Shown here piece by piece: positions 1-55,983 of a DNA stretch of 55,983 bases. Each line of letters starts with the position of its first letter. Within the stretch, counting starts at the first letter, position 1. The stretch comes from an uncultured Bacteroidales bacterium. GTDB taxonomy: Bacteria; Bacteroidota; Bacteroidia; Bacteroidales; WCHB1-69. Location: assembly GCA_946409645.1 (NCBI GenBank), contig CAMJXE010000011.1, positions 1 to 55,983 on the forward strand, written 5' to 3'. Position numbers and translations under genes: made by a program. The notes under the pieces are model-generated. The model was given only the letters and a program-made list of their open reading frames with translations. It made no database searches and had not been told where the DNA came from.

Positions 1-67
1 AATTTTTAGGCAATCGGCAACAGTAAAAAAACAGGCCGTTAGCTGTTGGCTAAATGCAAAAACAATA

Positions 68-93
68 CAGAGACGCAAAATATTGCGTCTCTG
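68..93. repeat. Palindromic repeat, family A variant
   Basis: Inverted repeat with 11-bp perfect arms (CAGAGACGCAA / TTGCGTCTCTG) around a 4-bp centre. It lies just past the porX stop codon and shares the GAGACG core with five other palindromes in this window. It may act as a 3' hairpin for porX, but there is no clear T-run. Confidence 0.75.
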
Positions 94-119
94 CAATGAG
101 ACAAACGACAAATACTGCC

Positions 120-1676
120 TTATTTCTTCGGCGCCAGAATCACGAACGGAATCATCATCTCTTCCATTGAGATACCACCGTGCTGGAAGGTGTTCTTATA
201 TAGATTGACGTATTGGTTGAAGTTGTTCTGATACGCAAAAAAGTCTGATTTCGTGGCAAATATGAACCGTTGGGTCATATTCTCTTTCGGCAGGAAAGCA
301 TCATCGGGATTCTTGATTTCGAAGACCTCTTTGGCAGGATAATCCATGCTGCTGCGTCCCACCTTGTAGCGCAGGTTGGTGTTCAGATCGCGCTCGCCCA
401 CCATCTTCAAAGCTCGGTCCACCTTGATGGTGCCGTGGTCGGTAGTAATCATCACAGGTATCCTCTTCTCCGACAAATACTTAATCATATCAAACAACAC
501 CGAATTCTCAAACCAGGAGGCGGTGACACTTCGATAGGACTTCTCATCGTCGGCCAATTCGCGCACCACATTCACGTCCGTACCCGCGTGAGAAAGCATA
601 TCCACGAAATTGAACACAATGACATTCAGCTGGTTGTTCAACATCTGGTGGAAATTGTCGAACACCTTCTTGGCAAAATCAGGATTCAAGATTTTGTGAT
701 AAGAATACTTGATGTTCTTGCCATATCGTTTGAGATATTCGCCCAACAGCTGCTCCTCATATTGGTTTTTGCTGCCAGCATCACCTTCGCTCAACCACAT
801 ATTGGGGTATTTTTTTGCTATCATCGACGGCATCAAGCCTGAGAAAAGGGCATTTCGGGCATAATGGGTGGCTGTGGGCAGAATACTGTAGCAGATGCTC
901 TCATCCTGGATATAATAGTAGTCGTGAACCATGGGATAGATGCTGCGCCACTGATCGTAACGTAGGTTGTCAATGACGAACAGGAATGTGCTCTTTTGAT
1001 CGTTCAACTGCGGAAAAAGCTTCTCTTTCAACACCGTATGTGATTGTATCGGCTTGTCATCAAAGCGACCGTTCACCCAATCCAAGTAGTTACGTTGAAC
1101 AAATTTGGAGAATTGGATGTTCGCCTCCTCCTTTTGGGCGGCAAGCATCTCCGTAACACTCTCATCCTCAATCTTTTCGATTTGCAACTCCCAATTCACA
1201 AGCTCTTTATAAAGTTCTTCCCACTCCTTCACGCCCAAACGGTCGGAGATGCGCATGGAAAGCTCGCGGAACGACTGCTGATAGTCTGTGGTCACCTTCT
1301 CGCTCACCAGTCGCTTGTTGTCGATATTTTTCTTCAGGCACAGCAGTATCTGATTGGGGTTCACGGGTTTAATAAGGTAGTCAGCGATATTGGAACCGAT
1401 GGCGTTCTCCATAATATGTTCCTCCTCGCTTTTGGTAATCATCACGATAGGGATGTGCGGATAGTCCTTTTTCAGACGTTGCAACGTCTCCAATCCGCTC
1501 AATCCAGGCATATTTTCATCCAAAAAGATGATGTTTACAAATTCGTTTTTGAGGATTTCGAGGGCTTCCATGCCACTCATGGCGGGAATCACATCGTAAC
1601 CTTTTGATTTCAAGAAAAGTATATGCGGTTTCAACAGGTCAATTTCATCGTCCGCCCATAAGATTTTCGTATTCAT
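120..1676 (-). CDS. porX: PorX-type response regulator with PglZ effector domain
   Basis: Cytoplasmic two-component regulator linked to type IX secretion. Residues 1-120 are a CheY-like receiver: acidic pocket D9-D10, phospho-acceptor D53 in FLDENMPG, T81 and K103-P104. A helical linker follows, then a PglZ/alkaline-phosphatase-like domain from about 228 with metal-site motifs (D236 in FVIDNLR, T268-T270, D359 with H363, TTDHG 411-415). At 518 aa the length matches Porphyromonas PorX, where the protein works with the kinase PorY and the sigma factor SigP, and the PglZ domain has Zn-dependent phosphodiesterase activity. No PorY kinase is visible here. The gene stands alone, divergent from panC. 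PorX is the natural name because receiver-PglZ is its signature architecture; functional equivalence is inferred. Confidence 0.93.
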   Translation of the reverse strand: MNTKILWADDEIDLLKPHILFLKSKGYDVIPAMSGMEALEILKNEFVNIIFLDENMPGLSGLETLQRLKKDYPHIPIVMITKSEEEHIMENAIGSNIADYLIKPVNPNQILLCLKKNIDNKRLVSEKVTTDYQQSFRELSMRISDRLGVKEWEELYKELVNWELQIEKIEDESVTEMLAAQKEEANIQFSKFVQRNYLDWVNGRFDDKPIQSHTVLKEKLFPQLNDQKSTFLFVIDNLRYDQWRSIYPMVHDYYYIQDESICYSILPTATHYARNALFSGLMPSMIAKKYPNMWLSEGDAGSKNQYEEQLLGEYLKRYGKNIKYSYHKILNPDFAKKVFDNFHQMLNNQLNVIVFNFVDMLSHAGTDVNVVRELADDEKSYRSVTASWFENSVLFDMIKYLSEKRIPVMITTDHGTIKVDRALKMVGERDLNTNLRYKVGRSSMDYPAKEVFEIKNPDDAFLPKENMTQRFIFATKSDFFAYQNNFNQYVNLYKNTFQHGGISMEEMMIPFVILAPKK

Positions 1677-1751
1677 CTGCTATTATTTTTAAGAACGGTC
1701 AAATAACGGCAAAAAGCGTCGTTTAGTATAGTGGCGTGTCAAAAAAAATTA

Positions 1752-1759
1752 TACCTTTG
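1752..1759 (+). promoter_or_regulatory. Bacteroidetes -7 box upstream of panC
   Basis: TACCTTTG fits the Bacteroidota -7 consensus TAnnTTTG. It lies 56 bp before the panC ATG and defines the start of the pan operon. Confidence 0.7.
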
Positions 1760-1815
1760 CGACCGTTTTTTGAATATATTGGAATAATACGTAATTTATT
1801 GAAAAATAAACAGAT

Positions 1816-2643
1816 ATGGAAATAATAAAGAGTGTTGCAAATTTGTTGGAAATCGCCATGCGCGAACGTGCCGCCGGTAAAACCATCGGTATGGTGCCCA
1901 CTATGGGAGCCCTGCATGAGGGTCACCTCTCCCTCATCCGCCGCGCCCACGAGGAGAACGATGTGGTTTTCTGTTCCATCTTCGTGAATCCCGTACAATT
2001 CAACAATGCTGAGGATTTGGAGAAATACCCGCGCACGTTAGAAGCTGATGTTCAGTTAATTGGCAACTTTGCAGATTACGTTTTCGCCCCCTCGGTGGAG
2101 GAAATTTTCCCCGTCGCGCCCACGGAAGTCTATGACTTCGGCAGCGTGGCCAACGTAATGGAAGGTGCCGCCCGTCCGGGCCATTTCAACGGCGTGGGTG
2201 TCATCGTGCGCCGCCTGCTCGAATGGGTGCGCCCACACAAGGCATACTTTGGCGAGAAGGACTATCAACAGATCGCCGTCATCCGCGAGATGTGTCTCCA
2301 ATGCCGCATCCTTTCCGAGATCGTCCCCTGCCCCATCATCAGAGAACCCAACGGCTTAGCCATGAGCTCCCGCAACCGCCGTCTCTCGGAGCATGAGTTC
2401 GAGACCGCTGCCAACATCCACCGCATCCTCGAAGCATCGAAAGAGTGCAAAAACGCTTTCGAAATCAAGCAGTTCGTGGAATCCGAAATCGCCAAAATCC
2501 CCGAATTCCAACTTGACTACTTTGAACTTGCCGACGCCGAAACACTCCAAACTACCGACGACCTCAACAACCCGCACGGCGTGATGGGGTTCATTACGGT
2601 ATATGTGGGACCGGTACGGTTGATTGATAATGTGAGGTATTAG
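1816..2643 (+). CDS. panC: Pantothenate synthetase
   Basis: ATP-dependent condensation of pantoate with beta-alanine to pantothenate, the last step of vitamin B5 synthesis (cytoplasmic). Of 275 aa, residues 28-37 (PTMGALHEGH) form the HIGH-type nucleotide-binding motif, and AMSSRN near 180 is the KMSKS-like loop. FCSIFVNPVQF and the FGEKDYQQ segment are also conserved. The start is chosen because MEIIKS...TIGMVPTMG gives a family-typical N-terminus. It is followed after an 80-bp repeat-filled gap by panD, which makes its beta-alanine substrate, so the two form one pathway unit. The stop codon TAG is the first triplet of the repeat TAGCTGTTGGCT. Confidence 0.97.
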   Translation: MEIIKSVANLLEIAMRERAAGKTIGMVPTMGALHEGHLSLIRRAHEENDVVFCSIFVNPVQFNNAEDLEKYPRTLEADVQLIGNFADYVFAPSVEEIFPVAPTEVYDFGSVANVMEGAARPGHFNGVGVIVRRLLEWVRPHKAYFGEKDYQQIAVIREMCLQCRILSEIVPCPIIREPNGLAMSSRNRRLSEHEFETAANIHRILEASKECKNAFEIKQFVESEIAKIPEFQLDYFELADAETLQTTDDLNNPHGVMGFITVYVGPVRLIDNVRY

Positions 2644-2716
2644 CTGTTGGCTGTTAACTTTGACTTCTAACCTTCTTAACCCTTAAACCTCAACCCTTAA
2701 ACCTTAAACCTTAAAC
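2641..2716. repeat. Intergenic compound repeat (TAGCTGTTGGCT plus CCTTAAA heptamers)
   Basis: Starts on the panC stop codon with TAGCTGTTGGCT, then runs into imperfect 7-bp units of the CCTTAAA/CTTAAAC type that fill the gap up to panD. The same two-part structure follows panD. Confidence 0.75.
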
Positions 2717-2723
2717 TAAAAAC

Positions 2724-3068
2724 ATGAACATCGAAGTCCTGAAATCCAAAATTCATCGTGCCACCGTGACGGAGGCCAATTTGAACTATGTAGGCAGCAT
2801 CACCATTGACGAGGCGTTGATGGAAGCTGCGAATCTTATTGAAAACGAGAAGGTTCAGGTGCTGAACGTGAACAACGGCGAGCGCCTTGAGACCTACGTC
2901 ATCAAAGGCGCGAAAGATTCTGGCGTAATCTGCCTCAACGGTCCCGCCGCCCGCAAAGCCGCCGTCGGCGACGTCGTGGTGGTCATCTCCTACGCCTCCA
3001 TGGATTTCGAAAAGGCGAAAACCTTTAAGCCCTCGATAGTCTTCCCGAACGCGAATAATAAACTTTAG
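2724..3068 (+). CDS. panD: Aspartate 1-decarboxylase (pyruvoyl enzyme)
   Basis: Makes beta-alanine from L-aspartate for PanC. The 114-aa proenzyme contains the self-cleavage site G24-S25 in YVGSITID; Ser25 becomes the pyruvoyl cofactor after cleavage. Y58 in the ETYVIKG segment and the NGPAAR motif are typical of the family, and the length is normal. It follows panC and precedes gpmA in the same direction, so co-transcription with panC is likely. Its TAG stop is again the first triplet of the repeat TAGCTGTTGGCT. Confidence 0.97.
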
Positions 3069-3167
3069 CTGTTGGCTATTTGACAATGACTTTGACTATT
3101 CCCCCCAACTCTTAAACCCTTAAACTCCTAAACCCTTAAACCTTTAACCTTCTAAACCTTAAACCAA
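3066..3167. repeat. Intergenic compound repeat, second copy
   Basis: Begins on the panD stop with TAGCTGTTGGCT (also at 40-51 and 2641-2652), shares a following TGACTTTGACT-like stretch, and continues as a degenerate CTTAAACC tract up to gpmA. Same layout as the panC-panD gap. Confidence 0.75.
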
Positions 3168-3170
3168 TAA

Positions 3171-3923
3171 ATGTACAAACTAATCCTCATACGCCACGGA
3201 CAGAGCGAATGGAATCTGTCGAACCAATTCACCGGATGGACTGACGTCGATCTCACGCCTCAGGGCGTTGAGGAGGCGAAGCAGGCTGGCCGCATCTTGC
3301 GCGACGAGCCCGGAATGGACATCCGCTACACGTACACTTCCTTTCTGAAGCGGGCCATCAAGACGCTGAACTACGTATTGGAGGAGATGGACCGGATGTG
3401 GTTGCCCGTTTATAAGACGTGGCGACTGAACGAGAAGCACTACGGCGCACTGCAGGGACAAAACAAGAAGCAGGCCGTGGAGGTCTTCGGCGAAGAGCAG
3501 GTCACCAAGTGGCGCCGCAGCTACGACGTGCAACCCGAACCGCTGGCCGACGACGACCCGCGCCATCCGAAATTCGACATCCGTTACCAAGACATCAAAT
3601 TCAAGGCTGCCCGTCCCGCCACCGAATCCCTCATGGACGCTACCAAGCGCATCATTCCGCTTTGGAACGTCAACATCGTGGAATCGCTGCGTGAGCACAA
3701 GCAGGTTTTAGTTGTGGCACACGGCAACAGTATCCGCGGTATCATTAAGTTCATGAAAAACATGTCGAATGAGGAAATCGTGAAGCTCAACATCCCCACT
3801 GGCGTACCCTATCTGTTAGAACTCGACAACGAGATGCAGGTTATCAGCGACCACTATCTTGGCCTTTCCGACGAGGAATTGAAGGCCAAGCAAGAGGGGG
3901 TCGCCAATCAAACGAAAGCGTAA
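3171..3923 (+). CDS. gpmA: 2,3-bisphosphoglycerate-dependent phosphoglycerate mutase
   Basis: Interconverts 3- and 2-phosphoglycerate in glycolysis and gluconeogenesis. Of 250 aa, residues 6-14 (LIRHGQSEW) carry the phospho-histidine H9, and VVAHGNSIRG has the second catalytic histidine H184. RLNEKHYGALQG is the dPGM substrate signature, which separates this clade from other histidine phosphatases. The first 10 residues leave no room for an alternative start. It converges on ffh with only 5 bp between the stop codons. Confidence 0.97.
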   Translation: MYKLILIRHGQSEWNLSNQFTGWTDVDLTPQGVEEAKQAGRILRDEPGMDIRYTYTSFLKRAIKTLNYVLEEMDRMWLPVYKTWRLNEKHYGALQGQNKKQAVEVFGEEQVTKWRRSYDVQPEPLADDDPRHPKFDIRYQDIKFKAARPATESLMDATKRIIPLWNVNIVESLREHKQVLVVAHGNSIRGIIKFMKNMSNEEIVKLNIPTGVPYLLELDNEMQVISDHYLGLSDEELKAKQEGVANQTKA

Positions 3924-3928
3924 TTTTT

Positions 3929-5269
3929 TTATCTTCTACCGCGAGCCTTCATGGCACGCATCATACCTTTGGTCTTGCCCGAGCCGTTATTCACGGCCTT
4001 CATCACCTTACGTATATCATCAAACTGCTTGATAAGACGGTTAACATCCTGAATATCACGCCCTGAACCGTTTGCGATACGCTTACGGCGAGAGCCATTG
4101 ATAATATCGGGATTGGCACGCTCCTCAGGAGTCATCGACTGAATCATCACCTCCACACTCTTGAAAACATCATCGTCGATGTCCATATTGCGGATGATTT
4201 TGCCCATACCCGGAATCATGCCCATCAGATCCTTCACATTGCCCATCTTCTTGATCTGCTGAATCTGCTGGTTGAAATCATTGAAGTCGAACTGGTTCTT
4301 GGCCAACTTCTTGGAGAGCTTGGCAGCCTCTTCGTCATCGAACTGCTCTTGCGCCCGCTCCACGAATGAACGAATATCGCCCATGCCGAGGATACGTTCC
4401 GCCATACGGTCGGGATGGAAGACATCAAGAGCCTCCATCTTCTCGCCCATACCGACAAACTTGATCGGTTTCTCAGTGACTTTGCGGATGGTCAGCGCAG
4501 CACCGCCACGGGTGTCGCCATCCAACTTAGTGAGAATGACACCGTCGAAGTTGAGTTTGTCGTTAAACGCTTTGGCTGTATTCACGGCATCCTGACCGGT
4601 CATGGCATCCACGACGAAGAGAATTTCCTGCGGGTTGACTGCCTCCTTGATGTTGCCGATCTCGTTCATCATCTCCTCATCAACAGCCAAACGACCGGCG
4701 GTATCGATGATGACCACGTCATAGCCGTAGTCCTTGGCATGGCGAACCGCATTCTTGGCTATCTCCACCGGCTTCTTGTTCTCGGGTTCGGAATAGACCT
4801 CCACGCCGATTTGCTGACCGAGCACCTGCAACTGGTCGATAGCGGCCGGACGATAGACGTCACAAGCAACGAGCAACGGTTTTTTGCCACGCTTGGTTTT
4901 CAGAAGGTTAGCGAGTTTCGCACTGTGGGTGGTCTTACCGGAACCTTGCAGACCTGCCATTAGGATAATGGCGGGAGAGCCCTTGAGGTTGATATCCACC
5001 GCCTGCGAACCCATCAGGGCAATCAACTCGTCGTAGGTGATTTTCACCATCAACTGGTTGGGCGACACAGCGTTGATGACATTCATGCCGATGGCCTTCT
5101 CCTTCACACTGTTGGTGAATTCCTTGGCAATATTGTAGCTCACATCGGCATCAATCAACGCCTTGCGAATCTCTTTTGTCGTCTCCGCGATGTTGATTTC
5201 TGTGATTCTTCCCTGACCTTTCAGGATCTTAAACGAGCGTTCTAACCTATCTGATAAGCTTTCAAACAT
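3929..5269 (-). CDS. ffh: Signal recognition particle protein (SRP54/Ffh GTPase)
   Basis: Binds 4.5S RNA and signal peptides of nascent membrane and secreted proteins and docks on FtsY. The N domain occupies about 1-85. The G domain follows with the P-loop GLQGSGKTT, CDVYRPAA, IDTAGR and TKLDGD/GxGE motifs. The M domain (about 300-446) contains the GMIPGM and SRRKRIANGSG signal-peptide/RNA-binding segments and ends in a basic methionine-rich tail. The 446-aa length is normal. A TATTTTCG box, one mismatch from the -7 consensus, lies about 50 bp upstream of the start. The RNA partner gene is not in the window. Confidence 0.98.
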   Translation of the reverse strand: MFESLSDRLERSFKILKGQGRITEINIAETTKEIRKALIDADVSYNIAKEFTNSVKEKAIGMNVINAVSPNQLMVKITYDELIALMGSQAVDINLKGSPAIILMAGLQGSGKTTHSAKLANLLKTKRGKKPLLVACDVYRPAAIDQLQVLGQQIGVEVYSEPENKKPVEIAKNAVRHAKDYGYDVVIIDTAGRLAVDEEMMNEIGNIKEAVNPQEILFVVDAMTGQDAVNTAKAFNDKLNFDGVILTKLDGDTRGGAALTIRKVTEKPIKFVGMGEKMEALDVFHPDRMAERILGMGDIRSFVERAQEQFDDEEAAKLSKKLAKNQFDFNDFNQQIQQIKKMGNVKDLMGMIPGMGKIIRNMDIDDDVFKSVEVMIQSMTPEERANPDIINGSRRKRIANGSGRDIQDVNRLIKQFDDIRKVMKAVNNGSGKTKGMMRAMKARGRR

Positions 5270-5339
5270 ATTTCAAAATTTCAAATTTCTAAGAAAAAGT
5301 AACCGCGCATAATTGCGGCCGCGAAAATACAATTTTTTT

Positions 5340-5506
5340 AGTTAGAAGTTAGTATTTCGTGGTTAGAAGTTTTGGGGTTAGTACATATTGTTAATAGATG
5401 GCTCCTACTTCCCTCATAATAAGGTTTCTGGTTTCAAATCTAAAGTTTAAGGTTTAAGGAAGAAGTAAACACCCACACAACTACTAACTACTAACAACTA
5501 ACTACC
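5340..5506. repeat. Inverted micro-repeat region
   Basis: The gap between ffh and the glycosyltransferase has GTTAG-rich units on the left (GTTAGAAGTTAGT, 5341-5353), TTTAAGG units in the middle and the opposite orientation on the right (ACTAACTACTAAC, 5481-5493), so the two sides can pair. It reaches the glycosyltransferase stop codon. Confidence 0.55.
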
Positions 5507-6287
5507 ATACGGCCTCCCAATCTTCCGCCTCCCTCACGGACTTATCCCGCTGGAACTCCAACAGTTTCGCATATTTCAGAAAGCTGTTGTGGGCGACAGC
5601 ACGGGAGAGCACATAGCCGTCGAGACCGCCGAGAATGCCGCCACGGAAGAGATAATTGCTGATGAATGCCGCCAGTCCGTGCAAGAAAGGAGAGAAGGCG
5701 TTGGCCTTTTTCCCTTGCAAATAGAGGATTTTCGCACCGCGGGAGCTGTAGTTGCGCTCTGGCTTGGAAAACAGACTGTCGTAGTTCTTGTAGCGGTAAT
5801 GAATAATATCGGCCTTGAGTCGTTGCGTGTTCTTCTCGGGCACGAACGCGTGCTGCTTACGGTCGAGGAAACGCAGCTTGTCTTTGCGATAAAGGCGAAC
5901 GAGCCAGTCGGGGTACCAGTTGCAGGCCTTCACCCACCGATCTCCGATGTAGTTGCGGCGACGGATGGCGAAGCCGTCAAACGGGGTATGCTCCAAGTCA
6001 AGCTGTTGGATGGCCGCCACGAGTTCGTCGGTGAGCCTCTCGTCGGCATCGAGACTGAGCACCCAATCGTTCTTGGCGTGCTTCAGCGGCAGGTTCTTCT
6101 GCGGGCCGTCGCCGATGTAGGGGTGCACGAAAACGCGCGCACCGGCCTTCTCCGCCAGCTCGACGGTGTTGTCGGTGCTGCAGGAGTCGGTGACGATGAC
6201 CTCGTCGCACACGCGCTGCAACGAGCGGATGCAGGCTTCGATGTTTTTCGATTCGTTAAGAGTGGTGATGATGCCGGTGATTTTCAT
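5502..6287 (-). CDS. Glycosyltransferase family 2, WaaE/LPS core type
   Basis: Predicted cytoplasmic, membrane-associated GT-A glycosyltransferase, probably adding a sugar to lipopolysaccharide or another envelope glycan. MKITGIITTLNESKNI is the GT2 start, VTDSCSTDNT binds the nucleotide, LSLDADER is the DxD metal site, and RRRNYIGDRWV with CNWYPDWLVRLYRK is characteristic of the WaaE-like subfamily. A hydrophobic C-terminal patch (HGLAAFISNYLFRGG) may contact the membrane. The ATG at 6287 is chosen because an upstream in-frame ATG at 6326 would lie before the promoter (-7 box 6316-6323) and adds 13 atypical residues. Acceptor and donor sugars cannot be told from sequence. Confidence 0.87.
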   Translation of the reverse strand: MKITGIITTLNESKNIEACIRSLQRVCDEVIVTDSCSTDNTVELAEKAGARVFVHPYIGDGPQKNLPLKHAKNDWVLSLDADERLTDELVAAIQQLDLEHTPFDGFAIRRRNYIGDRWVKACNWYPDWLVRLYRKDKLRFLDRKQHAFVPEKNTQRLKADIIHYRYKNYDSLFSKPERNYSSRGAKILYLQGKKANAFSPFLHGLAAFISNYLFRGGILGGLDGYVLSRAVAHNSFLKYAKLLEFQRDKSVREAEDWEAVW

Positions 6288-6310
6288 ACTCGATACAACG
6301 CTTGGTTTCC

Positions 6311-6362
6311 AGCGGCAAAAATACAATTTTCAGGGATTACTAAAAATTGTATTTTTGCCGCT
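6311..6362. promoter_or_regulatory. Mirror-symmetric divergent promoter pair
   Basis: A perfect 20-bp inverted repeat (6311-6330 and 6343-6362) around a 12-bp spacer. Each arm contains an outward-facing TATTTTTG -7 box (minus strand 6316-6323, plus strand 6350-6357). It drives the glycosyltransferase leftward and the small lipoprotein rightward, with predicted leaders of about 25 nt. Confidence 0.75.
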
Positions 6363-6381
6363 TGATAAAATCCTCCTAAAT

Positions 6382-6696
6382 ATGAAAAAAATCATTGCCT
6401 CCGTTTTTGTCGTGACCATTCTCGCCCTCTTTGCGGCGGGCTGCACCAACTATGTAAATTGTACCTGCGCCTACGATCTCGAGAACGAAGTGGTAGATTC
6501 CGTGCTGTGGAACGCGGCTGGACAACCCATCTACCTCAAGTCTGACCCCATTCTCCCACAGGAGAAAACCTATATCCGCGACACAGTCTCCGCCACAGGA
6601 GACTGCTCTTCATTAAACTATTACGATCCTATCGGCACCGAATATCCGAATGTTGGTCTCCGGCTTCACGCCATCGTGAACTGTTGGGAGAAGTAA
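6382..6696 (+). CDS. Small predicted lipoprotein
   Basis: 104 aa from the ATG at 6382. The N-terminus MKKIIASVFVV with LFAAGC is a lipoprotein signal with the lipidated Cys about 21 residues in. The mature part is about 83 aa with further cysteines (CTNYVNCTC, GDCSS, NCWEK) that could form disulfides. The longer in-frame ORF upstream is rejected because it crosses the divergent promoter. No family recognised. It is divergent from the glycosyltransferase and apparently monocistronic. Confidence 0.7.
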   Translation: MKKIIASVFVVTILALFAAGCTNYVNCTCAYDLENEVVDSVLWNAAGQPIYLKSDPILPQEKTYIRDTVSATGDCSSLNYYDPIGTEYPNVGLRLHAIVNCWEK

Positions 6697-6877
6697 CGCC
6701 AATCCCGCCACTTCGATCTGGTGACTGGTTCGCGTTACTGTTTGTCGATTTTCTGCGAAATTTATTAAATTATTTTAATTAATTTCAAATCAATTAGTTA
6801 AAATAATTTTGTAATACATTGTTATTCAAGACGAAACAAAAAATTTCAAAACCCTTGACAAAGCTGTTTTTTCATTG

Positions 6878-6885
6878 TATATTTG
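6878..6885 (+). promoter_or_regulatory. Promoter of the coiled-coil/nuclease-fold gene
   Basis: TATATTTG -7 box with CTTGACAAA about 18 bp upstream (6854-6862). The segment 6843-6885 is nearly the same as 35126-35169 ahead of a secreted-protein gene, including ATTTCAAAA and TTTTCATTGTAT. Confidence 0.7.
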
Positions 6886-6911
6886 CCGTACAATTTTTAA
6901 CCTTTGAAAGT

Positions 6912-7802
6912 ATGGAAAATATTACACAAACAGCCGTCCCGGAATGGGACACCTTGATTAAAACCGCACAAGACACCAACCTGGTGGTCAAGGAGACGAA
7001 TCAATTAACCCGAATGCTCCGCGAAGAGCAACGCAAAGAATTCACTGCGATGAAAGAGGACCTGCGACAGCAGAAGGATGACTTCCGGAAAGAGATAAAT
7101 GACACAACAGAAGCGCAGGAGAGTAGAATCCAGAGACTTCGCGATTATGACCAATTCCTTACTCGTTGGAGGGAAGATTCCCGCCGTGACATGGCAGAAC
7201 ATCGAGAACGGATGAAAGAGATAGACAAGCGGTTGGACAGAATCAGCAAGATGCAGGTAGAGGATAGAATGCAACAACAGGAGAATGGCAGATTGCAAAA
7301 GGAAACGGACAGGCTGCAAAAGGAAACTTTCGCCCAGATGAAGGAGACCGACAAGAAAATCAAAGAATTGGCCACACGGTTTTCAACCACTACTGGCAAC
7401 ATTATTGAGGGGCTGATGAGTTCTTCTGCCACCGAAATGTTCCAAAGAGCCGGCTACGACATGCACAGCAAAGCCAAAAACGTGTCCCGGAAGTCCAAGA
7501 ACCCCAATGAAGGCATGGAGGTTGACGTGATCCTGCACAATGACACCACCGTCATCGCCATTGAGGTCAAGGCAAGTTGCGGGAAAGCCGACATTGACCG
7601 TTTCCTGCAACAGATGGAAAAGTTTAAAAGATTATTCCCTCTTTATGCCGACAAGGAGGTCTTAGTGGCCATCGCCGCCATCAACTATGAAAACGATGCC
7701 GACGACTACGCACACAGGTGGGGTCTCATTGTGGTACGCACCGACAGTTACAATATCTTCAGTGTTGATGCTTGCGAAAAGGGGAAATTACTGAGATTCT
7801 GA
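6912..7802 (+). CDS. Coiled-coil protein with C-terminal PD-(D/E)XK nuclease-fold domain
   Basis: 296 aa. Residues about 15-150 are highly charged heptad-like coiled coil (runs such as RLQKETDRLQKETF). The C-terminal 130 residues look like a PD-(D/E)XK fold: D205 in EVDVILH, then E218 and K220 in IAIEVKAS, with preceding FQRAGYDM. This resembles the DUF3782 and related families of uncharacterised predicted nucleases. The ATG at 6912 is preferred because an upstream in-frame ATG at 6819 lies before the promoter (-7 box 6878-6885). No methylase or helicase partner is nearby, so a restriction system is not supported. Role unknown; DNA repair or defence are guesses. Confidence 0.75.
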   Translation: MENITQTAVPEWDTLIKTAQDTNLVVKETNQLTRMLREEQRKEFTAMKEDLRQQKDDFRKEINDTTEAQESRIQRLRDYDQFLTRWREDSRRDMAEHRERMKEIDKRLDRISKMQVEDRMQQQENGRLQKETDRLQKETFAQMKETDKKIKELATRFSTTTGNIIEGLMSSSATEMFQRAGYDMHSKAKNVSRKSKNPNEGMEVDVILHNDTTVIAIEVKASCGKADIDRFLQQMEKFKRLFPLYADKEVLVAIAAINYENDADDYAHRWGLIVVRTDSYNIFSVDACEKGKLLRF

Positions 7803-7805
7803 GCC

Positions 7806-8459
7806 TTAGAAGAACTGGGCAATCTCCTCCAACGGACGGTGTGTGGGCTGTCTCGGCTCGCCGGCCCTGTAACCTAAGGAGATGACGGCCATGACGGCTT
7901 CGTTTTCGGGGATATTGAAAAGTTCCCGCAGCTTTTCGGAGTCACGCATGCCCATGATGAGAGTGTCGAAACCCTTGGCTCGAGCCACAAGGATGAAATA
8001 AGCATTGCTCAGACCGTTGTCGTAGGCGCCCCAGCCATCACCCACCTCGTTGGTCTGGTTGCCGTTGAAGAAGCCCGACTTGCCCTTCTCGTAGGTGGAG
8101 ACGATCAATACGGGGGCTCCGGCGATGTTCTGCTTGTTGCGCTCGCCTACCAATTCCTGCACGGCCGCCACCTTTTCAGGGCTCATGGCCACATAGTATT
8201 TCGAGGGTTGTTGGTTTGCCCAAGAGGGTGCCTCCTGCGTGGCGATGAGCAGTTCACGCACTTCTTCCTCGGCAATAGTTTTGTTGGCATCGTAGTTCCG
8301 CACACTCCTGCGGGTTTTCAGTACTTCCTCGAAAGAAACCGCAGCGGCGGTCTCCTCCTGAGCCGGTTCCTGAGTTTGGGTCTTGTTATTCGCGCAGCCG
8401 ATAAACATCAAGAATGCAAAAATAGCTGCTAAAGCCAAATTGAATGTCGTTATTTTCAT
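7806..8459 (-). CDS. Nitroreductase-family lipoprotein
   Basis: 217 aa. MKITTFNLALAAIFAF followed by MFIGCANN is a lipoprotein signal (Cys about 22). The rest is a flavin-dependent nitroreductase fold: VLKTRRSVRNYD near the start (FMN phosphate contacts), QEAPSWANQQPSKYYV, GAYDNGLSNAYFILVARAKG and ISLGYRAGEP. These enzymes reduce nitro or quinone compounds with NAD(P)H. Most family members are cytoplasmic; export as a lipoprotein is the odd feature, and would need another electron source outside the cytoplasm. The stop lies 3 bp past the stop of the convergent nuclease-fold gene. Confidence 0.85.
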   Translation of the reverse strand: MKITTFNLALAAIFAFLMFIGCANNKTQTQEPAQEETAAAVSFEEVLKTRRSVRNYDANKTIAEEEVRELLIATQEAPSWANQQPSKYYVAMSPEKVAAVQELVGERNKQNIAGAPVLIVSTYEKGKSGFFNGNQTNEVGDGWGAYDNGLSNAYFILVARAKGFDTLIMGMRDSEKLRELFNIPENEAVMAVISLGYRAGEPRQPTHRPLEEIAQFF

Positions 8460-8534
8460 TATTTAGAGAATTTGTGATAAAAATGTCAAGTTAAGAATCC
8501 CAACTGTAACACCGAGCCCGTGAAGTTATTGTTC

Positions 8535-9065
8535 TCAGTATTCCTTGAGGGTTTTGTGGTGCCACTCGACACCCAGATTGTCGAGGATTTCACGTTCGAA
8601 GGTTTTCTTGTAACGAACGTTGTCTTCTCTACTTAAGTCCTTTGTGTTGATGGTGTATGCGTTTCGCACTGCAGTATCAGTGACAGCATGAAAGTGCAAA
8701 TACGTCGGGGTCGTACGATTGTTAGTGTCGTAGTTCATAATATTACAGCGGAAGATCATGTTCTCGGAAGCAACATAAAAAGCGATGCTATACCTAACAA
8801 TTGATGAGTCGCCCATCGCATAGCCATACGGATAGTCCGGGCCGTCATCTTCTGATAATACTCCGTTATAATTGGTTATATGTCTGTATTCCGGATGTTT
8901 ATTTTTGAAAGAGTCAACTTTGCGGACAAGTTCGCACTGGGAAGTGTTTAGGGTATATGTTTCGGCATGGTAATTAGAGCCGCAACCGCCGAAAAGCAGA
9001 AGTGACAGAATAAAAGTAGCATATCTGTTACCAAAACGGCTCCGCTTCAATAACCCATAACCCAT
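8535..9065 (-). CDS. Predicted lipoprotein of unknown function
   Basis: 176 aa. A basic N-terminus (LLKRSRFGNRY) is followed by the hydrophobic stretch FILSLLLFGGC ending in a lipobox. The mature part has no recognised family. The start codon and first residues (MGYG) are encoded by the AACCCAT heptamer repeat that also contains the murA stop codon, 3 bp upstream, so the two genes are translationally close and probably co-transcribed. No other Met lies before the lipobox, so this start is the best available. Confidence 0.65.
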   Translation of the reverse strand: MGYGLLKRSRFGNRYATFILSLLLFGGCGSNYHAETYTLNTSQCELVRKVDSFKNKHPEYRHITNYNGVLSEDDGPDYPYGYAMGDSSIVRYSIAFYVASENMIFRCNIMNYDTNNRTTPTYLHFHAVTDTAVRNAYTINTKDLSREDNVRYKKTFEREILDNLGVEWHHKTLKEY

Positions 9066-9076
9066 AACCTATAACC
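9052..9076. repeat. AACCCAT heptamer repeat spanning the murA stop and the next start
   Basis: Three and a half 7-bp units (AACCCAT, AACCCAT, AACCTAT, AACC). On the minus strand the repeat supplies both the murA stop TAG and the ATG of the following lipoprotein gene. Confidence 0.8.
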
Positions 9077-10376
9077 TTTCTATTTTCGCGCCAAGCGCGT
9101 TCAACCTTTCCACAATGTGCTCGTAGCCGCGGTCGATCTGCTCAACGTTCTGGATCACGCTCCGGCCCTCCGCGCTCATAGCCGCGATGAGCAGCGCAAT
9201 GCCGGCGCGGATATCAGGAGAGGACATTTTAGTGGCTCTCAGGCGTTTTTCACGCGCAAGTCCGACCACAATGGCGCGGTGCGGGTCACACAGCACGATC
9301 TGCGCGCCCATCGACTGTAGCATATCGACGAAGAAAAGGCGACTTTCGAACATTTTCTGGTGAATCAGCACGCTGCCCTTGGCATGGATAGCCGTCACGA
9401 GGGCGATGCTGATGAGGTCGGGGGTGAATCCCGGCCACGGCGCGTCTGCGATAGTCAGGATGGAAGCCTCTCTCGGGTCGGAGTAGATGCGGTAAGGCTC
9501 CTGCCCGTGGACGATGAGATCATCCCCCATACGCTCGAACTGAACACCCATCTTGCCGAAAGTGTAGGGAATCAGCCCGAGATGGTCGCAGGCACAGTCC
9601 TTGATAGTCAGCTCCGACTGGGTCATGGCAGCCATGCCAATGAAGCTGCCCACCTCAATCATATCGGGGAAGATGCGGTGTTCGCAACCATGCAACTCCT
9701 TGACACCCTGAATCTTCAGAAGATTCGAGCCGATACCGGAAATCTTCGCGCCCATCTTGTTGAGCATGGTGCATAACTGATACAAATATGGTTCGCAGGC
9801 GGCATTGAAGATGGTGGTTTCGCCTTCCGCGAGCACCGCCGCCATCACGATGTTGGCCGTACCCGTTACGGAAGGCTCGTTCAGCTGCATATAGCAACCT
9901 TTTAACTGTTTAGCTTCCAGCTCAAAGAACTTCTCGTCGGCCGAAGTGGAAATCACCGCACCGAGTTTTTCCAACCCCTCGAAGTGGGTGGTCAACGGAC
10001 GCCGTCCTATCTGGTCTCCGCCAGGCTTGCCGGAGTAGGCTTTGCCATAGCGGCCCAACAGCGGACCGAGCACCATGATGGAGGCGCGGATCTTGGTCGA
10101 TAGCCGCGAGAACTCGTCGGTGCGCAGCTGTTCGAAATCGACATCCTCCGCTTGGAACGTGAACGTATGCTCATCCACTTCCGTGATCTTCACCCCCATC
10201 AACGCCAGAATCTCGCGATACCGCTGCGTGTCGAGAATGTTCGGGATGTTGGAAATGGTGACAGGCTCTTTGGTCAACAGCACGGCCGAGAGCACCTGCA
10301 GGGCTTCATTCTTCGCGCCCTGCGGGGTGATTTCGCCGTGGAGGCGGTGACCGCCTTGTATGATAAACTCTGCCAT
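9069..10376 (-). CDS. murA: UDP-N-acetylglucosamine 1-carboxyvinyltransferase
   Basis: Transfers enolpyruvate from PEP to UDP-GlcNAc, the first committed step of peptidoglycan synthesis (cytoplasm). 435 aa with K22-N23 in QGAKNEAL, the RASIMVLGPLLGRYG segment, and the active-site loop PGGDQIGRRP. The usual loop cysteine (Cys115 in E. coli) is Asp at position 121; this substitution is known from other bacteria to leave activity but abolish covalent inactivation by fosfomycin. C-terminal ATKMSSPDIRAGIAL and the DRGYEHIVERL segment are standard. It is the first gene before the small lipoprotein gene. The gap to pfp contains two palindromic repeats. Confidence 0.97.
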   Translation of the reverse strand: MAEFIIQGGHRLHGEITPQGAKNEALQVLSAVLLTKEPVTISNIPNILDTQRYREILALMGVKITEVDEHTFTFQAEDVDFEQLRTDEFSRLSTKIRASIMVLGPLLGRYGKAYSGKPGGDQIGRRPLTTHFEGLEKLGAVISTSADEKFFELEAKQLKGCYMQLNEPSVTGTANIVMAAVLAEGETTIFNAACEPYLYQLCTMLNKMGAKISGIGSNLLKIQGVKELHGCEHRIFPDMIEVGSFIGMAAMTQSELTIKDCACDHLGLIPYTFGKMGVQFERMGDDLIVHGQEPYRIYSDPREASILTIADAPWPGFTPDLISIALVTAIHAKGSVLIHQKMFESRLFFVDMLQSMGAQIVLCDPHRAIVVGLAREKRLRATKMSSPDIRAGIALLIAAMSAEGRSVIQNVEQIDRGYEHIVERLNALGAKIERL

Positions 10377-10396
10377 GATGTTTGTTCTATTATGTT

Positions 10397-10428
10397 TTGT
10401 AGGGGCGAATGATTATTCGCCCCTACAA
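10397..10428. repeat. Palindromic repeat, family B (GTAGGGGCGAAT type)
   Basis: Perfect 14-bp arms (TTGTAGGGGCGAAT / ATTCGCCCCTACAA) around a 4-bp centre, in the murA-pfp gap. The 28-bp core matches the element inside the adhesin gene at 19105-19132 with two arm differences. Confidence 0.85.
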
Positions 10429-10450
10429 TCGTCACAATGATGGGTACGGT

Positions 10451-10469
10451 GGGTGTATGCGATACGCCC
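10451..10469. repeat. Short palindrome with GTATGCGATACG core
   Basis: GGGTGTAT-gcg-ATACGCCC, one G:T pair in an 8-bp stem, followed by CCTAC. The same core occurs at 46987-47005. It lies at the 3' end of the pfp gene and may be its terminator hairpin. Confidence 0.6.
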
Positions 10470-10478
10470 CCTACAAAT

Positions 10479-11711
10479 TTATTCGGGGATCACGATCGGG
10501 AAATTCTGCGTGAATTCCATGCGGTAAGGCGCACCGATGATGTTCGTCAGGAAATCGGTGTATTGATCCGTGAATCTGAATTTGTTAGCGTCGTAGTAGG
10601 CGGCGGGAAGCGGGAAATTGCCTATGTTGCCCATCTCGATGGCGTCGGTGTGGAATTCTTCGAGTTCGTCGTAGGGGACGATGTCGCGCAACACGGGCAT
10701 CTTGCCATAATCCTCGCGGAGCAAGAGGTCAACCACCTTGTCAGCAAGCGTGGAGGTCAGCCTGCGGTCGTACTCGTAGCACTTGCCGGAACGCGGGATG
10801 TAGCCGGAGATCTGACCACGGGCCTCGATGCCGAGACGTTTGTTGATTTCGGAAGCGATGACGCCGCTCACACCGCCGAAACGCGGGTGACCGTACTCGT
10901 CGAGGTCGGAGCTGGCATACACCATGCCAAGTTCCTGTTTTTCGTCGTCCCACCAGCGAACACCTTCGGAAACGGCGATGATGAGGCTGTGTTTCGGGGA
11001 ACGCATGTACATCTCCTTCACGGATTCGAAGAAGAACTCCTTGCGCTCTTTGGTCATCTCGACTTCAGGCACGAGGGCCATCTGGGCGCCGCCGAAGGAG
11101 GCCGTACCGGTAAGCCAACCCGCGTCGCGGCCCATCACTTCGAGCACCATAATGCGTTGGTGCGACTCATTGGTGGTGTGCAGTTTGGCCGTCAGTTTTT
11201 TGATGGCCATGGCGCCAGACGGGAAACCGGGACAAAGTACGGTTTCAAACTGCTGGCCGTTGTAGTGGTGATAGGTGCGGGTACGAAGGTCGTTGTCGAT
11301 GGTCTTCGGGAAGCCGATGACCGGGATGCCGTAGGTTTCATACATCTTCTTGGCCGCACCGTTGGTGTCGTCGCCGCCGATGGTCACCAAAACGTCGATT
11401 TTGTAGCGCTCGATGTTGCGGAGGATCTGTTGGGAGCGGTCTTCGGGACTCTTCTTGCTCGGGAAGGGGTTGGTACGGCTGGAGAGCAGCGCGGTGCCGC
11501 CGTAGAGGCCGTTATAAGGAATATTGGTCAAATCGACGATGTCGCCGTCGCCAAGAAGACCTTTCCAACCGCGCAGCACGCCATAGACGCGGAAACCGAG
11601 CATGGATGCACGATTGCGCACCGCCTCGATGCTGGAATTGATGGCCGGGGTGTCACCACCGCCAGAAAGAATAGCTAATGTTTTGCCATTGAAGAGTTTG
11701 TCTTTTCTCAT
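10479..11711 (-). CDS. pfp: 6-phosphofructokinase, pyrophosphate-dependent type
   Basis: Phosphorylates fructose 6-phosphate; the residues indicate PPi rather than ATP as donor. 410 aa with AILSGGGDTPAIN at the start, GGDD at 112-115 and PKTIDND at 135-141. An Asp after GGD and a Lys before TIDND are the known discriminators of PPi-dependent enzymes (ATP types have Gly in both places). D139 is the catalytic base, and MGRDAGWLT and the GYIPRSGKCYEYDR region bind the sugar phosphate. PPi-PFKs are reversible and save ATP in anaerobes. A possible 3' hairpin lies at 10451-10469. Donor specificity is inferred, not measured. Confidence 0.92.
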   Translation of the reverse strand: MRKDKLFNGKTLAILSGGGDTPAINSSIEAVRNRASMLGFRVYGVLRGWKGLLGDGDIVDLTNIPYNGLYGGTALLSSRTNPFPSKKSPEDRSQQILRNIERYKIDVLVTIGGDDTNGAAKKMYETYGIPVIGFPKTIDNDLRTRTYHHYNGQQFETVLCPGFPSGAMAIKKLTAKLHTTNESHQRIMVLEVMGRDAGWLTGTASFGGAQMALVPEVEMTKERKEFFFESVKEMYMRSPKHSLIIAVSEGVRWWDDEKQELGMVYASSDLDEYGHPRFGGVSGVIASEINKRLGIEARGQISGYIPRSGKCYEYDRRLTSTLADKVVDLLLREDYGKMPVLRDIVPYDELEEFHTDAIEMGNIGNFPLPAAYYDANKFRFTDQYTDFLTNIIGAPYRMEFTQNFPIVIPE

Positions 11712-11760
11712 ATTGATGATTTTTAAACGTTAATAATTGTCGAATGATGAGGGGCACTGC

Positions 11761-12456
11761 CTATTTCCACAACAATTCCGTCGCAGATGAACCGTGAGTG
11801 CTGTCGGAACGGATGAACTCCTCCTCAACACGCATCTCATCCAAAATATCACCCAACATCGTCTCCACAATGTAATTCTGAATGTCAAAATTCAGCGGTG
11901 CAGAGGTATATTGCGCGTATTTTTGCAGCATCTCGTTCCACACTGGGGTCACGTTAAAGAGACTCATACGAACGGAGACCGGGGATTGAAACGCGGACTT
12001 CAAGTATCTATATTTATTTAATTCGAAATAGTCTGTAATGGCCGTTTCTCCTCCTTTGATTAGAGCATCATAATCAACAATTATCAGTGAATCAATAGCT
12101 TGCGCAAGATGCGGGGCAAGTTGAGCCTTGCAATTCGATGCCAACCGGTTGACATTCACAACCAGCGTGTCAGCAAGATAGCCATAGCCATGGTTGGACA
12201 GCGTATCGAAGAGCGAACTCCGCAGAGGTGCGAAGTCGATACGATACAGTCCATCCGAATAGTTGTAGAAACCATTATTGTCGCAAAGGTGGTTGAGTGC
12301 GGAATCGGCGGAGATTTTCAGGCAACCTTTGATAGCCGTGGATTTCTGGTTATTTGTATGTAACTGCTCCACATACATGCCTGTTTTATCATCGCAAGAG
12401 ACCACGATCAAAGCGGCAAAAAGTATTAATCCAAATACAATGTTCAGTTTTTTCAT
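11761..12456 (-). CDS. Predicted lipoprotein of unknown function
   Basis: 231 aa from the ATG at 12456. MKKLNIVFGLILFAALIVVSC is a lipoprotein signal with Cys near 21, followed by DDKTGMYVEQLH. The mature protein is mixed alpha/beta with no recognised domain; it contains two cysteines in IKGCLK and HLCDNN. The longer reading to 12510 is rejected since it would begin beyond the promoter and inside birA. It shares a mirror-symmetric promoter with birA. Confidence 0.68.
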   Translation of the reverse strand: MKKLNIVFGLILFAALIVVSCDDKTGMYVEQLHTNNQKSTAIKGCLKISADSALNHLCDNNGFYNYSDGLYRIDFAPLRSSLFDTLSNHGYGYLADTLVVNVNRLASNCKAQLAPHLAQAIDSLIIVDYDALIKGGETAITDYFELNKYRYLKSAFQSPVSVRMSLFNVTPVWNEMLQKYAQYTSAPLNFDIQNYIVETMLGDILDEMRVEEEFIRSDSTHGSSATELLWK

Positions 12457-12475
12457 TTCATTAATTTTTCGAGCT

Positions 12476-12494
12476 GCAAAAATAGTATTTTTGC
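12476..12494. promoter_or_regulatory. Back-to-back divergent -7 boxes, birA and lipoprotein gene
   Basis: GCAAAAATA-g-TATTTTTGC: a perfect 9-bp inverted repeat with a 1-bp centre, giving outward TATTTTTG boxes on both strands. The birA ATG is only 5 bp past the rightward box, which predicts a leaderless or nearly leaderless birA mRNA. Confidence 0.75.
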
Positions 12495-12498
12495 CGAC

Positions 12499-13236
12499 AT
12501 GAAACACCACCTCGTCGAAACAAACTCAACCAATACCTGGCTGATGTCCACAGTACGGGAGATTCGTGCTAATCGTGAATCGGTACCTGACCTTTACGCC
12601 GTCTATGCGGACTTCCAGTCGGCAGGACGCGGCGCGGACACCAACACATGGCACAGCTCGCGTGGACTCAATCTCCTCACCAGCATCTGTTTCGACACGG
12701 GGTTGGCGGCCGCCGACCAGTTTGTCTTCAACCTCTGGTTCGCGACCACGACCCGCCGCTTCCTTGCCAAGTACATGCCGGAAGTACGCATCAAGTGGCC
12801 CAACGACATTTACGTGCGCGACCGCAAGCTTGCCGGCGACCTCACCGAGCATAGCGTCTCCGGCAACCGTCTTGACTTCACCGTGGCGGGCATCGGCATC
12901 AACGTCAACGAGGAGCGTTTTCCAAAAGAAATCCCTCACCCCACTTCACTCTTTCTGGAAACCGGGCAACATTTCGAAGTGGAAACGTTGTTGGACGAGT
13001 ACCTCGGCATTCTGCGGGAACACCGGCCGTTGCTGACTCGCAACCACGAATCTGAACTCCGCAACGAGTACCTGTCGCACCTCTACCGACGCAACGAACC
13101 GCACCTCTATCTCGTTCACGGCGAACGCATCACCGCCATCATCCGGAACATCGACCGTTTCGGCCGTTTAGTGTTGGAACTGCCGGACGGAAGCCGAGAG
13201 GCCTTTGGGTTCAAAGAGGTGGGATATTGCTTTTAG
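12499..13236 (+). CDS. birA: Biotin--[acetyl-CoA-carboxylase] ligase
   Basis: Makes biotinyl-AMP and transfers biotin to the lysine of biotin carboxyl carrier proteins. 245 aa with ETNSTNTWL (biotin site), SAGRGADTNTWHSSRGLNL (adenylate loop, usually GRGRxGRxW), KWPNDIYV with the catalytic Lys, and GIGINVN. There is no N-terminal winged helix, so it is a ligase only, without repressor function. The loop reads GRGADTNTW rather than the commoner GRGQRGNxW. The start is firm because homologues begin at the same distance from TNSTNT, and this places the ATG directly after the -7 box. Confidence 0.93.
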   Translation: MKHHLVETNSTNTWLMSTVREIRANRESVPDLYAVYADFQSAGRGADTNTWHSSRGLNLLTSICFDTGLAAADQFVFNLWFATTTRRFLAKYMPEVRIKWPNDIYVRDRKLAGDLTEHSVSGNRLDFTVAGIGINVNEERFPKEIPHPTSLFLETGQHFEVETLLDEYLGILREHRPLLTRNHESELRNEYLSHLYRRNEPHLYLVHGERITAIIRNIDRFGRLVLELPDGSREAFGFKEVGYCF

Positions 13237-13268
13237 AAAAAAAGCCGTCACCTTTTCAGGCAACGGCT
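13237..13268 (-). terminator. Rho-independent terminator of the first giant adhesin
   Basis: Read leftward: AGCCGT and CCT stem segments pair with AGG and ACGGCT around a short A-rich loop, followed directly by seven T. It lies 38 bp past the adhesin stop and 1 bp beyond the birA stop. Confidence 0.8.
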
Positions 13269-13306
13269 CTCCATCCTGTGTTGTACTATGTTAAAACAGA
13301 TGGTCA

Positions 13307-16300
13307 TCATTGTTTCACAAACGGTTTGGTTACACAACCGCGGTCCGTGGCAATGCGCACGAAATACATGCCTGCGGAGAGGGACGAGACGTTGATTCGG
13401 ATTGGTAGAGACGTGCCATGGCGCGTCTCTACAACGGCATGGACCGTCTTCCCGTAAACATCCACGACCTCGATTTCCCCGCCCAATTGTACATTGTCCA
13501 TTGTACATTCCACATTGATATAGTCCATCGTGGGATTCGGGTAAATCTTGATATAGCGGTCATATTCCACAATACCAATCGAGTCATTCGAGGTGGTCTT
13601 GCCGATCACCACCGGGGTCCAGTCGCTGCTGACAATGCCGCACACCGACTGCACTTGTATCTGGTACTCGGTGTTCGGTTGCAGGTCGGCGATGACGTAG
13701 GCGGGCGTATTGGAGACACCCGAGCTCATCACACCGGTGGCAATGGAACGGTACTGGATGTTCCACTCCTCCGCGTCGCCGGTCTCCGTCCACGCGATGG
13801 AGAGCGTGTTGTCCGAGGAGTCGGTCACGTGCAGGTCGGTGGGGGCGGGACAAGGGCCCTGCTCCGTCGTGAAGGTGATTTCGGCACCGTAATAAACGGC
13901 GGTGTCCGAGGCCGCGAACGCCCGGAAAACATACGCGGTGGAGTGCTGCAAACCTGACGCTGTGAAAACCATCGGGGAGGCGGTCAAGTTCGCAGACTGA
14001 TAAACGGTGGAACCCGACATACGCCACTCGAACCCCTGGTTGACGATGGGACGGTTGCCCGGGTCGGCGATGTGGCCGTGGAGAATGGCTGTGTTTGTCC
14101 CCACCTGCGACACCGAATCTGTGACCACCACCGGCTCTATCACCGGACAGTCGGCGGTGAAGGCATACAGGGTGCTGTCTCCGCCAAACAAGGTCGAAAA
14201 CAGACTGGAAATCTGATACATGGTGCTCCCTTCGGGACTCAAAAAGATGACCCCACATTCGTTGTACATATTGCCGGAGCTCCAAACCAGACGAACGTCT
14301 GTGCCATGACAGAGCGACAACGAAACCGTGTCGTAAGACGTCACATGTTGAACGGGATGGCTTACCGCCGCCGTATCCATAATCTTCACCCCATTCTGAT
14401 ACACGTAGAGCCGTCCTCCGCTCCAGCCATCACCCCATGAGTCGGTCAGGACAAGCGTGTATTCGCACTGGTCAGCCGCCTCGCAGGAGGGGGTGATGAA
14501 CGTCAGCATTTTGTAGGTGGAAGTCTCCCCGTCGCCGCAGTCGGCCTGCACACGCACCATATATTCTGTCTCAGGGAGCAGGCTTGTCAACGTGTGGGTG
14601 GTGCTGTTCACCGCATTCGAAATCCACGTGGCGTCACTGCCCACCTTGTAGTCGATGTTCCAGGAGGTCTCTGCATTGCCAGCTGTCCATGCGACCGTCG
14701 CTGACGTGGGATGCAGCTCCGTGACCGCCAGATTGTCCACGGGGTCGCAGTTGTTGGTGTGGACAAAGACGTTGTAGATGACGGCCCCCGGCTGGGCTCC
14801 CCAATCCGAATCATTCGTCCACACAAACACTACCTTAGCCGTCGAGTTGGAATCCGGGTTCTGATTCGGGTTCGCCATGGTGGCGGAAACATGCACAACA
14901 TTGCCGTTAGTGAGGTTGAACAGGTGGGGATACTCTTGATAGGAGGTAAACGGCTTGTAATCAATAAAATTGTAGTCATACGAATAACCGTTGGGCCAAT
15001 GATACCACATGTAGCCCGGATTAGTGCCATGGGTGAACATAGGCTCATATTCCGCCGACTCTGGTGCAAAGAAGAGTTTGAGGTAGTCAAGATGGTCCTC
15101 CCCTCCGATCTTGATGTCGAAGTCGATGGTGATTTCCGGGTTGGTACCGACACGGAACAGCTTTTCAGCGCTTACCGTGGACCAACTCCAGTTCCATCCA
15201 TACCCGGGCGTGGTTCCATTGTTCGTGATAAACAGAGCATATTCGGCGTCGGCGGCCGTATTCACCTGTCCAATCATCCAATAGTTGTTGCAGCTGCCGT
15301 TGTTGAGTTTCCACCCCCGGTCTTCCGTAGGCGAGAAATCCGTGTAATAGGGTATCTCCTCGATGCCCAACGGAGTGGAAAAAATCACTGACTTATATGC
15401 CGACTCCGAGCAGACGGACGAGACCTGCACTTGGTAGTTCTTGCTGTCCTGAAGATTATCGAAAATGTAGTAGGTTTCATACGTGGTGTCGTAGAAAATC
15501 CAAGTGGTGTCGGGCAGATGGCGATAGCGAATGACATAGCCGTTCTGCGAAAAGCCCACCCAGGTGATGGTGGCGGAGTCGGCCGTGATGCCGTCGGCCT
15601 CCACATAATAGACCGGCGGGCATTCCGGGCCGCTGAAGAGCGCGACATTGTCGATGAGGACGCTGCTTCCGCCGGGCGGCACATTAAAGCTGAAGAAGGC
15701 GAGCTGGATGAGTCCCGATTGCTGCGGCAACGGCAGCGAATCTTTGTGCGCCGAGGCGATAGTCTGCGTGAACAACGCCCACGGATGCCAGCCGTCCAAA
15801 GCGCTGGTACGGTAGTAAATACCTAAGTAATCGGCGGTTACGGACGCACTTTGGTAATGGTCAAGGGAGAGGTATGGACGGGTGAGTCCTGAAATGTCGA
15901 ACACCGGCGATACCAGCGCACAGGAGTCCGCACCCGGATACACATGCGTATGCGTGAACTTCCCGCTGACCACGTAAAACCACTCATGCCACGGGTTTAT
16001 CGACTTTTTCCAACATTCCGGATCTACCGAGAAGGTCTCCAAGAAAGGTGCCGCATCGGTCACGTTAACGACATCGCAGCCCGACATGAAACTGATGGAT
16101 TGCCACTCTGCCGTGTCGGCCTCGCAGAGCATGGCCACGCGGAGGTCGTAGGGTGTCTGGGAGAGCAACCCCGTCAGCACCGTGTCCGTGCCTGCAACCA
16201 CCATGTTGACGACCCCCGGATCCGTCCAGGCCATGGTCTGCGGCTTGTATTGCAAAAGGTAGGAGGCCGTGGAGGAATACGAGTCCCATTCCACCAACGC

Positions 16301-18520
16301 CGTGTCTAAAAAAGTGGTGGGAATATTGAGGTCATATACTGTATAACAACTTGGTTGCCAAAGATGTACATTTGAGATGATAGCCCCGGGTTGAACGCCG
16401 GTGGAGATGGAGTTTCTCCAGCAGAATACCAACTTGGCAGCCCCCGAAGGGTTCACGTTCGGCAACTCCATATTCACATGGAGAATGTTTCCGTTGGTGA
16501 GATTCAGCTTATAGTTGTAGGTCGGGCTGCCTGTCTGTCCAACATAGTCGGCAAAGTCCAAGGCTCCGTCCGTGTAGGTCAGTGAGATGTATTGCGGCGT
16601 AGAGACAGAGCCCGGAAATTCTAAACTGTCGGGCACCCAGAAGACCTTAAGGTAGTTGTTGGTGGACTCGCCGCCCACCTGCACATCGAACTCCAGATAG
16701 ACCGAAGGCCCTTCGTCCATGTTGAAGGTCTTGTAGGCGCAGACCGTGGAGTAGGAGTTGCTGCTGTAGCCAGCCGTCACGCCGTCCTGGGTGACAAACA
16801 GCGCGTTGTTCCAGTTGCCAGTCCCAGGCAACCCCATCATCCAGTAACTGGCGCAGGTGCTGTTGTCCAACGCCCACTTCCGGTCGGAAGTCGGCGAGAA
16901 ATCGGTGGCGTAGGGAAGGTTCACCGGCAGGAGCGGGGTGGTGAACGTTCCCTGTATGTAATACGCTTCCGTGGTGTCGCAAAGGGTGGCGACCTCCACG
17001 ATATAAGAGGTCAGCGACTCCAGACCAGACAAGGTCGCTTGCTCTGTTATCACCCCGCCGTATAGGGTCCATGCCGTGTCGGAAGCTTTCTTGTAGCGCA
17101 CATCGTAGCTGTAGCCGGGTAAGCCGATCCAAGAGAGGAGCACGTCACCGTTGGCGTCCGTACCCGCACTTACCACCTCCGAGACCACCGGACAGGAAGG
17201 TCCGTCATAGACACTGATGTTGTCGAACTGGGCACGGGTGTTGTAGGCACTGCCCACTCCTTCGAAAGCAATCTGGAGTGTGGGGGAGTTGGACGGCAGC
17301 GGCAATGAATCCGTCACCCAATTCGAGGTGGGTGTCCCGTAAGTTCCCAACTTGTGCCAAGAATCCTGCTCGTCATCACGGTAATAGACAGACACACTTT
17401 TCCGGTTGCCCTGGAACTCAGGCTGATAGTGGGAGAACCGCAGGTAAGGGTGCTGCAACCCGGAGGCGTCAATCACCGGCGAGACAGCCAAAATCGGGTT
17501 GTACTGGCTATATGCCGATGTGTATATGTAGCCGCTTTGGTTGTAGGTAAAGAAGTTGTTGTCCCACGACCAGCAGTTGGCGTCCGTGGTGAATGTCTCC
17601 ACGAATGGTGTAGGATAGGTCATGCACGGTGTGACGAAATGGTTCGGCTCCGACAAGGCGGAGGCTTGGCCGTTGCAGATCCGGGCCATCCAAGCCACGT
17701 AGGCGGTGTTCGGCATCATCCCCGTGACCGCGTAGGAGCTCCCCGTGACCGTGTCATAGACATTGTCGGAATAGGTCCCGGACTCGGGCCGATAGACCAC
17801 CAAGAAAGTGTCCGTGGGCGAGCCCTGCCATTGAAAGGTCACCGCCGATGTGCCAAACGAGATAGTGAAAAACGGCGCTACGCACACCGTAGGATAGATG
17901 GAAATGTTATCCACCGCCGCCGGCACCTGCAACGACTGTGAGGCGTTGTACCCCCAAGTGTAGAACTGCAGCGTCTTCACTCCGGAGACATAGCCCAAGT
18001 TCACGTGCCCGTGCCGCCACGAGTTGTCATACAGGGCATAGTCCAGATGCTCGTTGGCATACGCGGGAGCGCCTTCGGGCATCATGTCGGAAGTGTCGCG
18101 CAGGAAGACTTTCAGACCGCCGCTCTGGTAGAAGGTGGGCGTGGTCCCCGACGCCTTCCAGTCGAGCTCTAAGTCGTAGATTCCTCCATCGCTCCCGAAG
18201 TCGATGACACGTTCGGCGAACAAATGGCAGCTCTCCGCCATGGCCGAGTAGTTCCCGTTTTCGTCATGGCTGACATAGAGCGCATAGTCGTCTGCGAGCC
18301 CTGTCACCGACGTGCCCGTTCCGATGACGAAGTGGTTCAGAAAGTAGATGTAAGGGGAGGTTGGATAGCGGGAGAGAATCCAGTGGGCATTCTCGCTTTG
18401 GTTACTGAAGTCGCAGGTGTACGGCACCGTGGCCGGAATCTGCTGCAGACTGTCTATCTGTGCCTGCACCGCTCCGCAGAGCAGCAATAAGGTAATGATG
18501 CTGTAATGTTTTTTTTTCAT
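13307..18520 (-). CDS. Giant T9SS-exported adhesin, copy 1 (cleaved-adhesin/FN3 modules)
   Basis: 1737 aa. An N-terminal signal peptide (cleavage near VQAQ) is followed by repeated jelly-roll modules like the cleaved-adhesin/choice-of-anchor-J domains of Porphyromonas hemagglutinins (LRFSHYQ... with QFDNISVYDGPSCP), alternating with fibronectin-III-like units. Residues near 1370-1450 contain a TDSWGDGWSGG module. A last FN3 domain (CPAPTDLHVTDSS...) and a type A sorting domain (IYPNPT near 1658 through SLSAGMYFVRI to KPFVKQ) end the protein, marking it as type IX secretion cargo anchored or released at the surface. Residues 1697-1706 are encoded by a palindromic repeat. Ligand unknown; host or fibre adhesion is inferred. 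Confidence 0.87.
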   Translation of the reverse strand: MKKKHYSIITLLLLCGAVQAQIDSLQQIPATVPYTCDFSNQSENAHWILSRYPTSPYIYFLNHFVIGTGTSVTGLADDYALYVSHDENGNYSAMAESCHLFAERVIDFGSDGGIYDLELDWKASGTTPTFYQSGGLKVFLRDTSDMMPEGAPAYANEHLDYALYDNSWRHGHVNLGYVSGVKTLQFYTWGYNASQSLQVPAAVDNISIYPTVCVAPFFTISFGTSAVTFQWQGSPTDTFLVVYRPESGTYSDNVYDTVTGSSYAVTGMMPNTAYVAWMARICNGQASALSEPNHFVTPCMTYPTPFVETFTTDANCWSWDNNFFTYNQSGYIYTSAYSQYNPILAVSPVIDASGLQHPYLRFSHYQPEFQGNRKSVSVYYRDDEQDSWHKLGTYGTPTSNWVTDSLPLPSNSPTLQIAFEGVGSAYNTRAQFDNISVYDGPSCPVVSEVVSAGTDANGDVLLSWIGLPGYSYDVRYKKASDTAWTLYGGVITEQATLSGLESLTSYIVEVATLCDTTEAYYIQGTFTTPLLPVNLPYATDFSPTSDRKWALDNSTCASYWMMGLPGTGNWNNALFVTQDGVTAGYSSNSYSTVCAYKTFNMDEGPSVYLEFDVQVGGESTNNYLKVFWVPDSLEFPGSVSTPQYISLTYTDGALDFADYVGQTGSPTYNYKLNLTNGNILHVNMELPNVNPSGAAKLVFCWRNSISTGVQPGAIISNVHLWQPSCYTVYDLNIPTTFLDTALVEWDSYSSTASYLLQYKPQTMAWTDPGVVNMVVAGTDTVLTGLLSQTPYDLRVAMLCEADTAEWQSISFMSGCDVVNVTDAAPFLETFSVDPECWKKSINPWHEWFYVVSGKFTHTHVYPGADSCALVSPVFDISGLTRPYLSLDHYQSASVTADYLGIYYRTSALDGWHPWALFTQTIASAHKDSLPLPQQSGLIQLAFFSFNVPPGGSSVLIDNVALFSGPECPPVYYVEADGITADSATITWVGFSQNGYVIRYRHLPDTTWIFYDTTYETYYIFDNLQDSKNYQVQVSSVCSESAYKSVIFSTPLGIEEIPYYTDFSPTEDRGWKLNNGSCNNYWMIGQVNTAADAEYALFITNNGTTPGYGWNWSWSTVSAEKLFRVGTNPEITIDFDIKIGGEDHLDYLKLFFAPESAEYEPMFTHGTNPGYMWYHWPNGYSYDYNFIDYKPFTSYQEYPHLFNLTNGNVVHVSATMANPNQNPDSNSTAKVVFVWTNDSDWGAQPGAVIYNVFVHTNNCDPVDNLAVTELHPTSATVAWTAGNAETSWNIDYKVGSDATWISNAVNSTTHTLTSLLPETEYMVRVQADCGDGETSTYKMLTFITPSCEAADQCEYTLVLTDSWGDGWSGGRLYVYQNGVKIMDTAAVSHPVQHVTSYDTVSLSLCHGTDVRLVWSSGNMYNECGVIFLSPEGSTMYQISSLFSTLFGGDSTLYAFTADCPVIEPVVVTDSVSQVGTNTAILHGHIADPGNRPIVNQGFEWRMSGSTVYQSANLTASPMVFTASGLQHSTAYVFRAFAASDTAVYYGAEITFTTEQGPCPAPTDLHVTDSSDNTLSIAWTETGDAEEWNIQYRSIATGVMSSGVSNTPAYVIADLQPNTEYQIQVQSVCGIVSSDWTPVVIGKTTSNDSIGIVEYDRYIKIYPNPTMDYINVECTMDNVQLGGEIEVVDVYGKTVHAVVETRHGTSLPIRINVSSLSAGMYFVRIATDRGCVTKPFVKQ
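13405..13432. repeat. Palindromic repeat, family A, inside the adhesin sorting domain
   Basis: 28 bp: GTAGAGACG / CGTCTCTAC arms around a GCCATGGC centre, one mispair. Read in frame on the minus strand it encodes VETRHGTSL. It is the exact reverse complement of the element at 43019-43046. Confidence 0.88.
13494..13855. repeat. Near-identical 362-bp block, copy 1
   Basis: Matches 19188-19549 at a constant offset of 5694 bp with a single difference (13527 A versus 19221 C, Met versus Arg after NPT). It encodes the last FN3 domain and the start of the sorting domain. Flanking coding sequence is far more diverged. Confidence 0.93.
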
Positions 18521-18547
18521 ATTGCTGTTGTTTTAAGTTTGCATAAT

Positions 18548-18563
18548 CCCCCCCCAAAAAAAA
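18548..18563 (-). repeat. C8A8 homopolymer run in the adhesin leader or promoter
   Basis: Eight C followed by eight A (T8G8 in the gene's direction), ending 28 bp before the adhesin ATG. Such runs change length by slippage and could alter promoter spacing or the mRNA leader. Confidence 0.7.
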
Positions 18564-18819
18564 CATGAATGATGTTTTGTGCATTATGGATTTCATTTTT
18601 AACAATCGTTTTTCACATAACGAAATTCGATTTCAACTGTTACAAACTTTTTTAATGAATTATCTATCAAGGAGGCCTCTATTTATTTCTAACTGACCAC
18701 CAATTGTTTATGCCCAAAATCATTCGTAAAACAACATCTACCCCCCTCCTGGCGAAGTGTCAACAAGTGTCATTGTAGGCTCGTCGTTGCATCGTCACAG
18801 TCTCTTAGATGCACTCTCT

Positions 18820-18897
18820 GATATTCGATTGATATTCGATTCTTTTTCGATTGATATTCGATTGTTATTCGATTTTTTTCGAATAACAATCGAATAT
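18820..18897. repeat. ATTCGATT direct repeats and a 19-bp perfect hairpin
   Basis: GATATTCGATT occurs at 18820-18830, 18831-18841 and 18853-18863, with GTTATTCGATT at 18864-18874. Positions 18854-18872 and 18879-18897 are perfect 19-bp inverted repeats with a loop of six T. It may end transcription of adhesin copy 2 or be a site for a binding protein. Confidence 0.8.
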
Positions 18898-19003
18898 GAA
18901 TTGAGAATCATTCGAAGATAAATCGAGTATCCTTGCTCTCATCATTGACGCAACAAGCTTACTAAGACGAATGATAAACAATAGAGGTTGCCTCTTGCCA
19001 TTG

Positions 19004-22000
19004 TTAATTCCGTTTCACGAACGGTTTGGTAACCATTCCGTTGTCCATCACCACGCGCACGAAATACATGCCTGCGGCCAGACCCGAGACGTTAATGCGG
19101 GTCTGCAGAGGCGAATCATTATTCGCCCCTACGGCGACCACTTTCCCATAAACGTCCACCACCTCCACGGACATCCCCTCCTGTTTGTTGTCCATTGTAC
19201 ATTCCACATTGATATAGTCCCTCGTGGGATTCGGGTAAATCTTGATATAGCGGTCATATTCCACAATACCAATCGAGTCATTCGAGGTGGTCTTGCCGAT
19301 CACCACCGGGGTCCAGTCGCTGCTGACAATGCCGCACACCGACTGCACTTGTATCTGGTACTCGGTGTTCGGTTGCAGGTCGGCGATGACGTAGGCGGGC
19401 GTATTGGAGACACCCGAGCTCATCACACCGGTGGCAATGGAACGGTACTGGATGTTCCACTCCTCCGCGTCGCCGGTCTCCGTCCACGCGATGGAGAGCG
19501 TGTTGTCCGAGGAGTCGGTCACGTGCAGGTCGGTGGGGGCGGGACAAGGCGGGACTTCCGGCTCCAATGTGGTGAAAGCGATATCGTTTCCATACACGGT
19601 ATCAAAAGGAGTTGTCGCAAAAGCACGGTAATAATAGGTCGTGGCTGGAGAGAGTCCAGTGACCGGGGCCGCCATGGTGTCTCCGGACGCGCTTATGAGC
19701 GTGTAGCTACCATCGTAGAATTCGAAACCTTGCTCCAAAATGGGCAGATCCCCGTAGTCCGCGATGTGACCGTGCAACACCGCCTCGGTCTGCGTGATGC
19801 CGCTGGCACTGTCGGTGACAACCACAGGCAACGCCAACTGGCAATCTGCCGTGAAGGTGAACATCGTGGTATCCCCTACTATAAAGGGCAGACCAATCTG
19901 TTGGTACAGTTGCATCCCTTCCGGACTCAATAGCGTGATACCACATTCATTAGTGTAACTGCCGCCATCCCAAGAAAGCTCCACAAAAGCGTTGTGGCAA
20001 AGGTCCACCAATACCGTGTCATACGTTGTCACGTGGGTCAAATTGTGGTTCACGGCTGCCAAATTAGCAACCACAATGCCATCGGAAATCACTTTCATCA
20101 CGCCTCCGCTCCATCCGTCACCGTAACTATCGGACAAGACAAACATGTACGGACACATATAATCACAAAGCGTGGTGGTGAACATCGCATCCGCGGGTAT
20201 CGATTGGTCATTGCCGCAATCGGCCATCACTCGAACATCATAGCTGGTGGTAGGTGTCAGCCCCGTCAGCGTGTAAGCCGGCGTCCCCGACACAGGGACT
20301 TGCGTCCAGGTTGTGGCGGAGACCTCTTTGTATTCCAGAATCCAGTCCGTTTCGCCGCCGTTGCCGGGGCTCCAGGAGATGTCGGCAGTGGTGGAGAGCA
20401 CATTGGAGGCGGTGAGCTGGCTCACGGGCGCGCAGGAGTTGTTCCGCACCGAGATGTTCGTGATGACCGCGCCAGGCTGGTCACCCCATAGATGGTCGTT
20501 TCTCCATAGGAAAACCACCTTTGCCTGGGAAAGATCCACCATGTTGGCGACCGGGTTGGGCATCACCGCCGCGATATGCACCATGCCCGTGCCCGTAGAA
20601 AGCGCGAAGGTGTAAGGGGCCGAATGCGACTGGTCGGTGCTGAGGCTGAAAAATGGCGTGAAGTTGAAGGCATTCGTGCTGTAACTCGTCCCGGCGTATG
20701 ACGGGAAACTTGTGGTTGAGGTCGAATATTCCGTATTGGCCGGTGCCAGAAACAGCTTGATGAAATCATAACGGGCCTCGCCGCCGACACGTATGTCGAA
20801 TTCCACCACAACGGAATCCGCATTGCCCATCTCGAAGAGTTTTTCCGCCGTCACTACCGAAATATCCGTGTTGCTATATCCCGGCGTGCTGCCGTCGTGG
20901 GTGACAAACAGCGCGTTCACGTGGTTGACGGCGTCCACCTCGCCCATCGTCCAATAGTTGGCGCAGTCGCCGTTGTTGAGCAACCAACCATGGTCGGAAG
21001 TGGGCGCGAAGTCCGTGAAATAGGGCAGGTCCTCGGCGATGAGCGGCGTAGAGAGCTGCGCAGAGAGCCAGTTCGGCTCGTCACAGTCGCCGGACACTTG
21101 CACAATATAGGTGGTAGATCCCTGTAAATTGTTGATTATCAAAAATGTGTCCGTAGTCGTGACATAGTTCCACACCGTATCGGAGAGATCGTGGTAGCGC
21201 ACCACGTAGCCATTTTCGCTATGCCCGACCCAGGAGATGGCAGCCGCGGTCCCCGTCACATCCACCACCGATACGCTGGTCAGCGGCAGGCATGAAGGCC
21301 CGTTATAGACGGAGACATCATCAAGATAGATGGCACCTCCGCCGTCGTTTTGGACGGCTAAGAAGGCGAACTGGATGTAATTGAGCGAATCAGGCAAGGG
21401 AATGGAGTCAGTTTTCAACGCGGGAATCTCCATATCATACAAGACAAGCGTTTGCCACGGACTCAACGAACTGCTCCGGTAATCCACTTTCAGATAGTCA
21501 AAATGGTGGAAATTGATGTCTCCCTGCTGCTGATGGGAGAATTTCAGATAAGGATGGCTCACGGCGGAAATATCCATCATCGGGGAATAGAGGGGACAGG
21601 TGTCGCTCAAGCCCGCCTGATAGTGGTGCTGGTGATACATGGCCCCGTTATAGTTGAGATAACTCCACGAATGATCCGGGTTCACCGCCATAATCCAGCA
21701 ATCTGGTGCTGTGGAGAAATCTTGCACGTAGGGGGTGCTGTCTGTCACCACGATAGCGCAGGCCGTGTTGAAGTCGGTGTAACGCCAATTTCCAATGCCC
21801 AAGATGTTGCCACAGTTCACCCGAACCCGCACGTCATAAACGGTGTCTGCCAATAATCCGTTCAGAATCAAAAAGTTCGTGTCTATCGTTTGGGTTGTCA
21901 CAGAAGCCGAAGTCCAATCATCGCCTTGTAGTTTGTACTCCACCACGAAGTCTTCAGCCACAGTTGGCGGTGTCCAAGTCACGGTGGCGTGGCTTCCCAC

Positions 22001-24274
22001 AATGTCCACGACCTGCAAACCGGTGACCACGTCACAGTCGTTCTGCCACACATGCACGTTGGTGATGACGGGGCCGGGCTGATTATCCGAATACATGCCG
22101 TAGTGGCTGGTTGTGCTGTGGTCATTGGTCCAGACGAACACCAGCTGCACCTCCCCGTTCAGGTTCGGGTTCGGCATTTCCATATTGACATGCAATATGT
22201 TACCTTGTGTAAGGTTCAGTTTGTAATTGCCACCCGAATAGCCCGTCTGGCTCAAAAACTCGTGGAAATTGGCCGCGTAAACCTGATAGTCAAAAGCGGA
22301 AAAACTCGTGCTGTTTTCTGACGCAGCGTACACCACATCCGCCGGTGCGAGAAACATCTTCAGATAATCCATGTTGCTGTTACCGCCGCAAAGCACGTCA
22401 AACTCGACATTCACCGTGGATATATCACTGACATTGAAGCGTTTGGAAGCACTCACAACCGTATAATAGTTGTCCAACCCGTAACCCGCCGTAGCACCGT
22501 CCTGCGTGACGAACAGTGCGTTGGCCATCGACGAGGCACCATCATCCTGCATCACGGGCGATCCTATCGTCCAGTGGTTGAGACAAGTGCCGTTATCTAA
22601 CTGCCAGTCTCGGTCGGCCGTGTTGGAAAAGTCTGTGAAATAAGGCAATAGCGTGGCGACCACCTGCGAGGTGAACGCGCAGGGAACCCACACCAACGAA
22701 TCGCAAGAGGACGAGACTTCCACCTCGTAGTTCGTGAGTGACGCAAGAGGCTCAATGATTGCATAGCCGCCGAGGTCGTTTGTATAGACCCACTCCGCCG
22801 TGTCAGACGTCCTGTAACGCACATTACATCCTGCGGGATTGTTGCACACCCAGTGGATGAAGGCCGTGTCACCGCTCTGCCCCGCAAACGTCACATCCGA
22901 AACCACCTCACAGTCAGGGCCATCATAGATGTAAATGTCGTCCAAAGAGATACGGGAAAGCTGTTGGTTGCCATGCTGGATGGAGAAAAATCCGAGCTGC
23001 AGTGTCGCGGAATGCGACGGAATCGCCACCGAATCAGTCTTCCATTCGCTGGTTCCCGTCGGAGTGATATACGTCCCCATATAATGCCACTCATCTTCTT
23101 CATATTCACGATAATACAGGTCCAGACTCTTACGGTCTCCATCGTATTCGCTCTGGATGCGGGAAAATTTGAGGTAAGGGTTGACCAGACCTGAGACATC
23201 AATTACGGGAGTGATGGCGCGCGCGGTGTCGAAATAGCCGAAATAGTCCGGGCTGCTGGTATAGGACACATGATTTGTTGTATATATGTATTCAAACAAC
23301 TCACTGAATGTCGGATCAAGTGTCCAACAATGCTGCGGGGCAGAAAAATGTTCCTCGAACGGGGCCACGTAGGTGCCGCAACCTGTCGTGAAATGCGTGC
23401 CTAAGTACATCGCAGAAGTGTCTGAGCCGCAAATCTTCGCCATCCAAGCGATATACTCCGTATTGGGCAACAAACCGCTAATGGTATCCGTATTACCGAC
23501 AATTTCCTCATATTCAATATCTTGATCTGTTCCGAAAACGGGACGCCAAACAATCAGGAACGTGTCGGTATCACTACCCTGCCAGTCAAAAACCGCACGT
23601 GTGCCGACCGTCGTGACCGTGAACTGCGGCGCCTCGCACGTGGCGGGTATGATGGCGATGTTGTCAATGGCCGCCGGCACGAGCCGCGCATTCGCGTTGA
23701 GATAGCCCCACGTGTAGAACTGCAATGTTTTCAATCCCGAAACATTCTGCAGAGGAATGCGGATGTGCCGCCATACGGTGTCGTTCACCGCCAACTCCAG
23801 GTATTCCTCCGCATAGTCCGGCGTTTCCTGCGGCATCAGGTCGGCGGTGTCGCGCAGGAAGACCTTCAACCCGCCAATGACATTCGAGCCGTTCTGGTTG
23901 CCCGACGCCTTCCAATCCAGCTCCAGCACCCAGTTCTGCGGCACATTCCCGAAATCGAGAATACGTTCGGCAAAGAGCCGGCAGGACTCGCTATTGGCGC
24001 CGTAACTTTCCAGTCCTGCCGTGTCGCCGCTGACATACAGTGACTTGTCCGCCCCGCCCGCCACGGACGTGCCCGTGCCGATGACGAAACGGTTCGAGGG
24101 TTCGGACATGTAGCAGCTTGAGCGCGTCAGGATCCAACGCTGGTTCTCGCTTTGGCTGCTGAAATCGCAGCTGTAGGGCAGCGTCGCCGGGATCTGCTGC
24201 AGACTGTCGATTTGCGCCTGCGCCCATACGCAGAGCAGCAACATCGTGATGAGGGTGTAAAATTTATTTTTCAT
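19004..24274 (-). CDS. Giant T9SS-exported adhesin, copy 2
   Basis: 1756 aa, tandem paralog of the gene at 13307. The start is set at the ATG at 24274 (MKNKFYTLITMLLL, cleavage near WAQAQ); the upstream in-frame ATG adds 20 non-signal residues. The order is the same: IDSLQQIP...CDFS start, repeated choice-of-anchor-J/cleaved-adhesin-like modules (for example KFSRIQSEYDGDRKSLDLYY and YIYDGPDCE), FN3-like units, a LSDSYGDGWSGG module near 1380, one extra FN3-like unit, then the last FN3 domain shared almost identically with copy 1 and a sorting domain (IYPNPT to KPFVKRN). Residues 1715-1724 (VGANNDSPLQ region) come from a family B palindrome at the equivalent loop. Likely a surface adhesin; the ligand is unknown. 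Confidence 0.87.
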   Translation of the reverse strand: MKNKFYTLITMLLLCVWAQAQIDSLQQIPATLPYSCDFSSQSENQRWILTRSSCYMSEPSNRFVIGTGTSVAGGADKSLYVSGDTAGLESYGANSESCRLFAERILDFGNVPQNWVLELDWKASGNQNGSNVIGGLKVFLRDTADLMPQETPDYAEEYLELAVNDTVWRHIRIPLQNVSGLKTLQFYTWGYLNANARLVPAAIDNIAIIPATCEAPQFTVTTVGTRAVFDWQGSDTDTFLIVWRPVFGTDQDIEYEEIVGNTDTISGLLPNTEYIAWMAKICGSDTSAMYLGTHFTTGCGTYVAPFEEHFSAPQHCWTLDPTFSELFEYIYTTNHVSYTSSPDYFGYFDTARAITPVIDVSGLVNPYLKFSRIQSEYDGDRKSLDLYYREYEEDEWHYMGTYITPTGTSEWKTDSVAIPSHSATLQLGFFSIQHGNQQLSRISLDDIYIYDGPDCEVVSDVTFAGQSGDTAFIHWVCNNPAGCNVRYRTSDTAEWVYTNDLGGYAIIEPLASLTNYEVEVSSSCDSLVWVPCAFTSQVVATLLPYFTDFSNTADRDWQLDNGTCLNHWTIGSPVMQDDGASSMANALFVTQDGATAGYGLDNYYTVVSASKRFNVSDISTVNVEFDVLCGGNSNMDYLKMFLAPADVVYAASENSTSFSAFDYQVYAANFHEFLSQTGYSGGNYKLNLTQGNILHVNMEMPNPNLNGEVQLVFVWTNDHSTTSHYGMYSDNQPGPVITNVHVWQNDCDVVTGLQVVDIVGSHATVTWTPPTVAEDFVVEYKLQGDDWTSASVTTQTIDTNFLILNGLLADTVYDVRVRVNCGNILGIGNWRYTDFNTACAIVVTDSTPYVQDFSTAPDCWIMAVNPDHSWSYLNYNGAMYHQHHYQAGLSDTCPLYSPMMDISAVSHPYLKFSHQQQGDINFHHFDYLKVDYRSSSLSPWQTLVLYDMEIPALKTDSIPLPDSLNYIQFAFLAVQNDGGGAIYLDDVSVYNGPSCLPLTSVSVVDVTGTAAAISWVGHSENGYVVRYHDLSDTVWNYVTTTDTFLIINNLQGSTTYIVQVSGDCDEPNWLSAQLSTPLIAEDLPYFTDFAPTSDHGWLLNNGDCANYWTMGEVDAVNHVNALFVTHDGSTPGYSNTDISVVTAEKLFEMGNADSVVVEFDIRVGGEARYDFIKLFLAPANTEYSTSTTSFPSYAGTSYSTNAFNFTPFFSLSTDQSHSAPYTFALSTGTGMVHIAAVMPNPVANMVDLSQAKVVFLWRNDHLWGDQPGAVITNISVRNNSCAPVSQLTASNVLSTTADISWSPGNGGETDWILEYKEVSATTWTQVPVSGTPAYTLTGLTPTTSYDVRVMADCGNDQSIPADAMFTTTLCDYMCPYMFVLSDSYGDGWSGGVMKVISDGIVVANLAAVNHNLTHVTTYDTVLVDLCHNAFVELSWDGGSYTNECGITLLSPEGMQLYQQIGLPFIVGDTTMFTFTADCQLALPVVVTDSASGITQTEAVLHGHIADYGDLPILEQGFEFYDGSYTLISASGDTMAAPVTGLSPATTYYYRAFATTPFDTVYGNDIAFTTLEPEVPPCPAPTDLHVTDSSDNTLSIAWTETGDAEEWNIQYRSIATGVMSSGVSNTPAYVIADLQPNTEYQIQVQSVCGIVSSDWTPVVIGKTTSNDSIGIVEYDRYIKIYPNPTRDYINVECTMDNKQEGMSVEVVDVYGKVVAVGANNDSPLQTRINVSGLAAGMYFVRVVMDNGMVTKPFVKRN
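19105..19132. repeat. Palindromic repeat, family B, inside the adhesin sorting domain
   Basis: 28 bp: GCAGAGGCGAAT / ATTCGCCCCTAC around CATT, two mismatched pairs. Same family as 10397-10428. It is translated in frame at the loop where copy 1 carries a family A element. Confidence 0.82.
19188..19549. repeat. Near-identical 362-bp block, copy 2
   Basis: Partner of 13494-13855 with one mismatch. The boundaries are abrupt: on one side the palindrome-bearing loop, on the other the linker before CPAPTDLH. Confidence 0.93.
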
Positions 24275-24345
24275 ATGTTTAGGATTTAGGTGTTTTCGGA
24301 ACTGTGTTGTGGCCTTGTGATTATCTCTTTTCACAAATGGGTTTC

Positions 24346-24377
24346 CAGCAGGGACGTTTTGTGAAGCGTCCCTGCTG
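24346..24377. repeat. Palindromic repeat with GCAGGGACG arms
   Basis: 11-bp perfect arms (CAGCAGGGACG / CGTCCCTGCTG) around 10 bp. It resembles the family A and B palindromes in size and in its GGGACG core. Confidence 0.75.
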
Positions 24378-24394
24378 CGGTTCTCCCATTCACA

Positions 24395-24580
24395 TCATGC
24401 CTGAATCTCGTTACTGAAATATTCATTATTCACCACGTATTGTATTATGACCACATCTTTCGCGAGATCAGAATGTATGATGTATGCTTGGCCATGATCG
24501 TTCAGCCTTGTGGTCATGTAGGCTGTTTCAACGGATGGCCAGTCGCTGTTTTGTATTCCGTACACGGACTTCGCTTTCAT
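24395..24580 (-). CDS. Possible small protein, 61 aa
   Basis: Open frame with ordinary composition (starts MKAKSVYGIQNSDW, ends NEYFSNEIQA) in a gap that otherwise lacks genes. No signal peptide, no family and no clear -7 box. It may be chance; it is listed because nothing else occupies the stretch. Confidence 0.3.
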   Translation of the reverse strand: MKAKSVYGIQNSDWPSVETAYMTTRLNDHGQAYIIHSDLAKDVVIIQYVVNNEYFSNEIQA

Positions 24581-24837
24581 ATTGCATATTGTATATCGTT
24601 AATGTTTTATATTTTCAGCTTTGTAATCGTACTAATACAATAGTCCTTTCTCCCTTAACGAATCCGGTCTCAGGTCACGGACTCTCCTTCACGGCACAAC
24701 AACAATGCCCTTTATACGATTAGACGCGTCATGTCCCGATTTTATCACTTTTAAAAGAAATTTTTTTTCTGCAAGTCGGTTTGCATTTTTTTTGTATTTT
24801 AGCCGCCTTAATTTTATAATGAGAAAATTGTAGTAAA

Positions 24838-27357
24838 ATGAAAAATTATAAGGTCTATTTTATCGTTTTAAGTATTTTATTCTCAAGCATTTGCAGCATT
24901 CACGCCCAGCAGCCTGTGCTACGTCCTGCCGACAATTTGTTCCGTGATTGCCAGTACGAAAATGCGTTGAATGAATACAAGAAAGGCATCAAAAAGCTGA
25001 AATCTAACCGCGTGGAGATTCAACGTGCCACCTTCCAAATCGCCGAGTGCTACCGCATCATGGGCGACCTCAAGAAGGCTGAACAACAATATCTCCGCCT
25101 TGAAAAGAAGAACTATCAGAAGGATAACCCCATGATTCTCTTTCATTTAGGCAGCATTTACAATCTGCGCGGTGATTATGACCAAGCATTGAAATACTAT
25201 AACAATTATAAAAAACGTGTTTCCGATGACCCGCGTGTGGACGTGCGCATCGACGGCTGTAACAAGGCCAAGATGTGGAACGAAAACCCCACCCGCTACG
25301 AAGTCGAGAACCTCAAAAAGTTCAACACTAAAGAAGACGAATGGGCACCCCGCTGGGCCAACTACGACAAACGTAACGCCATCATGTTCTCATCCAACCG
25401 CGAAGGTTCTGCCGGCAAAGGCACCGACCAATGGACAAGCGGCTCTTTCTCAGATATTTACATCACCACAAAACCTAAGAGCAAAAACACCGACTGGCCA
25501 GGTGAGTGGTCTCCTGTGACCTCTATGGACCAAGGCGGCACCCTCAACACTGGCGTGAACGAGGGCGAGGCATGCGCAAACCGTAAAGGTTCCGTCGTCT
25601 ATTTCACCAAATGCCCGCAAGACAAAAAGAAAGTACAAGGCTGCTACATCTACAAGTCCATGAAGAAGGGCAAAGCATGGAGCGAAGCTGAAATCATCGA
25701 CCTCGGCGACAGTGCTTATAACTACGTCCACCCATTCATCTCCGAAGATGAACTCACCATCTGGTTCGCATCCAACAAACCTGGCGGCTACGGCGGCTAC
25801 GACCTCTACACGGCCACCCGTACCAAAAAGACCGGAAAATTCACCAATATCACCAACTTGGGACCTAAGATCAACACCGAAGGTCAGGAAGTCTTCCCCG
25901 TGTGGCGTAACGAAGAGGAGTTCTACTTCTCCTCCGACGGCCATCCCGGCTTGGGCGGCCTCGATCTTTTCGTGTCCCATGTTAAGAACGGCGAGTTCGG
26001 CGACCCCGAGAACCTGATGGTCCCCATCAACTCCTCCGGCGACGAAATCGGCATCATCTTCGACGAGAACGAGGCCATCGACCCGCAATCCAAGTCTCCC
26101 TATATGGCCAAAGGCTACTTCTCCTCCAACCGTCAAGGCGGCCGCGGCGGCGACGACATCTACTACTTCCTCCTCCGCCCGCTGGTCTATACGCTCTCCG
26201 GCTATGTCCGCGACAAGAATAACGGCCAGTATATGGACGGCGTTGAAGTCGAAATTGTCGGCTCCGACGGCACCTCATACAAGACCACCACGGACGTGAA
26301 AGGTTACTACCATTTCGACAAAAACAAGATTCTGGGTGCCACCACGTATGACATCAAGATTGCCAAGAAGGGTTACTGGGAGCGCGGCAACACCGCCAAA
26401 CAAACCACCGTTGGCTTGACCGAGAACACCGACCTCAAACAAGATTTCATGCTCGAGCCCATCCCGAAGGAGCCTATCGTGCTGCCCGAAATTCTCTACG
26501 ATTTGGCAAAGTGGGATTTGAAACCTCAATATAAGGACTCTTTGATGTTCTTATATAATATAATGATACAGAACCCGACCATCGTGGTTGAGCTGCGTTC
26601 CCACACCGACGTGCGTGGTAACGATGTTGACAACGATGTGCTGTCTCAGAAACGTGCCCAATCCTGCGTCGATTTCCTCGTGTTGGAGAAAGGTATCGCT
26701 GCCGACCGTATTGTGCCGAAAGGCTACGGTGAGCGTGTGCCGCGCCGCTTGGACAAGGACATGAGTGTTGTTTATAACAACAAGAAATACTTCTTCGCCA
26801 AAGGCACTTACCTGACTGAAGAATACATCAATTCCCTGCCCACAAAACCAGAACAGGAAGCTGCCCACCAGCTGAACCGTCGTACCGAGTTCACCATCCT
26901 GCGTGACGACTACGTGCCCACCAATGACACCATTTCGAAGGTGCCCACCAGCATTGCCGTCGTCCAGGAGCGCACCGTGCCCGTCACCATCGATGGCGAA
27001 ACGGTGAAAGGCACTTGCTACGCCAACAGCAAGTCGCTGCAGTTCCAAATCGGCGACAACAGCGAGGAGATCTTCATGAACTACGCCGACGCCACCCGCT
27101 TCCTGAAGGAGTCCTTCATCAGCTTGGAAGACTTTGAGGAGAAAGCCGGCGCCATCAAGCAGGAAGACGGTAGTATCATCGAGGGCGCAGTACTCTACCT
27201 CGAAGAGCTGCGTATCGGCGACGACTACTCCGAGAACGTGAAGGTCACCGTCAAGAAGAACCTGCCCGCCGCCATCGTGGTCGGCGACCAATACATCCGC
27301 GAGGAATGGGGCGAGTTCACCATCGACAAATCACGCAACGTGATTTTGTATCGTTAA
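24838..27357 (+). CDS. PorE-like OmpA-family protein with C-terminal retropepsin-like domain
   Basis: 839 aa. A signal peptide (cleavage near IHAQ) is followed by TPR-like helices at about 25-130 (NALNEYKKGIKKLK...), a PD40 beta-propeller at about 160-440 (repeated SSNREG/ASNKPGGYGGYDLY/FSSDGHPGLGGLDLF motifs), a carboxypeptidase-regulatory-like domain (about 450-545) and an OmpA peptidoglycan-binding domain (about 550-700; ELRSHTDVRG, KGYGE, NRRTEF, with an insert before NRRTEF). TPR-propeller-CRD-OmpA is the architecture of PorE, which ties the T9SS to peptidoglycan. Residues about 710-839 look like a retropepsin fold (VPVTIDGETVKG ... VVGDQYI ... FTIDKSRNVILYR), but the catalytic DTG site reads CYANS at 727-731, so it is probably inactive. 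Several paralogs of this architecture exist in Bacteroidota, so PorE identity is not certain. Confidence 0.85.
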   Translation: MKNYKVYFIVLSILFSSICSIHAQQPVLRPADNLFRDCQYENALNEYKKGIKKLKSNRVEIQRATFQIAECYRIMGDLKKAEQQYLRLEKKNYQKDNPMILFHLGSIYNLRGDYDQALKYYNNYKKRVSDDPRVDVRIDGCNKAKMWNENPTRYEVENLKKFNTKEDEWAPRWANYDKRNAIMFSSNREGSAGKGTDQWTSGSFSDIYITTKPKSKNTDWPGEWSPVTSMDQGGTLNTGVNEGEACANRKGSVVYFTKCPQDKKKVQGCYIYKSMKKGKAWSEAEIIDLGDSAYNYVHPFISEDELTIWFASNKPGGYGGYDLYTATRTKKTGKFTNITNLGPKINTEGQEVFPVWRNEEEFYFSSDGHPGLGGLDLFVSHVKNGEFGDPENLMVPINSSGDEIGIIFDENEAIDPQSKSPYMAKGYFSSNRQGGRGGDDIYYFLLRPLVYTLSGYVRDKNNGQYMDGVEVEIVGSDGTSYKTTTDVKGYYHFDKNKILGATTYDIKIAKKGYWERGNTAKQTTVGLTENTDLKQDFMLEPIPKEPIVLPEILYDLAKWDLKPQYKDSLMFLYNIMIQNPTIVVELRSHTDVRGNDVDNDVLSQKRAQSCVDFLVLEKGIAADRIVPKGYGERVPRRLDKDMSVVYNNKKYFFAKGTYLTEEYINSLPTKPEQEAAHQLNRRTEFTILRDDYVPTNDTISKVPTSIAVVQERTVPVTIDGETVKGTCYANSKSLQFQIGDNSEEIFMNYADATRFLKESFISLEDFEEKAGAIKQEDGSIIEGAVLYLEELRIGDDYSENVKVTVKKNLPAAIVVGDQYIREEWGEFTIDKSRNVILYR

Positions 27358-27365
27358 TCCCTGTT

Positions 27366-27394
27366 GTAGGGCTGCCGCAATGCGACAGCCCTAC
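27366..27394. repeat. Palindromic repeat, GTAGGGCTG type
   Basis: GTAGGGCTG / CAGCCCTAC arms with an inner CGC/GCG pair and one mismatch, starting 9 bp past the OmpA-family stop. It may double as a 3' hairpin. Confidence 0.78.
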
Positions 27395-27420
27395 GGACGA
27401 CAAACCTATACATTCCCTTT

Positions 27421-27448
27421 GTAGAGACGCGATTAATCGCGTCTCTAC
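27421..27448. repeat. Palindromic repeat, family A, perfect copy
   Basis: Perfect 28-bp palindrome with 14-bp arms beginning GTAGAGACGCGATT (30 bp counting a flanking T/A pair), in the gap before umuD, 22 bp before its ATG. No LexA-type box was recognised in the gap. Confidence 0.92.
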
Positions 27449-27469
27449 ATGTAAACGGACGAACCCATT

Positions 27470-27889
27470 ATGGCCAACATTGACATTTTCACCCCGCATT
27501 CCCACCACGAGAAAATCCCTGTGGTGGAAGGCATTCATGCCGGATTTCCCTCCCCTGCCGAGGATTACACAGAACCCGTGCTCGACCTCAACCGTTACGT
27601 CGTCAAAAACCAAGCCTCTACGTTTTATGCCCGCATCACCGGCAACAGCATGGAAGGCGTAGGAATCCAAGACGGCGACATCGTGGTGATTGACAAATCG
27701 TTGGAACCCGCTAACGACCAGATAGCTGTCTGTTTCATCGACGGTGAGTTCACCCTCAAGCGCATCCATTTGGAGAACGGCCAACTTTTCCTGATGCCGC
27801 ACAATCCCGCCTTCCCACCCATCGAAATCACTGAGGAGAACCATTTCCAGGTTTGGGGGATTGTAACTTATGTAATAAAGAGAGTGTAG
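27470..27889 (+). CDS. umuD: UmuD-like S24 family auto-protease
   Basis: SOS-type accessory protein of an error-prone DNA polymerase. The 139-aa sequence has the cleavage site A24-G25 in HAGFPSPAEDY, nucleophile S60 in TGNSMEG and the general base K97 in FTLKRI; these match the E. coli UmuD numbering exactly. A LexA repressor is excluded since there is no N-terminal DNA-binding domain. Normally umuC follows; here the next gene is rplS, so the polymerase subunit must lie elsewhere or be absent. The TAG stop starts an octamer repeat. Confidence 0.9.
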   Translation: MANIDIFTPHSHHEKIPVVEGIHAGFPSPAEDYTEPVLDLNRYVVKNQASTFYARITGNSMEGVGIQDGDIVVIDKSLEPANDQIAVCFIDGEFTLKRIHLENGQLFLMPHNPAFPPIEITEENHFQVWGIVTYVIKRV

Positions 27890-27911
27890 GATTAGAGGAT
27901 TACAGGCTTAG
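27888..27911. repeat. Octamer repeat after umuD
   Basis: AGGATTAG, AGGATTAC, AGGCTTAG in tandem, overlapping the umuD stop codon. Same style as the micro-repeats after panC, panD and DUF4199. The rest of the gap to the rplS promoter (28129) shows nothing recognisable. Confidence 0.7.
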
Positions 27912-28128
27912 GGGGATGGATATAAATTAGATGTCGAGGATGAGCGGGTGTTGCATATCAATCGGCGTCGGAGACATAAATCAGCATTCCTGATGCGAAA
28001 CAGAGGATTATCGATAGCTTAAAACGAAGCTTAAAATCAGCACGCAAAACCGTAAGTCGTTGATTATCTATAATATAAACATGAAAGAAAAATATTCAAC
28101 ATCCTATTGCGGATATCCAAAAAAAGTG

Positions 28129-28136
28129 TATTTTTG
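28129..28136 (+). promoter_or_regulatory. -7 box of rplS
   Basis: TATTTTTG, 51 bp before the rplS ATG. Confidence 0.75.
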
Positions 28137-28186
28137 CATCCTCAAATTTTAGGAGATAATAATAAGAAGAATAAAACGATAGAGCA

Positions 28187-28540
28187 ATGAAAAACGAGTT
28201 GATTCAATACGTAGAAGATAACTTCATAACGACCCAAGAGTTCCCGAAATTCAAAGCCGGTGACACTGTGAACGTTTCCTACAGAATCGTTGAGGGTTCC
28301 AAGGAGCGTATCCAGCAGTTCCAGGGCGTGGTTCTGCAAATCAAAGGCAGCGGTGTGAACAAGACTTTCACTGTAAGAAAGATTTCCGGCGGTATCGGTG
28401 TTGAGAGAGTGTTCCCCTTCACCTCCCCGATGATTGCCGACCTCAAGGTGGTGAAACGCGGTGTCGTTCGTAGAGCAAGAATTTACTATCTCCGTAATTT
28501 GACGGGTAAGAAAGCCCGCATTAAAGAGCGCAGAGGGTAA
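28187..28540 (+). CDS. rplS: 50S ribosomal protein L19
   Basis: Large-subunit protein at the 30S-50S interface. 117 aa with [16 protein letters not shown] near the start, [27 protein letters not shown] and the basic end [20 protein letters not shown]. The start fits the family. It is monocistronic: its own promoter at 28129 and a rho-independent terminator at 28573. The common rpsP-rimM-trmD context is absent, as is usual in Bacteroidota. Confidence 0.98.
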
Positions 28541-28572
28541 TCATAATGTAAAGATTTTAATGGTTAATGAAA

Positions 28573-28600
28573 AAGGATGGTTTCGGCCGTCCTTTTTTTT
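28573..28600 (+). terminator. Rho-independent terminator of rplS
   Basis: AAGGATGG / CCGTCCTT stem (one G:T pair), 6-nt loop, followed by a T-run. Confidence 0.88.
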
Positions 28601-28616
28601 ATATTCGGAATTTGTG

Positions 28617-28624
28617 TATCTTTG
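28617..28624 (+). promoter_or_regulatory. -7 box of the membrane methyltransferase gene
   Basis: TATCTTTG, 27 bp before the ATG and directly after the rplS terminator. Confidence 0.72.
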
Positions 28625-28650
28625 CACCCTGAAAAAAAACGACTGAAAAG

Positions 28651-29448
28651 ATGGCTTTGATACAATCAATGGAAGCAACTGGCGCGAAACTCTTCAAGTA
28701 CAGAGGACAGATTCCCGTGCTTATTTTCGTGTTATCTCTCCCCATTCTGTTCTTCACCAACCAGAATCTTTACTCAAGCATTAACGTCGCGAGCTTCATC
28801 GCCCTGGTATATTTTATCTGCACTATTACATCCGTGCTGTTGGTCATCGCTGGACTCGCATTGCGCGCCTACACGGTATGTACGACCCCCAAAGGCACCT
28901 CCGGCCGCAACACCGCCAAGCAAGTTGCCGACCACCTCAACACCAAGGGCATCTACTCCGTGGTGCGCCACCCCCTTTACCTCGCCAACTATCTCATTTG
29001 GGCTGGACTGCTCGTCTATACGATGAACATCTTCGCTTTCGTCATTGTTTCCCTCGTCTATTGGATCTATTACGAACGCATCATGATGGCCGAAGAGGCG
29101 TTCCTACGCGACAAATACGGCGATGAATTCGAACAGTGGGCAGCAAAAGTGCCCGCCTTCTTCCCAAAATGGTCACTTTATGAAGGCGGCATGCTCGATT
29201 TCTCATGGAAGACCTTCATCCGCCGCGAGTACGCCACTATTATGTCTGTAATCGTCACCTATACTGTTCTCGACTATATTCTCTACTACCTGATTGTTTT
29301 CCGGAATGCTGGAGAAGGTACCTCCTGTTGCATCAACTGGACACGCCCTTCCCTTTACATCCTCATCGCCTACACCGCCATCGCCCTCATCATCAAACTC
29401 ATCAAACACAAAACCACCTGGCTCGACGCCACCCCCGACCGCGACTGA
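28651..29448 (+). CDS. Integral membrane methyltransferase, ICMT/PEMT-like
   Basis: 265 aa, membrane protein with about five or six helices: two at 20-75, one or two in the middle, and two near the C-terminus. GIYSVVRHPLYLANYLIWAG is the conserved SAM-binding region of isoprenylcysteine methyltransferase/phospholipid methyltransferase families (RHPxY), and YYERIMMAEEAFLRDKYG is the following conserved E-E segment. In bacteria the substrate is unknown, and lipid or isoprenoid methylation is a guess. The last 80 residues with two helices go beyond the core domain. Own promoter; probably monocistronic. Confidence 0.82.
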   Translation: MALIQSMEATGAKLFKYRGQIPVLIFVLSLPILFFTNQNLYSSINVASFIALVYFICTITSVLLVIAGLALRAYTVCTTPKGTSGRNTAKQVADHLNTKGIYSVVRHPLYLANYLIWAGLLVYTMNIFAFVIVSLVYWIYYERIMMAEEAFLRDKYGDEFEQWAAKVPAFFPKWSLYEGGMLDFSWKTFIRREYATIMSVIVTYTVLDYILYYLIVFRNAGEGTSCCINWTRPSLYILIAYTAIALIIKLIKHKTTWLDATPDRD

Positions 29449-29451
29449 TCC

Positions 29452-29596
29452 ATTAAGAATTAAGAATGCAGAATTAAGAATTAATATTGGATATATTTCC
29501 TTAAGCAGTCTCGAAGAGACAAAACGCACGAAGTGCAATTAACCCCATACAAGCGAAGCGCAGTGTGGAACAACACGAAGTAATCAAACACGAAGT
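29452..29596. repeat. AATTAAGAAT and CACGAAGT repeats before mce
   Basis: AATTAAGAA-type 7-bp units fill 29452-29485, and CACGAAGT occurs three times (29527-29534, 29574-29581, 29589-29596). No gene in this 172-bp gap. Confidence 0.6.
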
Positions 29597-29620
29597 AACT
29601 AACAAATAAAACGTAATAAT

Positions 29621-30025
29621 ATGAACATCACCCACATCGAACATCTCGGCATCGCCGTGAAAAGTTTAGAAACCGCCATCCCTTATTATGAGAACATCTT
29701 AGGGATGAAATGTTACAACATCGAAGAGGTCGCTGACCAGAAAGTGAAGACCGCCTTCTTCAAGGTCGGCCAAACCAAGATCGAGCTCTTAGAACCGACA
29801 TCTCCTGAGAGCACCATCGCAAAGTTCATCGAGAACAAAGGCGAAGGCATCCACCACATCGCATTTGCCGTTCCCGACACGAACGAAGCCCTGCATGAAC
29901 TTGAAGAAAAGCAAGTGCGCCTTATCGACAAGTGCGCCCGCCCAGGTGCCGAAGGTCTCATGATCGGTTTCGCTCACCCGAAATCCACATGTAGCGTCCT
30001 CACCGAATTCTGCTGCCCGAAATAA
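29621..30025 (+). CDS. mce: Methylmalonyl-CoA epimerase
   Basis: Interconverts (R)- and (S)-methylmalonyl-CoA in the succinate-propionate pathway, a main fermentation route of Bacteroidales. 134-aa VOC fold: metal ligands in IEHLGIAV and GIHHIAFAV histidines plus a glutamate near the end (LTEFCC), with KTAFFKVGQTKIELLEP typical of the family. Often next to mmdA, but here alone upstream of DUF4199. No promoter box recognised in the repeat-rich gap. Confidence 0.95.
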   Translation: MNITHIEHLGIAVKSLETAIPYYENILGMKCYNIEEVADQKVKTAFFKVGQTKIELLEPTSPESTIAKFIENKGEGIHHIAFAVPDTNEALHELEEKQVRLIDKCARPGAEGLMIGFAHPKSTCSVLTEFCCPK

Positions 30026-30033
30026 TTAGGTCT

Positions 30034-30095
30034 GGAGGTTAGGGGGTTAACAGATCACCCTCCTAACCTCCTAATCTTCTAACCTCCTAACCTGT
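30034..30095. repeat. Inverted CTAACCTCC micro-repeats
   Basis: GGAGGTTAGG (30034-30043) pairs perfectly with CCTAACCTCC (30062-30071), with further units CTAATCTT, CTAACCTC, CTAACCTG up to the DUF4199 start. The repeat units are arranged head to head and make a hairpin right after mce. Confidence 0.7.
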
Positions 30096-30096
30096 T

Positions 30097-31053
30097 ATGC
30101 TGAACGACAGAAATTTCTGGAAAACACACCTGAAGTGGGGAGTCATCCTCGGTCTGATGCTCGCTGCATTGGAGCTGCTGAAGATGTTCGCCCGGAAAGT
30201 CGATTACAGTGCCAGCCAACTTCTTGACTTGGCGATGATAATAGGCTTCATCCTCGTGCTGCACTTCGGCGTGAAGGAGTTCAAAGAAACATACACCGAA
30301 CGGTTGTCTTTTGCCAAAGCCTACAGAAGCTGCATCCTCATCTCTCTCATCGGTGCGCTTGTGCTCTTCTGCTACGACATGCTGCACTACAATGTCTTCG
30401 AAAAGGACGGTCTTCAGCAGAAGTACGCCGTGGCTTTGGACAAGTACAAACAGAATCTTGCCAAGGACACCCTGACGAACGGAGAACTGAAAGCCTACAC
30501 CGAAGCGGCCGCGGCTATCATAAACGAACGCAAAGAGTCGTTTCTCGAAGGCAAGACATTCAAAACAGAAGGATGTCTGACAAACGATTCACTGCAACAA
30601 TCAGTTCGCGATGAAATCAACAACGGGACTCTGATTTTCCAGCAATTCTACCTCGACAAACTGCGTTCCAAACCCGATGCTGACAAAGAGGAGTACCAGT
30701 TGGGCAACTTCACCCCATACGCCAAGAGAGTGCTCATGGAGACGTTAGTAAGCTACACCGAGCAGAACGAAGGCAAGTCGTCAACTCCTTACGTGCAGGA
30801 GATCATACAGCTAACCAACGACACGCTCGCCAGCATCGACCCGCTGGAAAAACGCTACGAAGAAAACAAGACGCGGGTACCTCACTACGACCAAAACGGC
30901 AAATACGCCGGCGTCAGCGCGATGATGTACCTCCTCTACGGCATGTTCTTCGGCCTCTTCGTCGCCATGTTCAACTACACCTCTAAGAAACCGATTGAGC
31001 ATTTTGTCCCATCGGAATCTGAAACAAATGAAACGACAACTAACAGTCTATAA
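30097..31053 (+). CDS. DUF4199 membrane protein
   Basis: 318 aa. Three transmembrane segments in the first 105 residues (GVILGLMLAALELL, LAMIIGFILVLHFGV, CILISLIGALVLFCY), a long soluble loop of about 180 residues, and a last helix (MMYLLYGMFFGLFVAMF). KEFKETYTERLSFAKAYR between helices 2 and 3 is the DUF4199 signature. Function unknown. DUF4199 genes are often found directly upstream of a DPM1-like GT2 in Bacteroidota, as here, which suggests a shared role in membrane glycolipid synthesis (inference). The extended loop is longer than in many family members. Confidence 0.8.
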   Translation: MLNDRNFWKTHLKWGVILGLMLAALELLKMFARKVDYSASQLLDLAMIIGFILVLHFGVKEFKETYTERLSFAKAYRSCILISLIGALVLFCYDMLHYNVFEKDGLQQKYAVALDKYKQNLAKDTLTNGELKAYTEAAAAIINERKESFLEGKTFKTEGCLTNDSLQQSVRDEINNGTLIFQQFYLDKLRSKPDADKEEYQLGNFTPYAKRVLMETLVSYTEQNEGKSSTPYVQEIIQLTNDTLASIDPLEKRYEENKTRVPHYDQNGKYAGVSAMMYLLYGMFFGLFVAMFNYTSKKPIEHFVPSESETNETTTNSL

Positions 31054-31054
31054 G

Positions 31055-31177
31055 TAGCTTAGAAGCTTAGAAGCTTACAAGCTTACAAGCTTATTAACCA
31101 CTAAGCTACTAAGCTACTAAGCTCTTAAGCTCTTAAGCCTCTAAGCCACTAAACCTAAAACCCTAAACCTTAAACCA
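31055..31177. repeat. Doubled octamer repeats AGCTTAGA/AGCTACTA with inverted halves
   Basis: Directly after the DUF4199 stop: AGCTTAGA twice, AGCTTACA twice, then AGCTACTA twice, AGCTCTTA twice, ending in CCTAAAC/CCTTAAAC heptamers up to the GT2 start. The left AAGCTT part can pair with the right CTTAAGCT part. Confidence 0.8.
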
Positions 31178-31181
31178 AAAA

Positions 31182-32135
31182 ATGGACATATCCGTAATAG
31201 TACCCCTATTAAACGAAGCAGAATCGCTTCCTGAACTGACCGCTTGGATTGAGCGTGTCATGTCCGAACACAAGTTCTCCTACGAGGTCATCATGGTCGA
31301 TGACGGCTCCACCGACGAATCATGGTCCGTGATTCAAGAGTTGCACGCCAATAACCCCGCCATCAAAGGAATCAAGTTCCGCCGCAACTATGGCAAATCG
31401 GCAGCGCTGAACACCGCTTTCGAGGCTTGCCAGGGCGATGTGGTCATCACTATGGACGCAGACCTGCAGGACAGTCCCGACGAGATTCCCGAACTCTTCC
31501 GCATGATCAAGGAAGACGGATACGACCTCGTATCAGGATGGAAAAAAGTGCGTTACGATTCAAAACTTGCCAAGAACATCCCGTCGAAGTTCTTCAACTG
31601 GACTACCCGCCGTATGTCGGACATACAGCTCCACGACTTCAACTGCGGTCTTAAGGCATATAAGAAAGACGTGGTGAAATCCATCGAGGTGTATAGCGAA
31701 ATGCACCGTTACATACCTGTCATCGCCAAATGGGCAGGATTCACCAAGATTGGAGAAAAGGTGGTCATCCACCAAAAACGCAAGCACGGTGTCTCCAAAT
31801 TCGGATGGAACCGCTTCATTAACGGCTACTTGGACCTGCTGACCGTCAGTTTCATGTCGAAATTCGGCAAGAAACCGATGCACTTCTTCGGTTCGTTAGG
31901 TTCGTTGTCATTTCTGATTGGTATCATTATCACCATCGTGCTCATTGCGCAGAAACTTTACAGGCTTTCTCACCAAGTAGTTTTCCGCCAAGTCACAGAT
32001 CAACCGCTATTTTATCTGGCTCTGTTAGCGATGGTCTTCGGATCGATGCTGTTCCTTGCCGGTTACCTCGCAGAGTTGGTAGTCCGCAACGGTTCCGACC
32101 GCAACAAATACCTGATTTCTGATAGAATCGAGTAA
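31182..32135 (+). CDS. Glycosyltransferase family 2, polyprenyl-phosphate type
   Basis: 317 aa. GT-A domain: MDISVIVPLLNEAESL start, MVDDGSTDES nucleotide site, TMDADLQDSP with the DxD metal site, and the NCGLKAYK acceptor motif. Two C-terminal membrane segments (near 235-255 and 270-295) match the DPM1/GtrB-like group, which loads a sugar onto undecaprenyl phosphate on the cytoplasmic face. It follows DUF4199 through a repeat-filled gap and may share its transcript. Donor sugar not predictable. Confidence 0.88.
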   Translation: MDISVIVPLLNEAESLPELTAWIERVMSEHKFSYEVIMVDDGSTDESWSVIQELHANNPAIKGIKFRRNYGKSAALNTAFEACQGDVVITMDADLQDSPDEIPELFRMIKEDGYDLVSGWKKVRYDSKLAKNIPSKFFNWTTRRMSDIQLHDFNCGLKAYKKDVVKSIEVYSEMHRYIPVIAKWAGFTKIGEKVVIHQKRKHGVSKFGWNRFINGYLDLLTVSFMSKFGKKPMHFFGSLGSLSFLIGIIITIVLIAQKLYRLSHQVVFRQVTDQPLFYLALLAMVFGSMLFLAGYLAELVVRNGSDRNKYLISDRIE

Positions 32136-32144
32136 TATTTCCCT

Positions 32145-32172
32145 GTAGAGACGCGGTTGACTGCGTCTCTAC
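32145..32172. repeat. Palindromic repeat, family A
   Basis: GTAGAGACGC / GCGTCTCTAC arms around an imperfect 8-bp centre, between the GT2 stop and the FISUMP gene. Confidence 0.88.
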
Positions 32173-32191
32173 GTTTATTAGAGCAAGTACA

Positions 32192-32920
32192 ATGAGAACA
32201 TTCCGACAGACGCTATTTCTGTTTGCCGCTTTGACTTTTGCGGCATTTTCATACGCACAAGACATCCTTGATTGCGGCATCGTCAAAGACATAGACGGCA
32301 ATGAGTATCAAACAATTATCATGGGAAAAGAGTGTTGGATGCGAGATAATTTGCGCACCATTCATTATGCTGACGGGCGTGATATAACACCTACTCCGCA
32401 CGCCCCGAACAATGACCCTCAAAATATCGCCCGATATGGGCGGCTATATACTTGGTACTCAGTTATAGACAAAGCTGAACCGACCGAAGAGTCCGACGGT
32501 CGAGTGCAAGGTCCGTGCCCTGATGGTTGGCATGTTCCTTCCAACTTCGAATGGATGGGATTAGAAGACTACATCGGATACAAAGACTACTACCGTTGTG
32601 GCACAGATGTCAACAACGTGGCAAAGGCTATGGCAAGTCAAGAGGGTTGGCAATACGACTTCACGACGCAAGGCACAGCATGCTGTATTATCGAAAACAT
32701 TGCAACTAACAATGGCACAGGATTCTCCGTACTTCCTGCGGGCAGTATCTGGAATGATTCAGCGGAAGGATTCGGCACCAATGCAGGATTCTGGACGTGC
32801 TCCGACGGTAGCCCTGACACATCCCCTATCCACCGTTTCTACTTCACAAACGCCACGGTGGAAATCAACTGCACTCCCAAAGAGGCTTACTACTCAATCA
32901 GATGCGTGAAAAACGAATAA
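32192..32920 (+). CDS. Secreted FISUMP-domain protein
   Basis: 242 aa. A signal peptide (RTFRQTLFLFAALTFAAF, cleavage near SYAQ) precedes one FISUMP domain (Fibrobacter succinogenes major paralogous domain): DIDGNEYQTIIMGKECWMRDNL, YGRLYTWYSV, CPDGWHVPSNFEW, FSVLPAG and the ending YYSIRCVKNE. The family is abundant in Fibrobacter and Bacteroidota surface proteins; its function is not established. Here the domain is the whole mature protein and no sorting domain is visible. It converges on the plug gene with a 4-bp gap. Confidence 0.85.
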   Translation: MRTFRQTLFLFAALTFAAFSYAQDILDCGIVKDIDGNEYQTIIMGKECWMRDNLRTIHYADGRDITPTPHAPNNDPQNIARYGRLYTWYSVIDKAEPTEESDGRVQGPCPDGWHVPSNFEWMGLEDYIGYKDYYRCGTDVNNVAKAMASQEGWQYDFTTQGTACCIIENIATNNGTGFSVLPAGSIWNDSAEGFGTNAGFWTCSDGSPDTSPIHRFYFTNATVEINCTPKEAYYSIRCVKNE

Positions 32921-32924
32921 CGAA

Positions 32925-34196
32925 TCACTTATCCGTGATTGAACAAGGTTGATAACCAATGAGACGGTCATAGGACGTTCCCTCCTCTTGATAATAAACA
33001 TAAATATAGTATATATTATTAGTTTCGTAATGAGATCCCTCGATATAGGTGGCATCAATTGTTGTTGAGCCCCAAGGCACAAAAACATATTGATAGTTGT
33101 AAACCCCTTGTTTCAGCATAAGTTCAGTCTCCCAAAAATCAAATTCCTTATTATAACGAAGCTTAGCCTCATCCTTCAAACGCCAATCAGTCAACTCGCC
33201 AAAGACATAAACATCCCCATCGTTGAAGGGAAAGGTACTTTTCAAGGTGAAATGTGTGAATACATAATCCTCTGAATAATCGTTTCGAAGATCGCGATTG
33301 CGATAGTAGCAGCGCCCATTCATATTCCCCCTGCTTTCGTATGCCGCATAAGGCCGAGCGTCATCTTGAAGTACATAGGCATGATTGTGATGGTTGACAA
33401 AAGAGATTCCCACGATATGGTCAGCATTGGAACGCAACGTGGATATATCGAAAGTGCGGAATTCAGCACTGCCGGGGAAAGAATTTCGGCCATCCATATA
33501 GTTGAAGAACAATTCCGCATTTGAGCCTGAACGGTAGGTAAGACCAAATATGGCATTGTCCCATCGGCCATTTTGGCGTATGGTGGCATGTACGGTCTGT
33601 TGTGGATTACGGATTCGGTACCCGCCCGTAAACACCGTAAAATCAATGTCTTGATGTGTGAATCTGTTGTTTACATCAATGGCGGAATGCACATCACAAA
33701 CTATTTTAGCTGGCAAGGGTTCAAGCACCATAAACCGACGGGTCAGCACGGGGTTGTCTGGCGTATCATCATACACATACAGAATATAATTTCCTGATTT
33801 TGAAAAAGATATATTCTCGTTTGGAAATTCAGCATAGTAATGCATATAGGGTTCTATGGTGTTAAACGAATGCTCATATTTAGTGATATCATCTTCCAAA
33901 AAACCTTCTATATATTCAATGGGATTGAGCTGTGAGAGCAGCCAATCATGTGTACAATGGATAAACGTGTACTTCAAATGTCGAACATCAAGGTTCAAAT
34001 CATCGAAAGATATATGGAAAGTGTCTCCAAAGGTGCCAATCGGTTCCGAAAGTTGATCATTCCCAACAAGCAGCTGAACACTGGCGATTCCATCAGCATA
34101 AATCATATTATCATACTGAATTTCATATTGTTGCGCTTGCAAAAAGGTTAAATTGCAAAATGCAAGGAGCAAGGTAACGACGACTTTTTTATTCAT
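32925..34196 (-). CDS. Type IX secretion system plug protein (DUF5103)
   Basis: 423 aa with a signal peptide (cleavage near LQAQ). The sequence follows the DUF5103/T9SS plug pattern: SVQLLVGNDQLSEPIGTFGD, FDDLNLDVRHLKYTFIHC, the DWLLSQLNPIEYIEGF segment, SFNTIEPYMHYYAEFPNENI and SGNYILYVYDD, then a C-terminal beta domain (FPFNDGDVYVFGELTDWRL). In Flavobacterium the plug closes the periplasmic side of the SprA translocon when no cargo is present. Divergent from the ECF sigma factor. Other Bacteroidota plug paralogs exist, so its exact partner is inferred. Confidence 0.9.
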   Translation of the reverse strand: MNKKVVVTLLLAFCNLTFLQAQQYEIQYDNMIYADGIASVQLLVGNDQLSEPIGTFGDTFHISFDDLNLDVRHLKYTFIHCTHDWLLSQLNPIEYIEGFLEDDITKYEHSFNTIEPYMHYYAEFPNENISFSKSGNYILYVYDDTPDNPVLTRRFMVLEPLPAKIVCDVHSAIDVNNRFTHQDIDFTVFTGGYRIRNPQQTVHATIRQNGRWDNAIFGLTYRSGSNAELFFNYMDGRNSFPGSAEFRTFDISTLRSNADHIVGISFVNHHNHAYVLQDDARPYAAYESRGNMNGRCYYRNRDLRNDYSEDYVFTHFTLKSTFPFNDGDVYVFGELTDWRLKDEAKLRYNKEFDFWETELMLKQGVYNYQYVFVPWGSTTIDATYIEGSHYETNNIYYIYVYYQEEGTSYDRLIGYQPCSITDK

Positions 34197-34221
34197 TTCA
34201 ACTAAACAATTAATACAACTG

Positions 34222-34229
34222 CAAAGATA
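34222..34229 (-). promoter_or_regulatory. -7 box of the plug gene
   Basis: TATCTTTG read leftward (CAAAGATA on plus), 26 bp before the plug start. Confidence 0.72.
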
Positions 34230-34295
34230 GTTTTTTCCAGAAAGGATTAAAAAAAAATTTTTTCTTCAAAAAGTTGGGGATATTTAAAAAAATTC

Positions 34296-34303
34296 TATTT
34301 TTG
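34296..34303 (+). promoter_or_regulatory. -7 box of the ECF sigma gene
   Basis: TATTTTTG, about 117 bp before the ATG, predicting a leader of roughly 110 nt. Confidence 0.7.
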
Positions 34304-34420
34304 CAGCTCAATAAATAAACAATTATAGGCATTTTCAATCAAATAAAAAAAAGGAGACCTGCTATCGAAAAAACATCTACTTTCTGAATTTATTAAACCT
34401 ATTAAAGAAAGGAGCATACT

Positions 34421-35002
34421 ATGAATTGGAATGCCTTAAGTGATAACGAATTGATAGCGCGTTATCAAGCAGGTGAAGAGACTGCTTTAAAGACCATTAT
34501 CCTCCGTTATGAAAGACGGCTGTTTTCCTATTTGATGGTATCTGTCAAAAACAAGGAATTGGCAGAAGACATCTTCCAAGACACTTTCGTTAAGGTTATA
34601 AACACCATCCGTTCCGGCAATTACCAAGAAGAGGGAAAATTTTTCCAATGGATCATGCGCATCGCGAACAACCTTAAGATAGATTATTACCGTCGTATCC
34701 AAAGAATGCCCACCGTGGATGGCGGGGAGGATTTCGACATTTTCACGATTATCGGTTCCAAAGATGAATCTGTGGAAGAAAAGATGATTCGTGAGCAGAC
34801 CTACTCCGACCTGACCCATTACGTGGAATACCTTCCAGAGGAGCAGAAAGAGGTGTTAAAGATGCGCATCTACAACGATTACAGTTTCAAGGAGATTGCT
34901 GAAATGACCAATGTGAGCATTAACACGGCGCTGGGACGTATGCGTTACGCCCTCATCAACCTTCGCAAAATCATGTCCAAACATCAAGTGGTTTTGGAGT
35001 AA
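34421..35002 (+). CDS. ECF-type RNA polymerase sigma factor
   Basis: 193 aa. Sigma region 2 at about 20-95 (LRYERRLFSYLM, AEDIFQDTFVKV, FFQWIMRIANNLKIDYYRR) and region 4 at about 130-190 (LPEEQKEVLKMRIYNDYSFKEIAEMTNVSINTALGRMRYAL). No C-terminal extension. No anti-sigma gene is adjacent, so control is probably not by a membrane anti-sigma. It is divergent from the T9SS plug gene, and the window also has PorX. In Porphyromonas, PorX acts through the ECF factor SigP, and this gene is a candidate equivalent (inference from context only). Followed by a hairpin at 35048-35077. Confidence 0.93.
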   Translation: MNWNALSDNELIARYQAGEETALKTIILRYERRLFSYLMVSVKNKELAEDIFQDTFVKVINTIRSGNYQEEGKFFQWIMRIANNLKIDYYRRIQRMPTVDGGEDFDIFTIIGSKDESVEEKMIREQTYSDLTHYVEYLPEEQKEVLKMRIYNDYSFKEIAEMTNVSINTALGRMRYALINLRKIMSKHQVVLE

Positions 35003-35047
35003 ACGATGTTCTGTTTTGGCAGCGAAAGGCCAAAAATCTGCGAAATC

Positions 35048-35080
35048 CCGAGCTCGATTTTAACTAATCGGGCTCGGTTT
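35048..35080 (+). terminator. Stem-loop after the ECF sigma gene
   Basis: CCGAGCTCGATT / AATCGGGCTCGG, 12 bp with one T:G pair and a 6-nt loop, then a short TTTGTT tail. Terminator likely. Confidence 0.65.
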
Positions 35081-35161
35081 GTTAACGGCATTTTGATAAC
35101 TTATTAATATTCAAGAAGAAAAAAAATTTCAAAAACTCTTGACAAACGCTTTTCATTGTAT

Positions 35162-35169
35162 TATTTTTG
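35162..35169 (+). promoter_or_regulatory. Promoter of the small secreted protein
   Basis: TATTTTTG box with CTTGACAAA upstream (35138-35146). The whole 35126-35169 segment resembles 6843-6885. Confidence 0.7.
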
Positions 35170-35293
35170 TCATGTTCAAAAAAGGGTTGGCGACCCCTAT
35201 TGAACGGAACTGTGAAAACAACAGTCATCATTAACCTAAAACGAATAAACGCCGCAACTGAAACAAAAAAACTTAATCGACCTATGTAAGACC

Positions 35294-35380
35294 ATGAGAA
35301 GATTAACGCACAAGCAGTCAAATGCCGCCTCAGCGAAACAGGGGCAAACCAACAAAAAACAATTTAACAATCAAACTTAA
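35294..35380 (+). CDS. Possible leader peptide, 28 aa
   Basis: Short ORF in the leader (starts MRRLTHKQSN, basic and Gln/Asn-rich), ending 12 bp before the start of the secreted protein. It could be an upstream ORF or chance. Confidence 0.2.
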   Translation: MRRLTHKQSNAASAKQGQTNKKQFNNQT

Positions 35381-35392
35381 AAACGAAAAACT

Positions 35393-35953
35393 ATGAAAAA
35401 AATCTTATTATTCATCGGATTATCTATCTTTTCCTTCGGCGCATTCGCTGAAAAAGTTCCCGCCGTCATCGTCAACAAGCAACAAGGCGGCTTCACGGCA
35501 ATCTTCAACCTGTACAACTATGTCAGTTACACCCCTGCGGAGTCGAGCTCTTCTGGCTTAGCGCAGCTCAACTGTTCGGGTAGCGGGTTTACTGCATGCC
35601 GTGTACCGAACTGCACGGCACTTCCTGTCAACACATTGAATGGCATATCAAACATCACGGAATCATCTAAGATCCAAGCGTTTGTCTCAGCCATCAACAA
35701 TGTGATCAACCAGTACGAAACAGCGCAAGAAAACTGTGCCCATGCCGCCCAGAGTGGTGTTAAGGGACCGAATGTTCCATCGGTTTATACCAAGACCTTG
35801 GCTTTCGCCTCCTCCAGTTCTGGCATCGGCATGAAGAAAAAGACAGAAACCTACGTCGTCAGAGGTGAGGTGACCGCAAGCACGGGCTCCACTTCCACCA
35901 TGAAGATTTACATCGAAAGGGTGGATTTCAACAACCTGACCGCTGGTAATTAA
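35393..35953 (+). CDS. Small secreted protein of unknown function
   Basis: 186 aa. Signal peptide MKKILLFIGLSIFSFGAFA followed by the mature start EKVPAVIVNKQQGGF. The mature part is Ser/Thr/Asn-rich with four cysteines (LNCSG, TACRVPNC, ENCAH) that could make two disulfides, and a beta-rich C-terminus. No family recognised. It has its own promoter and a leader of over 200 nt. The next gene starts 26 bp later in the same direction and encodes a propeller/CxxC protein, so the two probably act together. Confidence 0.72.
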   Translation: MKKILLFIGLSIFSFGAFAEKVPAVIVNKQQGGFTAIFNLYNYVSYTPAESSSSGLAQLNCSGSGFTACRVPNCTALPVNTLNGISNITESSKIQAFVSAINNVINQYETAQENCAHAAQSGVKGPNVPSVYTKTLAFASSSSGIGMKKKTETYVVRGEVTASTGSTSTMKIYIERVDFNNLTAGN

Positions 35954-35979
35954 TCCTTTCTCAAAAAAAGTTCAGGCTC

Positions 35980-37623
35980 ATGAAAACACAAATAGTTATC
36001 ATCGTTAGCGTTTGCTTATCATTCCTGCGGGCGGCAGGACAAGAATGGGTTGGCAATCTGTTCACATTGGATACGATTGTGGAACTGAGGAGTGCGCACG
36101 TGCTCGAGAACCTCAATCTCATCAAATGCAAAATGCAGGGGAACACTTTCTATTTTGTCGAGCAGCAGGGGTTTCAAAGCAAGGAGAACGGCTATCAAGC
36201 GGTTATCCACTCACTATCGACGGATAATTATGAACAGACGGAGATCGTACTTCCGTTGCCCGAGAACGTCCGCAACAAAGAGCGGTACGCACGAAGCCTC
36301 TGGATTTATGATTTCAGTTTTGACGGTGACTATCTGCTGGTGACCACTCAGGAAGAATTAATCCTTTATCAACGAATCATTAACCAAAACTACCGAGTGA
36401 GATCCGTCTATCGTCACCAAAACCTATACATGGGATACCTTCATCGGAATAAGATTCACTTTTTTGAAGAGGACCATGACAAAGGGTTCAAGTGGTTTCA
36501 GCAGGACCTGGACAGCGATTCGGCGACACTGATACGGGAATTGCCTTACGAGGCGCCTCATATCGTGCAGATCCAGCCTAATCGTTACATTTCCCACAAC
36601 CAAAAATCTGTATTCTTCCTAAGCACGAGATTTCCCCGTCTGGAGGTGTATGACTTAGAAGGTTATCTTCAAGATACTATTCACTTTCACCTGCCACAGT
36701 GGAAGGCATTCGAAGACGAATACATTCAAAAGACCTTGACAGTACCTTATGGCATCGAGCGTATTTACGCTGTTAAAGACGACTTGTATGACTACTCCTA
36801 CGCAAAAGTTGCCATACCACTGGACGGGGATATCCTGCTACTCTACATGCAATTTGACACGCTAACTGGGAAATCGGCGCTGCAATACGCCATTCATACA
36901 GAAGATGGCGCAACGCGCCAATATCTGAGAACGAACCATGAAGACAGCGCCTATCTTGCGGCCCGATTCCCATTTAACCTATTTCAAGGCGGACTCGACA
37001 AGGGAAACGCCTCAGAGGGGGACTATCTTGTGCAACTGACCTACAACACGGATGTTCATTGGGAAGGGAAAAACAATCGAGAATACATGAACGAAGTGAA
37101 TCAATATTTTTCTGATAATCAACCAGTTCTCGCATACAAAATCATGCGATACACCCCGCAAATGAAACAGCAGCCTATAACCCTGTTTACCCCTGAAGGA
37201 AAACAGACAGACTTGGATAATCTGCCTGACGAAAAACATGTCTTGGTGTTGCACCAAGAGCTGGAATGCTCGGGATGCGTTAAAGCGGTCAACCAAATGA
37301 TCCATCAAACCATTCCCGAAAACATACAACTCGCTCACGTATATCCTCGTGTCTTAAATGGGTTTTCCGCTCACGAACTCCGCAAACAAATCCGACAGGA
37401 AACGAACAAATCTTTTAATCTATATTACGATACTTCAATAAATTACAAAGGTCTCACTGGTCCACTACAGCTTCATGAGTTGGATTTTCCATGTCTTATT
37501 CTTTACCAGAAGGGGAACAAACCTTGTATTTTCACAGCAAAAGAACTATTTACTCCTGACTTCCGTTTAGCGGAACTTAACGATTATTTCTTAGAAGCAT
37601 GGAAACACTTTATATCGCAATAG
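35980..37623 (+). CDS. Secreted beta-propeller-like protein with thioredoxin-like CxxC end
   Basis: 547 aa. Signal peptide (cleavage near RAAGQ). Residues about 25-390 have the alternating strand pattern of a 6-bladed propeller (repeats such as GDYLLVTTQEELILYQR and KSVFFLSTRFPRLEVYDLEG). From about 405 a thioredoxin-like segment follows: HVLVLHQELECSGCVKAV with a C-x-x-C motif and FPCLILYQKGN further on. Bacteroidota often pair such propeller proteins with small secreted partners, which fits the 186-aa gene upstream. Assignments are by pattern only; a redox or peptide-maturation role is speculative. Confidence 0.65.
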   Translation: MKTQIVIIVSVCLSFLRAAGQEWVGNLFTLDTIVELRSAHVLENLNLIKCKMQGNTFYFVEQQGFQSKENGYQAVIHSLSTDNYEQTEIVLPLPENVRNKERYARSLWIYDFSFDGDYLLVTTQEELILYQRIINQNYRVRSVYRHQNLYMGYLHRNKIHFFEEDHDKGFKWFQQDLDSDSATLIRELPYEAPHIVQIQPNRYISHNQKSVFFLSTRFPRLEVYDLEGYLQDTIHFHLPQWKAFEDEYIQKTLTVPYGIERIYAVKDDLYDYSYAKVAIPLDGDILLLYMQFDTLTGKSALQYAIHTEDGATRQYLRTNHEDSAYLAARFPFNLFQGGLDKGNASEGDYLVQLTYNTDVHWEGKNNREYMNEVNQYFSDNQPVLAYKIMRYTPQMKQQPITLFTPEGKQTDLDNLPDEKHVLVLHQELECSGCVKAVNQMIHQTIPENIQLAHVYPRVLNGFSAHELRKQIRQETNKSFNLYYDTSINYKGLTGPLQLHELDFPCLILYQKGNKPCIFTAKELFTPDFRLAELNDYFLEAWKHFISQ

Positions 37624-37650
37624 GTATTCTTTAACAGACCGAAAAAATTG

Positions 37651-37658
37651 TACCTTTG
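37651..37658 (+). promoter_or_regulatory. -7 box of the DUF58 gene
   Basis: TACCTTTG, 19 bp before the ATG, so the leader is only about 10 nt. Confidence 0.72.
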
Positions 37659-37676
37659 CGGCCTAAAATTTGACCT

Positions 37677-38612
37677 ATGGCATATACGATTGACTTGACG
37701 CAAATAACGCAGTTCGACCACGTAGAGTTCGTGGCCAAACAGGTGGTGGAAGGCTTTATCACAGGCATTCACAAGAGCCCTATGCACGGCTTCTCTGTAG
37801 AGTTTGCCGAACACCGGCCTTACAACACTGGCGAACCCATCCGGCACATTGACTGGAAATTGTACGCCCGCACCGACAAGCTGTTCGTCAAACAATATGA
37901 GGAGGAGACCAACCTGCGCTGCCATCTAGTCATCGACAATTCGTCGTCCATGTACTTCCCCAAACGGCAGAAGTACACCCTCGCACAACCGAACAAGATT
38001 TTCTTCGCTGTATATGCCGCCGCTGTTTTGATGCAAGTTTTCAAAAGTCAGCGCGATGCCGTCGGGCTGAGCCTCTTTTCTGACAAGTTAGAGTTGCACA
38101 CGCACGCACGGGGCGGAGATGCGCATCACAAGATGATCTACCGAGAATTGGAGAAAGTTCTACAACCTATTGGCGACGACGTGCAACGACAGTCTATGGT
38201 CACCGACACGCTGCACCAGATTGCCGAACAGATTCATCGCCGTTCATTGGTCATCATTTTCAGCGACATGCTGGAATCGAGCAAAAACCTGGACGAGTTG
38301 CTGCTCGCGCTGGGGCATCTGCGCCACAACAAACACGAGGTCGTTCTCTTCCACACCTTCGACAAACAGTTGGAATACGACTTCTCTTTCGACAACCGAC
38401 TCTATCGATTTGTGGATATGGAAACTGGGAAAGAGGTGAAAGTACATGCCAACAATATTCGCGAATACTACCAACAGACCGTACGCGAATACTTCCAAGA
38501 AATCAAAGTCAAATGCGGCCAATACCAGATTGATGTCATTCCGGCCGACATCACGCAAGGTTTCGAACAGATACTACTACCCTATTTACTCAAACGATCG
38601 CAAATGTATTAG
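37677..38612 (+). CDS. DUF58 domain protein (von Willebrand A-like)
   Basis: 311 aa, soluble. FVAKQVVEGFITGIHKSPMHG, then GEPIRHIDWKLYART (the DUF58 signature) and LVIDNSSSMYF, the DxSxS metal-site motif of a VWA fold. Usually the partner of a MoxR AAA+ ATPase in chaperone-like complexes that act on envelope or metal proteins. No MoxR gene is adjacent in this window, which is unusual. Own promoter; radC follows after a palindrome. Confidence 0.9.
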   Translation: MAYTIDLTQITQFDHVEFVAKQVVEGFITGIHKSPMHGFSVEFAEHRPYNTGEPIRHIDWKLYARTDKLFVKQYEEETNLRCHLVIDNSSSMYFPKRQKYTLAQPNKIFFAVYAAAVLMQVFKSQRDAVGLSLFSDKLELHTHARGGDAHHKMIYRELEKVLQPIGDDVQRQSMVTDTLHQIAEQIHRRSLVIIFSDMLESSKNLDELLLALGHLRHNKHEVVLFHTFDKQLEYDFSFDNRLYRFVDMETGKEVKVHANNIREYYQQTVREYFQEIKVKCGQYQIDVIPADITQGFEQILLPYLLKRSQMY

Positions 38613-38639
38613 TAGAGACGGGTCGCGACCCGTCTTTAC
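38612..38639. repeat. Palindromic repeat, family A
   Basis: 28 bp, arms GTAGAGACGGGTCG / CGACCCGTCTTTAC with one mismatch, directly after the DUF58 stop. Confidence 0.85.
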
Positions 38640-38668
38640 CAACCACAGAAAACGTATTAACCTAAACT

Positions 38669-39382
38669 ATGAACCTACAAAACAAAGACTACGAAAACCG
38701 AAAACTGACCATCAAAGAGTGGAGCGCTCAAGACCGGCCAAGAGAAAAATACGCCAAGAACGGCGCTGTGGCATTGTCCAACGCGGAACTCATTGCCATA
38801 TTACTGCGTACTGGAAGCAACGCTGAATCCGCCGTGGATTTAGCCAAGAGGCTGCTTGCCTCTTCGGAAAATAGTCTTAACAACCTGTCCGATATGTCGT
38901 TGCGAGAAATCTCACAGATCAAGGGCATTGGACAGGCGAAAGCCATTGCCCTGCTCACCGCCTTTGAACTCGGCAAGCGCATCCGCGCGGAGAAGGTGGA
39001 GGAGAGTCTGCATATCCTAAACTCGCGAGATGTCGTAAACCTGATGCAAGACAAAATAGCCTATCTCGACCATGAAGAATTCTGGGCAATATACCTCAAC
39101 CAAGCCAACCGCATCCTGCTAAGTTGCCAAATCAGCAAAGGAGGCATCAGCACCACAGGGGTGGACACGCGAATCGTGATGCAAGAAGCAGTAGTGAACA
39201 AAGCCACGCAAATCATCCTATGCCATAACCATCCGTCCGGATCGGTGCGCCCCAGCCGCGCCGACATCCAGCTGACAGAAAAACTTCACCACGCCGCCAA
39301 ACTGATGGATTTGGTCTTAGTCGATCACATCATCATCCACAAAGACCGGTACTACAGTTTTGTGGAAGAGGGAAGGTTGTGA
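38669..39382 (+). CDS. radC: RadC family JAB-domain protein
   Basis: 237 aa. N-terminal helix-hairpin-helix region (IKGIGQAKAIALL near 86-98) and a C-terminal JAB/MPN metalloprotease-like domain with H186-N187-H188-PSG and a following Asp (SRADIQLTEKL). GGISTTGVDTR is typical. Family length is normal. Despite the name, a direct role in repair is doubtful; the biochemical function is unsettled. It converges on the unknown secreted protein at 39404. Confidence 0.95.
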   Translation: MNLQNKDYENRKLTIKEWSAQDRPREKYAKNGAVALSNAELIAILLRTGSNAESAVDLAKRLLASSENSLNNLSDMSLREISQIKGIGQAKAIALLTAFELGKRIRAEKVEESLHILNSRDVVNLMQDKIAYLDHEEFWAIYLNQANRILLSCQISKGGISTTGVDTRIVMQEAVVNKATQIILCHNHPSGSVRPSRADIQLTEKLHHAAKLMDLVLVDHIIIHKDRYYSFVEEGRL

Positions 39383-39403
39383 GAAACAGCAGAGCGACGC
39401 TTT

Positions 39404-40924
39404 TCACTCTTTCGTTTTGTTCATCGGACAGGCAAGTTTGGATATCAGGTTAGATTTTTTGCCGGTTCGGCAGAGAATAAAACCGTCGTCTTCAGTGAAC
39501 AAGGGGCACAAAATGTAGGATTTGTGGGCGGTGTAGTCCATCAGCAGCTCTGGGATGGAGATTTCCTGATTTCGGTTGATGGTACAATGGGCGGCGCAAA
39601 CACCGTTGTACCTCACGGCTGTGGTGAATCCGGCATCCACGAAACAGTTCAGGCCACTTTTCCCTTTGTAATTGTCAATATTGTCAGCAAAGATGATGTG
39701 GATAACATCGTTATGCATAATGGGAAAATAGGAGAACATTCTGTCCCGCAATCCTTTCGGCGAGCCGGAAGTGAAGGTGCTTGTCTGTGTCTTTTTGATC
39801 ATCTTGAAGTTGGTGATATCACCGTTAGGATTCATGAAATGCACCAGCACATTGCCCCCAATGGTGAATTCGATGGTGGCGCGCTGAACACTTTGCATGT
39901 CTCCGAGGAGAGCCAAAGTGCCGTCGGAAAACTCGTAAAATCCCATGGGATAAGCATGAAAATCTTTCCCTTCAACCTTCGCACCCACATGATTATAGGC
40001 ATAATACGCATCTGGGAAATCTTGGTGGCTGATATTGGTCGTAGAGAACTTCTTGGCGTCGAACTTGAAAACGTAGCAGCCGCTCTCTTTTTTTTCTGGG
40101 TCTGAGGAGTAGTATCCACTTACAGCGATGTTGCCGTCTTTCGTGAACAGGAGGCTTGCATTTTGCAAAGATCCGAACTCCGGTTGTTCTTCCACGTGGT
40201 TCGTCTCCCCATACTGACCATATTGGTACAAATGAAGTGTCTCGTTCGCCCTCGATTTGTCCTTGTCATCCTTCTTTGTAAAAGAGAGAATGGTGGTATA
40301 TACGTTTGCATCATTCTGGATGGCAAAATTGAAAATTTGCAACGTATTGTTCGTAAACTCCAAGTCCATCGAACTTTGCCATAGCAGTCCATTCTCGTCG
40401 AAAGCCATAATCAAAGAGCCCTTCAGACTTGCGGATTTCAAGGAGTTTTGAGTCAAACAGAGCAAAACGGCAGCTTTGGAGTTGTCGGGAGAGGTGGACG
40501 AGAAGGTTCTGATGTCGTAAGCCCTTTCCAAAGGGACGGAGCCGACAAGTTCCGGATCCCAGCTGAAGTCATCCCCATCCTTTGGAACGGAGTTCAAGTA
40601 GATGCCGTATGATTTCTCCTTGTAATTAAAAAAGTTATACACACAATAAAGCGAGTTTGTACTTTCGTAACATGCCATCAGAACGTAGTCGGAGGGGTGG
40701 TTCATTTTCTTTGTTTGGCACTCGCTTCCATCTTTCGGCATACGGATACACTTGTCCGTATTGCCGTAACGAGGACTATAGTACAGGTATCGGTTGCCGT
40801 CGGCACTGTTAATACTGGTATGCGGAACTCCCGCCTCCAGCAGATCTACAATCGCGGTGTTGTTTGTTTGGGCAATCCCGAATGCCCCCCAAAACACGAT
40901 TACTGCTAATAATAACTTCTTCAT
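39404..40924 (-). CDS. Secreted protein of unknown function, propeller-like
   Basis: 505 aa from the ATG at 40924 (MKKLLLAVIVFWGAFGIAQ, signal peptide); the longer reading to 40981 lacks a signal and is rejected. The mature part has repeated strand-rich segments (SLLFTKDGNIAVSGYYSSD, YEFSDGTLALLGDMQ, SGLNCFVDAGF) that suggest a beta-propeller, and no sorting domain. No family recognised. It lies downstream of the macroglobulin gene on the same strand (116-bp gap), so the two may share a transcript. Confidence 0.6.
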   Translation of the reverse strand: MKKLLLAVIVFWGAFGIAQTNNTAIVDLLEAGVPHTSINSADGNRYLYYSPRYGNTDKCIRMPKDGSECQTKKMNHPSDYVLMACYESTNSLYCVYNFFNYKEKSYGIYLNSVPKDGDDFSWDPELVGSVPLERAYDIRTFSSTSPDNSKAAVLLCLTQNSLKSASLKGSLIMAFDENGLLWQSSMDLEFTNNTLQIFNFAIQNDANVYTTILSFTKKDDKDKSRANETLHLYQYGQYGETNHVEEQPEFGSLQNASLLFTKDGNIAVSGYYSSDPEKKESGCYVFKFDAKKFSTTNISHQDFPDAYYAYNHVGAKVEGKDFHAYPMGFYEFSDGTLALLGDMQSVQRATIEFTIGGNVLVHFMNPNGDITNFKMIKKTQTSTFTSGSPKGLRDRMFSYFPIMHNDVIHIIFADNIDNYKGKSGLNCFVDAGFTTAVRYNGVCAAHCTINRNQEISIPELLMDYTAHKSYILCPLFTEDDGFILCRTGKKSNLISKLACPMNKTKE

Positions 40925-41040
40925 TTTGTCACAATTTTCAATTTTACTACTGTTGCGATAAATGCCATCGAAAATCTGCATGAGTGCTCGCTGTTTTCAA
41001 AGGATTCTTTGACATACTGAAAGTGTTCGCAAACAAATTG

Positions 41041-44000
41041 TTACCGCACCTGCACCCTTACCCCCGCTGAATGCGACTGGAACTCCGGCGCGTACATGCA
41101 CTCGATATGCGTGATGCCGTTGCTGAAGTCGCCGGACTGGGTGGCGAAGAGGGTGTATTCGAAAACGTATTTGCCTTTCGGCATCCAGTCGATGAAGAAA
41201 TGGGTAGCGGCATCCTTGGTCGATTCGTAGTACCAGAGACCGTCCTGGTATTTGTATTGCGAGAAAACGTTGACTGGCTCGAAGGTGGCAGCCCGCATGT
41301 CCTTGAGGTGCACGAACTCCATGTCACGGTCTGCGGTGATGACCACCCGGACGCGCACCTTGTCGCCCTTTTGCAACAGATGATTGGTTGTGATGGTCTT
41401 CAGCACCTCGCCCTTGTCGGTGTTCTCCACCTTGAAGAGCTGTTTCTCGATGACGAGACTCTTGTCGTCACTGCGGGCGATCTTGTCCAAATTCTCGAAA
41501 TACTGCCAGTAGAGGCCGCCCCACGCAGGACCGTCCGTGCCCTTTTCGATGCGCACGTTGGCCTTGTCGGCGGTGATTTCCTCACCCGTCCAGACCTTCT
41601 TGAAGTAGCCGGCACCCGCCTCGGTCTGCACGGTTTCGTCCGGCAGGCGCACATTCCCCACGGTGACCGCCACGGTCTTGTCGTCGGCCACCAGCGTCTT
41701 GTTCAGCAGCAGCGAATAGACGGCCTCGGTGGTCGATTTGGTGGTGCCCCAATGCTGGGTCTGCTTCTGTTTGAGGAGCCACAACTGCATCTGTGCTAAC
41801 GTCTCCTCGTCCTCCGGTGTGATGGTGTAGAACGCCTCGATCAACATCGCCTGCCGTTCCACGGGCTGCTCATACCAGAACCAGCCGCCACCCTGCTTTT
41901 TCCAGAACATGCCCATCTCTTCACTATGCTGGGCCATGCTCTTAAGGTAGGCCACAATCTCCTTCGCCACTTTCTGGTCGCCGTTGCGCCAAGCGGTGAG
42001 CGCAATCATCGCTTGCGTATAGTAGAACTCTGATTTCCAACTGCTTAACAGCACCTTATAGCAGGTATCGTAGGCGACTTTGTGCTTTGCGGAGACCTTG
42101 TCTTTGTAGAAGCTGCGGGCGTAGAGGTAGTGCGTTTCATCAACGTAGGTGTAGTGGTATTTCTTGCGGTCGAGGTAGCGCTGGTACATCTGCGCGTCCA
42201 TGTAGGAGACGGCGTTGCGGAGGGTGCTGTTGGCCACGTCGGTACTGACACCGAGTGCTTTGAGGTGACCGAAGCCCGCCACGATGTGCCGCGTGATGAA
42301 GTCGCTGCTCTTGCCGCCGGAGAACCACGGCCAGCCGCCGTCTCCGTTCTGCGCCTGCTGCAGTTTCTTAAGCGTGGAAGCCTCCTCCTTGGCCATCCGC
42401 TTGAAGTCGAACATCGCGGCCAGCACCTGTTTGTTGGCCCCTTCGCGCTGCGCGTCGAGCACCCACGGGGTCTCCTCCAGTATCACCTGCTTGAGTTCCT
42501 GGTTCTTCTCCAAGGCGGAGCAGAAGGCATCGGGACTCTCCACCTGCCAACGATTGAAGACCTCCTCGATGACGGGGTTGGCCTTCAGGATGTGGGTGGC
42601 GAGGGCGTTGGCGTAGTAGCGGCTGAAGCGCTGTTCGTTGCACTCGTGCGGGTATTCCATCATGTAGGGCATCGCCTGGATGGCGTACCACACGGGATTG
42701 GGGGTGCATTCCACCGTCAAACGGTAATGTTTGAGGGTTTTGCTGGCCGTAGCACCGAACGCATCACGTAATTTATTGAAAGTAAACGTCTTCGAGCCTT
42801 TGCCCGAGATGTAGAACGGCATCGTTTCGGTCACCATCATGCGGTTGGTGAGCACGGGGAGGGTCTTCTCCTCGCCGTCGCCGACCACCTCCTTCGGGTC
42901 AGTGTTATGCGCGACGATGCGGTAGGTGACGGCAGGCACGTCCGCGGGGACGACGATGCGGAAATGGATTTCGGAGGAGGTGCCGGCGGGAATCTCGTAT
43001 TGCCGGGTACCGTCCGTTGTAGAGACGCGCCATGGCACGTCTCTACGGTCCGAATCCGTAATGATCATCGAAACCGGTTGGTTGTTCACGGCGTTGAACA
43101 TCTGCAGCGTCACGTGTCCGCAAATGTTCCGGCCGCTCATATTCACCACCTTGGCGGAGAAATCCATGGTGTCGCCCTCGCGGAGGAAGCGCGGGGCGTT
43201 TGGTACGATCATCACGTCCTTGGCGGTCTGCACGAACTTCTCGAAACGGCCGGTCATCAGGGCTGGATTATGCGCCACACCTTGCATCTTCCACTTGGTG
43301 AGTGCGTCGGGCATGGTGAAGCTGATATAGACGTCGCCGCGTTCGTCGGTGCGCAGCTGCGGGTAGAAGAAGGCTGTTTCCGCAAAGTTGGTGCGGACCT
43401 GCTCGGCGGGAGATTCGGTTCCGCCGGCATCAGCATCTCCAGCAGCAGCTTTGGCGGCCATCGGCGCGGGAGCAGATTCTTCGTAAACCATGGCAACCTC
43501 TTCCACCTCCGCAAAATCCACAGCCGCAACGACATCTTGGCGGTTGCTGCGTGCAGAGAATGACTTGCCAAAGCCATAGTAGCGCGTGCATGCATTCGGG
43601 AAGAAGTCAAACCAGTTTTTAATCGGCGCAATAGAGTAGTACAAAAACAGGTTGCGATAATTGTATTGGCTGAAACTTCTCTCCCACGAAAGTGCACGGA
43701 AGTCGCCTCTGGCACCGTTCCATGGACTGTAGAAATTCATACTGTGGTAGTTATGGCCTCCCAAAGCATCCAACGCCATGTCGTACATCGAGCACAAGAG
43801 TTCTGCCGAGACGGGCTGCCCGGCTTTGTCGGTCAGACGAACCTGATACTCCTCCTGGCTGCCCGGCAGCGTCTTGTCACGGAAACGCAGAAACTCGAAT
43901 CGGATGTCTTTCGTATCATCAGTGACCGTGACAGACTGGGACATCTCTTCTTTCTTATTCTGGTGAATACTCAGCAGATGGACACTCAAGCCACCGATGT

Positions 44001-46962
44001 CGTCTTTTGTCACCGGATAGGTAATCGTATGTGTCTTCCCATGCAAGTTCACCCACTCGGCACACACCTTTACGTTGTGGGAATAAATCTCGCAGAGAAC
44101 ATTCGCCTCGGGCAGAAAACTGCCAAGGGTAAGGGTAAGCGTCTCCCCGATATTGATGGAATGGTCCATCGTGACCCACAGCGGCTTGTACGCACTGCAT
44201 TTTTTGCTATCGTCACGATAAACCAACACATAATTCTCTGATTCTATGCGATTTCCGTTATTATCTTCCGTATAGAGCAACACTTTGTAGTAACCGTCTG
44301 GAAATTTCTTGAGGTCTGGAAATGCGAAATAGACGGCAGTGTCTTTGTTCACCTCTACTGTGCCCTTCTGCAGAGAAACGGCCGTCCAGTTTTCCTTTTG
44401 AGCCTCACCATGAAAGGCAACCCATGGGAATTTCTTGTGAATCAAATTCGTGTCACTGATCACAACATCCGTCTTCTTCTCTATTTCATACATATAATGT
44501 TTGGGCGTTTGCAGACGGAAAAGCTCGTATCCGACCAAGCCACTTTGCGGTTTCCCTGCCGTGTTGGTCAGCGAAATCCGATACTGATTGTCCGACTTAT
44601 TCGCGTCTATCTCACCAGGCAAAGCACAAGACAACAGCAAGTTACGACTGCTGACATAGACCACGGTGCTGCCACTGTGGGTTTCGCCGTTAATGTCGGT
44701 GACATCAACTCTGACTTCGTAGCGGTAAAGCGGAGTGTAGCGGCGCAAAGTCATGTCCTCCTCAGTGGGGAACGTGATTTGGAAGACACCCTCATCATCG
44801 GTTTCCAGCGTGCCGTGAGCTACCGTAAGCGGTTCGACGGTGGGATGCCACCAGTAGCTGCGCCACCATGGAAACGAGGCGTTACGGGTCACGCGGTAGC
44901 TCACCGAAGCCCCGTCAAGCGGATAACCCGCCAAGGCCATCGCACTGCCTTTCACTGTCACCTCTTGCCCAATGGAAAAGGGCTCCTCCGGGGTTTCAAC
45001 CTCCACCTCGAAAGCCGGCAGCTTATATTCTTCCACAGAAATAGTATGACTGAACGATTGGTTACCCACGTTAGCGTAAATATGATACGTTCCTGTCAGA
45101 CCGCCCTCGGGCAACGTAAACTCACCCGCAATGGAACCGAACTCATTGGTCCTCAGTCCTATTTCTTCCACCTGCTGATAGTTCACATCTTTCAACGTGA
45201 CCTTAACAATAGTGTCAGCAAGCAAAACAGAATGGTTATCTTTATATACAAACTCAAAAATCCCTTTGAAACGAACCGTTTGTGTGGGGCGATAGAGCGA
45301 CCTGTCGGTAAAGAGGTGACCGTAAATGCGGTCTTCAGGGCTGGTGCGGTCATGCTGCCACCAATTGAATCCTCCGTGAGACAAGGTCTGCCCGTGCCAA
45401 GAGACTGTAAAGCCGTTTGTGCCACCGTACTCGCCATCCCGCAAACGTCCAAACTGACAAAAACCGTCACCATCGGTAGTCTGGGTGAAAGTTTGCTTGT
45501 TCCTGGTCATGGAGACCTTGGCGTTGGAGAGAGGTTCTCCGGTTTTTCTGTGCAGAGCCAGAATTTCCAAACCAAACTCCGTGACACGCGGTAAAATCTC
45601 AATATCGCTGATTTGGAACAAATAGCACTCTCGCGGTGTACTCTTATCCCATTTCGAAGAAGGCCGGTCTGAAATCAGCAGCCAATAGGCCCCGGCCGGC
45701 AGTTCGGGCAGCAGATAGAATCCCCAATGGTCCTGCAGATCTTGTTTATCGGGGAGTTCCACCACCTCGTCATATACTGACTTTCCGGCGGTCACATATT
45801 CAAAAACCTTGTTGTTTATCATCCCTTGTGAAGTGGACGTGGCTTTCACGACTTTGACATACAACTGTTTGCTATTCGCGTAGTCGATACGCCAAAGGGT
45901 GGCTGAACCCGTGGGAAAAATCGAATTTTCGCCCAAAAGCGGGGAAGCCGAAATTGTGCGGGAGCGCAATCCGTGAATCGTTTCGGTCACCGGCACCTCA
46001 TAAAAGGATTTGTCCGATGCGTTGAGGGCAATCTTAAGCCAAGATTCCGCCTTAAGTAAATCGTCACGATAAGGGTTCTCTGTATCCTTTCCTTCATATC
46101 CTGATCTGTTAACATCACGTTCCAGATACAAACTGCCTATCTTGTACGCAATCAGGCCGTAACCCTCCATTTGTTCGCATACTTTCGCCCATTTCTCCAA
46201 AAATGGGATATACCAGTCCAACGAATTGTCGGGCGCAAGACCTTGACCACGCATGAAATCGTAACGTTCAAGAGTCAGCATGATGAGATCCATCTCGTGG
46301 TTCTGTGTACTTTGGTAGCGGGTAATTTCTTGATAAACAGACAATATCATCCGCAACACCGAAGCATCTTCCGTGATTGCCAACGGTATTTTCAGAAATT
46401 GATCGTTGTGCCAAAGGGCATCGCCGAAAAGCGAACGGTCGGGAGCCTCGTCATTCAGATCCGAAGTCAGAAAATCGATGGCGCGGTAGGCCAGCACCTC
46501 ATACAACGTCTTGACTGGATGCTGCTTTTCCATTTTCTGCAAAAGCGGCGAATAGGATTTCGCGTCCACTGCCTGCAATGTCTTGGCATTCTTCAGTGAC
46601 AGCAAGTACTCCTCTCGGGCGCGACGCTTGAAAGTGCGAATGTCCCACTCTTTGAAATCTGCGGGAGTCTCGCCCGCAACTTCCGTACGGTCGCGGAGGA
46701 GGAAACGGTTCCCTTCGCAATATTCCGACAGGAACTGCCCCAGGCAGCTGTGCCATATCGCATTGGCCACGGGGTCTTTCTGCGTGGCGGCGAGCTGTTC
46801 GTTGAGGATACGGTTGGCGGAGTCCGCGCCGTCATCGTACTTTTCGCAAAGATGTCGTATTTCGTCCCATTTCTTGGCGATCGCCGCTGGGGACTGGGAC
46901 TGTCCGGAAGCGGCGATGAGGGTGGTGATGATCATGGTGGCGGTGATAAGGGTTTTTCTCAT
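41041..46962 (-). CDS. Alpha-2-macroglobulin-like protease inhibitor with thioester
   Basis: 1973 aa. Signal peptide (cleavage near AASGQ). Several beta-sandwich MG domains follow, including a CarboxypepD_reg-like unit (HRKTGEPLSNAKVSM), MG2 (DRSLYRPTQTVRFKG) and later MG units. A Ser/Ala/Gly-rich stretch near 1155-1185 (APAPMAAKAAAG) is a good bait-region candidate. The A2M domain (TAFFYPQLRTDERGDVYISF) is next, and the thioester motif C1441-N-E-Q1444 in YPHECNEQRF begins the TED helices. C-terminal receptor-like domain at about 1850-1973. Such proteins trap proteases at the envelope. Residues 1306-1315 are encoded by a palindromic repeat. PBP1C, the proteobacterial partner, is not here. Confidence 0.9.
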   Translation of the reverse strand: MRKTLITATMIITTLIAASGQSQSPAAIAKKWDEIRHLCEKYDDGADSANRILNEQLAATQKDPVANAIWHSCLGQFLSEYCEGNRFLLRDRTEVAGETPADFKEWDIRTFKRRAREEYLLSLKNAKTLQAVDAKSYSPLLQKMEKQHPVKTLYEVLAYRAIDFLTSDLNDEAPDRSLFGDALWHNDQFLKIPLAITEDASVLRMILSVYQEITRYQSTQNHEMDLIMLTLERYDFMRGQGLAPDNSLDWYIPFLEKWAKVCEQMEGYGLIAYKIGSLYLERDVNRSGYEGKDTENPYRDDLLKAESWLKIALNASDKSFYEVPVTETIHGLRSRTISASPLLGENSIFPTGSATLWRIDYANSKQLYVKVVKATSTSQGMINNKVFEYVTAGKSVYDEVVELPDKQDLQDHWGFYLLPELPAGAYWLLISDRPSSKWDKSTPRECYLFQISDIEILPRVTEFGLEILALHRKTGEPLSNAKVSMTRNKQTFTQTTDGDGFCQFGRLRDGEYGGTNGFTVSWHGQTLSHGGFNWWQHDRTSPEDRIYGHLFTDRSLYRPTQTVRFKGIFEFVYKDNHSVLLADTIVKVTLKDVNYQQVEEIGLRTNEFGSIAGEFTLPEGGLTGTYHIYANVGNQSFSHTISVEEYKLPAFEVEVETPEEPFSIGQEVTVKGSAMALAGYPLDGASVSYRVTRNASFPWWRSYWWHPTVEPLTVAHGTLETDDEGVFQITFPTEEDMTLRRYTPLYRYEVRVDVTDINGETHSGSTVVYVSSRNLLLSCALPGEIDANKSDNQYRISLTNTAGKPQSGLVGYELFRLQTPKHYMYEIEKKTDVVISDTNLIHKKFPWVAFHGEAQKENWTAVSLQKGTVEVNKDTAVYFAFPDLKKFPDGYYKVLLYTEDNNGNRIESENYVLVYRDDSKKCSAYKPLWVTMDHSINIGETLTLTLGSFLPEANVLCEIYSHNVKVCAEWVNLHGKTHTITYPVTKDDIGGLSVHLLSIHQNKKEEMSQSVTVTDDTKDIRFEFLRFRDKTLPGSQEEYQVRLTDKAGQPVSAELLCSMYDMALDALGGHNYHSMNFYSPWNGARGDFRALSWERSFSQYNYRNLFLYYSIAPIKNWFDFFPNACTRYYGFGKSFSARSNRQDVVAAVDFAEVEEVAMVYEESAPAPMAAKAAAGDADAGGTESPAEQVRTNFAETAFFYPQLRTDERGDVYISFTMPDALTKWKMQGVAHNPALMTGRFEKFVQTAKDVMIVPNAPRFLREGDTMDFSAKVVNMSGRNICGHVTLQMFNAVNNQPVSMIITDSDRRDVPWRVSTTDGTRQYEIPAGTSSEIHFRIVVPADVPAVTYRIVAHNTDPKEVVGDGEEKTLPVLTNRMMVTETMPFYISGKGSKTFTFNKLRDAFGATASKTLKHYRLTVECTPNPVWYAIQAMPYMMEYPHECNEQRFSRYYANALATHILKANPVIEEVFNRWQVESPDAFCSALEKNQELKQVILEETPWVLDAQREGANKQVLAAMFDFKRMAKEEASTLKKLQQAQNGDGGWPWFSGGKSSDFITRHIVAGFGHLKALGVSTDVANSTLRNAVSYMDAQMYQRYLDRKKYHYTYVDETHYLYARSFYKDKVSAKHKVAYDTCYKVLLSSWKSEFYYTQAMIALTAWRNGDQKVAKEIVAYLKSMAQHSEEMGMFWKKQGGGWFWYEQPVERQAMLIEAFYTITPEDEETLAQMQLWLLKQKQTQHWGTTKSTTEAVYSLLLNKTLVADDKTVAVTVGNVRLPDETVQTEAGAGYFKKVWTGEEITADKANVRIEKGTDGPAWGGLYWQYFENLDKIARSDDKSLVIEKQLFKVENTDKGEVLKTITTNHLLQKGDKVRVRVVITADRDMEFVHLKDMRAATFEPVNVFSQYKYQDGLWYYESTKDAATHFFIDWMPKGKYVFEYTLFATQSGDFSNGITHIECMYAPEFQSHSAGVRVQVR
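43019..43046. repeat. Palindromic repeat, family A, inside the macroglobulin gene
   Basis: 28 bp, exact reverse complement of 13405-13432. Read in frame it encodes RRDVPWRVST, a different reading from the one in the adhesin. Confidence 0.9.
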
Positions 46963-46986
46963 GACGTTTGATTTCGATTATATATT

Positions 46987-47005
46987 GGACGTATGCGATA
47001 CGTCC
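46987..47005. repeat. Short palindrome with GTATGCGATACG core
   Basis: GGACGTAT-gcg-ATACGTCC, perfect 8-bp arms, in the macroglobulin leader region; related to 10451-10469. Confidence 0.75.
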
Positions 47006-47016
47006 CTTCATGAGGG

Positions 47017-47024
47017 CAAAAATA
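47017..47024 (-). promoter_or_regulatory. -7 box of the macroglobulin gene
   Basis: TATTTTTG read leftward. The predicted mRNA leader of about 50 nt would carry the 46987-47005 hairpin. Confidence 0.65.
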
Positions 47025-47182
47025 CGTTTTTTTGAGACATCCTATAGAATGCAATGGTTTAATGAGGGTAACAACGATTCGAAACGTTACTGTTAACTTT
47101 TGTTAACATATTTATTTCTTTTACACACAATAACTTACAAACAAAAACAACCATACCATGGCCCAACATACTTAGTATTTTG

Positions 47183-47190
47183 TATTTTTG
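47183..47190 (+). promoter_or_regulatory. -7 box of the PCMD-like T9SS gene
   Basis: TATTTTTG followed by CCGCC, 124 bp before the ATG. Confidence 0.68.
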
Positions 47191-47313
47191 CCGCCGTTTT
47201 TTTTCGAGCCAGTATGTCAACAAAGCTGTATGGTTATTTCATATTCGGCTGAGAAAGGGGGAAAAAAACGATTGTTTTTCGAAACAAATTAACGTATAAA
47301 AATATCAAAAAGT

Positions 47314-49224
47314 ATGAAAAAAATTTCACTGTTATTGATTGCAGTTTTTATCTCCGTCAGCTCTTTTGCGCAATTTCAATTACCCAACGGTGGTTTTGAG
47401 AATTGGTCGGATGCCAACTCTGTTCCAAGCGGATGGCACACTTTCAACACTGCCACTGGTTCCTTAGCCAGCATGGTCTCAGGTGCTGTTCAGCACGAAA
47501 GAGCGGCGGGCCATTCAGGTCAATATTCCTGTTGTATTAAACCGAGAAATGTATTTTTGGGCATTATTGCTAACGGGAATTTCACCACAGGAAGAATTAA
47601 TGCCGGTAGCATGTCAGCTTCGGATTTTACGGGGAATTACAATTTTTCAGACATCACGAATGGTTACTGCCAAACCTTCGAAGGATATCCGGACAGTCTC
47701 AGCTTTTGGGCCTCTCTCTACGCCACATCCGAATCTCTTGAAGCCAGCTTAACGGCCACAATTCATGGCAATTACGCCATGCACGAACCTATCGACGACA
47801 ACTCGAAAGCCGTTGCTTCGATGTCAAAACAGTTTTCAAGAACCACCGCTTCGAGTAGCTCTCTTGTTTGGCAGAATTACAGAACGAAGTTCAACTACGA
47901 CGACTATATGAGTTTCAACCAGACTTCCCAATATATCCTTATCTCGTTTACAACCAACAAGCTACCTGGACAGGGGAACACCAACGACCGACTGTACGTG
48001 GATGATATTGAGATGATTTACGTTGGAGAAATGGCGGATATCAAAGTGAATGGTACCACTCTCTCCAACTTCAATCAAAACACATACAACTACGAGATGT
48101 GTTTTTCCGGGAATCTTCCAACTGTCACTGCCACAGCGGTTTCCGAAATAGCCAACACGAAGAACCAAGTATCCATCACGCAGGCGTCGGCGGGCAACAA
48201 CTACACCGCCACCGTCAATCGTTTAGGTTCTAACATCAGTTACACGATACATTTCATCCCGAGTCCAGACATCACCCTCAATGTTCCGAACAACACCTAC
48301 TCAACCTGTGCAGGCGAGGAGATTTCAGTAACTGCCTCAGGCGCAAGCAGCTATAGTTGGAGCGACGGACTGGGCGATGATGCGACCGTGCATCCTACCA
48401 CCAGCGGAATCTACACCGTCACTGGTACCGACGCCTACGGCTGCACGAGCACGGCTACGCTCACCATCAACGTCTATCCTATCTACAGTATTGACACTAA
48501 TATAAGTGTATGTGACAATGACTTGCCGTTCGTATGGAACAACAACAGCTACACAGTGTCTGGCAATTATGATTTTGAATTCCAGACAGTGAACGGCTGC
48601 GACAGTGTCTGGCATATTCACCTCCACGTTGCCCCGAACGTGGAATACTTCAACGAAATCTCCGTTTGCGACAACCAGTTACCCTACCTTTGGCATGGCA
48701 TGTCACTGACCGAAGCGGGTATTTACTCGGACACCGTAACAGCCACAGAAAGTTGCGATTCCATCTTCACCATCCAGTTCTCCATCAATCCGACCTACGA
48801 AGTATATGTTTCCGATTCCGCCATGAGTGAGCACGAGTATAACTCTGGATACTTCTCCGTCACCCCCGCCGACAGCGGCACCTTCGAATACGACATCCAG
48901 TGTTACACCCTCGCAGGATGCGACTCCATCATCCACCTCACCCTCTACGTCGCTTTCAACGAAGGTGTCGAAGAGCACTCCATGACACCCGAGTTCAAAC
49001 TCTTCCCCAACCCGACCAGCGCTATGCTCAACATCCGTGGCGAGCACATGACTCGCGTCGAAGTCTTCACCCTCAACGGCAGCCTCGTCTTCCGCGGCAC
49101 CCCCGACTCCCCCGAGTCCAGCGCAATCGATGTATCCCGATTCGCCGCTGGACAATACTCCGTTCGAGTCTCCCTCGACGACGGGAAATCCGTCACCGGA
49201 AAAATCATCATTGACCGTAGGTGA
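47314..49224 (+). CDS. T9SS surface protein: PCMD-like, Ig/PKD-like and GCDS modules
   Basis: 636 aa. Signal peptide MKKISLLLIAVFISVSSFAQ. The N-terminal 250 residues begin LPNGGFENWSDANSVPSGW, resembling the PCMD (putative carbohydrate metabolism) family. A PKD-like/Ig domain (CAGEEISVTASGASSYSWSD...) spans about 335-390. Two modules of the pattern VCDNDLPFVWNN...GCDSVWHIHLHV follow, with a third, shorter one ending GCDSIIHLTLYV. A sorting domain (FKLFPNPTSAMLNIRG...AAGQYSVRV) ends it, so it is predicted cargo of the T9SS. It has its own promoter and terminator. Likely a surface glycan-binding or structural protein. Confidence 0.85.
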   Translation: MKKISLLLIAVFISVSSFAQFQLPNGGFENWSDANSVPSGWHTFNTATGSLASMVSGAVQHERAAGHSGQYSCCIKPRNVFLGIIANGNFTTGRINAGSMSASDFTGNYNFSDITNGYCQTFEGYPDSLSFWASLYATSESLEASLTATIHGNYAMHEPIDDNSKAVASMSKQFSRTTASSSSLVWQNYRTKFNYDDYMSFNQTSQYILISFTTNKLPGQGNTNDRLYVDDIEMIYVGEMADIKVNGTTLSNFNQNTYNYEMCFSGNLPTVTATAVSEIANTKNQVSITQASAGNNYTATVNRLGSNISYTIHFIPSPDITLNVPNNTYSTCAGEEISVTASGASSYSWSDGLGDDATVHPTTSGIYTVTGTDAYGCTSTATLTINVYPIYSIDTNISVCDNDLPFVWNNNSYTVSGNYDFEFQTVNGCDSVWHIHLHVAPNVEYFNEISVCDNQLPYLWHGMSLTEAGIYSDTVTATESCDSIFTIQFSINPTYEVYVSDSAMSEHEYNSGYFSVTPADSGTFEYDIQCYTLAGCDSIIHLTLYVAFNEGVEEHSMTPEFKLFPNPTSAMLNIRGEHMTRVEVFTLNGSLVFRGTPDSPESSAIDVSRFAAGQYSVRVSLDDGKSVTGKIIIDRR

Positions 49225-49249
49225 TCACCAAAAACATACGACATGTACG

Positions 49250-49286
49250 AACCGGTTTGTCTAAACAGACAGACCGGTTTTTTTTG
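49250..49286 (+). terminator. Rho-independent terminator
   Basis: AACCGGTTTGTCT / AGACAGACCGGTT, 13-bp stem with one T:G pair, 4-nt loop and an eight-T run. Ends the PCMD-like T9SS gene. Confidence 0.92.
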
Positions 49287-49308
49287 TTGGTTCTTTGGAT
49301 TTTTGTTG

Positions 49309-49316
49309 TATATTTG
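49309..49316 (+). promoter_or_regulatory. -7 box of the giant repeat protein
   Basis: TATATTTG, 121 bp before the ATG, right after the terminator. Confidence 0.7.
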
Positions 49317-49436
49317 CGCATTATTTATCAAGGCATATAATTATACATAAATCATTGATAATCTTATAATTATAACAAAAAGATAAATAATATCTACGCC
49401 TATTATATTGCAAAAACCATTCAAAAAAAATAGACA

Positions 49437-52400
49437 ATGAGAATTATGAAGAAAATTTCCGTATTAGCGGTACTGATGATCATGGTTTCCATGACGTTTG
49501 GACAGATCACCAATTCCCAATTACCCTCTTGCACTTTTGAAAGCTGGAATGCGACCGGTTCGCCTGCACTTCCTACTCGCTGGCATTCCTACTCCGACAT
49601 GGATTGCGAATTAGATGCGGCGACGTGCGAGGCTGCTGAAATTGCCGGTGCATTTTTAGATCACCATAAAAAAGTGGCTGGTAGAACCGGTTTCGGATGT
49701 CAGTTATATTCGGTCACAAAACATAATCGTATCCTTAATGGTGCTTTAACGACTGGCAAATCCAGAATTGCATCTATCCAAATAACGGATACGATCAACT
49801 ACGTTTATACTCAACGTGAAGGAAACTGCCATTGGGAATTTTCCTGCCGTCCAGACTCCATTGCGCTTTGGGCACGCTTCAGCTTTCTGCAAAACAGCTA
49901 TCCAACCGCTCCATTGAGAGTACAAATCCATGGAGATGTTGATTTCGTTGATATGCCCAACACCACCACAAGCACCCCTCAAGAAGGAAAAATCGCGAAT
50001 GTTTTGGGCACTATGACCAATCCGGCCACCACTCCTGTGAATGGTGTATATAAATCCGACTGGACGCGCTTTGCCTTCAAATTCAACTACTGGGATGCCA
50101 ACAACAACCTTATCACCACCCCAACTCTGCAAAATACAGCACAACCATACTACGCCCTCGTTTCATTATCCACAAACACAAGACTTGGCTACGGAGAGAA
50201 CGACAGCTTGACCATAGATGACATATTCTGCATCTATGACAAAGGGTTAGCCTCCTTGAAAATCGACGGAGTGGAGCACGACCTTCTCCGAGAGACCTTC
50301 AACACTTACGAATATTATACTCATGGTAATGTAGTTAACGGGCAACTCAACAATTCAGGAAGCATAACTCTTAATGACACAAGCAGACGCTGTTTCACTT
50401 CTTCTGGTGACCTTCCCCAAGTAACTATCGAGCCTAAATCATCCTTGATTTTGAACTACACCATAACCCAAGCCACTGTGGTCACCCCGCGATGCACCAT
50501 CACAGTGATGCATAACGACAGTTCCACCTTCACCTACGTTATTCGATTCAACAATATAAAGCCCAAGCCCACCTTAAATCTTACTTATTCAAACAACCAA
50601 CATTCCGCGTGCGAAGGCACACCGATTTCCGTAACCGCCACAGGCACATCCTCTGCCGGTCCTTTGCAATATTCTTGGAGTGACGGAACCATTGGCAATG
50701 TATTCCAACCCACGACTCCGGGCATTTACGATGTCACCGCTACTGTCACAGATGCCAACAATTGCTCATCATCGGCTCCTGCACACGTGGAAATCTTCCC
50801 TAAACCTAACATTACTATCAGCGGAAGTAATACTATTTGTTCAGGAAAAACGGCTACTTTGACGGCAGCTGGAGCCACCACATACCAGTGGTCCGATGGT
50901 TCAATAACTGCCAGTATCGTGGCTACCACCGGCGGCGAATACAGCGTCACTGGCACATCGAACGGCTGCACCAACACCGCCACTCATGTTCTCACTGTAC
51001 AACCCACTCCTGTGGTGTCCATTAGCGGGCCTGATGCACTTTGCAGTGGCACTACCGCCACGCTCACCGCATCTGGAGCAAACACATATATTTGGAACAA
51101 CGGCCATGACGAAGCAGATCTCACCATCGCCTCCTCCGGCACTTACAGCGTCACGGGAACGAACAGCTTTGGATGTTCTTCCAGCGCAACCCAAGATGTC
51201 AGCAACCTACAAACCCCGACAGTGAACATCATTGGGGACACTTTGGTTTGCGAAGGGTCGTCTATCACTCTTACAGCATCCAATCTGCTCACTGGCACTA
51301 CTCTTTTATGGTCCAACAACAGCACCAGCAACACCATCACGGTCAACAGCCAAGGCACCTATACTGTCACCGCCACTTTGAACAATTGCCAAGCAACTGC
51401 TTTACATTCTGTGATTTTCTCTTCTAAGCCAAACAACCCGACCGTCACTCCTGGCTCACGCTGCGGCAGCGGCCCCGTCACTCTCACCGCCAGCACCCCT
51501 TCTGAAAACACCCTCTTGTGGTATGCATCGGCAACCACCCAAAACATTGCAGGAACAGGACAAAGCTTCACTATCAACAACCTGCAATCTACTACCACCT
51601 ATTATGTGTGTGCTGTAAACGAGGCGGGCTGCACTTCTTCGCGCGTACCTGTGCAAGCCACCATATTCAGTGGTCCCAATCCCCCCACTGTCTCAAATAA
51701 TACCAGCTACTGTGGAGCGGGCAACTACACCTTGACCGCCACCACCACTTCTCCCAATACTGTGCAATGGTATTCGGACAACGATGGCATGAACATCATC
51801 CCTGCCACGCAAAACATAACACAAACCACCACATACTATGCTGCTTCCCTTGACAACAATCAGTGTCGTAGTGCTTTAGTCCCCATGACTGTCACTATTA
51901 ACGACATTCCCGCACAACCCACTGTCTCCACGAATCCCACCTCGCCGATCTGTTCCAACAGCAGTGTGACTGTAACCTTTAACGCCACCGCACCTGCCGG
52001 CCATGTTGTAAAATGGTACGACGGCAATATGCAGAGTGCCGGACAAGGAAACCAAATGAGCAAGTCGGTCAGTGGCAACAACACTTACTATGCCTCCGTT
52101 TACAACAACAACACCCAATGCGAAAGCGATAAAACTCCCATAGCAATCGTCATTTACCCCATCCCCTCCGCTCCGACCGTCTCGATTGAAAGTGTTTGTG
52201 GGGAAAGCGACCTTGTTTTACCCACCCAAGGCAACACCATTACTTGGTATTCCGACCAAAGCGGAAACAATCAAATCTCTGTCAACCAACACATTACTCA
52301 AACATCCACTTTCTACGCCGCTGTGACAGACGACAACAATTGCCGTAGTGCCGTTGTTCCGGTGACCGCCATCGTAAAACCGACCTATAATACCTCATTC

Positions 52401-55400
52401 TACCAAACTGCATGCATGAGCTACACGTGGAACAACGAAACATTCACCAATAGCGGAGTCTATACCCGAACATTCCAGACTGTTTTAGGCTGCGACAGTG
52501 TTGTTACGATGAATTTGACCATCAATCCTGCAAAATCTTACAGTTTTGACACCACCGTTTGTAAACAATTCGTATGGATGAACCAAACTTATACAACCTC
52601 CCAAACTATTGTCAAAACGCTCACCAGCAGCGACAATTGTGACAGCATTGTCACGTGCTATCTTACAGTTTTAAGTCCTACTTATTCTACCCAAACCCTG
52701 CCCTTGTGCAGCAACCAACTCCCATACGAATATAAAGGTATTAACATTGTTGGACCCGGCACGATCATTATCACTACCACAAACGCTGCCGGATGTGACA
52801 GCATCATCACCGTGACTGTGACAATAAATTCCACACCTGCTACACCTAACATCACCTCGAATGACACATCTCGTTGCGGTAGTGGAAATTTGACTCTGAA
52901 TATTCCCGCAGGTATGTATGGTAACACTTGCCGATGGTACAACACTGCCACAGGCGGAAATCCGATATTCACCGGAACATCATTTACCAACAACTACACT
53001 GAAAATACCGTATTCTACATTTCCAGCTATAACACCAACACAGGTTGCGAAAGTTCTCGTGTACCGATGCAAGTCACGGTGAACCCTGTGCCTTCTATTC
53101 CTATGATTGAGGATTACGCTCGTTGCGGTGCCGGTTTAACGACCTTGAACGCTTTCATCGACATGAATGCAACCACCTGTCGTTGGTATTCCAACAATTC
53201 GGCCTCATCAGAACCATTCCACGTTGGCCTCACCTACTCATCCCACATTTCCAACACCACCTATTACTATGTAGAGAGTTACAATGCGAATACGAAATGT
53301 AAGAGCACGCGCAAACCCGTAACCGTCACGATAAACCCCGTTCCTGCCACCCCACAAGTCTCTGATGTCACCAACTGTGGTCCTCTCACTGCCGACTTCT
53401 CCACATACATCACCGCCAACAGTTCTCCACTGTATCGTTGGTACAACAGCAACAATATGCTCTTGGCTCAAAATGCACACTATAACGCTACTGTTGAAGA
53501 GAGTACGACCATTTTCGTCAGCAATTACAATGCTCAGACCACTTGCGAGAGCGAAAAAAGCAGTCTCGTGATTACTATCAACCCGAGCTATGATCCGCAA
53601 CACATCTTCGACACTGTTTGCCAAAACACTCATTATCAAGAACATGGTATTGACGAATTCCTGAATACACCTGGCGAGTTCCAGTTTGTCATCAACCAGA
53701 CTGCCTCCACTTCTTGCGACAGCCTCGTGACTTTGCATGTGCGTGTCAATCCCGTCATCCGGGACACTGTCACCATCGACACCTGCGACTTATACACATT
53801 GAACGGCACAACGTACCAGAGTTCCGGTATTTACACGCAGTCCTTCACTGCTGCAAACGGCTGCGACAGCGTCATCGTCCTCGATTTGACTTTGCACTCC
53901 TCCTACCAAAACACCTTCTCTCGCATGATTTGCGAGGGTGGCAGCATTGTCTTTAACGGGCAAACGATCACGGAAGCCGGCACCTACACCGCCAACTTGA
54001 CCTCCGTTTACGGCTGCGACAGCACCGTCACCCTGATGCTCTCCACCGGTTCCACCTATTTGGACACCATCACGGCACACGTCTGCTACGGTGAATCCTA
54101 CCATCAGTACGGCTTCGACGTGGAGATGGCCACTCAGACCATGTTTATCTCCCATGACACCGTCTCTACCAGCAACTGCGACAGCACCACCGTCCTGCAT
54201 CTCATCGTGCATGATTTCGACACCACCTTCATCTCTGCTACGCGATGTTTTGGTAACGATTACAACGAGTTCGGCTTCCAGGTGCCCGCAGACACGGTTG
54301 GCGAGTTCGTGTTCACCAGGGTCATCCCGACCTCCTTCTGCGACAGCACCGTGATCCTCAACCTCACGATCAACCCTGTGGACTTGGAGGTGTTCTCCGA
54401 TGAGATCTGCCAGGGTGACACCTACAACGCCCATGGCTTCGACACCACCTTTACAGAAGCGGGCTCCTTTGTCCTAATGCATTCCGCTTCCAATGTCTTC
54501 GGATGTGACAGCACCGTCGTCATCAACCTCACAGTGCACCCCACTTACCACCTGCCCCTGAACGAGTCTATCTGTGAAGGAGAGCACTACGACTTCAACA
54601 ACCAGGAAATATACGTTGCCGGAACCTACACCGACACTCTCTCCTCCGTCCACGGGTGCGACAGCATCGTCACGCTACACCTGACTGTCAACCCCACTTT
54701 CAGCCACGACACCACCGTGGACATCTGCGATAACGACCTGCCCTTCCTCTGGAATGGCGATAGTCAATACAGCTTCTGGGAGTCTGATGACTACGACATC
54801 GCATTCCTCACCGCTGACGGCTGTGACAGCGTCATTCACCTGCACCTCAACGTCAACCCAACCTACGTGCAGGACACCAACGTCTCCGTCTGCCAGGGTT
54901 CGCTGCCTTATCTGTTCGACGAAAGCCACAGCTTCTCGCAGGCTGGCACCTACACCGTCAACCTCCTGACCGAAAACGGCTGCGACAGCATCTGGACCCT
55001 GCACCTCGCCGTTACCCCCAACATCGAACACGCCGCTTCGAAAACCATTTGCGACAACGAGCTCCCCTTCACTTTCATGGGTGAGACCTTCTCTGCAGCA
55101 GGCACCTACGACATCACCGAGACCGGTGACGACGATTGCCTCACCATCACACATTTCACGCTTGTCGTCAAACCTACCTTCCACCATTTCGACACTGTAA
55201 CCGTATGTCAGGAGGAACTGCCCTTCTACTACGGTGACTCCATTCTCGCACAGGCTGGTTCCTACGACATTCACTTCTCTTCCGAACATTCCTGCGACAG
55301 TCTCGTCTCACTCCTTCTCAACGTTATCCCGACCGCTCAGGGAACCATGACGCAGTTCGTTTGTACCAGTGACTTCCCGTTCTCCTACGGCGGAGAGACA

Positions 55401-55983
55401 TTCAATGCGGCAGGTGTCTATTCCGTCACCTTCCACCGTCCGGAGCTCTGCGACAGCGTCGTTACCCTTACCCTCATCGAGGCACCTGAAACACTTGTCA
55501 TGGACAGCGCTGTTGTCTGCGATCACGAGCTGCCCTTCCTCTGGAGAGGCGGCGAATACACCCTGGGCGGCATATTCTATGACTCCCTCGTCTCCGTCCA
55601 CGGCTGTGACAGCGTTTTCGCACTGGCGCTCACCGTCAACCCGACGCAGGTCGTCTTTGATGATGACATCCTTCTCTGCCAAGGCGACTCCACAATCTGG
55701 CGGGGTCTGCCCCTTTACGAGGCTGGTGTCTATCGCGACACTGTGCCCAGCATCAATGGATGCCGCGAAATCCACCAAGTGGCTGTCGTCGTTAATCCCT
55801 CCTATCTCTTCCACGACTCCATCACCGTCTGCAGCGACGACCTGCCCTACCTCTGGCGTGGCATGACACTCCACGAGGCCGGTGTTCGTGAGGACTTCCA
55901 TCAAACCGTGGGTTCTTTCTGCGACAGTATCTACCGGCTGACGCTCTTCGTCAACGCCTCCTACCACGCCACCGAGACCGCTG
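49437..55983 (+). CDS. Giant Ig-like/GCDS-repeat surface protein, 3' end outside window
   Basis: Open for at least 2182 codons with no stop, so the 3' end lies beyond the window. MRIMKKISVLAVLMIMVSMTF then GQ is a signal peptide. The start resembles the upstream gene (LPSCTFESWNATGS, PCMD-like). Then come PKD/Ig-like domains (SACEGTPISVTATG, TICSGKTATLTAAGATTYQW and similar), several Ig_7 (CHU_C-associated) units (SRCGSGPVTLTAS, TTTYYVCAVN and repeats), and from about 52.4 kb at least seventeen modules of roughly 50 aa with an LPF/YxW motif, an AGTY turn and an ending like GCDSIVTLHLTVNP. A sorting domain is expected at the missing end. It could form a long surface fibre. Ligand unknown. Confidence 0.88.
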   Translation, partial: MRIMKKISVLAVLMIMVSMTFGQITNSQLPSCTFESWNATGSPALPTRWHSYSDMDCELDAATCEAAEIAGAFLDHHKKVAGRTGFGCQLYSVTKHNRILNGALTTGKSRIASIQITDTINYVYTQREGNCHWEFSCRPDSIALWARFSFLQNSYPTAPLRVQIHGDVDFVDMPNTTTSTPQEGKIANVLGTMTNPATTPVNGVYKSDWTRFAFKFNYWDANNNLITTPTLQNTAQPYYALVSLSTNTRLGYGENDSLTIDDIFCIYDKGLASLKIDGVEHDLLRETFNTYEYYTHGNVVNGQLNNSGSITLNDTSRRCFTSSGDLPQVTIEPKSSLILNYTITQATVVTPRCTITVMHNDSSTFTYVIRFNNIKPKPTLNLTYSNNQHSACEGTPISVTATGTSSAGPLQYSWSDGTIGNVFQPTTPGIYDVTATVTDANNCSSSAPAHVEIFPKPNITISGSNTICSGKTATLTAAGATTYQWSDGSITASIVATTGGEYSVTGTSNGCTNTATHVLTVQPTPVVSISGPDALCSGTTATLTASGANTYIWNNGHDEADLTIASSGTYSVTGTNSFGCSSSATQDVSNLQTPTVNIIGDTLVCEGSSITLTASNLLTGTTLLWSNNSTSNTITVNSQGTYTVTATLNNCQATALHSVIFSSKPNNPTVTPGSRCGSGPVTLTASTPSENTLLWYASATTQNIAGTGQSFTINNLQSTTTYYVCAVNEAGCTSSRVPVQATIFSGPNPPTVSNNTSYCGAGNYTLTATTTSPNTVQWYSDNDGMNIIPATQNITQTTTYYAASLDNNQCRSALVPMTVTINDIPAQPTVSTNPTSPICSNSSVTVTFNATAPAGHVVKWYDGNMQSAGQGNQMSKSVSGNNTYYASVYNNNTQCESDKTPIAIVIYPIPSAPTVSIESVCGESDLVLPTQGNTITWYSDQSGNNQISVNQHITQTSTFYAAVTDDNNCRSAVVPVTAIVKPTYNTSFYQTACMSYTWNNETFTNSGVYTRTFQTVLGCDSVVTMNLTINPAKSYSFDTTVCKQFVWMNQTYTTSQTIVKTLTSSDNCDSIVTCYLTVLSPTYSTQTLPLCSNQLPYEYKGINIVGPGTIIITTTNAAGCDSIITVTVTINSTPATPNITSNDTSRCGSGNLTLNIPAGMYGNTCRWYNTATGGNPIFTGTSFTNNYTENTVFYISSYNTNTGCESSRVPMQVTVNPVPSIPMIEDYARCGAGLTTLNAFIDMNATTCRWYSNNSASSEPFHVGLTYSSHISNTTYYYVESYNANTKCKSTRKPVTVTINPVPATPQVSDVTNCGPLTADFSTYITANSSPLYRWYNSNNMLLAQNAHYNATVEESTTIFVSNYNAQTTCESEKSSLVITINPSYDPQHIFDTVCQNTHYQEHGIDEFLNTPGEFQFVINQTASTSCDSLVTLHVRVNPVIRDTVTIDTCDLYTLNGTTYQSSGIYTQSFTAANGCDSVIVLDLTLHSSYQNTFSRMICEGGSIVFNGQTITEAGTYTANLTSVYGCDSTVTLMLSTGSTYLDTITAHVCYGESYHQYGFDVEMATQTMFISHDTVSTSNCDSTTVLHLIVHDFDTTFISATRCFGNDYNEFGFQVPADTVGEFVFTRVIPTSFCDSTVILNLTINPVDLEVFSDEICQGDTYNAHGFDTTFTEAGSFVLMHSASNVFGCDSTVVINLTVHPTYHLPLNESICEGEHYDFNNQEIYVAGTYTDTLSSVHGCDSIVTLHLTVNPTFSHDTTVDICDNDLPFLWNGDSQYSFWESDDYDIAFLTADGCDSVIHLHLNVNPTYVQDTNVSVCQGSLPYLFDESHSFSQAGTYTVNLLTENGCDSIWTLHLAVTPNIEHAASKTICDNELPFTFMGETFSAAGTYDITETGDDDCLTITHFTLVVKPTFHHFDTVTVCQEELPFYYGDSILAQAGSYDIHFSSEHSCDSLVSLLLNVIPTAQGTMTQFVCTSDFPFSYGGETFNAAGVYSVTFHRPELCDSVVTLTLIEAPETLVMDSAVVCDHELPFLWRGGEYTLGGIFYDSLVSVHGCDSVFALALTVNPTQVVFDDDILLCQGDSTIWRGLPLYEAGVYRDTVPSINGCREIHQVAVVVNPSYLFHDSITVCSDDLPYLWRGMTLHEAGVREDFHQTVGSFCDSIYRLTLFVNASYHATETA

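Follow-up and report, generated by a model that had tools for sequence, protein, structure and literature searches.

How does a short palindromic repeat come to be translated, in frame, inside unrelated genes? The question is raised by a stretch of 55,983 nucleotides, below called the window (contig CAMJXE010000011.1, positions 1-55,983, forward strand; assembly GCA_946409645.1), from an uncultured Bacteroidales bacterium (WCHB1-69). A sequence-only reading of it had listed seven palindromes, three of them translated within genes for secreted proteins. All seven elements are real, 28 nt long and with GTAG ends; only the first had to be moved, the exact palindrome spanning 10399-10426 instead of starting at 10397. 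This copy (GTAGGGGCG type) and the one at 27421-27448 (CGATTAATCG core) are intergenic, as is that at 32145-32172, which has an imperfect core and lies 9 nt past the end of an ORF at 31182-32135. The copy at 38612-38639, with one arm mismatch, provides with its first G the final stop-codon base of the ORF 37677-38612. These four were assigned no strand.

The other three are translated in frame on the minus strand, as had been claimed. Adhesin 1 (13307-18520, minus strand; fn3 and MAM domains) and adhesin 2 (19004-24334, minus strand; fn3 domains) both carry a Por_Secre_tail type IX sorting domain, at 13325-13546 and 19025-19240, respectively, an identity resting on matches to PF18962 and on a CTD-like fold. 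The element of adhesin 1 (13405-13432, CGCCATGGCA core) encodes VETRHGTSL(P), that of adhesin 2 (19105-19132, GTAGGGGCG/AATAATGATT type with one degenerate arm) VGANNDSPL(Q), and they occupy the equivalent hairpin loop of these paralogous domains. In the structure model of the adhesin-1 domain (seven strands, mean pLDDT 78.5), whose fold best matches a T9SS translocon with bound substrate CTD, the element (residues 48-57) takes in the last part of strand 43-50 and the turn leading to strand 58-61. The third gene encodes a bacterial alpha-2-macroglobulin (41041-46962, minus strand; MG2, A2M, bMG10), and its element at 43019-43046 is read as (R)RDVPWRVST; in a weak model (mean pLDDT 58) it falls between strands. 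Copies 13405 and 43019 are indeed exact reverse complements over 28 nt, have 5 more nt in common on one side, and are read in different frames. Arms of the GTAGAGACG kind leave two of the three reading frames open, as read from the sequence, and the third runs into TAG.

The palindromes form a dispersed family. We counted 79 copies in the 3.09 Mb genome against none for a reversed control, and 95 of 104 family genomes were positive (0 to 262 copies each, control 0 or 1), so that the over-representation on which the earlier idea depended is evident. Among the 50 copies that were placed (the remaining 29 of 79 being unplaced), 29 are intergenic, 10 overlap a predicted ORF end and 11 lie inside long coding ORFs, coding status being a simple codon-usage call combined with Pfam. 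Pump, adaptor, sigma-factor and thiamine-pyrophosphokinase genes contain copies as well, and conserved genes are among the hosts. Secretion is therefore not the rule. The Hsp70 gene of Persicobacter was excluded from the intragenic count, because the palindrome merely touches its stop end. Similar or identical palindromes were found on cyanobacterial plasmids. The small dispersed repeats of cyanobacteria, cited in PMC3116915, resemble our elements in being very short and dispersed.

Which known repeats do they most resemble? The sequence-only reading had proposed the Rickettsia palindromic elements, which, as PMC10969869 and PMC3733652 summarise them, have entered numerous unrelated genes with the frame preserved. 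Our in-frame copies likewise occur in unrelated genes, and the parallel is fair as regards the way of working. By those descriptions, however, the Rickettsia elements were about 150 bp as first reported, and RPE-4 and RPE-6 are CGTC-ended, which sets them apart from our 28-nt repeats with GTAG ends. Closer published relatives are the GTAG REPs, whose intragenic copies were reported in 2013 (Di Nocera et al., PMC3733652). They are palindromes of 20-40 nt in high copy number, mostly intergenic, some translated in genes and some supplying a stop codon; their sequence types vary in abundance between strains, and recB of two Xanthomonas species contains different REPs at about one site. Our family agrees with them in its size, dispersal and mostly intergenic placement. 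Intragenic REPs are thus already known, and what differs here is threefold. GTAG is an unpaired end tag in those REPs, whereas it pairs with CTAC in the three of our types that were folded; no palindrome-flanked RAYT is visible here at the loci examined; and our elements show a fixed-loop, type-switching behaviour, no such pattern in sorting domains appearing in the passages of PMC3733652 consulted, where Bacteroidetes are entered under the CGTC repeats and not under GTAG. REPINs, described in PMC3116915 as paired REPs linked to RAYTs, are comparable as palindromic repeats of very small size that are presumed to move about the genome; a palindrome-flanked RAYT was not found for our elements. 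A literature search with the repeat letters gave no title that looked relevant among the 30 listed of 556 matches, and in the open-licence literature none of the papers listed tied palindromic repeats to type IX sorting domains.

Our preferred reading, to which we give a probability of roughly 70%, is that the palindromes are a REP-like, non-coding and probably mobile Bacteroidales repeat, whose copies within genes sit at exposed turns, at sites that can change type. Most placed copies lie between genes; within genes, copies would be found where the encoded 9-10 residues can form an exposed turn, often replacing part of the native loop, the sorting-domain and macroglobulin hairpins being putative turn-tolerant sites of this kind. 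A site holding one palindrome could later hold another type. The inner ten bases, and hence the loop peptide, would then change, while the common arms and constant length would keep the frame. The hybrid core seen at C26:14027 speaks for this reading. Mobility, overwriting by recombination or re-insertion, and selection for tolerated turns are what we infer within this reading.

Of 187 distinct type IX sorting domains surveyed in three genomes, 22 contain a palindrome (arm score of 16 or more out of 18; shuffling each domain once gave no score above 14), all in one loop and all 22 in frame 0; 110 of the 143 matches in this survey came from genomes G019 and G023. Strict copies exceed the length-based expectation (4 versus 0.45, 4 versus 0.82 and 5 versus 0.66). 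Median loop length is 26 residues with the element and 23 without it (177 of 187 domains measurable). The element thus mostly substitutes for native sequence, and the earlier statement that each copy adds about 10 residues is right for what is encoded but not for these loops, which gain only about three.

Such uniformity of loop and frame would also be expected if the palindromes had spread mainly as passengers of domain duplication or gene conversion, after one or few insertions. Paralogues L382, L386 and L424 have type and flanks in common, and both adhesins share a near-identical tract upstream of the element. We consider this possible, though we would not bet on it. The start of the element ranges from 3 to 9 codons past a conserved Gly, with ten core classes among the 22 loops; close paralogues in one genome are empty (L366 and L370) while L386 is filled, with both flanks kept and a net gain of 9 nt; and of four orthologue pairs with filled loops three are unlike in type, one domain belonging to two pairs. 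The tract shared by the adhesins stops about 80 nt short of the element, and a recombination boundary exactly at the element is therefore not claimed.

Type differences are also seen between species, at one position of orthologous macroglobulins. Among 17 clade members, site 1 holds an intact T1 in five (one substituted), T2 in four, T3 in one and T4 in one; it is decayed in five and deleted in one. G023 (T2) and G019 (T3) are sisters (support 97/95), and G039 (T4), which retains the left flank seen in the T1 group, is nested in a group containing T1 members (91/93), in a tree with some weakly supported branches. G019 has T3 at both macroglobulin sites and 73 T3 copies in its genome, against 0-10 in the other 18 genomes. 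Overall, the type at the macroglobulin site follows the types common in its own genome (permutation p 0.0012, with genomes related to one another; p 0.04 over four lineages, picked after the types were seen). In G011/G030 the pattern resembles transfer of a longer flanking segment, not core exchange.

It is improbable that these differences arose by fast drift of the core of a fixed palindrome, kept palindromic by hairpin-templated (template-switch) correction and with no exchange between sites. In a non-redundant set of 82 elements the core is perfect in 42 and has a single mismatch in 31, and decayed as well as hybrid cores exist, all as drift would have it. However, sites and genomes that are unrelated contain identical discrete cores, the macroglobulin type follows genome abundance, and the commonest core (20 of 82) has the same asymmetric mismatch, as if copied from a source.

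Repeated fresh insertion at unchanging hot spots, the earlier copy being lost and no cores exchanged, is conceivable, but we think it holds somewhat less than an even chance. In G016 the macroglobulin hairpin (L058) has an element in the other frame, its tree neighbours lacking one, and in L409 and L421 the sorting-domain loop in question holds another palindrome, GTAGGGCTG.... Against this, L323 and L330 differ in core and have near-identical flanks in common right up to the element, and G039 has kept its left flank in common with the T1 group.

Clean comparisons of empty and filled alleles come from one macroglobulin site and one set of sorting-domain paralogues. At this second macroglobulin site, filled alleles are longer by a net 21 or 24 nt (33 nt against one shorter allele); in the alignment of this one site, whose alleles are about 82-91% identical, no target-site duplication was seen. 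The comparison of orthologues that had been proposed finds both states, extra residues present and extra residues lacking: among the 12 macroglobulin loci that are more distant (L057-L068), 11 do not have them.

A role of the palindromes as DNA or RNA, in which they are kept as a terminator-like hairpin or binding site and translation is incidental, appears very improbable. Three types are predicted to form strong hairpins (about -20 kcal/mol), and the intergenic majority of placed copies (29 of 50) would agree with it; mid-gene copies and the single loop and frame in sorting domains would not. Nor would the over-representation of the VGANNxSPL-coding type, found in 10 of the 22 filled sorting-domain loops and, in G000, in 4 of 8 loops versus 5 of 48 copies elsewhere (p 0.017, Fisher). 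A bolder reading regards the palindromes as interchangeable loop cassettes, a genomic pool of equal-length repeats that would rewrite, in frame, the hairpin loops of surface proteins and sorting domains; a species' proteins would thereby acquire and exchange loop peptides taken from that species' own pool. This we regard as doubtful. Sorting-domain loops of G023 fail to track the genome abundance of types, T2 being in 0 of 9 loops versus 61 of 147 copies genome-wide (p 0.008), which counts against a simple form of our preferred reading.

On the REP-like reading, this is a bacterial genus throughout which repeat DNA has repeatedly turned into protein, and has done so at defined positions of the structure; empty, filled, decayed and switched alleles are all available for comparison. 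An old question becomes testable, namely whether REPs and RPEs within genes have any importance for the proteins: the sorting domain has been well studied, is short and occurs tens of times in each genome.

A mobilising enzyme, for which a RAYT-type transposase had been suggested, was sought at the single Y1 match of the genome and at 30 Y1 loci of relatives, and these showed no palindrome-flanked RAYT. The genome's own match has a split frame and no palindrome in its locus (L016); two of the 30 loci contain a palindrome anywhere within 1.9-3.4 kb. A scan of these 30 for the RAYT motif YIxxNP gave YIxNQ in 12, near variants by eye in two and no readable motif in 16. A HuH Y1 protein is a weak candidate. 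Genomes with a Y1 match have a median of 20 copies (80 genomes) against 4 in those without (24 genomes; p 5.6e-7); genome size, too, is correlated with copy number (0.56), and once size is corrected for the correlation is 0.29 (p 0.002). A 1857-nt palindrome-bounded unit in viral contigs was rejected as an autonomous element, its ORFs looking, by eye, like phage structural genes. The hosts of the palindrome family are a group of gut bacteria.

All seven palindromes described in the sequence-only reading are present in the window, three of them translated in frame. They are over-represented in the whole genome (G000, 3.09 Mb), where the pattern GTAGRGRCG N4-24 CGYCYCTAC has 79 copies, against none for the reversed pattern used as control. 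Family-wide, the pattern was found in 95 of 104 genomes (0 to 262 copies each; control 0 or 1). It also occurs in 115 of 392 genomes of a Bacteroidota sample, where single matches carry little weight because the control itself reaches 0 to 2. A 32-nt palindrome query matched 32 plasmid records (Parabacteroides, Persicobacter and several cyanobacteria), and a fixed-length pattern matched 109 stretches in viral contigs. In the viral loci L180, L181, L182, L195, L201, L235 and L250, palindromes are identically spaced and adjoin phage-structural-like genes; several of these contigs are probably one and the same phage.

By gene calls from simple codon usage, the 50 of the 79 G000 copies with listed positions divide as follows: 29 are intergenic, 10 overlap a predicted ORF end and 11 lie wholly inside long ORFs, far below expectation from an assumed coding share of 85%. 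Reading frame and Pfam identified the hosts of these 11 as an AcrB-type pump and thiamine pyrophosphokinase (two elements each), a protein with sigma-70 regions (three), an HlyD-type adaptor, a sorting-domain protein, and the window genes adhesin 1 (13307..18520, minus strand) and macroglobulin (41041..46962, minus strand). The element of adhesin 2 (19004..24334, minus strand) is a degenerate copy not captured by the strict pattern. Secretion is thus not common to the host proteins, the pump, the adaptor, the sigma-70-region protein and thiamine pyrophosphokinase being among them. Beyond Bacteroidales, one intragenic copy each is present in annotated genes for a polyketide synthase (Planktothrix) and a peptide synthetase (Halotia). 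Between predicted genes of G000 contig 24 (L032, ~8932-9842), four identical palindromes with CGATTAATCG core are found in less than 1 kb.

A macroglobulin query of 285 residues gave matches in 35 of 40 genus genomes; our analysis covers 30 loci, and the nearest named loci to the window gene come from assemblies of rumen and gut Bacteroidales, which makes an organism of this kind the most likely source of the window. At site 1, the place of the window element 43019..43046, a clade of 17 orthologues (L040-L056) displays an intact palindrome in 11 cases, a decayed one in five and a deletion in one. Outside the clade (L057-L068), 11 of 12 loci have no element and L058 has one in the other frame; a T1 element is present in the distant homologue L069. 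The 11 intact elements belong to four core types: T1 (five, one with a substitution), T2 (four), T3 and T4 (one each). In a tree of the protein with variable stretches removed, relatives G023 (T2) and G019 (T3) form a pair (support 97/95), and G039 (T4) groups with G021 and G020, bearing T1 and decayed T1 (91/93). The ten site states require 12 changes on this tree versus a shuffled mean of 15.2, and are therefore clustered, yet switching. Site 2 of the same gene is filled in some species and empty in several others, intact filled alleles being longer by 21 or 24 nt (33 nt versus L051); comparison of filled and empty alleles at this site revealed no target-site duplication. In L054, L055 and L056, site 2 contains in-frame 21-nt tandem repeats (DAMNRNS) varying in copy number among species, which resemble a palindrome that has decayed and expanded.

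The type IX sorting domain (Por_Secre_tail, PF18962) has 78, 63 and 80 matches in G000, G019 and G023, respectively. From loci obtained for 188 of these 221 matches, taking the best domain of each, we collected 187 distinct domains (77, 55 and 55) and scored both arms against GTAGRGRCG. At least 16/18 was reached by 22 domains (8 in G000, 5 in G019, 9 in G023), the maximum for one shuffle per domain being 14. In all 22, the element is in the loop that follows DxxGKxV and precedes both the next strand and the GxY motif, always in an identical reading frame. In ten loops of GTAGGGGCG/AATAAT type this frame is forced, because TAA occurs in the other frame left open by the arms; in the other 12, as read from their sequences, it is not. 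Median loop length is 26 residues with the element (n=22) versus 23 without (n=155; p 5.8e-8; 10 domains not measurable). In G019, both flanks are conserved between paralogues L366 and L370 (no element) and L386 (element), with a 9-nt difference. The element therefore chiefly substitutes for loop sequence. The adhesin-1 domain, modelled from three window sequences, is predicted to have seven strands (mean pLDDT 78.5), and the element falls where one of them ends and in the turn following it; the model's best fold match, the sole one below E 0.001, is a type IX translocon with bound substrate CTD. In L409 and L421 of G019, this loop is occupied by another palindrome, GTAGGGCTG...CAGCCCTAC (peptide VGLPHCDSPT).

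Of 69 pairs of orthologous domains, both members are empty in 59 and filled in four; five pairs are filled on one side, and one is empty versus decayed. Types differ in three of the four both-filled pairs (L446 belonging to two of these), and in three of the five one-side-filled pairs the 'empty' partner has another palindrome (L409 twice, L324 once).

Counting four types across 19 genomes gave 73 T3 copies in G019 versus 0 to 10 in each other genome, and in G019 sites 1 and 2 of the macroglobulin are both of this type. When genomes were permuted for the 11 intact site-1 alleles against genome types, p was 0.0012, and p 0.04 for four lineages chosen after the types were seen. This match does not extend to sorting-domain loops, because T2, with 61 of 147 genome copies in G023, occupies none of its nine loops (p 0.008). 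The VGANNxSPL-coding type fills 10 of the 22 loops; in G000 it accounts for 4/8 in loops versus 5/48 elsewhere (p 0.017), degenerate copies being allowed in loops and strict ones only elsewhere. Loop types may thus reflect genome supply filtered by the protein.

According to the part of PMC3733652 used here, GTAG REPs are already known inside genes, where that paper suggests that they may occupy flexible linkers or loops, and the REP at roughly one position of recB is not the same in two Xanthomonas species. Against this and further published background on repeats (excerpts of PMC3116915, PMC10969869 and PMC8266576), what is new is that the Bacteroidales palindromes are fully paired, recur at one location of type IX sorting domains and change type while the position stays fixed.

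Regarding a possible RAYT-type transposase, G000 has one Y1 match (L016, contig 2, ~44.8-45.3 kb), IS200-like and with coding split over two frames. YIxNQ occurs in 12 of 30 Y1 proteins of relatives, namely those where the motif scan gave a readable motif, and a palindrome is present at 2 of the 30 loci. On their motif, these proteins are candidates for subclass 1.2 (YIKNQKEHH), which the consulted part of PMC6006769 records in Cyanobacteria and Bacteroidetes. In the outer flanks of 82 non-redundant elements, the first base, read outward, is A at 55% of ends.

The window contains other repeats. Adhesins 1 and 2 share a near-identical tract of ~300 nt (13442-13741 and 19136-19435) in much less identical surroundings, which suggests recent gene conversion. 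Between their genes (18820-18931) lies an inverted repeat of 53 nt, 83% complementary, with TTCGATTGATA-like units. Many diverged repeats around CTGCGACAGC occupy 54014-55946, a region with minus-strand ORFs, mostly spaced by ~150-165 nt or multiples thereof.
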